From contig JAHQIY010000006.1 in NCBI GenBank assembly GCA_019054805.1, forward strand, positions 620,001 through 684,000: 64,000 nt of DNA, in the 5' to 3' direction. Position 1 is the first letter of the stretch; each line of letters starts with the position of its first letter. The DNA is from Brachionus manjavacas. Its lineage: Eukaryota; Rotifera; Eurotatoria; Ploima; Brachionidae. This document shows, in pieces, positions 1-64,000 of the stretch. The notes beneath the pieces were generated by a model that was not told the origin of the DNA, made no database searches, and saw only the letters and a list, made by a program, of their open reading frames with translations. A program made the translations under genes and the position numbers.

Positions 1-210
1 GCTCTCTCTCTCTTACTCTCTCACGCTTCACGTATCCTTTCATTTTTAAAATTAATCTCTGCTCGACAAAAGAACAAGATTGTCATTCATTATATCTCTT
101 TTTTTTTCCATCATTTGACTATTAACGTTCAATCCTTAGAGCTTCCAATGCTCAAAACTCAAATTGACTATTCTAGCCTGACAGTTTGGTAACATCTATA
201 TATTTATAAA
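1..210. repeat. Left arm of a ~200-bp inverted repeat
   Basis: Its reverse complement reappears at about 4464-4700, beginning with a CT-rich tract that matches the GA tract on the right. Shared blocks include CTGCTCGACAAAAGAACAAG and GAGCTTCCAATGCTCAAAAC. The left arm lacks about 46 bp present in the right arm; the missing piece is bounded by the short direct repeat AGAGC. The arm touches the window edge, so its true outer end is unknown. It could be the terminal repeat of a ~4.7-kb element or two elements in opposite orientation. Confidence 0.8.
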
Positions 211-298
211 TTTCTACCAAGCAAATGATCCTTTAGAATAGAAAAAAAAGAAAACAAGGCCTTAGCAATAAAGAGAAAATTAAAAACGATATGTTCAA

Positions 299-858
299 GT
301 GACTAAAGGGGGTCTAGTGGAAAATTGGAACAATTGTTCACGAAAAATTGTGACGATGGTCACATAATTGGTAACCAAAATAGATAAATAAAAAAATAAA
401 AAAAATTATCGTGACCACTTTTTATTTTTTGTGAAAAATAACTTTAGAAAATATCTATAAATTCCAATGTCATTTTTTAGTTTTTATGTTTTTTTGCCAT
501 ATGCAACTTTACAACCTTGGCGTTTTTCATTAATTCTCCAAATAAATCACATGGCTTAGGGTTAGCATGTTTTCCGAGTGCTATTTTTACTACATTCAAA
601 GTTTCTTGAGAAGTAGTAATTTCAGCCATTGTCCAGCACTTAAACAAATAAAAACTCCCAATTAAATTCTAAGAGGTTTTTTAACAGCGAATTTTAGCTT
701 AATCAAAACAATATTTAGAAAATAGTTAAATTATTAGAAAACAGTGTTTTTTAATTCTTGTCTTTTTTATATTATTTAAATTTTATTTTTTGAATCTAAA
801 ATTTGGTGAATTTTTTTTTTATGTGACCAGCTTTTGGTCACCAAGTATATGACCAATT
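299..858. mobile_element. Fold-back-like element with GTGACCA-type arms
   Basis: The left part (about 325-390) carries repeated GTGAC/GGTCACATAA motifs and the right part (about 811-858) carries the same motifs inverted (ATGTGACCAG, TGGTCACC). The middle is AT-rich without a gene. Related motifs occur at 54125-54275. The boundaries are approximate and no clean target duplication was found. Confidence 0.4.
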
Positions 859-874
859 TCTTTGAAGTTTTATG

Positions 875-924
875 TAGTTTCGACTGGGTCTAGATCTTGC
901 GGTCTAGATGATCAACTCGATGCA
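875..924 (+). repeat. Fragment of SINE-1 body fused to a LINE
   Basis: About 46 bp beginning AGTTTCGACTGGGT and ending near ATCAACTCGATGCA match the central body of the tRNA-derived SINE whose complete copy lies at 62577-62880 (minus strand), with a few mismatches and a 2-bp gap. It runs straight into LINE reverse-transcriptase sequence at about 925, so the junction looks chimeric. Confidence 0.6.
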
Positions 925-1771
925 TGGTCTCTTGATTTAAACATCGAAAAATGTCTTGTAGTGCATATTGGTTCAAAAAATCCAAACTATGATTATTCGA
1001 TTTTTAATAAATATGGATCTATAAAACTATCTAAAACGACTCTAAAAAAGGATTAAGGTATCTATATTCAAAATAACCTTAAATGGACAAACCAAGCCCG
1101 GTATTGCACAAATCGTGCAAACCGAATGCTAGGAATGATAGCAAAGAATTTCAGATATTTAAATACAGACTCTTTGAGAATACTATATACAGCGTTTTTA
1201 CGGCCAAACTTAAAGTTTGCAATAAGTTCTTGGTGCTCATAATTAGAAAAAGAAATCGTTGAACTTGAAAAAGTTCAGAGAAGAGCAACAAGAATCATTC
1301 CTTTCCTTCGAAATTACGAATATGACAAAAGACTCGAATTGTTAGAGTTAACTGACCTCAAAGTAAGAAATATGAGGGGTGATTTAATTCTGATCTATAA
1401 CACCATTAATGGGTATGAAAGGGTATAAGTTATTTATGGAACCTTTCTCCAAATCAAATATACAGTTTGAGGAATCACACAAAATGCTTGGTAAGAGAAA
1501 AATTGCATGCATCGTTACCTTTTTCAGACAAATCGTGTGGTTAAAATTTGGAATAGCCTGTCTCAAGAGATAGTTAATTCTATAACAAAAAATATTTTTA
1601 AGACTAAACTGGATATATGCCTAAAAAAAAAGATATTGTTAACTGCTATAGCTTGTAAAAGCTTAACCCTTTTTGGGTCGCAGTATTTTTTTACTACTAC
1701 TACTACTATTTTCTCTTTTTTCTATTCTTAAGGATCATTAGCTTGGTATTGATAGATAAATAAATAAATAG
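925..1771 (+). mobile_element. CR1-like LINE fragment, reverse transcriptase C-terminal part
   Basis: Frame-broken translation gives the region downstream of the RT catalytic motif: LNIEKCLVVHIG, then GIYIQNNLKWTNQARYC, a YTAFLRPNLKFAISSW segment, LEKVQRRATRII and RNMRGDLI, in the order typical of CR1-like non-LTR elements. Several stops and frameshifts show that it is dead. The end is marked by CTTAAGGATCATTAGCTTGG followed by (AAAT)n, and the same tail recurs at 4412-4463. A short (ACT)n tract sits at about 1691-1709. The 5' part is missing, as expected of a 5'-truncated insertion. Confidence 0.8.
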
Positions 1772-2004
1772 GTTGTCCCTAGAACGCGGAATGTTTTTGC
1801 GGAATTCTGCACTGAATTTTTTTGTTTTATTCCGCAAAATGACCTGCTAAAACGCGAAATTCCGCATTTTAATATTCAAATTTTATGAGGAACTTAGTTG
1901 CGGAATATGCGGAATAAAAAAAAATTAATTTCAAAGTATACTTTATTGTTTTATAAAATTTAATATATCGTCATTAATGATGAAAAAGGTTAATTATTTG
2001 TAGA
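1772..2004. other. Intergenic AT-rich stretch with GCGGAAT repeats
   Basis: No gene is visible. The segment repeats the word GCGGAAT and its inverse ATTCCGC several times (about 1795-1915), which suggests a decayed inverted-repeat element. Confidence 0.3.
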
Positions 2005-2190
2005 GTTAAAATCTTGGTAATTTTTAGAACACGACCAAGTGTTACTTTTACCTTTTCTGTGATATCCGAAATGGTACCAATATTAGTAGTCTCCACATTC
2101 GATAGAATTATCAAACCACAATCCTCGACAGACTGGACATTTAAAATGATCGATTTTCAATAATTCGATTAATGTTCTGATTTTTTTCCA
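2005..2190 (-). pseudogene. PHD-finger-like fragment, copy 1
   Basis: The minus strand reads KCPVCRGLWFDNSIECGDY, a stop, then YWYHF and a distal Cys. The spacing of the C-x2-C pair, the IEC triplet and the W-Y-H resembles a PHD-type zinc finger. The in-frame stop and the lack of a surrounding ORF make it a remnant, probably of a transposon protein. A second copy in the opposite orientation is split at 3199-4411. Confidence 0.45.
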
Positions 2191-2661
2191 TGTACCTTAA
2201 TCTCTCGTTCGATTATGCTGCACCACAAGTTAAAACACGCCTTTGTACCATGCACCAAAGTACATCTCGCCCATGCTATAATATTGTTAACTTTGAGCCC
2301 ATGCTCTAATAGCGTAATCACGCGTTTAGATCCGTATCAAACACTGAAAGCCTTAGTTTAATGTGTCACCAGGACTCGATTTTAAAGTAAAAAATAAAAA
2401 ATAATTTTTTGAATTATGCATTTGGTGCAGCACCAGAGATCAACAAATAAAAAATATTAAAAAATTCATTTTTTATATTTTTCGATTAAAAAATAATAAA
2501 ATTCAAGTTCTGCTGCTGTATTATTTTTATAAAAATTCAGTAAAAAGACTAAAAAATTTAAAAGATTAATGAGTCAATTCTATTAAGAAAAAATGGCTAA
2601 TTAAACTGGCAAGATTTTTTTTCTATTTAACTTTTTTGAAATTTTGAAATTAGGTTGCTTC

Positions 2662-2961
2662 ATTAAAACTCAATAAAAGCCCGTATAGCCGAATGGTTTG
2701 CGTGTTAGTCATGCAAGCAGAGGATCGAGGGTTCAAAGCCCGCTGAGGGTGAAAAAATCTTCAAAATATCTCTGCAATACGGGGCGAATGTTTAAACCTC
2801 TTTCATCATAAAAATAGGGAGACCAGTTTGATGATCATCTCGATGCAGGAGCCTCTGTGTCAGATCGAAGCCGTTGCTCAAAAAGGTACTTGAAAAGGAG
2901 ATGAGCACCTCGTCATTATCCACTAGGATAGAAAAGGGACAATTATTATTAAAACTCAATA
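2662..2961 (+). mobile_element. SINE-1, tRNA-derived, complete insertion with target duplication
   Basis: The element body (2676-2947) is bounded by a perfect 14-bp direct repeat, ATTAAAACTCAATA, at 2662-2675 and 2948-2961. It starts with a tRNA-like head: an A-box-like TAGCCGAATGG near 2686 and a B-box-like GGTTCAAAGCC at 2730-2740. A partly paired cloverleaf can be drawn, with a CAT anticodon the most natural choice. An unrelated body ends in ACAATTATTATT. Compared with the copy at 62577-62880 it has an internal deletion of about 26 bp. It is a retroposon, not a functional tRNA gene. Confidence 0.9.
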
Positions 2962-3240
2962 CTTAAGCATGTTAAAATTTGAAATATAATTACGCAATTA
3001 TTTTTAGAAATGTAAAATAGAAAAAAAAACTTGCCAACTGTTGTTTTTTTGTTTTTTGAACCTTTTGGTCGACCGCTTCTTCTAACTACGACGGTTAGTG
3101 ATATTTTAAGGCAAACATGGTTCAAACTGATCAGAGTCAACTGAGTGACTTGTTTCCTAATGAATTCATTTTCGAAGAACTTTTGTTGTATTTCAACACG
3201 ACTACATGGGATTAAAACTTGATTATTGTAAATGTCCAGT
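2949..3240 (-). pseudogene. Short ORF with an AT-hook motif
   Basis: An open frame of roughly 75 codons contains RRSGRPKGSKNKKT, a good AT-hook (basic residues around GRP). It is cut at the 5' side by the hAT insertion starting at 3241 and ends next to the SINE. AT-hooks are common in transposon proteins and chromatin factors. No longer homology is visible, and the plus strand here also carries a PHD-like reading, so only one of the two may be real. Confidence 0.25.
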
Positions 3241-3865
3241 AGTGATGGGAGTTTTCTCTTTAGTTTAGTTAACTAATTTTTAGTCGACTAAACTAAAATT
3301 ATTAACTAAAGTTTAATTTTAAAAATCTATTTTTTTTTTAGAAAATTTTTACTAAATAAAAGTTATAACTAATGCATGATTTTTCTGTGGCAGAAACTCA
3401 AATAAATTAAAATATGAGTAAATTATCAATTAATGATTCTTTAAACCTTTGAATTTAATTAATTAAAAATTATGGAATCAACAAATTAAAAAATGTTATG
3501 TATATTTTATTAATCAACCAATAGAATAAATAAATAACATTATATAAAGACTTAAATTAATAACATCTGGTTTTGTTACCTATCCTCTTTTAAACAATTT
3601 TCACATAAAAAAAATTTCTAACTGTCTAAATAAAGGAATGTTTCTTATGAATTAAAATTTAATAAATTAATTATCAAAATCAAATCCAAAATATTAACTA
3701 AAAATAAAAAAAATTTATAAAATGTCAAATAAATGTTTTTAAATATTTTTTGTCTCACTTTTCCTTAGATATCTCGCTTTCTGTATAATATCCCGCTCTT
3801 CCTAAATTGTCTCACTATTTCAAAGATATCTCACTTATTCTATTACAACTATTTTTTCTTAATAT

Positions 3866-3930
3866 CAGACTTGTTTATAAGTCTGAGTCACAAAAATTAA
3901 AGTCAAAATTATGACTTGACTTTAATTAGG
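3866..3930 (+). mobile_element. One arm of an AAGTCA fold-back element
   Basis: It begins CAGACTTGTTTATAAGTC and continues with AGTCACAAAAATTAAAGTCA and a TGACTTGACTTT block, matching the terminus of the complete element at 49886-50445. The opposite arm is not seen here; a 41-bp tandem array follows instead. Confidence 0.6.
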
Positions 3931-3948
3931 CGGCCACAATAACTGGAA

Positions 3949-4268
3949 CTGGAACGGTAAAAGGAACATTTGTCCGCAACAATAACTACCTGGAACGGTA
4001 AAAAGAACATTTGGCCGCAACAATAACTACCTGGAACGGTAAAAAGAACATTTGGCCGCAACAATAACTACCTGGAACGGTAAAAAGAACATTTGGCCGC
4101 AACAATAACTACCTGGAACGGTAAAAAGAACATTTGGCCGCAACAATAACTACCTGGAACGGTAAAAATAACATTTGGCCGCAACAATAACTACCTGGAA
4201 CGGTAAAAGGAACATTTGGCCGCAACAATAACTACCTGGAACGGTAAAAGGAACATTTGGCCGCAACA
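3949..4268 (+). repeat. Tandem array, 41-bp unit, about 7.8 copies
   Basis: Units starting CTGGAACGGTAAAA and containing GGCCGCAACAATAACTAC begin at 3949, 3990, 4031, 4072, 4113, 4154, 4195 and 4236. They differ by single bases (AAAAAGAAC or AAAAGGAAC). The array lies inside the hAT element. Units abut without spacers, so it is a minisatellite. Confidence 0.95.
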
Positions 4269-4411
4269 AAAAATTAAGTCGACTAACTAAAAATTAGTCG
4301 ACTTAATTTTAGCCGACTAAACTAAATTAGTTAAGTTAAGACCCATCACTATTGTTCAATCTGTCGAGAATTGTGTTTTGATAATTCTATTGAATGTGAC
4401 GACTTATTCTT

Positions 4412-4463
4412 GCGTATTCTTAAGGATCATTAGCTTGGAACAAATAAATAAATAAATAAATAG
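4412..4463 (+). mobile_element. Solitary LINE 3' tail
   Basis: CTTAAGGATCATTAGCTTGG followed by (AAAT)n repeats the 3' end of the LINE at 925-1771. It is either an extremely 5'-truncated insertion of the same family or the end of a larger decayed copy. Confidence 0.6.
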
Positions 4464-4716
4464 ATGTTACCAAACTGCGCAGGCTTGAATAGTTAATTTG
4501 AGTTTTGAGCATTGGAAGCTCTTTATTCTCTCTGTTATTTTTTTGTAGACTTGAAAAGACTGGCTCTAAGGATTGAACGTTAATTGTCAAATGATGGGAA
4601 AAGAATAGAGAAATTAATGAATGACAATCTTGTTCTTTTGTCGAGCAGAGATAAATTTAAAATGAAAGGATGCGTGAAGCGAGAGAGAGAGAAAGAGAGA
4701 GAGAGAGAGAAAGAGA
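4464..4716. repeat. Right arm of the inverted repeat plus (GA)n tract
   Basis: Reverse complement of 1-210, with about 46 extra bp around 4515-4560. It ends in a GA-rich microsatellite (about 4680-4716) corresponding to the CT tract at the window start. Confidence 0.8.
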
Positions 4717-5057
4717 ATGAATGAAACAAAAAAAGAGAACAAGTAAGACAAATAGTTTAATATTTTATTTGAAGTCTGCGCATAAAAAATTCTAATGAGC
4801 TAGCTGAACAAACAAAAAAATAAATATCTTTCAAATTATTTCTATTATTTTCTGTGTATGTGTGTGGTGTGTGCTGCATACGACAAAAAAATTATTAAAA
4901 AAAAATTATTAACAACAACCATTATCCAAGTCTCACTTATTTAGTTCATACAAAACAAAAAGCAAAACGAGTAGCAACCAGCAAGCAGCAAGCAGCATCA
5001 AGCAACAAAGGGCCCAATCAATCGAACTGATCATCATCAGGAGCAGGAGAAACAGCG
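4717..5057 (+). promoter_or_regulatory. Upstream region and probable 5' UTR of the beta-TrCP gene
   Basis: AT-rich flank with a TG-rich stretch near 4855-4875, followed by an AGCAAGCAGC-rich segment (4972-5009) just before the start codon that looks like 5' UTR. No TATA box or start site can be assigned with confidence. Confidence 0.35.
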
Positions 5058-6635
5058 ATGACTACAGACTCGTTTAGCCTGGCGCAAAACCAATCGCAAA
5101 CCAGCTCGAACCGTTCGACTAGCTACGAGTTCTGCGAGGAGCAAGAAACTTGTCTGCAAATGTTCGAACGGTGGTCGACGAGCGAACAAGTCGAGTTCTG
5201 CGAGAACATACTGAGACGCATGTGCCACTTTCAGCACGGCCACGTGAACAACTTTCTGCGGCCGATGCTGCAGCGCGACTTCATTTCGTCGTTGCCGGCG
5301 CGCGGCCTCCTCGCCATCGCCGAAATCATACTCAGCTACCTGGACGCGGGCTCGCTGTGCTCGGCCGAGCTCGTGTGCAAGCAGTGGAGGCGCGTGATCG
5401 CCGAGGGCATGCTCTGGAAGAAGCTGATCGAGCGGCAGGTCAAAGTGGACCCGGTGTGGCTCGGCCTGTCCATGCACCGCGGCTGGCACAAGTTCCTCTT
5501 CAAAAACAACCTCCACTTCAACCAGAGCACCGACTTGTTCGACCAGCACAACTTCTACAAACACCTGTACTCGTCCATTCAACAAGACAAAAAACAGGTC
5601 AACCTCAACTGGCAGCAGGGCAAATGCGTCACCAAAAAAATACACTGCCGCTCCGAGAACAGCAAAGGCGTGTACTGTTTACAGTACGACAACGACAAGA
5701 TAGTCAGTGGTCTGAGGGACAACACGATCAAGGTGTGGGACAAGCAGAGCTTCGAGTGCAAGGCCACAATGAGCGGGCACACGGGCAGCGTTCTCTGCCT
5801 CCAGTACGACCAGAACATAATCGTGTCCGGCTCGTCGGACACCACAGTGCGCGTCTGGGACCTGCACACCGGGCTCAACGTGCAAACGCTGCACAACCAC
5901 AAGGAGGCCGTGCTCCACTTGCGCTTCATGGACGGCATCATGGTCACGTGCTCCAAGGACCGGCAGATAATTGTGTGGGACATGCACTCGGCCACCGACA
6001 TCCAGGTGAAGCGGGCGCTCAACGGCCACCGCGCCGCCGTCAACGTCGTCGACTTCGACCACCGCTACATCGTGTCGGCGTCCGGCGACCGCACCATCAA
6101 AGTCTGGCTCACGTCCAACGGCGAGTTTGTGCGCACTCTCAGCGGCCACAAGCGCGGCATCGCCTGCCTCCAGTACCGCGGCAACCTCGTCGTCAGCGGC
6201 AGCTCCGACTTCACCATTCGACTCTGGGACATAGAGTGCGGCGAGTGCTTGAGAGTGCTGGAGGGACACGACGAGCTGGTCAGATGCATTCGCTTCGACA
6301 ACAACAGGATTGTGAGCGGCGCCTATGACGGCAAAATTAAGATTTGGGACTTGAAGGCCGCGCTCGAGCAGAGGTCGAGCGCGTCCTCGTTGTGCATTCA
6401 GACGCTCACCGAGCATACGGGCCGCGTCTTTCGCCTGCAGTTCGACGAGTTTCAAATAGTCAGTAGTTCGCATGACGACACAATTATTGTCTGGGATTTT
6501 TTGAACTATTCCAACGAGGACAGCCAAGCGGACAAGATGAATGGCGCGCACCAGGAGGTTGGCTCGCCCGCTTCTCAGCCGTTCAGCAACCAGTTTCGCG
6601 ATTCGCCGCCGTCGCCCATGGAAGGCGATGACTAG
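5058..6635 (+). CDS. BTRC: Beta-TrCP / Slimb F-box WD40 protein (SCF ubiquitin ligase substrate receptor)
   Basis: A 525-residue protein collinear with animal beta-TrCP. Residues ~30-75 match the dimerisation (D) domain ([26 protein letters not shown]). Residues ~76-122 are the F-box that binds Skp1 ([28 protein letters not shown]). Residues ~199-480 form seven WD40 repeats ([64 protein letters not shown]). In the family this propeller binds DSGxxS phosphodegrons such as those of beta-catenin/Armadillo, Ci/Gli and IkB, and presents them to an SCF E3 ligase. Arg220 in SGLRDN matches a conserved degron-contact region. The start sits in AGCGATGA with only a short non-conserved N-terminus. The gene has no introns and is clearly GC-rich in third positions, unlike its AT-rich surroundings and the other two genes. 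Confidence 0.97.
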
Positions 6636-6939
6636 TTATGTTTTGACAGCAGGAATTTTCTACCCTTCTCCCCCCCTTTTTTTTTTTATTTTTTTTAATT
6701 TTAAATTGCGCCCATTTAAAATTTAATTTTTTTTCGTCTTATGGCTTCTAAAATGTAATTATTGAATTTCTCTTTTTTTTTTTTTTTGCTAAATTTTTTT
6801 CGTATGTCTGTGAGTCTTTCGACATGTAAAAGATCTTAAATTTGAGAAAGTAATCTTTTTTTTGATGTATTCTTATATTCTCATCGCCTAAACAAATTAA
6901 TTGGAAATTTTTTTTCTTTTTTTTTCTATGTAAAAATTT

Positions 6940-6945
6940 AATAAA
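6940..6945 (+). terminator. Poly(A) signal of the beta-TrCP gene
   Basis: AATAAA about 305 bp after the stop codon, following a T-rich 3' UTR. It is the first canonical hexamer downstream. Confidence 0.6.
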
Positions 6946-7202
6946 CAATCAAATTTTAAATGCCACAGTGGATATTTATTTTATTTCCGGTCTAGTCGAT
7001 AGTGTTACCAGGTGATAACATAATATATTTTTATTAGGCACCATGCCGGTTTTAATAATAATAATAAATAAAAAGCTATAATGTGGTTGACCACATGAAA
7101 TGGAGTTTTAAAATCCATTGTAAAAGCTTTCTAAATTCGTTCATCTCATTTGAAAGGACTATTTCTTTTGGTAGATTGTTCCAGACGCTTGATACTCTGT
7201 TA

Positions 7203-8155
7203 GTAAAGAAATTATTATTTATTTATTTGTATATCTGTACCGAGCCAAGGCTCCTTCAGATTAAAAAAAAGAAAATTAATCAAAATAAAAAAAAGTTAGA
7301 ATAAGATAAAATAAAAAAAAAATTAGTCAAAAATATATAAAAAAAAAAAGAGAATAATTAGTTAAAATAGGCCATCAATTAATGGACTGACAAAAAAAAT
7401 TAAATTTTACTGACAAAAAAGACTAAATCTACTGACAAAAAAACTACATATGATGACAAATAAATTAATTGACTGATAAAATAATGATTTTAGTGACAAA
7501 AATACTTTTTGACTAACTAATTATTTTTTACAGCAAATTAATGATTTTGAGGTCACAATAAAAATCAAAATCTTGAACTATAGCACCAAAATCGGAAGGA
7601 ACCTCCAGACGATTATGACAAACCGTTTTGTCCAAATCTCATCATCAAGCTATCAGAAAACGACTATGAGAAAACGTCACAATTTTAGTTCATTCCTTAC
7701 AATCTTAGAGAACTAAATTACTATATAGCTTTTCTTTTTTTTTCCTTATTCACTCCTTGTGAAGCATAGGGTCATTACTTTTGATTTCCACTCAAGTCCA
7801 CCTAAATAGCTTAATTAGAACTAAAATAATATAAAATAAAAATGAATAAAATTTTGTCAGTGCAAAATTATTAAATAGTCATCTCAATATATATATATTT
7901 GTCAGTCGTTTAGTTTTTTTGTCAGAATAATTAGTTTTTTATTGTCAGGTAAAATAGATTAAATTAGTCACCACTTTTAGTTATTTTTGTCATCTTAAAA
8001 AAATTAAATTTGTCACCCCCAAAAAATTTAAGCCGTAAAAATAAGTTAATTTAAAAGCAAATTAAAAATAGATATATTGAAATAGATAAAAAAAGGATAC
8101 ATATTTTTAGATGTCTGATTTATCGGTGAAAAAAGAAGAAATAGTAAGGAAGCAA
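7203..8155 (-). mobile_element. LINE-A (Jockey-like) copy 1, 5'-truncated
   Basis: The 3' end at about 7203-7262 carries the family tail (minus strand AATCTGAAGGAGCCTTGGCTCGG, here split as AATCTGAAGGAG and CCTTGGCTCGG, then TACAGATA and (AAAT)n). The 5' end retains the last coding residues (LTISSFFTDKSDI). It lies inside the CR1-like LINE and is itself interrupted by a fold-back element in the 3' UTR. Confidence 0.7.
7385..8030. mobile_element. Fold-back element with TGACAAAA-motif arms
   Basis: The left arm (about 7385-7510) repeats TGACAAAA/TGACAAAT six times; the right arm (about 7855-8025) has the inverse words TTTTGTCA and TTGTCAG. The ~350-bp middle shows no ORF. It interrupts the LINE-A 3' UTR. 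The arms resemble in style the FLYWCH/MULE element at 45068-46104 (TTTCGACAA arms), but relationship is inference. Confidence 0.55.
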
Positions 8156-8979
8156 GGAAAAGAAAACTGTAGTTGTCTTCCTATCTGGAATTCGTGTGAC
8201 CTTAATAGATGTATCAATTGAAATGACGGCTCATTTTTTAACACAATTTTATTAAACCAGTTAATTTTATCAAAATCCTTAACTATTTTAAACATTTGTA
8301 TTAAATCACCTCTTAGTCTTCTGGTTTCAAGTATTGTCAGTATTGTCATTAATTCTTGCAGTCTCTTTTCATAGGATTATCCCATGAATTCCGGCACTAA
8401 TCTTGTTATAAATAAATACCAAGGTCTTTCTCTTGTTTTGTTTTTGAAATTAGCTTATTATCTATGTGGTATTCGTTGTTAGGATAGTTGTTTCCAATGT
8501 GTAGAACCTTGCGATTATTTTTTTATTTAGACAAATAAGCCATTTTTTAGTCCAGTTTAGGTTTTTTTAACATTCTGATAATTAAATCGATATCATCATT
8601 TTTTGTTATCAAATAATACAGTATTGATTTGACATGATCTTTTTGGAAATTTTTACAGGAAAATTATTTCAATTTCCAATTTTTTTACGCTTATCCAAAA
8701 TATATCTTTTTTTTAATTAAAAGCTTTTGTCAGAAAATAATGAACCTATAATGAAGAATACTTGAATTTAACAGACTACTTACTCCTGCAAAATGCCGAT
8801 CTTACATAAGTCTTCTTATAAGTCTTAATATTTAAAACCAAAATGTGTGACAAAAAAGTAAAATTTTCATGCATATACTTACGATAATTAACTTTTATAT
8901 TTGAATATAGTGCTTTTATAATTGTCTTAATCCATTTTTTTCGATTACATATTATATATCAATTTTTTTACAACTTAAG

Positions 8980-11900
8980 GTTAATCAACAGTAAAGTGCC
9001 CATGCCTCATGAGACCGATTAACACTTCATTTATTTAAATTCATTATTAATAAAAATATACAATGTTAAAATAAAAATATATAAAATTATAAAAAAAATG
9101 ATTAGATTTTTTGATTTAATAGTCATTTGAAAAAATTTAACAACAAGCTATTTTAATTTAAATAATTCAAATTTAGAAACAAAATCTGTTTAAATTAAAT
9201 TTATGTTATAGAAAATTGAAAGCTTAAATGTTGAAAACTTTAACATTTATCTCTTGATCACAAAGCAATTTATTAATTTTGAAAAAAAATGTTCAAATGT
9301 TTTTCTCCACTTTTTGACTTGGCCATTGGCTCAATAAGGTTGTTATTGTTCCTTAAAATAGAATTCAAATTTCTTGAGTCATTTTTCTTTAATTTTGCTT
9401 TTAGATTTAGCTGACAATTGAAAAATAATAGACATTTATAGGAGAAAGTTAGCATTCTTTCAAAAATTCGATGTTGTAATGAATAAAAACCATACTTTTC
9501 TAATACGTTATTTATTTCAATAAAGCTGTTTGCTTCAAGCTTAACATTTAAAAGTTTTATGATTGAGATTTAATAACTCTTTATTTATTGATTATTTTGA
9601 AAAATAGCATAAAATCTTAGGGCAAAAGTAAAAATACGGGAGGATAAAGATCTTAAAAAACTTGATCTTTACTGAAGTAGCAAGATATAAAATTCTCTTA
9701 ATAAAAAATAATTTCCTATTAGCTTGAATAATTATTATTTAACTTGATAAATTAGATGCAAATTTAGTAAAGTTAAGATCTTGATCAATTATGAAACTTA
9801 ATAAACAGATTTCCTTTACAACTTATATGTCTTCATTACCTACTCTAATCTTTTCAGGATATAATTTTTTCCTATTTTCAAAAATCATGCAAAAAGTTTT
9901 TGACCAGTTTATATCAATTCTGTTAAAAATACACCATTCATTTAAATTTTTTGTTGTAACATTTAATTTTATCAAAGCTTTTTCAAGGTCTTTTTCAGAG
10001 ATACTTATTGATGTATCATCAGCAAACATTTGATACATAAATTTTTAAAATAACAATGGTAAATCATTAACAAAAATAAGAAATAGCAGTGAACCCAGGA
10101 CAGATCCTTGCGGGACACCTAGCTTTAGTTTTACTGGATTTGATATTTCACATCCAGATTTAAATATTTGAGATCTATTTTCAAAATAGTTTGAAAGAAG
10201 ACCTAAAGAAGAATTATCAAAACCATAGCGAAAAAGTTTTATTAGTAAAAAATATGAATCAATTACATCAAATGCTTTAAAGTCAATAAACAGAGAAACA
10301 GTTGTTTGTTTTTTTTTCTTTAGCTTTATTTATTTCACTTATATACTCATGGATTACTGTTTGACATGAATGTCCATTTCGAAAACCATATTGCAATTAA
10401 ATAAAATCATATTCGATCCGAAATAATAAGATATCTGTTTTTCCAAAAATTTGTTCAAATATTTTTGCTATTGGTGATAGGATAGATATCCCCCGATAAT
10501 TGTTTAAATCTGACCTGTCACCTTTATTTTTAAATAAAGGATTAAAAATGACAATTTTCCAGTCTTCCGGAATATTTAAAAAAAACAATTATTATAGAGC
10601 TTATTTAATATGGAACAAATAATTCGTTAAGATCTTGATTAATTTTGGTTTGAATTCTTACAAATCCAGGGGAGCTTGATGAAGTGAGTTCGTCAACAGC
10701 CTTTTTTATTTCATCTAAAGTGAATTCACAAAATGAAAATCCTGGAATTAATAGATTTTCATTGAGTTTTAATTCTCTAAAAGTATAAAAAATGTATTTG
10801 TCTGATTCACTTTCACTTGACAAAGAGGAAGATTCAATAGAAGCAAAGCAGCTATTAAACATTTTCACTTGAACAACAGGTGTAGAAGCTTTTTTAACAT
10901 CCCAACAAAGTTCTTCTGAAAAGCTGTCAAATTCAGCAACTCCTCTCAGTTTTATGGATGTTTTATAAAAATTCCAGAATTTCTTAGAATTTTTGAAGTC
11001 ATTTGACTTTTTGGCCTCAAAATATTATTTTATTTTTTGACGATTTAGTTTTTTATGCTCTCTATACTCGGATTGATTCTGTTCTGTTTTGTCAATGATA
11101 TAATTCTGATAGCAATAATCCCTAAGATTTCTTAATGATCTTAACTCAGCATCAAACCAAGTGGATTGCTGATTTTTCTTATGAATAGATTTTTTTTAAG
11201 GACAACATTCTTCAGCACTTATAATTTTTTCCTTTACAAAACTCCACTTATTCTCTATATTGACAAGCTTAGGGAGAAAATTAAAATCAAATTTTCTTAA
11301 AAGATGTCCAACTTTAGCAATATTTCTTTCGTTAATTAACCTAAAATGTGAGCTGGTAATATTAGAACTCTCAACGGAAATAGGAAAAGAACCCAATACA
11401 AATTTATGATCACTGAAAGGACATCCTACAAAACCTGAAGAAGAAACAAAATCATCTTGACAAATAATATATAACTTAACTAAGCTTTAACATCCCCAGA
11501 GTTGTTAAAGCATTAGTTAAGCTTTTTAAGTTATAATCCTTTAAAAATTTAACAAAACAATTTTCACTAGCATTATGATCCATATTTAAATCTCCTAAAA
11601 TTGTAGTTCTATAATTCAAATTATAGAACTAGGATAGTTAAAATTGCTCAATATTTTTAATGAAATCGAAATCTGAAAACGATGGTGGTTTGTAACAAAA
11701 AAGGAAATTTATATTTTGTTTAAAAGAGCTTACTTCAAAAGATATACCTTTAAAGTCAGTGTGAAAATGACAGTTTGTAATTTTCAGAATCCTTATAACA
11801 ATTACAATAATACTTCCCCCATCTCTACATCTATCTCTACGTTTAACAGTATAATTAGGAAAATCAAGGAAAGAATGAGAAAATGAGTTATCAAATTTTG

Positions 11901-12245
11901 TATCATTTAAAGAAATGATATCAAAATACTGAAGCGAAACAATATCATTTATCTCATCTTTCTTAAGAAAAAGCGAATTTATATTTAAATGAAGAATGTT
12001 TAAATTGTTCTTAAAATTTAAATAAAATTTCTTTAACTGATCAAAATAATTTGGGTAAGACGGAGTATTAAATTTATTTACAAAAAAATCATCACTAAAG
12101 TGAAATACTTGATTCAGTAAATCACCTGAAAAAATTTCTTAATCATTACCCAGATTATAATTTTAAATGTTTCTCAAACCATTTTGGAGAAACAAATTTT
12201 TAAAAACACTTTGGACAAATTAAATTTGGCTTTCAGACATTATTA
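8980..12245 (-). mobile_element. LINE-B, nearly full-length endonuclease/reverse transcriptase element, decayed
   Basis: Read 5'-3' on the minus strand. An APE-type endonuclease segment (LNILHLNINSLFLKKDEI, FDIISLNDTKFDNSF, DFPNYTVKRRDRCRDGG) lies at about 12100-11640. A linker follows, then the RT (PEDWKIVIFNPLFKNKGD, LNNYRGISILSPIAKIFEQ, LGVPQGSVLGSLLFLIF, MFADDTS as the YxDD-type catalytic box at about 10010-10035), and a C-terminal segment (LIEPMAKSKSGEK, HFFSKLINKLLCD) ending near 9225. Multiple stops and frameshifts show it is inactive. The 3' tail (GTGTTAATCGGTCTCATGAG, then GCATGGGCACT and TGTTGATTAACC) recurs alone at 36402-36465. Confidence 0.88.
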
Positions 12246-13375
12246 AAAAAATATAAAACAATTATCAACTAAGAATAAAAATGGTAAACTAATTTACATA
12301 AAAAAATATTTTTTTAATTTTAAAAAATGACTCAAGAAAATTGAATATATAACTATTTTACTGTTCTGTACTGTACAGAAACATTCATTAAATCATTTAA
12401 TAACTACTAATTTCTTTTTCTTTTATTTTTAATATTCTGGCAGCGGGGCAACAGGTATAACCTTGTTGTTTTTTTTTTTCGCTAAGTATATATAATTTAT
12501 TCTAATTATTCCCATAGTAATTCAAAAAAATGGTGATTGGTCAAATAATTTAGATAAATTTTTTAAAAGTAAAATAAATTTAGATTAATTTTTTTTACTT
12601 TTTTAAAATTATTTTCATCTTTTTTTACGGATACCTAAAAAATGCACACCCCACATTTTTAACTCAAAAGCACACCGGTCGTATTTCGTAAAAAAAAATC
12701 TTGGTTAAGTCCAATTATATCTCAAAAAATTAGTCTCTTTGTTCATTTTTTTAATGAGGGGTAGCTTTTGATTTATATATTTTTTTTCCCATATTTTTTA
12801 AAATTTTTATTTATCATCAAAAAATATTAAGATTCGACCTAGTAACTTATTTCTCCTTGATTTAATTTGGAGCGAAAAATCATAAAAAATTGTCAATATT
12901 CTCGGTCAAAAAATATTTTCAGTTCTAAATTTCATCAAGAGATGTTTTATATTTTTTGTTTTTTTCTGTAGGGTCTTTTGACTCTATGCAGTCAGACTTC
13001 TCAAGTTTTACTTTAGATTCGCAAGTTTCGGATTAAACAATAAAGATTTAATTAAAGACTGTACACGAGGACCGAATCAAAAACAAAACCAAAGGTATAA
13101 TATAACTAAAAACTAATTCAGATTAAAAAAAACCTATTTATATTTATAAATGAAAATCTGCCAAATTTGCAAGCAAATACACGTCCCAATTTTGCAAATC
13201 AACCTACAATTTTAAAAACGTCCGAACTATTACTCATACTACTCACTCAGCCAACTCGTTCGAGCAAAATAAATTTTTTTTACCAGAAAATGATTTTTTT
13301 TTTTAATTTTATTTTTTAAAAAAAAATTTGTTCAATTTTTTTACTTGATTCCATCCCAAACTTTAAATATAATAT
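12246..13375. other. AT-rich intergenic stretch
   Basis: No ORF, RNA gene or clear repeat boundary is seen. Homopolymer A and T runs dominate. Confidence 0.5.
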
Positions 13376-13520
13376 AAGGTTGTTTGGAGTGGAACTTAGT
13401 CCTTCTCTTCAACTTAAGCTTGAATTAACATATTTAAAAATAAAAATTATATTTAAAAAAAAAAATATTTGATAAATTTAGTTTTTTAAAAATGCAAAGT
13501 CTGATATCATGTACTTGAAT
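13376..13520 (+). repeat. SINE-2-like dispersed repeat, copy 1
   Basis: Shares GGAACTTAGTCCTTC, GCTTGAATTAACATATTTAA and TTTGATAAATTTAGTTTTT with 43690-43835. The front part is also found at 15620-15690, where a B-box-like GGTTCAAACCC precedes it. Confidence 0.6.
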
Positions 13521-13601
13521 TAGAAGTTACAGAATTTAAAAAAAAAGAATTAACGTGTTAAAAAAATAAATTTTTAGATTTAAGCATAGTTTCGAAAAAT
13601 T

Positions 13602-13814
13602 ATGTCAAAAAGTGTTTTGAATCGGGGGTTTGAGTTTTTTTTTAATAAAGTTGTGTTTCTTGTTGGAGGAGTTAATAATCTTAACTTCAATAAATTTGTC
13701 AAACAATTTGTTGAGTCGAAATTTTGTAGGTATAGACCCCCTAATGTAATTAGGTTTCCAAAATTTCTTTCTCAGGATTTGATTAGATCTAGATTGATCT
13801 GGGAATTAATATAA
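13602..13814 (+). CDS. Unrecognised 70-codon ORF
   Basis: The product contains NLNFNKFVKQFVESKFCRYR and FPKFLSQDLIRSRLIWEL, which is less repetitive than random AT-rich ORFs. It lies next to a LINE ORF1-like region on the other strand and may be part of another LINE ORF1. No domain is recognised. Confidence 0.2.
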   Translation: MSKSVLNRGFEFFFNKVVFLVGGVNNLNFNKFVKQFVESKFCRYRPPNVIRFPKFLSQDLIRSRLIWELI

Positions 13815-13879
13815 TTAGTCTATTACCTAGAGTGAATGCACCTTTGACTTTTTCTTTTTGGATATTTGGTTTGCATCTG

Positions 13880-15440
13880 AGAACTTCCTAAAAGATCTTA
13901 AACCCTGAACCGAACAAATCAAAGAAGGTACTTAGTACTTCAAACTTAATTGCTGGGAGTCTCTCCATAGAGAGGACTAATGGACTAGTGTCAGTTCTAG
14001 AAGAGGTAGAAATAAACGCTTTCTGGGGCGAAGATCGGGAAGCCGATACCTTTATTTGCTTTTACTAGATTCGTTTTCTTTTAGAAGAGGGGATGTAGCA
14101 GTTCTTTTCTTTGACTTTGAAGGGCTTTGAGAGTGTGAGACATTACAGTCTTGTGACAAAACCTCGCTTACCTTGTTTGGAGGAATTTTTGTTATTTGGA
14201 TTCTGCAAGTGATTGAATTGTTTGTGTTAATTTGTTTAGTTTTGTCGACTTGTGAAGTTTTTACTTCCGGTGTGTTTGCCGGTTTAGAATTTTTGATTTT
14301 CATTTTTTTTTTTCAATTAATTATTAATTTTTTAGATTTAAAGATTTTTTTGATGAAGTTCTTTTTCGGAAAATGAAGATATCAGTAGAAAAGTCGTGTT
14401 CAGTAGTCTTTTCTAGATATAAAAAAGAGAGTGATGATCTAAACTTAAAAATTTATGGAAACAGAATAGTGAGCCAAAAAGAAATCAAGTTTCTTGGCAT
14501 TAAATTTGATTCTAAGTTAAATTTTAATATACTAGTAGACGAAATTAAAGAACGCTGCAACAAAAGGCTAAATATTATTAAGATATTGTCAAACAAAATA
14601 TGGGGTCTCAATCAAAACACACTAGGAAATTTATATAAATCTTTAGTCGGATCGATTTTAGACTATTTTTTTCCTTGCTTGAATTCATTTTAGAAAATAA
14701 TATCAAAAAACTACAAGCAATTCAGAATACAGCAGTAAGATCTATCCTTAAGTTAAAATATGATACTCCCTCCAACATCGTGCAACATGAAGCTTTAAAT
14801 AAACTAAAATTACTAACAGTCTCTAATAGTCTTTTTGAGTTGAGTGAGAAATATGTTGGGACAGGACTGAGACATTCTATTCCATTGGTTGTTAGACTGG
14901 TGGAGGAATACAAAGAAGGTTTCGAATCAAGATTTATTGAATACCCAACTCCATTTTGTAATTTCTACCTTACAATTTCTTCTTTTTTCCCTGAACAATC
15001 AATTTTTTAAAAATATGCATCCTTTAACTTTCTAGTTCAATTTCATTAATTTTCCTCTATTTTAAACCATATTATTACATTTTATTTTTTTAAATTTTTA
15101 TTATATCTTATTTAACTTTATTTTATTTTGATTTTTTTTGTTTTTTAATCTGAAGGAGCTTTTGCTCGGTACAGAAAACAAATAAATAAAATAAGTTCTT
15201 TTTCGTAAGTTCACTCGAATTTTTTTGAAATCCAATTGCTTTAGTAAGTTTGTTTATAATAAACTTTATCGATTTTTAATAAGCTTTGTTTGACTTGAAT
15301 AAAATTTCACTTGAATCTCGTTTTTCAATCAATTGTCCTTCGAATCAATCGTTTTTAGTTTTTTCTTTTCGACTTGAATCGTCCGAGCTTTTTTCAATCA
15401 TCTTAATTACTTATTGTTGCCAAAATTTTGCAGTGAAAAT
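13880..15440 (-). pseudogene. LINE 5' region with ORF1-like coding remnant, interrupted by LINE-A
   Basis: On the minus strand an ATG at 14303 opens 83 codons rich in Lys, Ser, Thr and Pro (SQSPSKSKKRTATSPLL). After a frameshift at about 14055 the reading continues with SASRSSPQKAFISTSSR and MERLPAIKFEVLSTFFDLF to about 13890. A basic, Ser/Pro-rich low-complexity protein is typical of LINE ORF1 products. The sequence upstream (15206-15440) looks like its 5' leader and is separated from the ORF by the LINE-A copy at 14369-15192. Assignment is inference from composition and context. Confidence 0.45.
14356..15205 (+). mobile_element. LINE-A copy 2, 5'-truncated, with 13-bp target duplication
   Basis: The inserted 14369-15192 is bounded by the perfect repeat AAGTTCTTTTTCG (14356-14368 and 15193-15205). 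It encodes the RT C-terminal part in two frames: VEKSCSVVFSRYKKESDD, KEIKFLGIKFDSKLNFN, KERCNKRLNIIKILSNK, LGNLYKSLVGSILDY, then IQNTAVRSILKLKYDTPS and SLFELSEKYVGTGLRHS. It ends with the family tail TCTGAAGGAGCTTTTGCTCG followed by (AAAT)n. The frame breaks near 14690. It is nested in the LINE ORF1 remnant on the opposite strand. Confidence 0.93.
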
Positions 15441-15619
15441 TTTCCAAATTTTACTTCAATATATAAGGTCTTAATCTCTAAGTGGAAATTAAAGATTAGA
15501 AAATCTTGCTTGAAACTTTGAAATAAGAAAAACGATAAATAAAATTGTCAAGAATGAATTTTTGGTATGTTTGAAATATTGGTTTTGTTGAAATTGTAAA
15601 TATTCTATTTATTTATTTC

Positions 15620-15690
15620 AAATATAGTTTGGGTTCAAACCCCGGCAGTTTGGAATGGATCTTAGTCCTTCCTTTCAGCCGCATAAAAAA
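15620..15690 (+). repeat. SINE-2-like repeat, copy 2, with B-box-like word
   Basis: GGGTTCAAACCCCGGC, a good tRNA B-box/T-arm, is followed by TTGGAATGGATCTTAGTCC, the shared body of this family (also at 13376 and 43690). Only about 70 bp is recognisable. Confidence 0.55.
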
Positions 15691-15962
15691 AAAACATTGC
15701 TTTTAGTTATTTTAAAAATTTTAGTGAATCAGGTTAGTAGTAATTAAACTAAAAAATTTTCTTAATTTTTTGTTCATGCTAGAAGTGGCCATTTATTAAT
15801 AAAGTTATTATTTAATTTCTTTTCTTTATTTTTGCATTTTAACCGCTGTAAAGCTTGCATTGGTACTCTTGGACGCGTCTATCCGATCTCCTCGTTAGAG
15901 TATGCTGCTTGTTAACTTAAACGCTCATGATCAAGTAAATCAATTTACCAGTGATATCGAAG

Positions 15963-16007
15963 ATGTCGCTATATCACAACGACGAACCGCCAGATCCTAA
16001 CGGATCC
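15963..16007 (+). CDS. Possible first coding exon of an unknown gene
   Basis: An ATG opens MSLYHNDEPPDPNGS, immediately followed by a GTAAGG donor-like sequence, in a locally GC-richer patch (15845-16015) of an otherwise AT-rich region. No continuing exon is found; the PSMD14 gene lies just beyond on the opposite strand. Not recognised. It may be chance or an exon spliced to sequence far away. Confidence 0.2.
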
Positions 16008-16168
16008 GTAAGGAAGTTTCTTTTTACGCTATTTATTTTTGAATCACAGATAAAAAATTAAAATAAGATTTTATTTTACTGATTATATTTTTTATTTAAA
16101 ATTTTTTTAAAGTTTATTTTATTTTATTTGAAAATTAGACTAATAAAATTATTTTACATGAATAAATG

Positions 16169-17247
<1,079 letters not shown>

Positions 17248-18400
17248 TTTGGCTCTTAGATTTAATTTAATAAAATATTTTCTTTTACTAACTGATTTAG
17301 CAAATTTTGAATTTTAAAATGTTGGATAAAATTTCAAATTAGCAAAGTAATTTGTGGGGTATATGAAAATGTTGGAGTGAATAATGAATTATTTTTTAAA
17401 TTTATTTTTTTTAAACTTAACTTTTTGTTTTAAATTTTTTATTGACTTTAATTTTCAATCTTATTTTTTAATATTAAAAAAAACTGAAGTTTTAAAGCTT
17501 TTGGATACTTTTAATTATTTGTTTGGAATAAAATACACAATAAAAAATTTATTTACTTATACTAATTCACTAAAAAATTTTTAATGATTTTTTTGCATAC
17601 TATATTTTGGTTATTATTGCAAAAGGCAATCTTTCATATTTTCACCAATATTATTGAATAAAAATTAAGATTACTTAATTTCCATAATTTGTATTTTTAA
17701 TGATAAAATTGATTATCTTGTATAAATTAAATATTTTTCTTGAAATTTGTCTTGAGCTTTACTTCCAGCGAATTTTAAATATTTCTATGTTAGCTCGAAC
17801 CTATTCATGTCGTCTTACCATCGACTCAAGTTCAGTCCAACTCCTTTTCCTTCCGGGCTTCCTAATCGGAAAAAAACTTAATTCCTTTGTAAAGCATCGA
17901 ACTTAATTTGGTCCTGAAATCTTTTAGTTTCAAAGATTTTCTTTTTTCATCCATCTGAGAAAAAAAATAATTTGGTTAAGACATTTAAGGTTAAGGGTAA
18001 GGTTGCCAAAATTTTCGTAGATCTATCTATCCAAATCTAGGTATTACGATGGTCGTGCCTGTCTGTCTGACCAAATTTTGAAAAGTAATCGTAGACATCT
18101 GAAACTTTGTATACACACTAATTAGACAATGTAGGGGAGTCACTTAAAATAGCAATATTTAAGAAAGCCAGGTTAATTGAGTAACAAAAAGCGATAGCAC
18201 TAATTAAAATAGCAAAAAAAATAGCACCAATTAAATTAGCAAGTTTTTACCTTGAAAAAAAAAGTTTAAAAAAAAAATCTCTAGCTTGAAAAAAAAAATT
18301 TTGTCCTAATACATCGCCAGTTAATTTTTTTTTCTAACTTAGATGAAATTCGAAACAAGAAACCGCCATAAGATAACATTGGAAAATTTTTTTGAGAGAT
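17248..18400. other. Intergenic region without a recognisable gene
   Basis: Very AT-rich. Around 18005-18130 a segment with TGTCTGTCTGACC looks like a decayed dispersed repeat, and 18180-18250 repeats AATAGCA. Nothing coding is supported. Confidence 0.5.
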
Positions 18401-20463
18401 TATTTATTTATTATTATTTATTAATTTGTATTTCTGTATCGAGCTCGAGCTCCTTCAGATTTTAAAAAACAAAAATAAAATAGAAAATCAAAATTAAGTT
18501 AAATAGAATAAAATAAAAGTAAAAAATAAGAAAAAAAAGTAAAAATAAGACAAGTTAAAAAATAGGAAAGTATTAAAATTAAAAATAAATAAAGAAATAT
18601 TAAGAAATGATAAAGATAGAGAGTTACAGAATACATTTTTTAAACATTTGATGGTTCAGGAAAAAAATAAGAAATAGTAAGGTAGCAATTAAACAATGAA
18701 GATGGGTACTCGATATTTCTTGATTCAAAACCTTTGTTATATTCTTCCACAAGTCTGACAACCAGCGGAACAGAGTGGCTCGCCCGGCCCTAACATATCT
18801 CTCACTTAAATCAAAAAGTCGATTTGAGACTGTTAGTAGTTTAAGTTTATTATATGCCTCATGATGTAATATGTTGGAGGAAGTATCATATCTTAATTTT
18901 AGTATAAAACGAACTGCTGAATTTTGTATTACTTCTAACCTTTTTATTTTAGTTTCTGAAAGAGAGTTAAGACAAGAAAAGGAATAATCTAGAATAGATC
19001 CTATCAAAGACTTATAAAGATTTCCTAAAGTCAAGGCCCCATTTTTTATTTGACAAGATTTTGATTGAATTTAGCCTTGAATTGCAACGTTCTGTAATTT
19101 CTTCTATCATTGACGAAAAGGTTAATTTAGAATCGAATTTAATTCCTACTGACTTTTTCAAGGTCAGTATTGAGGCTAAATGTCGAAGATAATATTTTTC
19201 CAAATAATTTCCCTTTTTCCTCATCTGTTTTGAAATCTAGGCTGTTAAGAGTTAGAGTCGGGATTAAATTTGATCCTTTTTTTGATCTAAACTTATTTGT
19301 TTTTTTCCAGATTGGCCGGCTTGATAGGGGATTTGTGATTTTTTTTTAATAAAATCAAACCAATTTTGATTCCAAAATTTTTTCAGGCTAATTTTAATTT
19401 CTAATGTAGAATGATTATATCTTTGTTTGGTCATTTGAAAGCGAGTTTTTTGAAAACATCTTCTTATTTTTTTCTACGTTCTTTAATCAAATCTACAATA
19501 TAATGAGGTAGACTGTTCTTGAAAACTTTTTGAGACTGAAAAGGTATACTTTTTGTGCAGCTGCCAATATTGTTTTGGTAATTGTTTCGTTTTGTTCGTC
19601 AATCGTCCCTTCAGAAGCCACTAAGAAATGCCTTGAAACATTCAAAATTTAACGAAATAAATGCCAATTTGTTTTTTTATAATTAAACTTTTTTGACAGG
19701 GATTTCATAGTTAATAAGTAATCGAAAGCTATGGAATTTTCGATTGGAAAATGGTCACTTGTCATATCTTGATTATTGAGAACTCGAGACTCACTTATTT
19801 TATTATTACTGAGGATGAAACTAAAAACAAATCAAGGATTTCAAAATATTCTCTATTAAAGATATTAAAAGTAGGGGTAGTGTCAATAATTACGGAAAAA
19901 TCTAATTCATTAATTATCTTTTCCAAAATAATTCCATTTTGATTTTTTCCTAGACAACCTACTTGTTTTGTCCGAGCGTTATAATCACCACCAAGAATAA
20001 AGTTTTTACATTTACTATTTATTTTTACAAAAAGATCAAAATTAAGAAGTACATTTGGTGGGTTGTAGAGGCTAAACACGTTAAATTGATCATTTATTCC
20101 AGATTTTAACTTAATTGAAAGAATCTCTGAGGAAAACTCTTCAAATGTAAAGTCTTGAATAAATTCTATTCCTTCTTTAACTAAAATAGCTACTCCTCCT
20201 CCATATTTATTACGTGGCTTAGTAATTGGAATGTAATTATTAAAATCAAAGTAAATATTTGATTCACTCAAATCAATTTTTATTTTGTTAAGTAATACTA
20301 TATCAGGACTTTTCTGAGCCAAAAAATTTTCTAAAAGTTTAACCTTACTAGGGAGATGAGCGAAATAACAATTTCCAATTGCAAAATAGATTGTTATTTT
20401 TCCTGAATTTATGTGTATATTTTGTAAATCATTAATTAGATCATCTAAAGAGTTTTCAGCCAT
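18401..20463 (-). mobile_element. LINE-A copy 3 (Jockey-like), endonuclease retained, RT core deleted
   Basis: From the minus-strand ATG at 20463 (MAENSLDDLINDLQNIHI) the copy encodes an APE-type endonuclease: HLPSKVKLLENFLAQKSPDI, NKYGGGVAILVKEGIEFI, and FILGGDYNARTKQVGC with the conserved GGDYNA box. The Jockey-type linker follows (LPHYIVDLIKERRKK, LNSLDFKTDEEKGKLFGK) and then jumps straight to the RT C-terminus (GIKFDSKLTFSSMIEEITER, YKSLIGSILDYSFSCLNS). The YxDD region is absent, so there is an internal deletion at about 19165. It ends with the family tail at about 18401-18465. Confidence 0.9.
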
Positions 20464-21317
20464 CGTTAATAGATAACTGAATTTTAATTGAACAAATTTA
20501 AATAAATAAAAAACAAAGAAAAAAAAGCTGGAAATTAATAATTTCTTTAGCAAAGTAAAACTTCTGATCAAATTTCAAGCGCTTAATCTTGTTTAATTGA
20601 TCATGCTAATTTAATGATTGCTATTTTTAGATAAAGCCACAATGTAGAGTCCAAAAAAAGAGGCTAGAAGTTTGTAATTTTAGAGCTTTGATCCTTATTT
20701 ATGTGACATTCAAATTTTAAATTCAAAGTTATACAATTTAATGATTCTTGTCAATTCACATTTAAATATTTGTTAGATTCTATGAAATTTTTAATCTTTA
20801 AGTTTTAATTGTTTTTAAACGCAAGTTGCATAATTTTGGACCTTTGGAAGAATTTATCTTTTTTTATTGATGATTGAGTGATTAATTTTTGGCCTTAATG
20901 CTAGTTGTTGAAAAATATTTTTCCTAATATTTGTCGATTAAATTTTGACTTAATAAAAATTGTCTAAAAAACACTTTTTTATTCAGTTTAAATAACGGTT
21001 GACGAAATAAACTTGAAGGATCCGATACTGAACTTGATCAAGAAATTATCCTGAACCTAAACGAATTTTAGTCAAGATTTAGAAGGGAATTCTTATGAGA
21101 TCCTGTTTAAGATCTTTACAAGAATTGTAAAATGGGGACTTTTAATGATTCTTTCAAGGAGCTTTAATTCGTACTTTTTATTCTACATTTTGAGTGCTCC
21201 TCGAACATTCAAGAAGCTACAATTGAGTGCTCAATTTCAATTTTCTCTACAAATAATCTAACATTAAAAATCATAAAAAAATAAAATCGAAAAAAATTGA
21301 TGAAAAGAATGCATTAA
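20464..21317. other. Intergenic gap between LINE-A and the polycystin gene
   Basis: AT-rich sequence without an ORF. The part from 20464 to about 20575 is probably the LINE-A 5' leader. Confidence 0.5.
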
Positions 21318-21323
21318 TTTATT
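21318..21323 (-). terminator. Poly(A) signal of the polycystin-1-like gene
   Basis: AATAAA on the minus strand 38 bp after the stop codon. Confidence 0.6.
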
Positions 21324-21360
21324 AAACTAATAGAATTTTTTTTTTAATGTCGCTAAAATG

Positions 21361-23815
21361 TTAAAAAATCTGATCATTATTTTTGTGTTTATAAATAAAG
21401 TTCTCTATCTTGGATAGATTTTGATTCATTTGGACGAACGTTTCCACATTGACTTCTTGCAGGCTTAGAGTGTCTGTATCAGATTCAGAGCGCTGGAAAA
21501 TAAATGTCAATATTTTTTTCTTTATCTTTTTAAACTTTTCTTCCAAAAATCCATGTAAAATGCTGTCCGCACCTTTTTTTGATTCCTTTCGGACCGTGTT
21601 AAAATTATGAGTCAAAATAGTGATCAAAATATTGACCATTATAAACACAATCACCAAATAAAAAATAATACTAATGACAATTTTATTAAATGTATGATGA
21701 CCAAAATAAATATTCCTGGGCAGTTTACTCAAAATCATTCCAAACAAAGTCCCAAACGATCCGACAAAGGTCGCAAACTCCTGCGAATTATGGTGCTCAA
21801 TCAGGTAGATCAATTGAACAAATGCCAAAAACACAGCGAAAAACAAGAGCGAAAAACTGACCAAGTCGTGCAACGAGGCCCTAATTGTGTAGACAAACAT
21901 CGATATGGTTCTATTTGTGCGAAGAAGCTTCAAAAATTTTAAAGTTCCGAACAAGCTCAAGAAGCCAAACAGCATTCCGAGCACATCGTTCCAGTACGAG
22001 AGCAATTGTAATCTAACAAGTTGGTCCTTGGCTTTTATTTTCCCAAAGAGGTCATCTTTGGCATGCTGTCTGTACAGAAAGATTGAAAATGCTGCCCAAG
22101 AGAAGGTGAAAATTGTCCACTCAACATAATTCCAAATTTGTGTCAAATAATCACCCAAGCCAAGTTTGTGCATTCTCCTAATTTCTTTGAGCATAAAAAA
22201 AGCTATAAACACCATGTACAAAACATTGACCGCTATGACCAAGTATTTGGACGCCTCATTGGTCTCGTAGAGTACGACTGGTTCGATCCTGGTTGTACTA
22301 ATGAAATTTCCTGTGGGCAAAATTTCGAACAAAATTGTACAATAAGCGAACAAATTGAGGTTTACATTGTAAACAGATAGTTCGATAAAAACAGCCCTAG
22401 TCTGTGAATCGATCCATGCTAATACTTGCAAATTTTCAATGTCACTTTTGAGTTGGTCTAGGCTTTTTGTTCTGCTTCGAAGGTCAAAGGTAAAACCACC
22501 ACCAAAATAAGTTCTGTACTTTCCCAAATAGGGATGTGCCTCCAACTGAAAAGAAGTTTTGTACAAAAACGAGTCCGAGTATTCGGAATAGTTTTTCATT
22601 TCGAAATCTAGAGACTTGTTCACTGACCACTTGAGCCCATAAGATTCTTTGTCCTGTTTTAAGACATCATAGTCGTCATAGCAAAAATTCCTCAACTCCA
22701 ATCCAACACATTTTTGCTTATTGATGCGTAATTGTCTCACTGTGGGAAAGCCTAGTATATAGGTGGTCCGGTCAGCCATCAAGTTCTCCTTTGTTCCACT
22801 ATATAAAGAAATAAGAAATTTATCTTTGATCCAACCATAAATGTGCTCAATCTTGGTCACATTGTCCAAACTTTTTGCACCACCCAAAATATTCTTCAGA
22901 TTTTGTTGGTATCTAAAAGACCTCAAGTCTTTGTTCGAATAGCAGACTAGAAAAAGAACTACTAAAAAAACAGAGTAGCAAGTTATTTCTTTTAAAATGT
23001 TCATGGCTTTTTTGTTTCTTTGAAGTCTTTCTCTAATCTCAATTAGATTTTGTAGCTTTGTCGAAGTAAGACCAGTGGGCAGTTCTGAACTTGTTATGTC
23101 ACCATCAGCATGGCCATTTTGCTCATTAAACTCTGAAGTGTCTTCGAAATTTGAAAAATCCTCTGCTTTGCGAAATATGAGCACAAGAAGAAAGGTAATG
23201 GCAGCTACTTGAATTGGCTGGGTGATAACAAACGAAGTTAGAATGGAAAATACAAAAGAAGACAACCACTTGGCAACTTTGTCATCTCCCAATGAAACGC
23301 CTTTGACAATTATGAAAAAGAGGGAAACTGCCGAAAAGACTATTGAGAGGAAGTAGGCAATTATTTTGACCCACCATGGAAATTCGAGTTTTTTCTTCTT
23401 GTCTTTTTTAGTGTATTTCTTAGGCTCATCGGCTTTGGTAGCTCTAGATTTAGAACGTCTAAATAGTTGTATCAATAAAAAGCTGGGCGGAAGACAGATC
23501 AAATTTGTCATTATTCCGATTCCAATTTGTTGCGGTGTGATGGTAAAATCACCGCTTTTCGGAGTGGTGTCAGCTTCATAGTAGAGAATATTGGCAAGCA
23601 TTGAAATGAGTAGAAGGACAAATGCGCATGTTAGTCTATCCAGACGAGTAAATGAGCTGAGTGACGGTTTGGCAATAATCGATACCCATAAGTGACCATC
23701 GCTGAGTTTATCTTTGGTTCCGCGTTTGATTAAATAGCTCAAATTTTTTAACTCTTCTTCACCTGCTGCGCTAAGTTGTCGGTCAATTTTGCCGTCATCT
23801 TTATACAAAGAAAAC
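21361..23815 (-). CDS. Last exon: post-PLAT linker, TM2-TM11 and polycystin channel domain
   Basis: The exon joins in phase 2 after FICEKW, giving W-FSLYKDDGKIDRQLSAA as in PKD1. Hydrophobic segments lie at approximate exon residues 65-85, 98-120, 150-173, 188-217 and 279-295 (the last is channel S1). A long extracellular TOP/polycystin loop follows at ~296-520, then S2 (~526-547), S3 (~566-584), S4 (~612-635), S5 (~650-675), a pore loop (~682-700, SQEFATFVGSFGTLFGMILS) and S6 (~713-740). The S4-S5 stretch LKFLKLLRTNRTISMFVYTI matches the polycystin hallmark. S4 has few positive charges (mainly the KLLRTNR end), as in PC1-type subunits. A basic cytoplasmic tail of about 75 residues follows. 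The 3402-bp intron before it carries a CR1-like LINE. Confidence 0.93.
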
Positions 23816-26800
23816 CTTTTCAAAAACCATTTTAGTATTTTTTTTCAGGAATTTATTTTTAATAAAATTTAAGTCCATTTCTACCTTTTTTATTTTGCTT
23901 AAAATCGTACCTATCAAAAAGAGCATGTTTTTATTTAATCTTGAAAATAGCTAAGTTAAGGTTTTAAAAATTCAAAACTACCATACTTAAAAATGTTTCC
24001 TTCTTTCTTTTTTTAGATCGTTCTTATTAACTTAAATGCCAATATGAATTAATTTTTATGTCTCCTTTTTTTGGGAGCCACTTTAAATAATTATGGAACT
24101 GAAAAATATTGCTTCAGCTATAGTCTTTATGGATTTTGAAAAAGCATTCAACAAGGTGTCTCATAGGGCAATGATTAAGAAGCATGAGGCATGTGGCTTC
24201 AGGGCCAACCTTCTCAAGTGACCTACAAGGACCTGTCCTTGGTCTGCTCCTCTTTGTTATATTTATCAACGACATGCCAAGCGTAGTCAGTAGCTTGATA
24301 AAGCTCTTTGTGGACGATACAAAACTCCTCACTATGATCAAGAACCACCTCGATGTGCAGCAATTGCAAATTGACATAGATAGGCTTGTTAAATGGGCTG
24401 ATGAATGGCAAATCGATTTCAACGGCGACAAATGTAAGTTCATGTTCTTCAAGAACAAACATTTTCCGTTAATCAACCTTAAAATGAACAGCGTACCAAT
24501 TGAACAAACCAGTGTGGAGCGAGACCTCGGAATCTAATTAACAAGCGACCTAAAATGGAACCATCAAGCATTTCAAGCTGCAAACAAAGCCAATATTATT
24601 TTAAGACAAATCAAGCCAGCATTTAAGTGCTGGTCAATTAGCACTTTCAGGCAACTGTATGTGGCTTTCGTTAGACCGCACTTAGAGTACGCTGTTGCTG
24701 CTTGGAACCCTTACACAAAAAAAGATATAAACATACTAGAAAAGGTACAACGGCGAGCCATAAAATTTGCTGATGATTTCAAGCATCTTGAATACGAACA
24801 AAGACTATTCAAGTCAGATTTTCGAATGCCACCGGCTGGAGTGGCATTCGAGGTCATCAGCACAGAATAACTAAGCAGCTCACCAAGACAAAACAACGAG
24901 ACAACTTTCTGACAAATATAGTAGTGAACAGTTGGAATTAGCTGCCTGCCGAATTAATCAACGCGCAATCGAAGAATTGCTTTAAAAACCAGCTGGATAA
25001 AAATGAAATAACGGCAAATACTTTAGCTTTTATTTCGTTCCTTTTATTTTATTAACTTATTTATTGTAAAACTACAAGATAACTTTATTATTATGGTATG
25101 TAAAAACCAGACAGCTGCCATAGCGAGGTTACGTCTAGCCTTGCTCCGCAGGTTTCCTGCTGTAGCTTAAATTATTATTATTGTTATATAAACTTAAGGG
25201 CCAATATATTTTAGGTGCCATTTTTAATAGTTCTAATACCACATATAGAATATCCAATTAATTTATATATATATTAATAATTTAAAATATTTTTAATATG
25301 ATTTATTTTTTGTGTTTGAATTACAAAATGTATCCAATGTTGAAATAACATTGAAAAAGTGTGATGTTTCACATATTTTTTTCAGTTTCAAAAAAAATAA
25401 CTTTAAGTTCACCTGTTACTGGAAAAATTCTTGTTCTCAGGTTTTATGACATATTAGTTCACCTAATCTAAAAATTGTTCATCTAATTTAAAAAAGCTAA
25501 TCTAATGATAAAAAATAAGATAGAAAAAATAATTACATAGAAAATTTTAAGTTGGGTGGAGTAGGTAAATTTTGCGAAATAGATGAATCTTTGTGCCACA
25601 AAGTCAAACACTTAAAGGGAAAAGTTAATTTTAATTTTCTTATATTATTTATGTTGAAGGGCAAAGATTTAAGTAAAGAGTGCATTTAGGTATATGGGAT
25701 TGTTGAAAAGGTAATACAAAGTCAATCAGATCAGAGCAAATTCTAAGCTATTTCTAAAGCTCCTTCAAAAATTAAAAAAAAAACCTACAAAACTATTAAC
25801 TAATTTTTACATCAGTTTCGAGAATTAGGTATTCTATATAAAATTTAAGTCTAAGTCATAACTTGAATTAAATTTTGGTGATTTTGACTTTAACTTAAGT
25901 CTAATTATACGATATGAAATGAAAAAGATAATTCATCGAAAGCATTATACCAAAATTATATGGAAACGATAGAGATACGATAGATGAATGGATATGCCTA
26001 GTAGAAACAGAGGCTTGGAACCAAGGAATTACTAGAAGAAGACTAAAAATTGCGTTACAAAACTTCTTAGAGAAAACGTCCTGCAGATGCTGAGAATCAT
26101 GCATTATAGAACATGAATTAATTACGTGAAAGAAATTTAAAACTCAATTATTAGCAACTCTGAAACCAGCTGATGATCAGAATGGGCTATGATCAAAAGT
26201 ATTAAACTAATATCAAATTTTAAGAAAGTTCAATTAATTTTAAATAAAACTTTTAAGAAATATATATTTTATTAGTATTAAAGCGGTAACATGTACTATA
26301 ATTCTTAAAGGTCTTTATTTAAATGATCATTTTTAAATAAATTGATCTGTAAATAAAATAACTCAATTATGATTAGTATTAAATTAATTATGAGAGTAAA
26401 TAACTTAAATGGCTCGTATATTTTGATCAATTTACGGTTGATCACTAATAAATAAGTGAAGAATAGCATGATGAAATAATAGATGATTCCGATGACTTAG
26501 TAAAAGAGAAAAACAAAAAGATTTCATCAATTAAATGAAATAATCCAATGCCATTAGTAAGATTTTTGGAACAATGTCTGATTGTACTATCCCCTAAAGT
26601 TGTTTGTTTTAATTGTTGTAGTTTGTTAGTTAGTTTTTCAAACACTTAATTAAAGGTGAAGATGCGTCTGTTTAACGGACGCTTATTGCATATTAGCTTT
26701 TCACGAATTTAAAAAATAAACTTTTTTTATTATTTTCTAAGTTTTTACTTAAATAAATTATTTTAAACAATAATTCTTTGTTTGTGATATTACATCTGAG

Positions 26801-29800
26801 AACAGTGACAAAATGGTCAAATGAATACTTAAACAATGACAAACAATTCGTGTCAAGAAAACGGGCTTATAATTAAGACAAGATGTGAGTTATTGAATTA
26901 ATATTTATATCAGCATCTAGAAGCGTCTATCTTCTGAGATACGTAACAAGTATATTGATTCTTACTTATCATTGCGCATCAGCTGAGAAGCTGATGATCA
27001 AGTAATACGTAGGGTGTTTTACAAGTCTGACTTAGTGGATTTAGGTTTTAATTACTTGATAGATATGCTTCCAAAAAGTTTAAAACAAAATAAAAAAGGT
27101 TAAATATTAATTTTTTTTAAATAATTAAATTAACAAGGTCAATTCTAGATCGCAGAAATCGCGAACAAAATCACTTAGCTAAGAATTCGGTTTAAAAAAT
27201 TTTAAATTAAATTTTACCATTTTTCACAGATGAAAATAAATTTTTCATTTGTCTGCAAGTCTGTGACAATTAAATGTTTCAAAAACCATGAAGAATCGTG
27301 TCGATTCTTTGCTGAATTTTCATGCAAAACTCGACAATAAAACAAACTTCCAAGTGGTCTTTCAACACCCATAATGAACGTATCCATGGAGCCTCTTTGA
27401 AACAAATTTTTGTTCTCATTTTGGTCGCCAGACCTGAGCTCTCTCACAAAAGACTCCGCGTTCATGCCATATAAATTTACTTTTACACTTGACTTTGTCC
27501 CGGCGTCCTTTCTGGACCCAGTAAAAACATTTATCTCATAGAAATAGTTCCAGTCTGAACTATTATCCCTAAGGAAAAGGACCTTGTTCTTTGTTTTGTC
27601 TTTTCTATCCATGTATAAGCAAATTATGGACATTAGTAAGTAAGCCGAGCAAACAAAAATGACAGTAATGTAAATTGTTGGATTTTGGACGAATGACGAA
27701 TTGGCAAACACACTCTCGAAGTCTATTTTAGCGGGCAAAACCAGAAAGCTTCCTGCAAAATCAGTCAAATGAGTGGACCTACAAGTTGTCTCAAAAACAT
27801 CAGTCTCTTTATCAACCACTTCCAAGCCATCTGAAATCCAAGCAGCCAATTTAGTGTCAAAATAAAAACATTCACTAGAATACACACGGTAGGAAAAACC
27901 ACCCTTAAGAGTTAAATTTTTAGCCGTAGAATTTAAAAACGCAGCATCTAGACTACCATTGGCACACGAGTGGGCCAAATTGTCACTAATTTCACTCAAA
28001 CCAAAATAAATTTTATTAAAATATTTTTTTGCCAAAAATTTCTTAATTGTATTTGCACCTAGTGAAATTTGGTAGCTATCTTTATCAGAATTTAGATCAT
28101 GTTGGCATAGAAATTCTATTTGGTCATAGATGAAGCGGTCAACATTTGGTCTAGAGCCATATCCGACTAGGACAATGTATGAAGACCCATTGGCAGGTTT
28201 AATTTGCAAGCTAATTGAAGAATTTGAATCAACAAGATCAACTTGAATGATGGCAAAGTTCTCCTTGGAGTTCGAGGTGAAATCTTTAAAATCACTTTGA
28301 TTTAGGTCTCGTTTGATTTTGATTCCAAAATTTGAATTATTGATTTTGATTTCCTGGTTTTCTTGGTCAAAAATGCTCAAGCTGACCATTTTAGAGTTGT
28401 TGAGAAGTGGATTTTTGTTGGCGATTATTCTAGCCATAGAAAAGCCTCTGACCATCAGAACACCATTTGTGACATTTAGTTGTGGTAAAGTGAATTGGCC
28501 GGCCTCAAGACTCAAATTTTTGTTTGCCACTTGTTCTGCTGAAATGCGGCCAATCTTGACTTGGATACTTTTTGATTTCATTTCAGTCTCATGGTTCATA
28601 CTCAGATGCAACGAGGACACATTGACCAAATTGTCCAAAACACTCGAAGTCGATTGGTAAGTGTCCAAAATGTTGTCCGAATCCAAATTGTCTACACTTA
28701 GCAGAACATTAGCTGCTGAATCGACAATTTTATCAGCTGCTTGCTTCAGAAATTCGAATCCATTGCTCGAAGCTAGCTCGTTCAGTTTGTTAGACAGCTG
28801 CAACGTTTTAGCTGAGGCTTTTCTGGCCGAAGATTCGGTCATTTCATCCGAATTCTCGCTCAAAACCGACATTACTGAAGATACCACCTTGACACTGCTT
28901 ATGTCACCAACTTCAAAGTCATCAGCTACTTGAAAAAATAAATCTTTAATTTTGTAATTATTTTCAGCATTTTCTGTTTGTTCCCTCAACAATAAAGCCA
29001 TCGAGATCATGCTGCTGGACGCTTGCTGTAAATCACCAGATTTGATCTGCTTGAAAAACTCGGAATTCTCTGGATCATTGACAAGCTGGTTTGTCAAGTC
29101 ATTCAAAATGTCTAGTCTGACCTCGACTATCACTGGGTTTTCTATTTCATAAATTGTTATAGCATCCGAATCATCAATTACTTGCACAAAAAGAAACATC
29201 TTGTATCCATCGCTTTCAAGACCCTGTGGCAGCTGTGTGACCAAGAGTCCATTTTGATTGTAGCTGAGCGCTATTGGGCTTGATCCATCAGAATATTTTG
29301 CAAAATATTCATACCTAACCACAAATCCATCGTTATCCAGCCAGTCTTTGCACTGAATAGCAAAGAGTGTGTACAGTGCAAACCCGCTATGAGTATTGAG
29401 GCTACAAGAGCCATTGTAGGGCTTTTCATTTATTTTCAAGTAGAGAGAAGTAAAGCCCAGAGCAGACGAGTTTTTGTTTTCGAAGACAGTTTTGATGTCC
29501 ACATCAACCTTCCAGAATAAAGCATTTTTGACCAAGTCGAAAATTCTGCTCAGTATTGTGAACTCTTGGCCATGTTCACCTAATGTGCATGATTCTAGCA
29601 AGGTGCGGTTAGCTATTGTCCACTCGGAAGTTTCATCAAACCGATAGAATAGTTTGTGTGTGTAAAAAACTTGGTGGGCGCTATTGCAGCCGTCAATGCA
29701 ATCACTTTGCAATACTAGTTGATAAGCAGAGTTTATTTTGGTATATTTTCCATAGGTCTTGCAGAATTCTTTTAGGCGACAGCTTTAAAAAATTGATTTA

Positions 29801-32800
29801 ACTCAAAATTAAAATAACGAAGCTTTTTGAGCAATTTTTCTAATTAATCTATCTAGACTTTGAAATTTTAAAATTTAAATGGATTTATTAATTATTTATG
29901 AAAAATAATGTAAATCATATTTTTTTTTATTTGCCTATAAGGCTTTAAATTTTTAAAATAAATAAATAAAATAAAAAGTTAACTTGGGGGGGTGAGGATT
30001 AACATATCATAGAAATTTTCATTTACTATTCTTTTAATTTTCTTTTACCAAAACATTGTGGTATACAACAAAAAAAAAATTCCCTGATTTGGCTTTATTT
30101 CTTTCTCCAGCCAGAAAATCAGAAGATTTGGGTCTTATCGATTATGTGATCCTGTAGTCACTTAATTATGTGACTCCGCGACGATGCTGGTTTGGTGACT
30201 CCAACAAACAAAAAATTAAAGATATATTTTTTTATGATTACAAACTTATATGACTTAGACTTAAAAACAAATCTGTTAAAAATCTACAATGTAACCAAGT
30301 CGCCAGCAAAAAGAAGAGAGTATTCTATTGACTATTCACTATTTGTTTATCTCTTTTAGGTATATCATTGATAAACTTTTACACTAATTAGTAATGGACT
30401 AATTACTGAGCCTTGATGAACAATTGCAGTAAAATGGTATTCATCTCTTAAATGACCATTTACATTTTCTTTAAATGATCTTGAGTCTAAGAATGAATTA
30501 AGCTAAAAAGATATATAATGTCTTTTAAAATATTTTGAGGTAATTTTTTTAACAAAAGGTTAATTTTGTTTGAATTAAAATTTATTTTTTCAATAAAATT
30601 TTTGTTGGGAATATTATTTCCCCACAATTCAATGTCTTATAAACACCTAACCATTCGTCAGCAAATTTAGCTCCTTGAAATTATCCCATTTATACGATGA
30701 CGGATACAGTATGTCTGGAAAGTTTAGAACATTACTAAAAAATTAAAAAAAAAATTTTAAAGAGTAAAAATCTAAAATTATAACACAATAACATATAATG
30801 TTAACTATACCATCTTAAAGATTTTATTTTAATTTTATTAGCTTTCTTTTGATTAAAGATTGTTCAAAAAAAAATTCTGAACACTCCAGAACCCATTTAA
30901 AAAAAACAGATAAAATTCAACAAAAAAAAATAGTCTACTAAGTTTAGAACAATTATTTTATCCTAAAATTATTTTAGTCTTTTCATACTGTTTGATTGCA
31001 CTTTTTACGTTTGATTTATTATTTTTGGATTTTAAAATCGGTCATTTTATTGAGTTGTACCATTTTGGCGATTTTTCCATAAAAATGGGCAAAAAAAAAG
31101 TATCTGAGGCTCAAAGGTGGCAAATAATTGGTCTATTGAAGGATAAGACCAAATCTCAACAAGAAATAGCTGATCTAGTAGCAGTTTCGAGAAAATGTGT
31201 GATTACAACAAAGCGCAATCATGAGAAAACATCCGTGGTCAAAGAATTACCAAGGTCTGGTGGACCCCGAAAGCTTACCAGTCGAGATGAGTCGTACATT
31301 TTTAGAAAGGTCAGAATCAATCCCAAAACAAGGTTTAGACAGCTAGCCTCTGATTTTAGTTCTAAATTTCCAAATGTTACTGTTAGTAAAGACACCGTAA
31401 GAAAAGTTCTATTAAACAAAAATATACAGTCGTATACTGCAATAAAAAAACCTCTTTTGACTGTATTGGATTGTTTGAAAATACTCAAATGGTGCAAAGA
31501 ACTACAAAGATGGACTGTTAATGACTGGTCAAAAGTTGCTTTTATTGACGAGTCTAATTTCGAAGTATTAAACAGAAAATCTAGAGTGTTTGTAAAACAT
31601 GATTGAATCTATGCCAAAACGTGTCGCTGAGTGCATAAAAGCTAAGGTTGGGCATTTTAAATTTTTAAAAATAAATGTTCTAAATTTTGTAGACACTTTC
31701 TTTTGTTAAAAAAATTCACTCCTTTTTTTTTGCGGATTTTTTTCTTCGATTTTTTTTTCCATCCTAGTTTTTGTACTTTTCCGGTAGAAAATTTTTTTAA
31801 ATAAATTTCAAAAAAAAATATCCTTTTATTTTTAATTTAGCTGCACGACTTTCAAGAAACAAACCTTGCATTAAAAAAAATTTAAATATTCTAAATTTTC
31901 TATATATACTATATGTATACCTGAACTATCACTTAATAATCAGCAAATGAACTGATGCAAAAAGATCATTCACAACTATGCTTGTCACGCATCTCAGAAG
32001 TTGGTCGCTTCGAAACACTGGCAACTAAATTTATCACTCTGTTCACATCTTTACTTAATTATAGGCCTGTGTTATCGACACGAGCCTTAAGGTAAAAATA
32101 TCAAGATGCCAAATAATTTAGATTTTAATTTGAAACTTTTTGAAAAAAATTGCCCAAAAAGTGGCTAGTGCCAAATAATTTTTAAAATTACGTCATAGAA
32201 GCAACCGGTATTTCATAAACTTCCATTTTTTCCACACGCACAAACTGGAAATATTCTTTGCCTAGATGATTTGTGGTCACTACAAACAAATTTATTTTGT
32301 CTTCGAAGCTTTGAAGCGTATTATTTTTGATAGTCAAAATTTTTCCGCTTGCACTAAAATAAAAATCTTCACTTGAATTAAAACATTTATTTGTAAGAGG
32401 ACTTTTAGTATTTTGACTTAAAATAAACTCTTTTAAATAATCAGATTTATTTAGTTCTATCTGTTCCAATTTGTCAGTCGAATTAGATTTATCTATGACT
32501 ATGCAATAAAAATTGTAGTCAAGCGAGCCTGATTGCACCAAAAAGTCAATATCGTAGGCATATTTAAGAGGGTTTAATTCTAGGATTTGTTTTTGACCCA
32601 GTCTGACCAAGTCCAAGCCGTTTTCGAGACAAAAAATTGCAATACCACCAGGAACCAATTCAATATAGAGATCGACCAAGTGAGTTATTTCGTTTTCCAG
32701 ATCAGTCAAATAGCCAGTGTCAATTTGAACATAAATCCAATGCACAAGTTTGTAAACTCCATAGGGAAGTGTGTTACTGAGTATAACTAGTTGACTTTGA

Positions 32801-35800
32801 TTAACTGTTGGATTGTTTTCTAGTAAAATTGGAATGGAAGAAAACCTATTTGCTGAAAGTGCTGGGTAGATGGTCCATGATTTGTTCATAGTGTGTTTTT
32901 GAATAAAGTTTAAGCTAAAATCTACTTTGAGTTTTATAATTTGATATCTGAAAAATTTTTGTGGCTTGCGGACGTCAATGGGCAGTCCAGTTTTGTCCAA
33001 GGAAGATGGAAACTCAGGTTCTTGAATTAAAATCCACTGAAATTCAATTATTCAAATTTTTTTTTTAGATTACTTACTGAATACACAGTTGGGTTGTATC
33101 TGAGATAAAAAGTAATTTTCATACTTTGGAACACATTTGGATTGTTGCAAGGTGTAAGCTAAATAAAAAAATTGAAAAATTGTTCTCTGATTAAATTTAA
33201 ATCATTTTGGTAAAATGTAATCAATTTAATAGTAAAAAATGGTTAATTAAAATTTTAATTAAATTGAAAAAAAAATTTTATTTAAATTTTTTTACGTTAA
33301 AAAAAATATCTTAAATAGTTTTAATGCTTTTTAATTGTTTGACCAACCTCCTTGATTTTCTATTAATTTGATTATTATCTAGATTATAATTTAAATTAAT
33401 TATAATTTTATTTTAATCTTTTTTAAATATTTAATGTAATTTTGAAATTTTACCATTTTTTACTACTTATTACTATTAAATTGATTACATTTTATCAAAA
33501 TTTACGTATATTAGGGTAAATTTTTTTTACATAATTATGAAAATAAATATTGAAGGATAAAAAAAATTAATTTTTTTTAAAAAAGTGCCAGATTTTTCTC
33601 AATTTTTTGGACATTTTTTTTTACATAAATTTACGTAAAATGAATCCTGAAATTTACCAAATTTTACGTAAAAATTAGTAAATTTACGGTTTTTTACTTT
33701 TGTAAATTTACGTAAATTATCGTAAATTACTAAATACGGAACACCACTGTATGTAATTGATTGCATTCTTTTTTAATTCAAATTTTTAATTATTTTCTTA
33801 TTAAAAAATTATATTTGATAATTTTTAATTATAAAGCTGCTTTCAATTATTAGGGATTTCGTTGTATGGGGGTTCGGAGGTTCGACTGTATTTGGTTTTA
33901 GTGCAGTGATAACTTAAAATTTTCGGAATTTAATGCCGCGTTGAATATTAAAAATTTGGATTAGCTTAAGATTAATCGATTTTAATATGAGATCGAAGAT
34001 AAATTATGCATTCACTAAAATTTGGAATTTAACTGTTAATGCAAGCAATTCTTTTCAAGGAATTACGGTAGTCAATAGATTGTCATACCCTTGGTACAAC
34101 TATTTGAAATAAGTATAATATCTTGAAAACTAATCATTTCCTGAAACGCAAGAATTTTCATTTGTCCCTTCACATTTGAACGTGAAAAATTCCTGAATAA
34201 TTACTCTTCATGGAAAAATAGCAAGATTTGTTTGAATAATTTTTAAAACCCGAGAAAAAAATTGACTTCGGAATCTCTGAACATCGAATGATCGAGATTA
34301 AGACATTTATTATTTTTAATTTTAAATTATTAAATTTATTATTTTAAAATACTTAAAGAATTTTTGCTAGTCATTATATTCATTGTGAAAAAAAAAACTT
34401 TTAAGTTTGGACTTGGACTTGACTTGAGACTTGTGACTTTTTAAACAAAAACGTATTTAAAAAATAAAAAAAAAAAATTCTTTATTTATTTTAAAAAGTT
34501 TTTCAAGATTTTTTTTTTTTTCAAAATTTTCCAAAAAATTTAGTGACTGTCCGCCAAAAAGTTGACCGGTTATTTGGCCGCCCGTATATTTTAGACCGTT
34601 TATTTTGGCGATCCAAAAAATAGACCGCCTAGCTGACCGGCTAAATGACCGCCCGCTTAAAGGTTGTCCCGCTAATGCGGACACGGTCACGGTTTCTGAA
34701 AATTTTGGCCGGTCGAGTGTCCGCTTGTACGGATCCCAGGGGTTGTGAAGTTCATTTCAATTCGATCGTTTCAATTCAGAAAAACTTGAATAACTTTTTT
34801 ACTAAAAGAGATAATTCAGTTCTGAGAAATGCTTAATATTAAGCAACTTTGCTTAATCCAAAAATATATGTCTGCAAAAACTCTGCAATTTAATTGCACA
34901 CTTGATTGGAATACTTTTTAATGGGCTGCAAAATTCAGAAAATTGCAGAGTATTTTGCTTATAATATTAATATTAAGCAAATTTGCTTATAATTAAGCAT
35001 TTCTCAGAACTGAATTATCTCTTTTAGTAAAAAAGTTATTCAAGTTTTTCTGAATTGAAACGATCGAATTGAAATGAACTTCACAACCCCCGGATCCCAA
35101 CACTATTCAAAAGCCATATTTTTGTTATGAATTTAAATTTTTTTTTTTAGAATTTTGTATGAAATTTAATAATGCTGGATCTTCATATTATTTTAAAGGT
35201 GTCATTTTTAAATATTGAAAGTTAATTGTTGAAACTTTATTTATTTGTTTTAACTTTTATTATAGATAAATCAACGAGCAAACTAGTGAAATAAAATAAT
35301 CTTTTATTTATCCTTGCTTATCTGACCCAATTATTCGAGTGACAAGATCATTAAATATTTTATTTTCCAGTGACCAGTGACCAAATCATTTTATAAAATT
35401 CAACGTGAATTTTTTCATCAATATTTTATTTACAAAGTTGAAAGAGAATCTTTAAAAATATTCAAAAATGAAATCATTTTTATCCGAGATAGAGGTTCAA
35501 AAAAAGATAAATCGGAAAGAAAATTTTTAAATTTTTTCTTTCCAGCTGTTCAATATTATTATTTTTTCCGCTTCATACCATTAATTAAAAAATTAAATTT
35601 TATAAATTTTGGTTAAATTTCGAAACTTTAATTTTTGATGATCAATGGAATATGATGATAGCAAAAAATAAATAGAATCTATTTTATATTCTAAAAAAAT
35701 AATAAATTTTTTTTACTTACTCATTATTTCGCTTGTTGTGTAAGAATATTCGAAGCTGTGATAGCTTGAACTACCTTGATTGGGAAAAGTTTAAAAAAAT

Positions 35801-38800
35801 TAGATAAAAATTTTAAGTCACCATTAATAATATCCACGCGTGCTTTTATATTAATCGAAGAATTAGACAGTTTCATTTTGATAAAATAGGTAAAGTACAA
35901 AGGATATGATTTTAGGACTGGAATCACATCATAATAATGGCCATGTTCAATAATAGAGTTTAGTAAAAATATTTTTTTTGAATTTTCATCCTCAAGTTTG
36001 GTTATAGACTTGTCATCTTGGTCAAGTGAATAGTCTGAATGGGCATAGGTCATTTTATCTAAATTGGCAATTGCCACTCTCCCATCGTCAATTATTTCGA
36101 TCACCAAAACTGTTCCTTTAGATACACGCACAGACTCAATCGAATAAATTTTTTTGTCTTGGTCCAGTTCAATTGTTTTTTCTAGCAAATAAATTACTGA
36201 AGTAAATTTTGAATTTTTGTCAAAATAGGCTGAACATGGTACCAAATTGCCACAGTCTGAAAAATTGGCCAACTTGATAAAACAAAAATTAAATTTGAAT
36301 TCTAATTTTTTGAGAGATTTTTTTTCTGAGCTGTCAGCCTTGGGTTCTTTTCAAGGTTCTGTGAAAATTGAAATTTCTAGATCTAAATTTAATTTTAAAA
36401 AATGAAGTGTTAATCGGTCTTTAATGCACAGGGGCACTAGCCATGTTGATTAACCTTGAAATTGAAAAATTAAAAAACTGAAGTCAAATTTTATAACTAA
36501 AAACCTTTTTTCATAGATCTTTAATTCTAAACCAGTATTTTCTTTAAAATATTTAGTGAAGACAATTAAGAAAGAATTTTCAACAGATATTTTCATCTTC
36601 CACTTGAAGATCCACTTTTCTAATTCGTCTAAGTATTTGTTTTTCTTATTTTAAAGATTTAATTTTTTCTTAAAAATCAGACTTTTTTTTTAAGTCACAA
36701 GTCTTAAGTCAAGCCAAGTCAATGACACAAAATTTTTAAAAAATTTTAAAAATCAGATTTATTTATTTGAGTCATGTCGAGTGTGTGACGAAAGATATTA
36801 AACTTAAAAAGGAATTTTTTTGTGATCAGAAAATTTTTAATTAAAAAATAAAGTTGTATTTAAAGTTTGTGGAAAATTTTTTTTAAGTCTAGATTTTAAC
36901 GCCCTTTTCACTCCTCTATTTGGCTCAGTTAAGATTGGTCCTACATAATTATTGACCCAAAATTTAAAAATTTTGAAAATTCCCTGATTTGGCTTTATTT
37001 CTTTCTCCAGCCAGAAAATCAGAAGATTTGGGTCTTATCGATTATGTGATCCTGAAGTCACTTAATTATGTGACTCCGCGACGATACTGGTTTGGTGACT
37101 CCAACAAACAAAAAATTAAAGATATATTTTTTTATGATTAAAAACTTATATGACTTAGACTTAAAAACAAATCTGTTAAAAATCTACAATGTAACCAAGT
37201 CGCCAGCAAAAAGAAGAGAGTATTCTATTGACTATTCACTATTTGTTTATCAATTTATTGAAATCAAAATTAATCTTGTGTCATTTTTTTCTTTGCTCGT
37301 TTACAAATCTTCAAAAAGTCAGAATTCTTATGAAAATTTTCGATTTGATGAGCTACATTTTAACACATCAAGAATATTTTTTTGAACCAAAATTTTAATT
37401 TCAAAATGTTAAGTTTATTTGAATATTTTTGAACTAAAACATAAAGGGAACAAGAAATAGTTCCAAACCTTTTATTCCTTTTTTTTCAGCAAAAAAAAAA
37501 AATCCGCCACAAGTTAAAGTCAAAATAATAAGAAAAAATTTACCTTTATTTTAATTTTTCCTTTTGAAAGTGCAAAAATTTCAAATCCAATTAAATTTGT
37601 ATCATACTTAAACTCATTATTAATTAGCAAAAAAGATTTATGATTTGAACTTGGCTGATTTTTATCTATTGAATTTGGAATGACAGGACCAAAATGATTT
37701 AAAAAATTGTTGCTTTTTGAATTTAAAATTGTATGTTCACAGTTTCCGAAATCCACAAGAGCTGAATTGACGCTAGTTTGGCTGAAAATAATCAGATAAC
37801 AATCCAGGTCCAAATCATTAATTGATCTGCACATGAATTCCATGCTTTTTTGGTTAGTCACCATGTAATTCTTAAAAATAGCGCCCATTGAAATGGAATA
37901 ATTGCCAATAAAGTCGTATTGAATCGTAAAGTTTGTGGCTCCATAGAAATAGCCTGGTTGTATTTTTACTCTAAATACGAACTTTCTATTATCCGAAAGA
38001 GCTTCTAGAATATTCTTTCTTATTTCTAAATCAGCTGTAATTGAATTTGTATGAACTAAAGCAATTGCGTCCCTGGAATCAACTTGGATAGAGAAAATGT
38101 AATTTCTGTATATTCTATATGGTTTTTCAAGCAATATTGTGTTAAGACCTTTTTTAGATTCGTAGTTCCATGAAGTTATAAGACTCCCTGTAAAGGTCAC
38201 ATTTTGAGAATAAGCCAAGGCGCAAGTTTCCATGCATTCATCAAACTTCCAAAGGTTTATTGTAAAAGTTTGATTTTCAAAAGAAAAAAAATCGAAGCCG
38301 ATTAGCTCTGTTTCAATTTTAATGTGTGTGTCTATTAGCAAGAAGTGGTCTCCATCATTATCGGACAATTTCAAGTATTCTGAATCATGATCAAAGTTGT
38401 TAAGACCAAAGCTATCAAAATAATTTCCTAAAGAAAATTAATTTATTTTTTATAATTAGAAATTTAAAAAATTGATTCAAAATTTTTTAGTTTATTTTTG
38501 TCTATAGTTTTAATTTTTTAAAAAAAGGAGATATTTTTGTTCAGTTTTTACCAAATTTTACAATATCTTTGAAACCGAAAATATTTTTGTAAATATAGAC
38601 AAAATGGATCGAGCTAGAACGAGACATATAAAAAGATAAAAACAATTCAGGATGCAAAATGGCATCCTTGGATGCTGAAAAAGCATTCGATAAAGTTTGG
38701 AGAGATGGACTGTTTTATAAATTGATTCCTAAAATGGATATTAATTATTGGTTTATTCTCAAAAAATATTATGATCTCTCTTCAGGTATTATCTTTTTTG

Positions 38801-41800
38801 ATGAAAATAAAAAAACAGAAAGTTTCAAAATTAAATGTGGAGTAAAACAAGGGGGAATTATTTCTCCTTTTCTATTTAATATCTTTATAAACGACTTAAT
38901 TGAAGAATGCATTTCTAAAGAAATAGGAGCTCTTTTTAACAGGCACAATGTATGTATAATTGTATATGCAGATGACATTCTTTTGTTGAGTCCAGTAGAC
39001 TCGCATTTACAAGAGCTGCTAGTTATATGTAATAAATATGGAAATAAATGGAAAATAAAATTTAACCCGTCTAAATCAATGATAATTGAATTTGGAAATA
39101 ATATTTTTAAAAATGAATTTTATCTAGGCAATACTCATTTAACAAAAGTAGATAAGATAGACTATCTCGGTATTGAGATTCCATCAAATCTAGACTTTGA
39201 GTCAAAATCTATAAATAAATTCTCTAAAGTGCATCAAGCTATTTTTTCCTTATCTAGGATTAAAAAAATGTAAAATTTCACCCTTTCTACAATCTTTCAT
39301 TTATAAAACGTATTGCTTGTCCCAATTTACATATGGACTCGGAACTACAACTTTAGGAAAAAAAACAAAAGAGGCCCTAAATACCTCACAGAATAATCTA
39401 CTAAGACATATAATAGGATTAAAAGGTAGGTGCCATATGAAAGACGTGTTAAATGTTTACAAATTTTTAACATTGATGAACTTTACATTCAATCAAAACT
39501 CTCTTTTCTAGGAACCTTGAAATTTAATAAGCTTTCATACGATATATTTCACGAGTTAACTAAAACATCTAGAGACATCGGATCTAGACTAAAAACATTT
39601 GATCATGATATAGTAACATTAGAAAATTTTTTTAAATTGGACATAATTAACATATATAATAATTCTGGAGTCCTAAAAAGGGATCTTAAATTACAATTTA
39701 AACTAAAAGATGGACTAACTGACTCTATTAATTTATGTTTAAACAATATAAATAATAGAAAATATTTTCTTCTTCTTCAAGAATTAACTAAATCATTTTG
39801 ATTTTAAATGTTTAAAATTTATGTTTTTTTTTACATGTATTTTTATCTGTATTTTATCTTTTTTTTTGTATATTTAAGTCTTTTTCTTTTCTTTTTCTTT
39901 AATTTTTCAAATTTAAAATTTTTACATCTACTTCTCCTAAAAGGAGGTTAATTCAATTTAAATAAATAAATAAATAAAAAGATAAAAAAACATATAGCAA
40001 AATAATAATTTTAAAAAACATAAATCAAAATCAAAAATTTCTTAATTTGTTAAATTTAATTTCAGAAACTATAATATAGATGTTTAATTTTTGGATTATC
40101 TGAATTTCTAAACTGTTGAACCGACTTTTATTTTTTTATTTTTATAGGAAGTTTTCTGATTATAAATAAAGAGTTAAATACCCAAGGTAAACGTTCATAA
40201 AAGAGAAAAAACTTTTTAGAGAATTTTTATTTTAGAGAAAAAAAATAGAGATAATTAAGTGTCAATATTATAGAGAATAAATTTAAAAGAGAATAAAAAA
40301 TATAATAGAGAAAGTAAATTAGAGAATTTTTTTTATAGAAAAAAATAGCGTCAAAAATTAATCATTAACAAATTAGGAAAGCCACGAATAAATAAATCTA
40401 AATTGTTTTTATTATAATCCAAAACTTGTCGTTTTATCTTTTTTTCTTTTTTTTTAGCTTTTAATGTCATTGACTTTAATAGATTACCAGCAAACAACAA
40501 CAACGAAGTCGATTTATTATGGGTGAATTAAAATAATTAATCTAGCTTGAATTTATTAGAATTTATAAATTTAAACTATTGATTTACAATTTATCAATTT
40601 TTAATTGTCTTTTTATTATATTTTAACTAATTTTAATTTTTCTTATAATTTTTCTTTACATTTTTATTTTATTTTATTTTTTTTTAATTTTTCAATCAGA
40701 AGGAGCTTTAGCTCGGCACAGATAAAACAAATAAATAAAATAATAATGAAATTGAAATTGAAACTTTGATTATTTTTCTCTATTTTAATTTTCTCTCTTT
40801 TGTATATTCTCTATGATGATTTTTATCTATTATAATTTTTCTCTATTGTGATATTTCATCTTACCGAATTACCTCGTTCATTTAAACAAGCTAAGACATG
40901 CAAACTGAAACATCATATTAAAAATTTTTTAGCATTGGTGAGATATACTTTAGTTCATTTTCAAAAATCTGCTAGTTTAGCTTAAGGTGCATCATAATTG
41001 AACGAGGAAATACGGTATAATTTTAAGACCCAGTCTAATTATCGCCTTATTTTAATTAATTTTATGTTTTCTCTCTTTTTGATTTTTTAAATTTATATTT
41101 TTTTGCAATGTAAAATGCAACGCTTTAGTGAAAAAGAAAAAAGGTTATTATTGTCCGAATGGCTGCACAAAAAAAATGATTTCAAATAAATTACTTTTTT
41201 TATTTATTAATTAAATTTTTTGGTAAATGTTAAGAAAAAAATTTCGGTTAATCTTTTTTTTCTGGAAACATATATTTTGTTTATTTTTTTATAAAATTTA
41301 TTGGGAATTTACAAAATTAGTTATATCAAAATATTATAAGCATATTTTTTTCTCTCATTACATCAGCAAAATTTGTTAAATAAATTTTTAATTTTTTCTA
41401 TTTTTATGTTTTTTTCTATCTCACCTGATAATGGGGTAATTCAAATTAAAAAATTTAACATTTTGTAGAGGTATTTATCTTTTTTTGCTATTTTTAGATT
41501 AAATTAGATATTATAATGAGAGATAATTATTTCAAAATTAATGAAAATTTTGATCCTGAAAAAAGAACCAACATCATCACCATAAAAATATAAAAAAAAA
41601 TTCTAGTTAAAGGTTTGAAGAGGTTTGAAAAAATTGAAGATTTGAAATAGATTGATTTTTTGGCTTTTAAAAGCCCTGAATGCTAAGATTTAGGTATCGA
41701 AATGCTTACTGGTAGATGTTAAAAAGCAAAAGAGCATATTGGTACATTTATTGAAGAATAGATATTTTCCGCTTTTAATAGATAAAAAATAAAAAAGTCT

Positions 41801-44800
41801 TATAATATTTATTTTTGTTATACTTATTGTTGACGGACCCTTATCTAGTCCTGTTCTGGGTCCTCTTTTAGTCATAGCTAATAATATCAAAAGACTGATT
41901 TAGAATTAACGTGAAAAAATTTTTACATTTTTTGATATTTTCAAATCTTTTATCATTTTAACAATTTATAATCTTCTAAGATAATACATTGTTCATTTTA
42001 TAATTCAAAAATGATTCAAACCTTATCAATAGAAAGCATTTTAGAGGGTACAACTGACCAAAAATTAGACGATGTAGATCAAGCCTTGTCCGATGAACTT
42101 AAAGCTCTGTACATAATTAGGATGCCAGGTAAAGCAATCACTTACGATCTACACAAGTCATTTGAAAACTTAAATGAAATGGTCAAAGAAATCAGGAAAG
42201 GAAGAATAAAAGAAAGTTGATGGAATCTAGATATTCTAACTACCAGTTCAGCTGTAATTATAAAAGATTCGAAAACAAGAATTTAAAAAAATTTTCTTTT
42301 TTTTTTTTTGATACTTTTTTTTATTAAATTTATGATTATTGTAATCAAAATATTGTCTAATAAAAAAATATTGGTAAAATAACTGGATTCGTGGAAAAAA
42401 CTGAATCTGTGATTGAAATTTTAATTAATGGTTGTTTTATTAAATTAGTGGTCTAATTTACTATTTTTGTGATTACAGTTTACAATGGTCCAATTCTAAC
42501 GACCAAAAAATGACTTAAATTTTTGACTTGCGCTCAGGTCTGAAATAGACCCAAAGCAAGCGAAAAGCTGGTCATTACTTTCAGTATGATTAATGAAGAA
42601 ATTAAAAAAATTAATGCTTTTTTCTCTTAAAAAATCAAAAAAATTAAAAAATTGCTATTTAAATGTTTGTTTTTTATCTTTAATTCTGTTTTTTTATATT
42701 TTTCTATGTTTAGTTCTACCTGTCTCAAAAAAATCTATGATTATTTTAAAGTGAATAGATTTAGTTACCTGATGAATTGATAAATTGAGACTGACAATCT
42801 CCTTTATTCAATAGGAACAAATCGTTCTCTTTTTGTGATATAAAAAAGCCAGTACATTCAAGCGAATTGTTCACAGTCTCATTTGAATTATGGCAAGCAA
42901 AATTTCCAAATTTATCTGAATTAGAAATAATTATAGAAAATAACAAAGTTAAAAATTCTTCAAATTTTACTATTTGAAATATTAAATTTTCTTTCTAATT
43001 TCAAATCGGAATCGTCATATTCTACCATTAAACTAAACTCACGCATATTTAAATCAGCGTCCATTGAATATACTTGAGAAAAGTCTATATAATTAAAGTA
43101 ATATTGGTGACCAATTTCACAACTAAAATAAAATCTCCAATTTTGATTCACATTCAAACTAATCAATTCACTCTGATTAACAAAATAGTCAGAATATAAA
43201 AAATTATTTGATGAATCAATACACAATAAATTTTCTTCATAAGTCTCGATTAAAATCACGCTTCCCCTCTTTATTTCAATCGAATAATCCAAATTCAACC
43301 TATTATAACCAGTTTCCAAATCAAAGCCAAATGTATACACTTGTTGGTAAGGTGGCAAAACTTTAGAATTTAAAATTAAATTAGATGATGAATCATTCCA
43401 AGGTTTAAGATCAAAATCGACTATTGTGATGTTGAGAGATCCATTTTTGGTCGTGTAAAGCTCAAAACCATTCAGATAGGAGTCAAATTTGAATTCAGTG
43501 TTTGGCAAAATAAATTTTCCGCTATAATCAGAACTTAGAATTGAAAATGTTGAAATATCAGATAATTTAGTTCCGTAGTGTGAAACAGTTTTATCTTAAA
43601 AAAAAATTTTTTTGATTTTTCCACAAATTTGGGTTAATCAAAAATTTTCATTTATTTTTGATATTTAATTATTTTTTATTTTATTTAAAATATAGTTTGA
43701 GATGGAATCCCAGGTTGTTTTGAATGGAACTTAGTCCTTCCTTTCTACCCCTTGCTTGAATTAACATATTTAAAAAAAAGTTCATGTTAAATATTTGATA
43801 AATTTAGTTTTTACAATGCAAAGTCTAATTTGTGACTTTAAATTCGTAGAATACGACCCTTGAAACTAAAATTTAAATTTTTTTTTTGGGAGGCTCAAAA
43901 AGATTTTAGATTTTAGAGATTTTAGATTTGATTTTCACGAGCTTGGCATTGTGTATGCAATCGATACAAAATTTGTACTTGGTGACATTTGTAAAGGATA
44001 TATGGTTATCTTTTTCAATTTTGTTCTCAGAAAAAAGGTTTTATATACCTAATAAAAATATTTATTTTTAATAAAACTGACTTATAAAAAATACTCATTT
44101 TCTATCAAATATTGATTAGGCTCTGGATGAGCAGCAATCAATCACATCACCTGTTTTAGTGTGGCTTGTCAGCAAACTCGCTGGCTAGCCAGCTACAGCC
44201 AAAATTACTATTATTATTATTTTTTAATTCTATTACATATTTGGAATTTAATATTTGAATTTCGAATTTAAATTTAAATATTGAATGCTAGATTTCAATA
44301 CTTTTGAAATACAAAAATTAATTGATATATTTAAATTTAAAAATCCATTTTATCAATGGGTTGAAAAATTATTAAAATTTGTAAAATCAAGCTCGCATTG
44401 TGCTTGGTTTTAACTTTTAATTTAACATTATTTTTACATTTTGTGTCAATAAATTATTTTATTACAACACTATGTGTCTAGCCTGAATAAAGTCCAAAAA
44501 TTCCTAAAAAAAATATCTGTACCTTAGTGCACTAATTTTTGAATTCTAACAGATTCCTAAATTAAATTAAAATCTTAATTATATTTTTGAATAAATTTCA
44601 ATTATTCAAAATAATTGAAAAAGACAGAGACCGAGATAGAAAAGATAAAAAAGAAAGATCAAATAAGACAAATAGTAGTAAGGGGTAGGCTACAAGTCGC
44701 GAATTGCATGCAGGATAATGCAAAACGCGATGGGTGACGACACCCTGTGTGGTAGCCACTTGCCGTAATTAAGATGCTGCTTTGTCAAGCTTGCTTTTGA

Positions 44801-47800
44801 AGTCGTTGGTACTTTTGGCGGTGATGATGGAGTCGTAAAGATCCTTCCAGTCATTGACAATTCAAAAAAAGTTATGTCGTTGATTACAGTTCTTCACCGA
44901 TTCTCGTCTCAATCTCGCTCTTCTATTGCCTCTTGGCGCAAAAATGGAAGTCGGTGCGGCAAATTCAACATGCTCTATTCCTTTTGCAATTTTAAACTGC
45001 TGTATCAAATCGCCCCTCAATCGCCTCTCCTTTAGATTGGTCAAACCCAGCTTTTTGCGAATATGCCTTATTTTGACAAACATGTTTTGACAAGTAATAT
45101 TTTGACAAGTTTATTTCGACAAATTATATTTCGACAAATTATTATTTCGACAAAAAAAACATAATCTTGTATTAATTTATTTCGACATGCTTATTTTCGA
45201 CAATACTTATTTCGACAACACTTTAATTATAATTGTTGAAATGAACGAAATTGTCTCTCAATTAGAAAATTTAAATTTGAACCTAATTGTTTCGTCGCGT
45301 AAAAAGAAAGACGGATCAGAAAGTTATATTTTAATCGATGATGATTATTTTGAATATAAAACTGCCAATACATCAAATAGATTTTTCAAGTGAAAATTTA
45401 ATTCGTCGACACTTAAAAATGCTAGCGTGCCTTGCTTTTGTGTCTGTTGATTTCGTTGTTGCTGCATTTGTTGAACTCCAAAGTTGCATATCTAATGATT
45501 TGAAAAATTTTTTTACATATTTTGAAGATAATTACATCGGTGGCAAAAAAAGAACCAAAGTACCTAGTCGTAAAACTCCAAGATTTGGCTTGGAACTGTG
45601 GAACTGCTTTGAGAGAACTAGATTAGGCCTTCCGAGAACTAACAATAATTTAGAAGGTTGGCATAATGCGTTGCAATCAACAATTAAATCACATCCGCAT
45701 TTGTTATCTTTGATAGATAGTTTAAAGCTTGAACAGTCTCATACTGAAAATATTTATATTAAGTTGAGCACTGGTGAGATTAACAAAAGAAAAACAAAAT
45801 ATGTTTTATTGGAAGAACATATTACAAATATAATTACCGACTTCAATAGTGAGAAAATAATGGAATTTTTATACAATTTATCTTTATTAATTGAATATTA
45901 ATTTTTTTTTACTAAAAATATTTTTTGTCTAACTAAATCTTGTCTAATTTTTTTTTGTCGAAATAAAACTTGTCTAATTTATTTTTTTTTGTCTAATTAA
46001 TTTATGTTGAAATAAAACTTGTCATAATAAACACTTGTCGAAATTGATTTAGTCGAAATATGTTTGTCCAATTAATACTTGTCAAAACATGTTTGTCGAA
46101 ATAATCGGATACCGCTTTTTGCAACGTTCAACAAAGTTTAGGTCTCAAGTAATTATATAATCAATTTATATTATTAAAAATTGTTACTAAAGAACATTTT
46201 TTCCTAACTAAGCTTAATAATCATATTAAAAAGTAAAAAAAAACGTATTTTCAAAATAAAAAATATAAAGGATAAAAAAAGGACAATTTTTATCAATTAT
46301 ATTACTAAATACAATTAAATACAATTTTTAATTTTAAATATGACCCTTAAAACTTCAAGAATGATGAAAAATGATGAGGAAAATGATGATGAAGAATGAT
46401 GAATTGTTTCGGTTACATTTTATAATTAATTTTAAAAATACAGAAAAAATGAAAAATTTTTTGATTCACTCCGATAAAATTTTGTTAAAGTTCGTTTCAA
46501 TTCAATCATTTCAATCGTTTTTTTTCTATCAACTTTTTTCCTGATCTTACCTTTCTTTTTGGATTTTTTGTAAAAAATTTGTTTAATGTCTCTATGTATT
46601 TTTTTTGTGAGAATTTTTTTGTCACTCCTTGACTTAATAACCAAATTAAAATGATATAATTTTTTAACTGACGAGTCAGCAACCAGAGAAGAAGTGCTTT
46701 AAATTTGACTCACTGAAATGTCTTTTGTTAACAATTATCTTTTTTATGCTTGCTTGTGTTGTAAAATTATATTGTTAATTTCCTGGTAAGAAGATTAATA
46801 GAAATTTTGAAAAATTTTGAAATTTTGAAAGAATTTTATTTTATTTTTTTCTATTTCAAATAATGAGTTAAAGGTAATGCAAAAAAGAAATGAGAAAAAA
46901 GCTAAATTGAAACGAACTTGTCTAAAATTTTAGATTTAAATTCTTTTAAAAATACTTGAAAATATTTTTTGGGTATTATTTTCAATTGTTAAATGGTCCA
47001 TGTAATTTATTGAAGCAGCCATAATGGTACAATTTATTTGGTTATTGAGTGTTCGATTACTATTTCTGCAAAAAACATCCAAATGTTGCTCTAAATTTAA
47101 AAATTAAATTTTTCCAAGTAATTTTATTAAAATTTACTTCTAGAAATATTAAAGTTTCTAGTTATGAGAGAATCATCAATTTTCGCTTTAACACTAAAAT
47201 TAAATTTTTTATTAAATGGTATCACAAACGCTTTTGAATAAAAATAATATGAAGAATCGACCAAGACATTAAAGTAAAAATTAAAACCAAGTTTGGCTAA
47301 TTTGGAATCAGATAAAAAAAAGTAAGTATATTTTAAATTTGCTGAATTTTTTGTTGCAATCTGGTTCATTTTTGTTGTGTTTATGAAAACCATTTGCCCT
47401 TTTTTTACCGGATAATAATCTTCAGGATCAAATAAGATTTTATTATGTCCATAAGTAGCATTTATGCAAAAACTTTTGTTTATTTTGAAATTTAAAATTG
47501 ATTCCGTATTATTAAATAAAAGACTGGAACATGTGTCTATTGTTCCGCATGAATCGAAAAAAATAATCTTTTGAAAAAAAGTATAAAAAAAATTTATCTA
47601 TTAAAGTTTTCACCCATCTACTTGAAAATGAATAATGCCTTCATCTAAAGCAAATAGCTCAAATCCAGTTATTTTAGTATCAAACATGAATTCAGTGTTA
47701 GTGGGAACAAACATTCCAACTAAGTTAGTTGGCCAAGCGCTGTTTTTATCCAATGATCTGTCAAAATCTCCGTAATATGATTTAAGTTTGGCTAAGGAAA

Positions 47801-50800
47801 TAAATTTTATATATTTTTAGAGCTGATTGAGTATTAAATACCTTTTGTTAAGCTTAATTGCTCAGTTATTCCAATAATTTCGAATTTGTCAGTGGTGCTC
47901 TGAGAGAAAACTTCTGCAGTACAGTTGATCACATAATTTAGTGGATATTTTTGGTTTTTGCATAAAATATCGATAGCTTGATCTAAAAATTTAAAATAAA
48001 TTTAAATTTTGGCAATTAATTATTTAAATCTTATAAAAATATTTTTAAAAATAAATAATTTGACTTCAAAATTTTGAATTCAGTTCAAAATTTGGATGAT
48101 TTAAATTTTGAGCTTGCTAAATATTTGATATATCTTTCTGAGTAGAATGAAACTTATTGAAGTCCATTATAAATCAAAAATTAGAAATTGAAGGCATCTT
48201 GAAATTGATGATCAATTCAAAGCGTTTATCTTTAGATGTTAAAGTTAATCTTCGCATAAATCCAAATAATTTTAATGTAACATGGTTTTCATGTTATGAA
48301 GATTTAAAAATTTAAAAAAAAAAAATTCATTCCATAAATCATAAATCAATTTTTAAATTTAAATATATTAACTAATTTTTTGTTAAGTCAATTTTGAAAT
48401 TTTTTATTTTAAAAATTTTGGTGGAAAGTATCGATCTTTTCATTTATTACTTATTAAGAATTAGATATTTGAAGTATTGTGAAGTTCCTTTCAACTCTGC
48501 AATTTACTGCACTCTTCAATTACTTTGCAGAGTTTTTGCAGACTAATATTTTTGGATTAAGCAAAGTTGCTTAACCATTAAGCGTTACACATAACTAAAT
48601 TATTTATTTTTTTTAAAAAGTTATTCAAGTTTTTCTGAATTGAAACGATCGTATTGAAATGAACTTAACAACCCCAATATTTGAATTTCATTTTTAAATT
48701 TAATTTTGAATGCTTGATTCAAATGCTTTTAAAATAAAAAAATTCAAATTAATCTTAAAGACATATTTAAATTTTAGAATCGACTTATAAATGGGATGAG
48801 AAAATTTTTTTTTAATTTTTTTTTAAATCTTCATAACATGAAAAGCATGTTACATTTAAATTATTTGAATTATGCGAGAATTAATTTTAAAAGTAAAGAT
48901 AAGCTCTTTAAATAAAAAAGTTATTTTATGTAATGCCCAGTTGATCTTATTTAAAGTTAAGAATAGGTTAACAGCTCAAGTATGGCAAATTTACATATCT
49001 AAGCAAAAAACTCATTAAAATTAATTATTGAAAAAATTCCTTATTCAGTTTGGACAATATTGTTTGTATTTAAAAATTTATCTAAAATTATTGAATAATT
49101 AAAAAAGCGCTCTAAAAGGGACAACTGAAGGTGTCAAATAAGGAAGTGTTTTATGGTAACTTGAAGCTCATGATCAAAACTAAATAGATTAAAATCTTTA
49201 AAAAAATGATGAAAAAAGCTTTTTTTAAATACTTTTTAATTAAACACAAAATGTTTATTATTTTAATCAATTAAAAAATAAACTTTTTTTTCCAATTGAT
49301 CTTTAATTGTTTTTTACAAAAATATTTTCTATTTTTAAAATATTTTTTCAAAAATTTTAAAGACAAATTTAAAATCCATATTCAAATTATGGCTTCAAAT
49401 GTTATTTCAATACTAATTAAAATATATTACAGCGAAACAAAGTTAAATTTTAAAATTTAAAAATATTGATTTAGGTTTTAATTTACTTCAGAAAAAATTC
49501 ATAAAAATTTCTTCCCAATTAAAAATTAAACAGAAAGTGTTTAATAAAGTTTAAAAATTTAGTTTATAAAAAATTGATAAAAAAACTTTTTTTAAACCAA
49601 AAACTAAAAATTTTGGTTTGAAATTTACAATTGATCATAAACTTCAATTTGCCGTGTTTTATCTCAATATCTTTTCAGTTACTTCATTAATGACCTCTTA
49701 AATGACTGTAATGAATTAAACTCCGGTACAAGTAGCCTCTCTTAATCTCTCACAAAACAAGCTAATCAGAAAAATGTTTAACCTTGGACCAGCATGTTAC
49801 ATGTCAAAGTATTGAAGATGTTGAATTTTATCTCTTCTCAGAGCTTTCTTTTGTCATACCCTTGGTATAACTTCTTTATATAAATCAAAGTTGTTTTTAA
49901 GTCACAAGTCTTAAGTCAAGTTTTTTTTTTTTTTTAAGTCAAAGTAATGACTTGACTTTAAATTTTTTTTTTTAAGTCAAAGTCATGACTTGACTTTAAA
50001 TTTTTTTTTTTAAGTCAAAGTCATGACTTGACTTTAAATTTTTTTTTTTTAAGTCAAAGTCATGGCTTAAATTTTTTTTTTAGAAAAAGGCTAAGTAAAG
50101 CCAGTCAGCTTGACGGTCAAAATTTTGGACCGTTTAAAAAATCGATAAAAAAAAAGCGGGCAGTCAAAGATACGGTCAACATTGTGGCGGGCGGTCATTT
50201 ATCCGTTCAGCTTGGCGGCCAGAGTTTTGGACTGCCGCGCTGAAAAAAAGAGGTTAAAATATCATTATATAATATAATTAAATATGTTTATTAATTAAAA
50301 AAATAAAACCCATATTTTAATAAGAAAAAAATAAAAAAATATCAACGGTAATTGACTTGACTTAAAAAAAAAAAAAATTTAAGTCATGACTTTGACTTAA
50401 ATTTTTGTGACTTAGACTTAAAACTGTGACTTAAAAACAAGTCTGATATAAATATAATATCTTGAAAACAAAGTAACTTTATAATATTTTAAAAGATGTC
50501 GGTTTTAAATATTGAAAGTTGATTGTTCAAACTCTTTTTATTTGTTTAATCTTTTGTTATAAATAAATAAACAAGCCATCTACCAAGAGCAGAAGCATAT
50601 TTTACTTGGACTCAATATTCTAAAATATTCTTTTATTTATACTTGCTTGTGTCACTCATTTGTTGGCGTGCCACTATCATTAACTCGATCAGATTTAACC
50701 ATCTTTCATCTCTTATCTTGCATTCGATGTGCGAGGAAACTACTTAAAAGAATTAATTTTCAACTGATCTTGCTCTACAACTGATCTTACTCAAATATTT

Positions 50801-53800
50801 TAAATTAAACTTGTCAACAATCATCCTTTCTAACTTAAAATTCAACTTAAAGAAAAATTTAAATCAGATGATGGGATCAATAAGACTTTGCCTGAACTTG
50901 AAGTCTAAGCACTTAAGTAATATTTTAAATGGTCTATTAAAGAATGGACGATAGTTTTCACTTTGGTCGAGACTCCTTTATTAATTCTTTGATTACCTTT
51001 AATATTTTATTTTTTATTTGTTCATTTATTTATTTGTTTTCTTTACCGAGTCAGGACTCCTTCAGAATAATTTAAAAAAAAATAAAATCAAAATAAATTA
51101 AATAAGCTAAAAAAATGAAAGTTAAGAAGATCTTGAAATAGATTGTTACATGTGGCAAGTGTTTACATAGTTCAAGTTTCAGGAAAAAAGGAGGAAATAG
51201 TAAGGTAGCAATTACACAATGGAGTTGGGTATTCATATATATATCTCGATTTGAAACCTTCTCCACTAGTTTGACAATCAATGGAATAGAATGACTCAGT
51301 CCTGTCCCAAAAAATCTCTCACTCAACTCAAAAAGCCGATTTGAGACTGCTAGTAATTTAAGCTTATTAAAAGCTTCGTGATGCACGATGTTGGAGGGAG
51401 TATCAAAATTTAACTTAAGGATAGATCTGACTGCTTTATTCTGAATTGCTTGTAGTTTTTTGATATTATTTTCTGAAAATGAATTCAAGCAAGGAAAAGA
51501 ATGTTCTAAAATTGATCAGACTAAAGATTTATATAAATTTCCTAATGTGTTTTGAGTAAGACCACATTTTTTATTTGACAAAATCTTAATAATATTCAGC
51601 CTTTTGTTGCAGCGTTCTTTAATTTCGTCTACTAATAAATTAAAATTTAATTTAAAATCAAATTTTATACCAAGAAACTTGATTTCTTTTTGGCTCATTA
51701 TTAAATTTTTAAGTTTAGATTATCACTTTCTTTTTTGTACCTAGAGAAGACTACTGAACACGACCTATTTTTTATTATATTTTTCTTTTTACTTAAAATT
51801 TAAGTTCTTCTTTTTTACATTTACTTTTCCACAATGCAATTCAATAAAATAAATAAATGAATATTGATTCTTTAGATTTCAGTCTGAAAATATCATTTGT
51901 TAAATTGATCAAATTTTTAAGAATAATGGTGGTCTGGTTGACTCAATTAAATTTTGCGTATTTCTCATCAGGTATAACTTGTAAAAAAACAAAACTTTTA
52001 TCATTATTTTAATATTTTAAATGAGTTGATAAAATTCGTTTTTTCAAGCTGATTTTTATTGTACCATTAAATTCCGAGTGAGCCATCTCCGCAAGCTCGC
52101 TTGCTGTAGCTCTTTATTATTATTATTATTATTAATTTTTTTATTAGCTTATCTAAGAGGCTTAATTTAAATTAATTGAATAAAAATTTTGATGATTTAA
52201 TTTTTAAGGTTTGATATATAAAATGTATCCATTTTGTTATAATAATAACAAATAACAAATGTTTCAGATATTTTTCAGTTTCAAGTAAAAAAAAATTAAA
52301 GTGAATACTGCAAGCATTTTCATATTTGAAATTAGATTTTTTGGTGTCTTTTATAAACTTTAATTGAAAAAAAAACAAATGTTTATATCAAAAAGTTTAA
52401 CCATTGAGATTTTTAATTAAATAATTGATAAATCTTTTATAAAACAAATCAATTTTCAATATTTTTAAAATCTAAAGTAAAATGGACATGCTGTTCGAGT
52501 CTATATAAGTTCCTATATTTATTATATATCCTAAAGCATTTTGATTTATTTATTTGTAGTGTTGGCAATCAACTCCAATCGATTGACAAATTTAATAAAT
52601 CGATTAATTTTTTTAGTCGACTATTAAATCGATTAATTATTTTTAGTTTTAATAGTCACTTATTAAATCGATTTAAAATCGATTGATTTTTTCTAGTTGA
52701 CTATAAAGATTCTAATATATCTGGAAATAAAAAATTTGGAATTAGCAATAAATGTTTTTTTTTTTAAATAAAGATTTTTAAATAGATTTAAAGTTTACAA
52801 TTTAAATTAACTTTTTTCAAACACAGGCTATACAGTCAGGGAAAGAAGAAATAAATTAAATCCACTAAATATTCACAAAATGATGGTTGTTTCAGAAAAT
52901 TTTTAGAAAATTAATTTAGAATTTTTTTTAAATATTTTAAATCGTTACTAATTTTTAATTTTTAAAAATTTAATTTTTTTTAAGTAAATCGTTAAATTGT
53001 AATTTTTGCTTTAAATTTTAAATCAATTTAAATATCTTTATTTAAAAAAAAAAAAATTAATTGCTAATTCCCAATTTTTCATTTCGAGATACATCACACA
53101 TGGTTAACTAGAAAAAATCAATCGATTTTTAAATCGACTAAAAATGATTTGTTTACAAAATACAGATGAAATTTTAAACTCACTGTTTGAAATGTGAACT
53201 TTTCCTGTAATATCCTGAGATATTTTGTTGTTGAATAACCGAACGGTTATATTATGACTTCCTTTATTTGAATATTTCAGTATTCGATTGGTCTCAAACC
53301 TATAATATTTTCTGTCAATAAGGCAATTGAATTGAAATCTATAATTTTTGTTAAAGTTGTGCCGCATTAAATGTTTGTTATCGTCAATCAAATCCGAATA
53401 GAAATAACTTTTTTTCGAATCTAAAAAAATTTGATTCTCATGCTCAGTATGGAGGATAATCATAGATTTATTGGAAACTCTCACAGAATATGGCAAAGTC
53501 AACTTGTTATAACCAGAGCTTACTTCAAACTTTTCTTTGAAAATAATATTCTTGCTTGAATAGGATGGCTTAATTCTAAAATATTCAGCACATGTGGCAT
53601 ATTCAGAACATAATTGTCCAAAAGAGACAATCTCTATCTCAACAAGTCCATCTTTTAGAGCTACTAGCTCAAAGCCGAATAAATTAGCATCAAAAGCAAA
53701 CTCGGTATTGATTAAGAGAAAAGATTTTGCCTCGGATTCAATTTCAGTTGAATTTCTAACATTGCTCATATTGAACATTCCGTAACCAAAATGTGAATGC

Positions 53801-56800
53801 AAAGACGCTAAAATATTTTATTTTGTAAAGAATTTAAATTTAGATGAGTCAAATTACTTGAAATTTTTACTGTTTGATTGTAATTTTGATCCGAAAATTT
53901 TACATGACTATAATCATTAAAGACATATCCTATGATTGTACAATTGGCTTCATAATTTAACATTTTGCCTAAATTCCAACACATTGTTTGCACGCATTCA
54001 TCTACAAAGATTTAATTTTTCTTAAAATGAGGATTATACAAAATAAATAAATCATGATTGGGATTCTACATAAAAGAACTTTTTTATTTTTTTTCAGAAA
54101 ATAAAAATTTGGAATTCAAAATAAAACGGGTCTATTCCCTTTTGTGACCAAAATTTTTTTAGGAGATAGGTGACGTACACTGGTCACGAAATACGTGATC
54201 AAAATTTAGGTGAACAAAAAAATTGAGATAATAAAATCATTGATCACATAATTCTTAGTTTGATCACATAAAAAAATTATTTGAAACTCATTTAAGTTTT
54301 GAAAACTTTTTCAAACATAATTCATCAGGAACCTTAAGAATTACATAAAATATTACATTAAAATGACTTTTCAAATTTAAAATGCAAAATAAAAAATTGA
54401 AACATAGTTGTAATTTTAGTATTTAAATAGAAAATTTATTTCATGAAAAAGAGTTTAAAGTGAAACATGAAAGTCAAAGACGCTATTAAAGAAACAGAAG
54501 CTTTTAGAATGTTTTCTAAGCTTTATGAGTTTGAAAACATTAGATTAGTTTTTTTTTACTTTAAAGACTAATTAAATAAAACTAATTAAAATTATTATAT
54601 ATCTTTAAAAAATATCAAATTAATTTACTAATCCAATTCTTAACTACGCTTACACTTAAAAAATTCAAATTTAGTATTTAAATAGTACTCAAAATAAAAT
54701 GTTTACTTAAGTTTTTCAATTAAATATTTTTTAATGTTCGTATACTCATTTATTTAAATTCACTTATAATTTATTTAAAAAATTTATTACACATAAGTAT
54801 TTTTGATCATTAAAAAATGGAAAGTATTTTAAGTTTTCAAGCAGGATAAAATTCTAATTATCTATTTTAATAAAATTTCAAAAAAAATCTAATCTAATCT
54901 ATCTTAGGGCATATTTCTAACATGTTATCAGAAAAAATAATCGAACAAAATAATTAAAATATACTAGAGAGCCCTTTCACTGTAAACGATGTGTACAATG
55001 ACATTGTTGTTGTTAATAGTTTATTTAATATTTCAAAAGAAATAAAGGCTTTGAGTAATGGAACTCCTTTCGCCTTTGGTATTTAAAATTTTAAAAAAGT
55101 GTCCATATAAAAAGTTGTGTTGAATTAATTAAATTAATAAAATGACATTAGAAGTTGAAAAAGAAAACGGAAATGTCACAGAAAAACAGTTGTCCATTGA
55201 AATAGCTCATTTGAGACTTTACAAAGAAGGGTTTTAAGTTCAGAACTTCTTGAGCTTTCAACAAAAACATCAATATAATCCTGTATGAGTGAAGTAATGA
55301 GTGTGTTTTCACATATTAAACTTTTTTTTATGTATTTTTAGAGCAGAATTCTGAGTCTAGACTCAATTCTATCAACCTTTTGGTCCTTGAGAAGGCCAGA
55401 AAGTTGGATAGAAGGTGTGTCATAAGGTAATAGATAGATTGATTTAAAACATGTATTTTGAATTACTTGCAGTTTTTGAATGTTTGTCTGGGAGACACGG
55501 GATAAGATGAAAAAACTATAGTCTATAATGGAACCTATAAGTGCATTATAGACTCCAATTAAGGTTTTTTTATTTAACTTCCACGATCTGTGTGACAAAA
55601 TTTTAATTAAATTTACGCGATCATGACATCTAGAACGAATGAGTTCAACCTGGGAGTTGAAACAAAGACTTTGGTCAAATTTTATTCCAAGGAAGACTGG
55701 GGAGTCAGTGTAGGGTATTTGTTTTCCAAATAGTTTTAGACTTAGCTTAATGTTTTTGACGGATTACCAGAGTAAAAAATGTAGCTACATTTTTCTGGGG
55801 ACATCTTTAGCCTCCATTTTTGTAGCCACAACTGCAATTTTTTAAGATTGGTTTTAATCCAATTAATAAAGAATGGTGGAATGTTTTATTGTTTTATTTT
55901 TTTAATTAGATCTGATTAAGATCTGAATCAGATTAAAAGCAATATTGACGTTTTTTTAAGATTTCAAGAAATTAAGTATCGAGAAAAAAATTCCTTAAGA
56001 GTTAACCTGAACCAGCTAGCACTGATCTCGATATTGCCACAGAGAAGAACAACTTTAGTGCAAGACAAAAAAATCGTATGCTAACAACTATAAGAAAGCA
56101 CTTTAGAGAAGTTCTAAGTAGACCTGAACCTAAAGAATCTGTAAATCCTGAACCAGCTAGCACTGATCTCGATATTGACACAGAAGTGCCTAGCCATAAA
56201 GAAATAGAATCTGCGATAAAGACTCTGAAGAACAGAAAATTTCTAGGTATTGACGGAGTCACGGCAGAAATGTTGATAGCTGACGGTAGAATCACAATAG
56301 TGATATTGCAAGACCCTTCAGCAAGATATGGTGCCAAGAAATGATACCAGAGGACTGGTCAAAAGGCTTAAAATTTAAGCTCCCTTAGAAAGGTAACAAA
56401 ATGATCTGTGAAAATTGGCGAGGAATAACACTACTTACAATTGGAAGCAAGGTGTTCTTAAACATAATTCTGGAAAGAATCAGGAACGCTTTGAATTTAA
56501 TACTAAGAGAAGAACAAGCAGAATTTAGAGGTGGCAGAAGATGCATAGACCAGATATTCGAATTTAGGAACATCATAGAACAAAGTCTGGAATGGAATGG
56601 CCTCCCTGTATCTTAACTTCATTGACTTCAAGAAAGCCTTTGAAAGCATACACAGAGAAACCTTGTGGGCCATAATAAGGCCGGCTACAGAAGATAGTTA
56701 ACTCTTCTCGGATCCTCGGGATACACTGGCCTGAGACATCGTAAAATTTTTACTTATACATTAGAACAAATTCAGAGCCATTAAGTCAGTGTATTAAGAT

Positions 56801-59800
56801 TAAAAGACTTAGATGGCTTGGGCATGTACCAAGTATCAAAGAAACAGGAATACCAAAAAGAGCCCTTCTATGGACACCTCAAGAACGACCAGCAGTAACA
56901 TGGAGGTCAACTATCACAAAAGAGCTCATCGAAATGGGGATGACATGGGGAGAAGCAAGAGTAAAGGCAAATGATCTACTTAAGTGGAAACCAAAAGTAA
57001 TGCCTCCATGCTTTACAAGGAGAGAAAAAGGAAATAAAAAAAAAGAGGAAAAACGAAAAGATGCTCGATGTGTCCTATGACAAATGAAAACCCAACACTA
57101 AAGTTAATGTCAATGAGATTTTTTTACTTTTAGCAGTATGAAAGTTTAGAGAGAAAGAAAAGAAAACGATCATAAAAATTTTTAAATCTTTAATTGTACT
57201 GATGATTTTGTCTTATTTTTATTAAGCTTTATAATATTTTTTTTTGAATTTAACTAAAATCAGAGTTTTTTAAAAATCCCAAATTAAAATTTAAGACAAT
57301 AAAAAAACTGAAATTGTGACTTAACTCTCACTAAAATTTACTTAAAAATAATTTCAAAAAGTTTTAAATTAATTTTTAATCAAGCTTTAAATTTCTGGTT
57401 TGATTTTTACTTACCACTAAAAATTGAATATTGCTTTTTCAACGAAATAGAAGAGTTTAAAAAATTGATCGATAAATTCAACAATGTTTCATTATTAAAT
57501 GACATGTAAAAATTATTAGAATTTTCAAAGTATTTTCGATCAATCAGCGCATTTACATAAAACTTCCAATGCAAAAGTTGATCGAGCTTTATTCCAGCAT
57601 TGGCGGTTTTGTTAATTTTCAGGTCGAATATCAAGGAATTGTTTTTTTTATCTATAGCCAGAATGCCAGGCTCGGACACATACACCATGATCATACTTCC
57701 TTTTCTCACTCGACATTTTTCTTCATAAAGCACTCTGTTATAACCTTCACGAGCATCCACGCTCATTCTACAGTAACTGTTGCTATAATCAATATTCGGA
57801 TAAGATAAGTAGATCCAACTAGAACAAGAATCTTGGATCCCACACCATTCAAAGTCAATTATCTAGAAAAAAATCAATGAAAAAAAAAAACAAATTAGTT
57901 AAGTACACTAAAATCAATTCTTCCGGGTCTAACTGCTATAAATTCAAAGCCTAAACAGTAGGCGTTGTAATAAAATTCCGTATTTGGAAGAATAAAACTT
58001 CCTGTCATCAAAGTTGTGTCTCGAGTGTTTATTTTTTCTAAAAATGGATGACTTCCGAAAAAATTCAAGCTGTCATCTAAATAAAATTTTTTAAAAATTT
58101 AAAATATTTTAATAAAATTTTACTCTCGAATGAGACTTGATTATCTCTAAACTTAAATCTATCTGATTTTTCCATGGTAAATGCATTTAGAGTGCAAAAA
58201 ATTAATCTGTCCAAAATATGCTCCCAATTTTGACAAATTATATCAAAAACTTGATCTAAACATATTTTTTATTAAAAAAAATTTAATTAAGAAAAATTAA
58301 TACTTTTTTTAAGTTCAATTGTGGCATTTTTATTAAAAGTTGTTAAATTAGAATTCTCAAAATTAAAATTTAAATTAAAAATGCCATATGAAGGAAATAG
58401 ATGATTTAAATTAATTGAAAATTGTGAATAGTCTTGTTCAGCAAAAATAACATTCAACAGGATTCGTTTTTTGTGCAAAGGAATAAAGTCGCCAACGCTT
58501 TGCTGATAATCGCTCACTAGATCAGAATCATCTATGAAAAATTTTGCTGTTGACTTTGCAGGAATAGAGATAAAAACCACAGACCCTTTTGGAATTTTTT
58601 TCTGTTGACACAGACTGAGTTGATTAAAACCCTCTTGAATAAAGTACTCCTCTGAATAAATAGTATTCTGAGAATGGTTTGTGCCAAAATTATCAAAATA
58701 ATCTGAACATGAGAAAATGTTTCCACACGATGAAAATTTTGTTATTCCGATGATCACACGACCACCTGAATTTGCGTATAGTTCGTACCCAAGGATGTGA
58801 GCATCGAATTTTGTCTCTGTATTCATCAAAAAGAATTGCAAGTCTTTAGTATCTTGTTGTGTGTTTTTCAAGCCTTGATGGTAGTTTAATTTTGATGATC
58901 CAAAAAAAAATTTCGGCTGTGGTTGAACATCTTTTCAATTTGGAAATTAGTTAAATAAAATTAAATTTTTAGAATTAAATTATACGTTTAAGATCTAGTT
59001 CGGCCTTTTGGCCATCACCAAAATCTATCTTTACTGTATCGTATGCAAAAGGTGTTGAAATTTCTACAGTAAAATTGAAATTTTTGTCAAATATATAGCC
59101 GATGTTGGACAATTTAATTATTAAGTCTTAATAAAAAAATTTTTTTTTAATAAAATTTTTGATTTAATTAAATATTTAGAAGAAGTCATTTTTCTAGCTT
59201 TTATTCGTTCTTCTCTTGAGTTCTTGTCTCATCTTTTAAGTTCTTGTCATCATCTTAAGCTTATCATTAACACACTCGACCAGTGCAACGAAAAAAATTT
59301 ATTTTAATAGTTTTAATAAAGAAATGAATCAATTTTATTTATTAAATATTTTTCAAATAAATTAATTCCATTTGAGATATTGAAAATTTATGTTTGCCCA
59401 TATAAAATGTTTTATGGCCATTTAAAAACAAACTTTTGCAGAATCTTCAATCAAAGATTTTGAATTTTTTTACAATAACTTATTTTTCATAAGCAAATTT
59501 TGAAGATAAAAATTTATATGGAACTAAGACATCATTTGATCAATATTTTTCCAGAGTCATCTTAATGACTGAAGATATTATATTTAGACCACGATAAAAA
59601 ATTTATCCAGATAAAAATGACTGAGAAAAATGATATCCAGTTCAAAAAAGATGGATTGAAGAAGACTTTGGCTAGTGAAACTATTAAGAAAATAGAAAAA
59701 ATAGAGCTTCTGAACGGGTAGCTGGAAGTGGCCATTTAGAAAAAAGGCTTTTGTCTGATAAAAGTGATAAAGTTTTTCAAACTCAGGTCGTTAGACGCTT

Positions 59801-62800
59801 TGACTTACCTAATTTACCGGAAAGCCGACCAATTTTGGCAAATTTTGAAAGAAGAAAAGCAAAAGAAAAATTGGTGTGCTGAAAATATCGATCGACTTGT
59901 TAGTAGGATTAAGTACTGCATTATGCTTGATTTGATGAAATGCCTTTTCTTTCGAGTAATTAAGGAAAAAACTGAAAAAAATAAAAGTGTGAATAAGCTC
60001 AAAATTGGTAAAACTGCGCTAGTTTACGCAATTTCACGTACATTTTTTGATGACACTAAAGATTTTTGAGAACTGGGATCAATAAAAAAGGCAACTAATA
60101 CTTAGGCGACTCATAGAGTGAATTCAAGAAAGAGACTTTTCAGTAACGTAATAAAAGATTCAGCTCAAATTGCGGTTGTTATTAAGAAAACTAATCAGAC
60201 CTTAGGGCTAATAAAAAAGACTTTAAAATATCATGACATGGAAACATTCAAGAAAATTGTAAATATTATTGATTAGATCTCATTTAGAGTATGCAGTTCA
60301 AATTTTGAATCCGATGTTAAAGAAAGATATAAAAAGTAAAGAAATTGTCGAAAGAAGGAAGACTTAAATAATTGTAGTAGAAACTTTGACAGAGTTGAAT
60401 GGAATTATTCATTGGTTCAAATAATTTTTACTTTTATATATTCAAGCTTTAAAATCCAGCTATTTTAACAGTTAATCCTATGAGAAATAAAGATTTGTTT
60501 AAGAAAACTTGCTTTTCCATTTAAATTACATTTGTCATTTTATTAGTTGATGTCTTGAATATTTTATCAACTAGAAATTTTTAAAATTTATTTTACCTTA
60601 TTTGGTAATTTGCAAATGCACCTTTATTCTTTTTAAGAATCTTGTCACGTTCATGATTCAATTTATAAGCAACTCTTTTTATTATTATATATCATCATAT
60701 CATTAATAAAGAATTAGTTATAACAATCTTTCTATTGTCCCATAATACATTACACATTGAGTAATTCAAAAGAAACTTTTTCTTTTTTTTATACAAATTT
60801 AAAATTCTTATGACCTAACTAAGGAAGCCAATGACGAAGTAAAATCTATGTTCTACGATCAGCTACAAAGAACAATAGATAAAGTGCCTCGACATGACCA
60901 AGAAAGTTGATAGTGATAACAATGGGTTTGAGGAATGCATGAACACCAATGGTTGCGGAGAAAGAAATAATAATTGTGAAAGACTAGTAGACTTGGGTAT
61001 GACAAACAACCTCTGAATAAATGAAACTATGTTTCGGCACAAAAATATGGACAAACTGGCATAGCGATCACCAGATACAAAAAATCGTAAGCTAAATTGA
61101 TTTTTAATAATCAAAATCAATAAGAGGTAGAGGTCTACCTTAAATGACAAAAAAATCTTTACAGGTGCCGACATTTATAGTGACCACTAGTAGGAGCGTG
61201 TATAAGATTGAAACTGAGTAAAGCCTATCATCCCAAAAGCAAAGCAGAATCCAGAATAAAGCTAATAGAGAGTCTCCAAAAACTCGAGAAACGAGAGGAG
61301 TCGAATATACAGAAAAGATGGTTAGAAATTAGGGAAGTCTTTTTCAAAACAGAAGGATAGGTTCTGGGATTTCGAAAACACAAAAAGAAGAGATGGAAAT
61401 CCGATGAGACAAGGACATTGAAAGATGAAAGGAGAGAAATCAATGCGAATTCGATTATGCTTCTGGCAAAATCGAATCGAATTAATGAGAAATTAGAAAC
61501 ATCAAATGAAATAAAGAACAGGCTTGTGAAGAAAAAAGCAAGGCGTGATAAGAAATGAGAATTCACAGATAAGCCTTGTGGGCCATAATAAGGCTTGCCA
61601 CAGAAGATAGTTAACTTTATATAACTCTTCTACGAGAAATTCGAATGTAGTGAGATTCTGAAAAAAGGACAATCTGAGAGCTTTAAAGTGTGAACATGAG
61701 TCAGACTAGGGTGCATTCATTCTCAAACACTATTCCTAATACTGATTCACTATTCAATGGAGATTTATTGTACTGATGAGACTTAGACTTTTCCAATAGC
61801 CTGGTGCTAATATCCTATAAAGAATATGAATATTCAAATAGAGACACAGGATTTGGCGAACAACACTTTACTTACTGGACTAAAAATTTATGGGATAAAA
61901 ACGAAAGTTATGTGCATAAACACTAAATTGGATACCCCGATCATCACCGATGGTACACAAATCGAGTGTGTAAGCGAATTCACATATTTAGGAAGCACCA
62001 TCAGGACAATAATGGAAACACACAGAGACACAAAGAATATACTTGCTAAAGCAAAGAGTTCCTTTGCTAGACTCCAACCAGCATGGAAATCAACCAGCTA
62101 CATCAAGGAAACATAACTTAAACTGTAAAACACTGCACTAAAAGCAACAATTATGTAAGATAACGAAAAAGCTCTTCAATGGACATCTTAACGGCCAAGT
62201 TAGGTAACATTGAGGTCAACAGTCAAGAAAGAGCTCATTGAAATGCGATTGACATCGGTAGAAGCAAAGGCAAAGGCAAAAGATCGACTTGAGCGGAAAT
62301 CAAAGTCAATGATTCTATGCTCCACAAAGAGTAAATAAGAATAAGAAATGGAACAAGAATTAGCAGTTATCAAAAAGTAAAAATAGATTTTCACGATTAA
62401 ACTTACAAATCGAGTTAGTGGAACAAATTGCCAAGAGAAGTGGTTGAACAAGCAAAATAAAATGGATCCTTTTTTTTTCAAAAAAAAATTTTAGGTTTCT
62501 TAACCACAGCTAATCCTTGTGCTCCTTTTAAAGACGACTGATAATCATCCTTATTCTCTCACCTTATTTTAAGTTATAATAATTGTCCCTATTCTATCCT
62601 AGTGGATAATGGGGAGGCGCTCATCTCCTTTTCATGTACCTTTTTGAGCATCGGCTCCGATCTGACACAGAGGCTACTGCATCGAGATGATCATCTACAC
62701 CGCAATTATTACCCAGTCGAAACTGGCCCCCCTATTTTTATGATGAAAGAGGTTTAAACATTCGCCCCGTATTGCAGAGATATTTTGAAGATTTTTTCAC

Positions 62801-63949
62801 CCTCAGTGGGCTTTGAACCCTCGATCCTCTGCTTGCATGACTAACACGCAAACCATTCGGCTATACGGGTTCTATCTCTCCCTTATTTTAAGTTACTACA
62901 TTATCAAGTTTTTTTCTTGGAATTTCTTGATAACTATTCTGTATTAATGGACACTTCTTTAATTTTATTAGTGGCACATTAATTTAGTAGCACTATGAGA
63001 ACTCTTTAAAAAATTTCAAATTTAAAGTTAAAAGCTAAAATTTCGTAAAATTACAGAGATACAAAAGTTTAGGATAAAATTTAAAACACAATACCTTCAT
63101 TTCTTAAAAAAGTGATATTTATTTTTTTACTGACATTACTGAGTAGCCTTTGATCAATTTGCGCCTCTATGCTAGTAATCTTGTAGTCTAGTAGATGAGC
63201 CTCTTGACCAAATTGGTTGGTAGCAATGTGTTGACTCAAATATAAAGTCCTATCAACTAGAGCATTTAACAAAAATCTCCAACTGAAACCAATAGTCACA
63301 TTGTACAAGCATCCTTTTTGAGCATGATCCGAATATACAGCATCGTTGGTTGCAGTAATGGCCAATAAATTGGAAACATCTGTATGGATATAGACCATTT
63401 TTTCTTTAGTTGTCCAAACCGGTGTGGTTAGCTGATGCAAGTTGTAGCCCTTGGTCAAAGTAATTGATGCAATTGAAGTCTTCTCAAGTGAATCTAAATT
63501 TGGATTTGTGCGATAAAAGTATTCTGCACATGAACTATAATTCTCACAGAATGATTTAAAATCAATTACCTTTAAATTATCAGCATTAATGAAATTAAAT
63601 GATCAATTAATTATTTTAAGGTAATTTACATAAAGTGTTAACCGGCCAGGATTTACTGCATAAAGTTCAAAGCCTACCAAATACGCATCTAGTTTGAACT
63701 CGGTGCTAAGTAATAAAAAATGCCCGGTCAGTGATGTTGAAATTTCTTGTACAGTTGAATCGTTTTTGTCATACGAACCAAAGTAATTTACCACTTTGTC
63801 TGTCATTGAAAATGATCCATCATTTGTTCCATTATCAAATGTAAAATTTATTGAGTCCTCCTTATTTTGACTTAAAGCCAACAAGGAACAATTCATTGAT
63901 TCTTTAAATTTTTTATTCAAATTTGGACAATTAATGTCCAAATACCAAT
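21361..63949 (-). CDS. Giant polycystin-1-like receptor-channel (3' part of the gene; 5' end beyond the window)
   Basis: Twenty-one exons on one strand: 63949-63630, 63569-63095, 59126-58986, 58930-58304, 58255-58124, 58076-57907, 57862-57415, 54001-53858, 53807-53184, 47982-47842, 47791-47622, 47567-47138, 47090-46956, 43594-42971, 42915-42769, 38427-37544, 36272-35775, 33158-33078, 33036-32192, 29782-27218, 23815-21361. Every junction is GT-AG and every phase matches, giving about 4,017 codons without an internal stop. Order: eight PKD-like plus beta-domain modules, REJ, GAIN/GPS, TM1, PLAT, ten more TMs with a polycystin channel pore. This is the polycystin-1 (PKD1/PKD1L) architecture: a plasma-membrane or ciliary mechanosensory/adhesion receptor that in the family pairs with TRPP2-type subunits. 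No signal peptide is visible because the start lies to the right. Long introns hold the mobile elements. The donor at 35775 is the least certain junction. Confidence 0.88.
24080..25190 (+). mobile_element. CR1-like LINE (LINE-C), RT half, in the last intron
   Basis: Antisense to the host gene. Frame-broken translation: VFMDFEKAFNKVSHRAM, GPVLGLLLFVIFINDMPS, KLFVDDTKLLTMI (catalytic DD), ISTFRQLYVAFVRPHLEYAV, ILEKVQRRAIKFADD. Several stops. The 3' end is GCTGTAGCTTAAATTATTAT; similar tails occur alone at 44100-44215 and 52062-52135. Confidence 0.9.
25191..27217 (-). other. Remaining part of the last intron, no gene seen
   Basis: AT-rich. Two perfect short hairpins stand out: around 26662-26682 (GCGTCTG/CGGACGC) and 26976-26996 (CATCAGCT-GAGA-AGCTGATG). 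No ORF with recognisable content. Confidence 0.4.
27218..29782 (-). CDS. Exon encoding REJ C-terminal part, GAIN/GPS, TM1 and PLAT
   Basis: It starts with CRLKEFCKTYGKY, then a REJ Cys motif (LQSDCIDGCNSA). A long helical/GAIN region leads to the GPS at about 27885-27755: ECFYFDTKLAAWISDGLEV, later TTCRSTHLTDFAG. As in human PKD1, only two of the four classical GPS cysteines are present, and the HL-T cleavage triplet is intact, so autoproteolysis is plausible. TM1 (PTIYITVIFVCSAYLLMSII) follows at about 27690-27620, then a PLAT/LH2 domain (WNYFYEINVFTGSRKDAGTK, GVERPLGSLFYCRVLHENS, SWFLKHLIVTDLQTNEKFI) ending FICEKW with the Trp codon split TG|G at the donor. The acceptor at 29783 joins in phase 2. 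Confidence 0.93.
30076..30351 (+). repeat. 276-bp near-identical dispersed repeat, copy 1
   Basis: Matches 36976-37251 base for base with only three substitutions that I can find. It contains the hairpin AGTCACTTAATTATGTGACT and, near its end, GACTTAGACTTAAAAACAAA, which resembles the terminus of the AAGTCA fold-back family. Confidence 0.92.
30707..31697 (+). mobile_element. Tc1/mariner element with internally deleted transposase
   Basis: Inverted ends: GTCTGGAAAGTTTAGAACAT near 30713 and the inverse of GTCTACAAAATTTAGAACAT near 31674-31694. The ORF from 31085 encodes the paired-like DNA-binding region (MGKKKVSEAQRWQIIGLLKD, SQQEIADLVAVSRKCV, LPRSGGPRKLTSRDE) and the first catalytic Asp (VAFIDESNFEV). 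After VFVKHD it breaks and jumps to the C-terminus in another frame (SMPKRVAECIKAKVGHFKF). The second Asp and the final acidic residue of the catalytic triad are deleted, so the protein is dead. Confidence 0.88.
31698..32191. other. Intron remainder, nothing recognised
   Basis: AT-rich sequence with a short GC-richer patch at 31970-32095. No ORF or repeat match found. Confidence 0.4.
32192..33158 (-). CDS. Exons encoding the REJ N-terminal part
   Basis: An 81-bp exon (33158-33078: LTPCNNPNVFQSMKITFYL) is followed by a 41-bp intron and an 845-bp exon (33036-32192). The joined reading ...PTVYSWILIQEPEF... and later LPYGVYKLVHWIYVQIDTGY, ELVPGGIAIFCLENGLDL and FNSSEDFYFSASGKILTIK have the alternating hydrophobic pattern and GG turn of the REJ domain of polycystin-1 and sea-urchin sperm receptors. 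The donor ATGAC|GTAATT splits a Thr codon in phase 2 and fits the next exon. An alternative acceptor inside the 845-bp exon would need a different frame for the small exon; the chosen reading keeps the better hydrophobic pattern. Confidence 0.8.
33204..33500. repeat. Inverted repeat, ~40-bp arms, in an intron
   Basis: TTTTGGTAAAATGTAATCAA at 33204 and its inverse ending about 33500 (arms include ATTTAATAGTAA and AAAAAATGGT) enclose ~210 bp. It may be a small MITE. To its right (33495-33755) TTTACGTAAA words recur up to GGAACACCACTGTA. Confidence 0.55.
33760..34380. other. Intron stretch with an old dispersed repeat
   Basis: TTGTCATACCCTTGGTACAA near 34080 recurs at 49850, and the sequence at 35180-35330 recurs at 50487-50660, so two copies of an old repeat surround the fold-back insertions at both loci. 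No gene. Confidence 0.4.
34400..34729. mobile_element. Decayed AAGTCA fold-back element with GACCG-rich loop
   Basis: The left arm has GACTTGGACTTGACTTGAGA and CTTGTGACTT. The loop (34550-34720) repeats GACCG/CCGCC words, matching in style the loop of the complete element at 50100-50240. The right arm is missing where the MITE begins. Confidence 0.45.
34730..35099. mobile_element. MITE with ~125-bp inverted arms and 9-bp target duplication
   Basis: Body 34739-35090, flanked by the perfect direct repeat CGGATCCCA (34730-34738, 35091-35099). The termini GGGGTTGTGAAGTTC are inverted, and the arms match almost perfectly for ~125 bp (ACTAAAAGAGATAATTCAGT, inner TAAGCAA words), leaving a ~110-bp loop. 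No ORF. A 9-bp duplication is typical of Mutator-like elements. Confidence 0.92.
35100..35774. other. Intron remainder
   Basis: 35180-35330 is similar to 50487-50660 (shared AATATTGAAAGTT and TTTATTTGTTT words). The rest is AT-rich without recognised content. Confidence 0.4.
35775..37852 (-). CDS. Module 8: PKD-like domain plus beta domain
   Basis: The PKD-like part (FMCRSINDLDLDCYLIIF, then SALVDFGNCEHTI, linker ending NHFG) and the first third of the beta domain (FLLINNEFKYDTNLIGFEIF, KGKIKIK) lie in the exon ending at 37544. A phase-0 intron of 1271 bp follows. The rest (ANFSDCGNLVPCSAYF, VRVSKGTVLVIEI, AHSDY) is in exon 36272-35775. It is the last module before REJ. The VDFGNCE stretch retains the PKD 'DFGDG' turn. 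The exon end is uncertain: a donor at 35775 (AAG|GTAGTT, phase 0) fits the next exon, but a small additional exon is possible. Confidence 0.78.
36402..36465 (+). mobile_element. Solitary LINE-B 3' tail
   Basis: AATGAAGTGTTAATCGGTCT ... GGGCACT ... GTTGATTAACCTT matches the tail of LINE-B at 8980-9045, here on the plus strand. Confidence 0.75.
36678..36735 (+). mobile_element. AAGTCA fold-back arm
   Basis: CAGACTTTTTTTTTAAGTCA followed by CAAGTCTTAAGTCAAG, nearly identical to the left end of the complete element at 49886. Confidence 0.6.
36976..37251 (+). repeat. 276-bp near-identical dispersed repeat, copy 2
   Basis: See 30076-30351; three differences (T/A, G/A, C/A). It lies in the module 8 intron, exactly 6,900 bp from copy 1. 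Confidence 0.92.
37853..42915 (-). CDS. Module 7: PKD-like exon 42915-42769 and beta domain in 38427-37853
   Basis: The PKD-like exon reads FACHNSNETVNNSLECTGFF. A 4341-bp intron (with LINE-D on the plus strand) precedes the beta domain: GNYFDSFG linker, FLLIDTHIKIETELIGFDFF, KFDECMETCALAYS. This is the most divergent beta domain (THIKIE replaces TEFKFD), and it runs without an intron into module 8. Phases are 1 at both ends of the small exon. Confidence 0.82.
38628..39988 (+). mobile_element. LINE-D, 5'-truncated young insertion with 15-bp target duplication
   Basis: The insertion 38643-39973 is bounded by ATAAAAAGATAAAAA at 38628-38642 and 39974-39988. It encodes RT palm and thumb in one long frame (ASLDAEKAFDKVWRDGL, CGVKQGGIISPFLFNIFIND, IVYADDILLLSP with the YADD box, KIDYLGIEIPSNL), then after frameshifts GLGTTTLGKKTKEALNTSQN and LSFLGTLKFNKLSYDIF to the stop at about 39801. 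The tail is TCCTAAAAGGAGGTTAATTC with (AAAT)n. It belongs to a different family from LINE-A to LINE-C. Confidence 0.93.
40190..40865. mobile_element. Fold-back-like element with TAGAGAA-motif arms, carrying a LINE-A tail
   Basis: The left arm (40200-40360) repeats AGAGAATAAA and TAGAGAAA; the right arm (40765-40860) has the inverse TTTTTCTCTA and TTCTCTCTTTT. Within it, 40530-40742 on the plus strand is a short LINE-A 3' end (AATCAGAAGGAGCTTTAGCT, CGGCACAG, (AAAT)n). Confidence 0.5.
40880..42768. other. Intron remainder with one small unrecognised ORF
   Basis: A plus-strand ORF at 42011-42220 (69 codons; LDDVDQALSDELKALYII) has ordinary amino-acid composition but no recognised domain and may be a transposon fragment. 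At 41820-41890 SPVLGPLLVIANNI weakly recalls an RT motif. The rest is AT-rich. Confidence 0.3.
42971..47090 (-). CDS. Module 6: PKD-like exon 47090-46956 and beta-domain exon 43594-42971
   Basis: The small exon reads LDVFCRNSNRTLNNQINCTI and ends in phase 1. After a 3361-bp intron, which contains the FLYWCH/MULE element, the single beta-domain exon reads HYG linker, ILPNTEFKFDSYLNGFELY, GSLNITIVDFDLKPWND, IEIKRGSVILIE, LYSDYF, NWRFYFSCEIGHQYYF. It lacks the two cysteines that other modules have after the IxxF strand. Confidence 0.85.
43690..43835 (+). repeat. SINE-2-like repeat, copy 3
   Basis: GAATGGAACTTAGTCCTTCC, CTTGAATTAACATATTTAA and TTTGATAAATTTAGTTTTT are shared with 13376-13520; the degenerate head aligns with the B-box-like head at 15628. 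Confidence 0.65.
44100..44215 (+). mobile_element. LINE-C-type 3' tail
   Basis: GCCAGCTACAGCC followed by (ATT)n resembles the tails at 25100-25190 and 52062-52135. No coding part is attached. Confidence 0.35.
44640..45067 (-). mobile_element. CR1-like LINE C-terminal fragment
   Basis: Minus strand: KKLGLTNLKERRLRGDLIQQ, FKIAKGIEHVEF, RESVKNCNQRHNFF, then VNDWKDLYDSII and FKSKLDK. It is interrupted on its 5' side by the MULE element at 45068. Confidence 0.8.
45068..46104 (+). mobile_element. FLYWCH/MULE-type transposon, internally deleted, with fold-back arms
   Basis: Terminal inverted repeats of about 29 bp (TTATTTTGACAAACATG and TGTTTTGACAAGTA, against the inverse ending at 46104) are extended by arms made of many TTTCGACAA words (left) and TTGTCGAAAT/TTGTCTAATT words (right). 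Between them an ORF from 45241 (MNEIVSQLENLNLNLIV, SYILIDDDYFEYKT) looks like the start of a FLYWCH domain. A second frame (45400-45901) carries the C-terminal part of an animal MULE transposase (GLELWNCFERTRLGLPRTNN, NLEGWHNALQS). The DDE catalytic region between them is missing. The flanks show only a weak possible target duplication. Confidence 0.8.
46105..46955. other. Intron remainder
   Basis: Contains a GATGAA-rich microsatellite-like tract at 46360-46402. No other supported feature. Confidence 0.4.
47138..47982 (-). CDS. Module 5: exons 47982-47842, 47791-47622, 47567-47138
   Basis: PKD-like exon: IDILCKNQKYPLNYVINCT. The beta domain is split by a 54-bp phase-0 intron: NTEFMFDTKITGFELFALD before it, IIFFDSCGTIDTCSSLLF after it, then VKKGQMVFIN and FNVLVDSSYYF. 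All introns within the module are 47-54 bp. Confidence 0.87.
48465..48685. mobile_element. Second MITE copy, 9-bp target duplication ATATTTGAA
   Basis: Body 48474-48675 with direct repeats ATATTTGAA at 48465-48473 and 48677-48685. The right arm (TTATTCAAGTTTTTCTGAAT, ATGAACTT, AACAACCCC) matches the MITE at 34739-35090; the left arm is mostly replaced or deleted after TTGTGAAGTTC. Confidence 0.82.
48686..49877. other. Intron remainder, AT-rich
   Basis: No ORF or repeat boundary is recognised. Confidence 0.4.
49878..50453. mobile_element. hAT-like fold-back element with 8-bp target duplication
   Basis: Body 49886-50445 between perfect ATATAAAT repeats (49878-49885, 50446-50453). The right terminus inverted is CAGACTTGTTTTTAAGTC; the left is CAAAGTTGTTTTTAAGTC. 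The left arm holds four tandem copies of AAGTCAAAGTCATGACTTGA with T runs; the right arm holds the inverse. The loop (50100-50240) is GC-richer with CGGTC words. No ORF. Arm motifs recur at 3866, 34400 and 36678. Confidence 0.88.
51018..51764 (-). mobile_element. LINE-A copy, 5'-truncated
   Basis: Minus strand: SQKEIKFLGIKFDFKLNFN, KERCNKRLNIIKILSNKKCG, IQNKAVRSILKLNFDTPS, NRLFELSERFFGTGLSHS. The family tail (TCTGAAGGAGTCCTGACTCG, (AAAT)n) ends near 51018. Closest to the copy at 14369-15192. Confidence 0.9.
51790..51862 (+). mobile_element. LINE-D-like 3' tail
   Basis: ACTTTTCCACAATGCAATTC followed by (AAAT)n resembles the LINE-D tail at 39925-39973. Confidence 0.4.
52062..52135 (+). mobile_element. 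LINE-C-type 3' tail
   Basis: GCAAGCTCGCTTGCTGTAGC then TC and (TTA)n, related to the tails at 25190 and 44215. The GCAAGCTCGCTTGC stretch is nearly palindromic. Confidence 0.4.
52558..53150. mobile_element. hAT-like element next to the module 4 exon, right end not found
   Basis: Starts AGTGTTGGCAATCAACTCC, a hAT-like terminus, with repeated AAATCGATTAA/TTAGTCGACTA words. Inverse words (AATCGATTTTTAAATCGACT) appear at 53118-53140 just before the exon ending at 53184. No clean right terminus or duplication. Confidence 0.4.
53184..54001 (-). CDS. Module 4: exons 54001-53858 and 53807-53184
   Basis: PKD-like exon: CVQTMCWNLGKMLNYEANCT. The beta-domain exon has no internal intron: HFGYG linker, FLLINTEFAFDANLFGFELV, VSFGQLCSEYATCAEYF, VRVSNKSMIILHTE, YFYSDL, YRFQFNCLIDRKYYRF. 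A 50-bp intron separates the two exons, and a 5.2-kb intron follows. Confidence 0.9.
54125..54275. repeat. GTGACCA/TGTGATCA repeat, related to 299-858
   Basis: Repeated GTGACCA, GGTGACG, GGTCACG, GTGATCA words in an intron. Only one arm is recognised. Confidence 0.35.
54276..55320. other. Intron remainder
   Basis: AT-rich; nothing supported. Confidence 0.4.
55325..55870 (-). mobile_element. LINE-E fragment, RT C-terminal part
   Basis: Minus strand: KWRLKMSPEKCSYIFYSGNP, VFLGIKFDQSLCFNSQVEL, ILSHRSWKLNKKTLIGVYNA, LIGSIIDYSFFILS, IQKLQVIQNTCFKSIY. Related to but distinct from LINE-A. Two frame breaks. Confidence 0.85.
56020..57080 (+). mobile_element. LINE-F copy 1, internally deleted
   Basis: EVPSHKEIESAIKTLKNRKF, then GIDGVTAEMLIADG, CENWRGITLLTIGSKVFLNI, EEQAEFRGGRRCIDQIFEF and NFIDFKKAFESIHRETLW are RT palm/finger segments. 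The sequence then jumps at about 56700 to the C-terminal end (KRLRWLGHVP-type reading, GIPKRALLWTPQ, GMTWGEARVKANDLLKWK), omitting the YxDD box. The region at 55995-56030 and 56145-56175 repeats AACCAGCTAGCACTGATCTC, a partial tandem duplication. Confidence 0.88.
57415..58255 (-). CDS. Module 3: exons 58255-58124, 58076-57907, 57862-57415
   Basis: PKD-like exon: FDIICQNWEHILDRLIFCTL. Beta domain: FFGSHPF linker, ILPNTEFYYNAYCLGFEFI, PGRIDFS, a 44-bp phase-0 intron, then IIDFEWCGIQDSCSSWIY, CRVRKGSMIMVYV and WKFYVNALIDRKYF. Confidence 0.88.
58304..59126 (-). CDS. Module 2: exons 59126-58986 and 58930-58304
   Basis: The PKD-like exon keeps the canonical turn VKIDFGDGQKAE but lacks the two cysteines found in the other modules. 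The beta-domain exon is uninterrupted: FFFGSS linker, FFLMNTETKFDAHILGYELY, KFSSCGNIFSCSDYF, KIPKGSVVFIS, LVSDY. It supports assignment of all eight N-terminal halves to the PKD fold. Confidence 0.88.
59127..59760. other. Intron stretch, no gene
   Basis: AT-rich. A TTCTTGTC-rich patch at 59208-59258 is the only structure seen. Confidence 0.4.
59764..60420 (+). mobile_element. LINE remnant (unrecognised ORF plus RT C-terminal part)
   Basis: A 101-codon ORF (59764-60069: KADQFWQILKEEKQKKNW) is not recognised by itself. It is followed by a CR1-like RT reading with stops (KKTNQTLGLIKKTLKYHDME, RSHLEYAVQILNPMLKKDIK), so the ORF is probably decayed LINE sequence. Confidence 0.5.
60780..62345 (+). 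mobile_element. LINE-F copy 2, endonuclease end and RT C-terminus, RT palm missing
   Basis: ANDEVKSMFYDQLQRTIDKV, FRHKNMDKLA and FTGADIYSDH belong to an APE-type endonuclease. VLGFRKHKKKRWKSDETRTL is the linker. After about 61600 it jumps to MCINTKLDTPIITDGTQIEC, EFTYLGSTIRT, AKSSFARLQPAWKSTSY and KKELIEMRLTSVEAKAKAKD. Many stops. The same family as 56020-57080, with a different internal loss. Confidence 0.85.
62562..62895 (-). mobile_element. SINE-1, full-length copy with 15-bp target duplication
   Basis: Body about 62577-62880, flanked by CCTTATTTTAAGTTA at 62562-62576 and 62881-62895. On the minus strand it begins with the same tRNA-like head as 2676 (TATAGCCGAATGGTTTGCG; B-box GGTTCAAAGCCC) and ends AATTATTATAAC-like. 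It contains the ~26 bp (CGACTGGGTAATAATTGCGG) missing from copy 1, so it represents the full body. Confidence 0.93.
63095..63949 (-). CDS. Module 1 in the window: exons 63949-63630 and 63569-63095
   Basis: The PKD-like part (INCPNLNKKFKESMNCSL, FTFDNGTNDGSF, VVNYFGSYDKND) and the start of the beta domain (FLLLSTEFKLDAYLVGFELY, PGRLTLY) share one exon. A 60-bp phase-0 intron is followed by VIDFKSFCENYSSCAEYF, KEKMVYIHTD and WRFLLNALVDRTLYL. The acceptor TTTCAG before 63949 is in phase 1 and needs another exon to the right of the window, so more modules or the N-terminus lie there. Confidence 0.88.
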
Positions 63950-64000
63950 CTGAAATAATTTTTTTCACTTTTTTATTTTTAATAATTTTATTTGTATCTT

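Follow-up and report, generated by a model that had tools for sequence, protein, structure and literature searches.

The PKD repeats of polycystin-1 are the well-studied force-bearing repeats of a disease receptor. Two hallmarks identify a PKD domain, an Ig-like sandwich of seven strands: the motif DFGDG and a strand of the G-x-Y type. In human PKD1, the PKD array is preceded by LRR, WSC, lectin and LDL-A domains. Members of the polycystin-1/PKD1 family such as human PKD1 and SpREJ have a PKD-related array followed by REJ, GPS, PLAT, Polycystin_dom and PKD_channel. Human PKD1 contains 15 tandem PKD repeats, and the PKD repeats of the family are 50–70 residues long (PMC1934368).

The window analyzed here is a stretch of 64,000 nucleotides of Brachionus manjavacas (contig 6, positions 620,001–684,000; the genome comprises 114 Mb in 61 contigs). 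It covers only the 3′ half of a polycystin-1-like gene on the minus strand. Our main reading, to which we assign a probability of roughly 0.6, is that this gene encodes a receptor of the polycystin-1 type with 15 composite modules in its ectodomain, each of them one Ig-like PKD domain that is interrupted between strands C and F and then completed by strands F and G. The parts of the gene are arranged in the order known from the family, i.e., a putative signal peptide, 15 modules, REJ, a putative GPS (with HLT), PLAT and the polycystin channel. Unlike human PKD1, the array directly follows the putative signal peptide and has no domains before it. The units are 233–265 residues long instead of 50–70, and each is apparently a PKD domain with an insert of about 150 residues. 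That the array has 15 units, as human PKD1 does, is possibly a coincidence. The ectodomain is probably a variant of that of polycystin-1 in which the PKD domains are interrupted, built otherwise than the first-pass annotation held. That annotation did recognize a PKD-related part of the module, which is present. It also proposed that a short PKD domain alternates with a separate second domain, whereas PKD features are found at both ends of the module with the second domain between them.

Placement of the gene in the polycystin-1 family, as first annotated, agrees with the REJ, PLAT, Polycystin_dom and PKD_channel matches downstream of the array. An open frame between the array and the REJ exon (32188..33051, minus strand) has no confident Pfam match and probably belongs to the ectodomain. 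The following frame (27214..29784, minus strand) contains REJ, GPS and PLAT by Pfam and the first transmembrane segment by eye. REJ (PF02010) matches with an E-value of 2e-20 over profile positions 216–448 of 452, and the REJ of this gene scores 7.3e-20 in the genome-wide search. GPS (PF01825) matches residues 638–677 of the frame with 20.0 bits (E 0.00097), which is under the cut-off of 22.5. A GPS motif, CRSTHLTDFAGSF, is read in the sequence at 27745..27783 (minus strand) as a putative cleavage site, and its HL-T tripeptide is presumably that of cleaved GPS sites. PLAT (PF01477, E 3e-14) occupies residues 749–856, C-terminal to GPS and separated from it by the transmembrane segment placed by eye. 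The last frame (21361..23844, minus strand) matches Polycystin_dom (9e-36) and PKD_channel (4.9e-27) in Pfam. A match to DUF4842 (0.0061) in the gene frames was set aside, as it is repeated by no second module. Order and strand suggest that array, REJ, GPS, PLAT and channel would belong to one transcript, and the order and strand of array, REJ, PLAT and channel are the same in five loci of the genome. Introns of the gene contain two plus-strand pieces, a reverse transcriptase piece (38632-39273; RVT_1, 1.1e-28) and a Tc3-like transposase piece (30914-31606). Plus-strand frames at 30174 and 37074 begin with a nearly identical peptide, which is another repeat.

The gene starts at an ATG at window-equivalent position 87605, 23.6 kb beyond the window. 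From this ATG to the channel frame, the region occupies contig 6 positions 641,361-707,605. Its first exon consists of this ATG, a hydrophobic stretch that by eye is a putative signal peptide, and immediately thereafter module M1. A TATAAAA lies about 46 bases upstream of the ATG and is only suggestive in this AT-rich DNA. Modules were collected by an iterated profile search, seeded with one uninterrupted module, over the six frames of a contiguous 153 kb with a reporting limit of E 1; weaker first-part exons were added by a relaxed search of the minus strand and by eye. Repeat matches fall on minus-strand frames only. The same profile search returned zero repeat matches in the plus-strand frames of the 153-kb stretch, and an origin of the repeats by chance is rejected on this ground. 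Upstream of M1, to window-equivalent 153,100, the iterated search found no more modules (best loose match E 0.11). Pairwise identity among the 15 modules averages 22% and ranges from 16 to 32%. The repeat first annotated is real. Its count of eight holds for the window (M8–M15, 241–265 residues), while the array has 15 modules and extends 23.6 kb further upstream. The annotated end of the repeat at 63949 is the exact start of M8.

All modules of the window are on the minus strand. M8 (63095..63949) is formed by exons 63630-63949 and 63095-63569, with its boundary to M9 set by hand. M9 (58304..59126; exons 58986-59126 and 58304-58930) has an exact DFGDG and has lost both cysteines of the N-terminal part (N-part). 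M10 (57415..58255) has three exons, 58124-58255, 57907-58076 and 57415-57862, the first of them found by eye, as is the first exon of M11 (53184..54001; exons 53858-54001 and 53184-53807). M12 (47138..47982) also has three exons (47842-47982, 47622-47791 and 47138-47567), and M13 (42971..47090) has two, 46956-47090 and 42971-43594. M14 (37853..42915) is encoded by exon 42769-42915 and the first part of exon 37544-38427, and M15 (35822..37852) by the second part of that exon together with exon 35822-36272; the end of M15 was set by hand. The array opens on the N-part of M1, directly behind the putative signal peptide, and closes on the C-terminal part (C-part) of M15, with no half left over. 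An exact DFGDG is present in 3 of the 15 modules (M1, M6 and M9). In these three it is followed in order by G-x-Y, 178–195 residues further on; most other modules have degenerate versions. In M6, a single exon of 254 residues, DFGDG stands close to the start and YFEYGSYNITL close to the end, 194 residues apart. In M15 (window 37736-37759) a Cys takes the place of the final G of DFGDG, and the same is seen in its counterparts on contigs 12 and 3 (FGNC, YGTC, YGDC).

The gene model of the array comprises 31 exons and 3,771 residues without a stop. It covers the array only, and the exons from M15 to the channel are outside it. The 17 array exons placed within the window run from 63949 down to 35822, and this number stands beside the 21 exons that were first annotated for the gene. 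GT-AG intron ends are there by construction, as only GT and AG sites were considered as junctions, with profile score and splice signals deciding between them. Five junctions were altered by hand (before the second exon of M4, before the second half of M7, and at M8/M9, M10/M11 and M13/M14), and the intron inside M1 was likewise set by hand. Intron phases follow a 1-1-0 cycle, with phase 1 at the module boundary, phase 1 after the N-part and phase 0 inside the insert. Not all modules carry all three introns, and every boundary that has an intron has one of phase 1. This regularity is partly built in because phase was one criterion in the hand-made choices.

Several comparisons favor the reading that each module is one PKD domain with an insert of 138–156 residues between the C-strand (DFGDG) and the F-strand (G-x-Y). 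In a Pfam search of the whole genome for PKD at E≤0.001, nothing was found in the window. Among intact modules, 1 of 15 matches PKD (M6, 20.0 bits, cut-off 23.5) and 1 of 15 matches PKD_4. Flanks were joined by hand in four modules. Joined M6 reaches 23.6 bits for PKD, 0.1 bit above the cut-off, and is the only one of the four to pass; joined M1 scores 19.4 bits for PKD and 19.6 for PKD_4, joined M9 matches PKD_4 only (E 0.14) and joined M4 has no PKD match. When flanks are joined at fixed columns, PKD is matched by 3 of 15 modules (best E 0.00045) and PKD_4 by 2 of 15 at E≤1; at the same limit, the two halves in permuted order match PKD in 1 of 15 (best E 0.0016) and PKD_4 in 2 of 15. Taken alone, this Pfam test of joined versus permuted flanks is not decisive. 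The Ig-like family Ig_TR130_2nd is matched by 1 of 15 intact modules, 2 of 15 joined flanks and 2 of 15 permuted flanks. A weak Pfam match to PPIP5K2_N was set aside, repeated by no second module.

The joined-flank profile matches the nine ordinary PKD repeats of the contig 5 polycystins with a probability of 79–82% and an E-value of about 1e-5, whereas the permuted halves reach 27%, the intact module 11% and the insert alone 0.3–0.4%. Of 406 deletions scanned at 8-column steps, the one that removes columns 56-208, from YF(G) to (L)IDxxYY, ranks at the top with a score of 25.5 (probability 54.7%). Deleting 48-208 gives the second-best score and the highest probability (55.0%), and apart from these two no deletion exceeds 50%. 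In both, the deleted segment runs from YFG, or from just ahead of it, to LIDxxYY. The gain is modest (best 25.5 versus a median of 22.4), and a different deletion, of columns 176-208, scores 24.9. The permuted order scores 22.0 and 40 column-shuffled controls score at most 14.1. Joined flanks thus tested in the scan reach 55%, as against 79–82% in the direct profile comparison. Among PDB sequences, the joined flanks match residues 41-119 of BtSGBP-B (E 0.0014 with the whole chain, 0.011 with that stretch); the intact module gives E 0.53 and the permuted order E 0.15. The ordinary PKD profile matches BtSGBP-B at 51-104 (E 0.054) and also finds the ColH domains and the archaeal 1l0q, and the stretch of BtSGBP-B is taken as PKD-like because the ordinary PKD profile matches there. 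Compared with the PKD domain (PF00801; PDB 1b4r, 1l0q), the module flanks contain DFGDG (3 of 15 exact) and an F-strand of the G-x-Y type, and when joined they match ordinary PKD profiles. They differ by the interruption of 138–156 residues and by an extra pair of cysteines in the N-part, and most modules have degenerated so far that even their joined flanks fail to match the family. The PKD signal per module is weak, with most of it coming from strands F and G, and the split anatomy is a profile-level result.

Two other arrangements of the same parts have to be weighed against the split PKD domain. The module may consist of two separate alternating domains; the first would be short and PKD-like, and the second an independent β domain to which the C-terminal G-x-Y stretch would belong. 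The N-part has its own conserved pair of cysteines and an intron lies near its end in 10 of the 15 modules, as separate domains would lead one to expect, and single modules match PKD weakly with or without the insert. The N-part is, however, only about 55–60 residues long, which would leave no room for the F and G strands of an Ig-like PKD domain. Within the intact module, PKD is matched best by the C-terminal 40–45 residues, and the profile match rises on deleting the middle and not on permuting the halves. We consider the two-domain arrangement unlikely. In the permuted arrangement, the C-part of one module would pair with the N-part of the next across the boundary, leaving a free β domain between. 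The two are adjacent in the chain at each boundary, and in Pfam the permuted halves still have the few PKD and PKD_4 matches given above. Such a domain would nonetheless have the strand order F-G-A-B-C. Its profiles match PKD less well than those of the native order, the array opens with an N-part behind the putative signal peptide and closes with a C-part, and phase-1 introns part the halves at 12 of the 14 internal module boundaries. Permutation is very improbable.

The insert of the split PKD domain is 138–156 residues long with the consensus FLLxNTEFxFDxxLxGFExxAxxxGxxxIxIxxFxxC....SC....GYNxxxL....VxKGxxxxI....AID....SD....L....RFxxNxLI. The motifs that were first listed for the repeat (C-x-N...NC, Y/F-F-G, NTEFxFD, GFELYA, C-x(4-5)-C, KGS, YSD and RF..N.LID..YY) recur in the 15-module consensus. 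Its alternating hydrophobic pattern and its length suggest that the insert is probably all-β. An alignment was made of 38 of 58 module pieces (those above 100 residues, less one). Both cysteines of the insert are present in 28 of 33 rows, neither in 4 and one in 1; the sole single-cysteine insert is that of M5, which has another cysteine three residues on. In the N-part, both are present in 25 of 28 rows, neither in 3 and one in 0. Rows that do not cover the columns are left out of these counts, and some rows are position counterparts and hence not independent; M9 and its counterpart on contig 12, for example, both lack the N-part pair. Joint retention or loss of each pair is the pattern a disulfide would give. 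The second domain was first described as one that could not be named, and Pfam, NCBIfam and PDB sequences offer no credible match shared by several members. In Pfam, no family that suits the insert has matches in two or more of the 15 modules, and of three inserts searched alone two have no match and the third has weak matches only. NCBIfam searches with insert or module gave two single weak matches that are not credible, and the best match among PDB sequences, a ribosomal protein at E 0.29, is not credible either. A match to CBM32 (1 of 15 modules, E 0.032) was set aside, as no second module repeats it. In prokaryote and viral collections, where the search reaches close relatives only, 58 and 4 stretches, respectively, matched short peptides of M13 and none was confirmed. 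A literature search over titles and abstract openings, with subscription journals mostly outside its scope, found, among the papers listed, none that deals with a domain inserted into the PKD repeats of a polycystin or with rotifer polycystins.

The module is not special to this gene. Genome searches with single modules find it at five other places, on contigs 12, 1, 3 (two places) and 8; module counts per locus, made exon by exon, are lower bounds. Five loci with the array are polycystin-1-like, namely those on contigs 6, 12, 1, 3 (at 4.0 Mb) and 8, where REJ, PLAT and channel come after it in order. The other site on contig 3 (5,304,500-5,312,400; L049 and L050) has pieces of at least four modules. 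Genome searches found no REJ, PLAT or channel match nearby, and it is perhaps a secreted or truncated relative. Contig 5 contains three further polycystin-1-like loci. REJ, PLAT and channel follow there as well, whereas the PKD repeats are uninterrupted and their frames pass the Pfam cut-off. In two of the three contig 5 stretches, the ordinary PKD repeats are immediately preceded by a module-like copy (L009, 1.2e-7 and 1e-6; L008, 0.0035, with the N-part by eye). The third, L010, starts inside its PKD repeats, and the region before them is outside the stretch. Elsewhere on contig 5 (3,135,000-3,156,000), at a great distance from the polycystin loci, PLAT domains are densely packed in tandem, and about 20 kb there account for 25 of the 50 scored matches.

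Pieces of the contig 12 gene, taken in gene order, best match the same-numbered modules of contig 6 at 12 of the 15 positions (at least 13 bits, longest piece). Position 5 goes to M5 by a tie (78.3 versus 78.1), and positions 12 and 14 have best matches other than their own number. The strongest position match is that of M15, with 204 bits versus 49. A truncated piece of the module at position 6 has its best match in M15 (72.6, versus 65.5 for M6), and some first-part exons of contig 12 match other numbers or nothing well, short pieces being less clear. In the contig 3 gene, pieces best match M1, M2 and M15 by at least 15 bits and the others are ambiguous. On both contigs the clearest position matches are the counterparts of M15. 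Because 12 of 15 positions best match the same-numbered module, the length and order of the array were very likely set before the duplication that produced the contig 6 and contig 12 genes. A recent tandem amplification is rejected on the 16–32% identity and the position-wise match to a paralog. The order kept between the two paralogs suggests that the repeats have roles of their own and are not interchangeable spacers. Genome searches with single modules gave no sign that the module arose by transposition. Dispersed repeats contain only a 154-bp scrap of M6, consisting of an intron end and an exon start (window-equivalent 77273-77424), at 84–87% identity. Two near-identical copies are on contig 26 and two more, near-identical and in opposite orientation, on contig 2; the blocks of the two contigs share 91% identity over 1.38 kb. 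This piece of the gene may have been captured by a mobile element.

The array could serve as a long extracellular tether, with a putatively cleavable GPS and the polycystin channel behind it. The basis for a reading in terms of force is the force clamp of PKD domains (PMC2862302). An insert between strands C and F would lie away from this clamp, leaving it intact and the host domain still load-bearing. While the host PKD domain stays folded, the insert would be shielded and out of the load path, and it would be loaded, or exposed to a partner, only once the host yields. The full proposal is that the insert is an undescribed family inside the PKD domains of polycystin-like proteins, that the module is a two-stage force switch, and that the array of 15, fixed before the family duplicated, is a graded mechanosensor or ligand receptor with cryptic sites before the channel; as a whole we hold it to be speculative and rather improbable. 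A reading based on chemistry, and not on force, is itself doubtful and still deserves weight. The inserts would then be a bank of ligand-binding (e.g., sugar-binding) domains on a PKD scaffold, comparable to the lectin domains on other polycystins and on sea-urchin REJ proteins. The modules are strongly diverged, yet their positions are kept across two paralogs, as might be expected of such a bank. In the polycystin-1 family, C-type lectin domains are frequent in the REJ proteins of sea urchins, and the acrosome reaction of sperm is set off by antibodies to SpREJ1 (PMC1934368). Against a ligand bank, no lectin or carbohydrate-binding family is matched consistently, CBM32 appearing only in the single module mentioned above. 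Chemical sensing is retained because the channel complex can be activated by N-terminal pieces of human PC-1 (PMC7728438), and it does not exclude the split PKD anatomy.

A lineage with a whole domain in the middle of the repeat shows where the PKD fold tolerates insertion. The interrupted array is also a natural test of what the ectodomain senses, be it force, ligand or both. An insert without a Pfam match means that genes of this kind may be annotated as unknown repeats, and a split-PKD model would let other genomes be checked.

Two single-frame genes neighbor the polycystin-1-like gene in the window. The minus strand encodes an RPN11-like JAMM protease of the proteasome lid (16256-17146; RPN11_C 1.3e-37, JAB 1.7e-35). 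The plus strand encodes a β-TrCP-like F-box/WD40 protein (5031-6635; Beta-TrCP_D 7e-21, WD40 1.7e-53), and this gene has long open frames on the opposite strand too.
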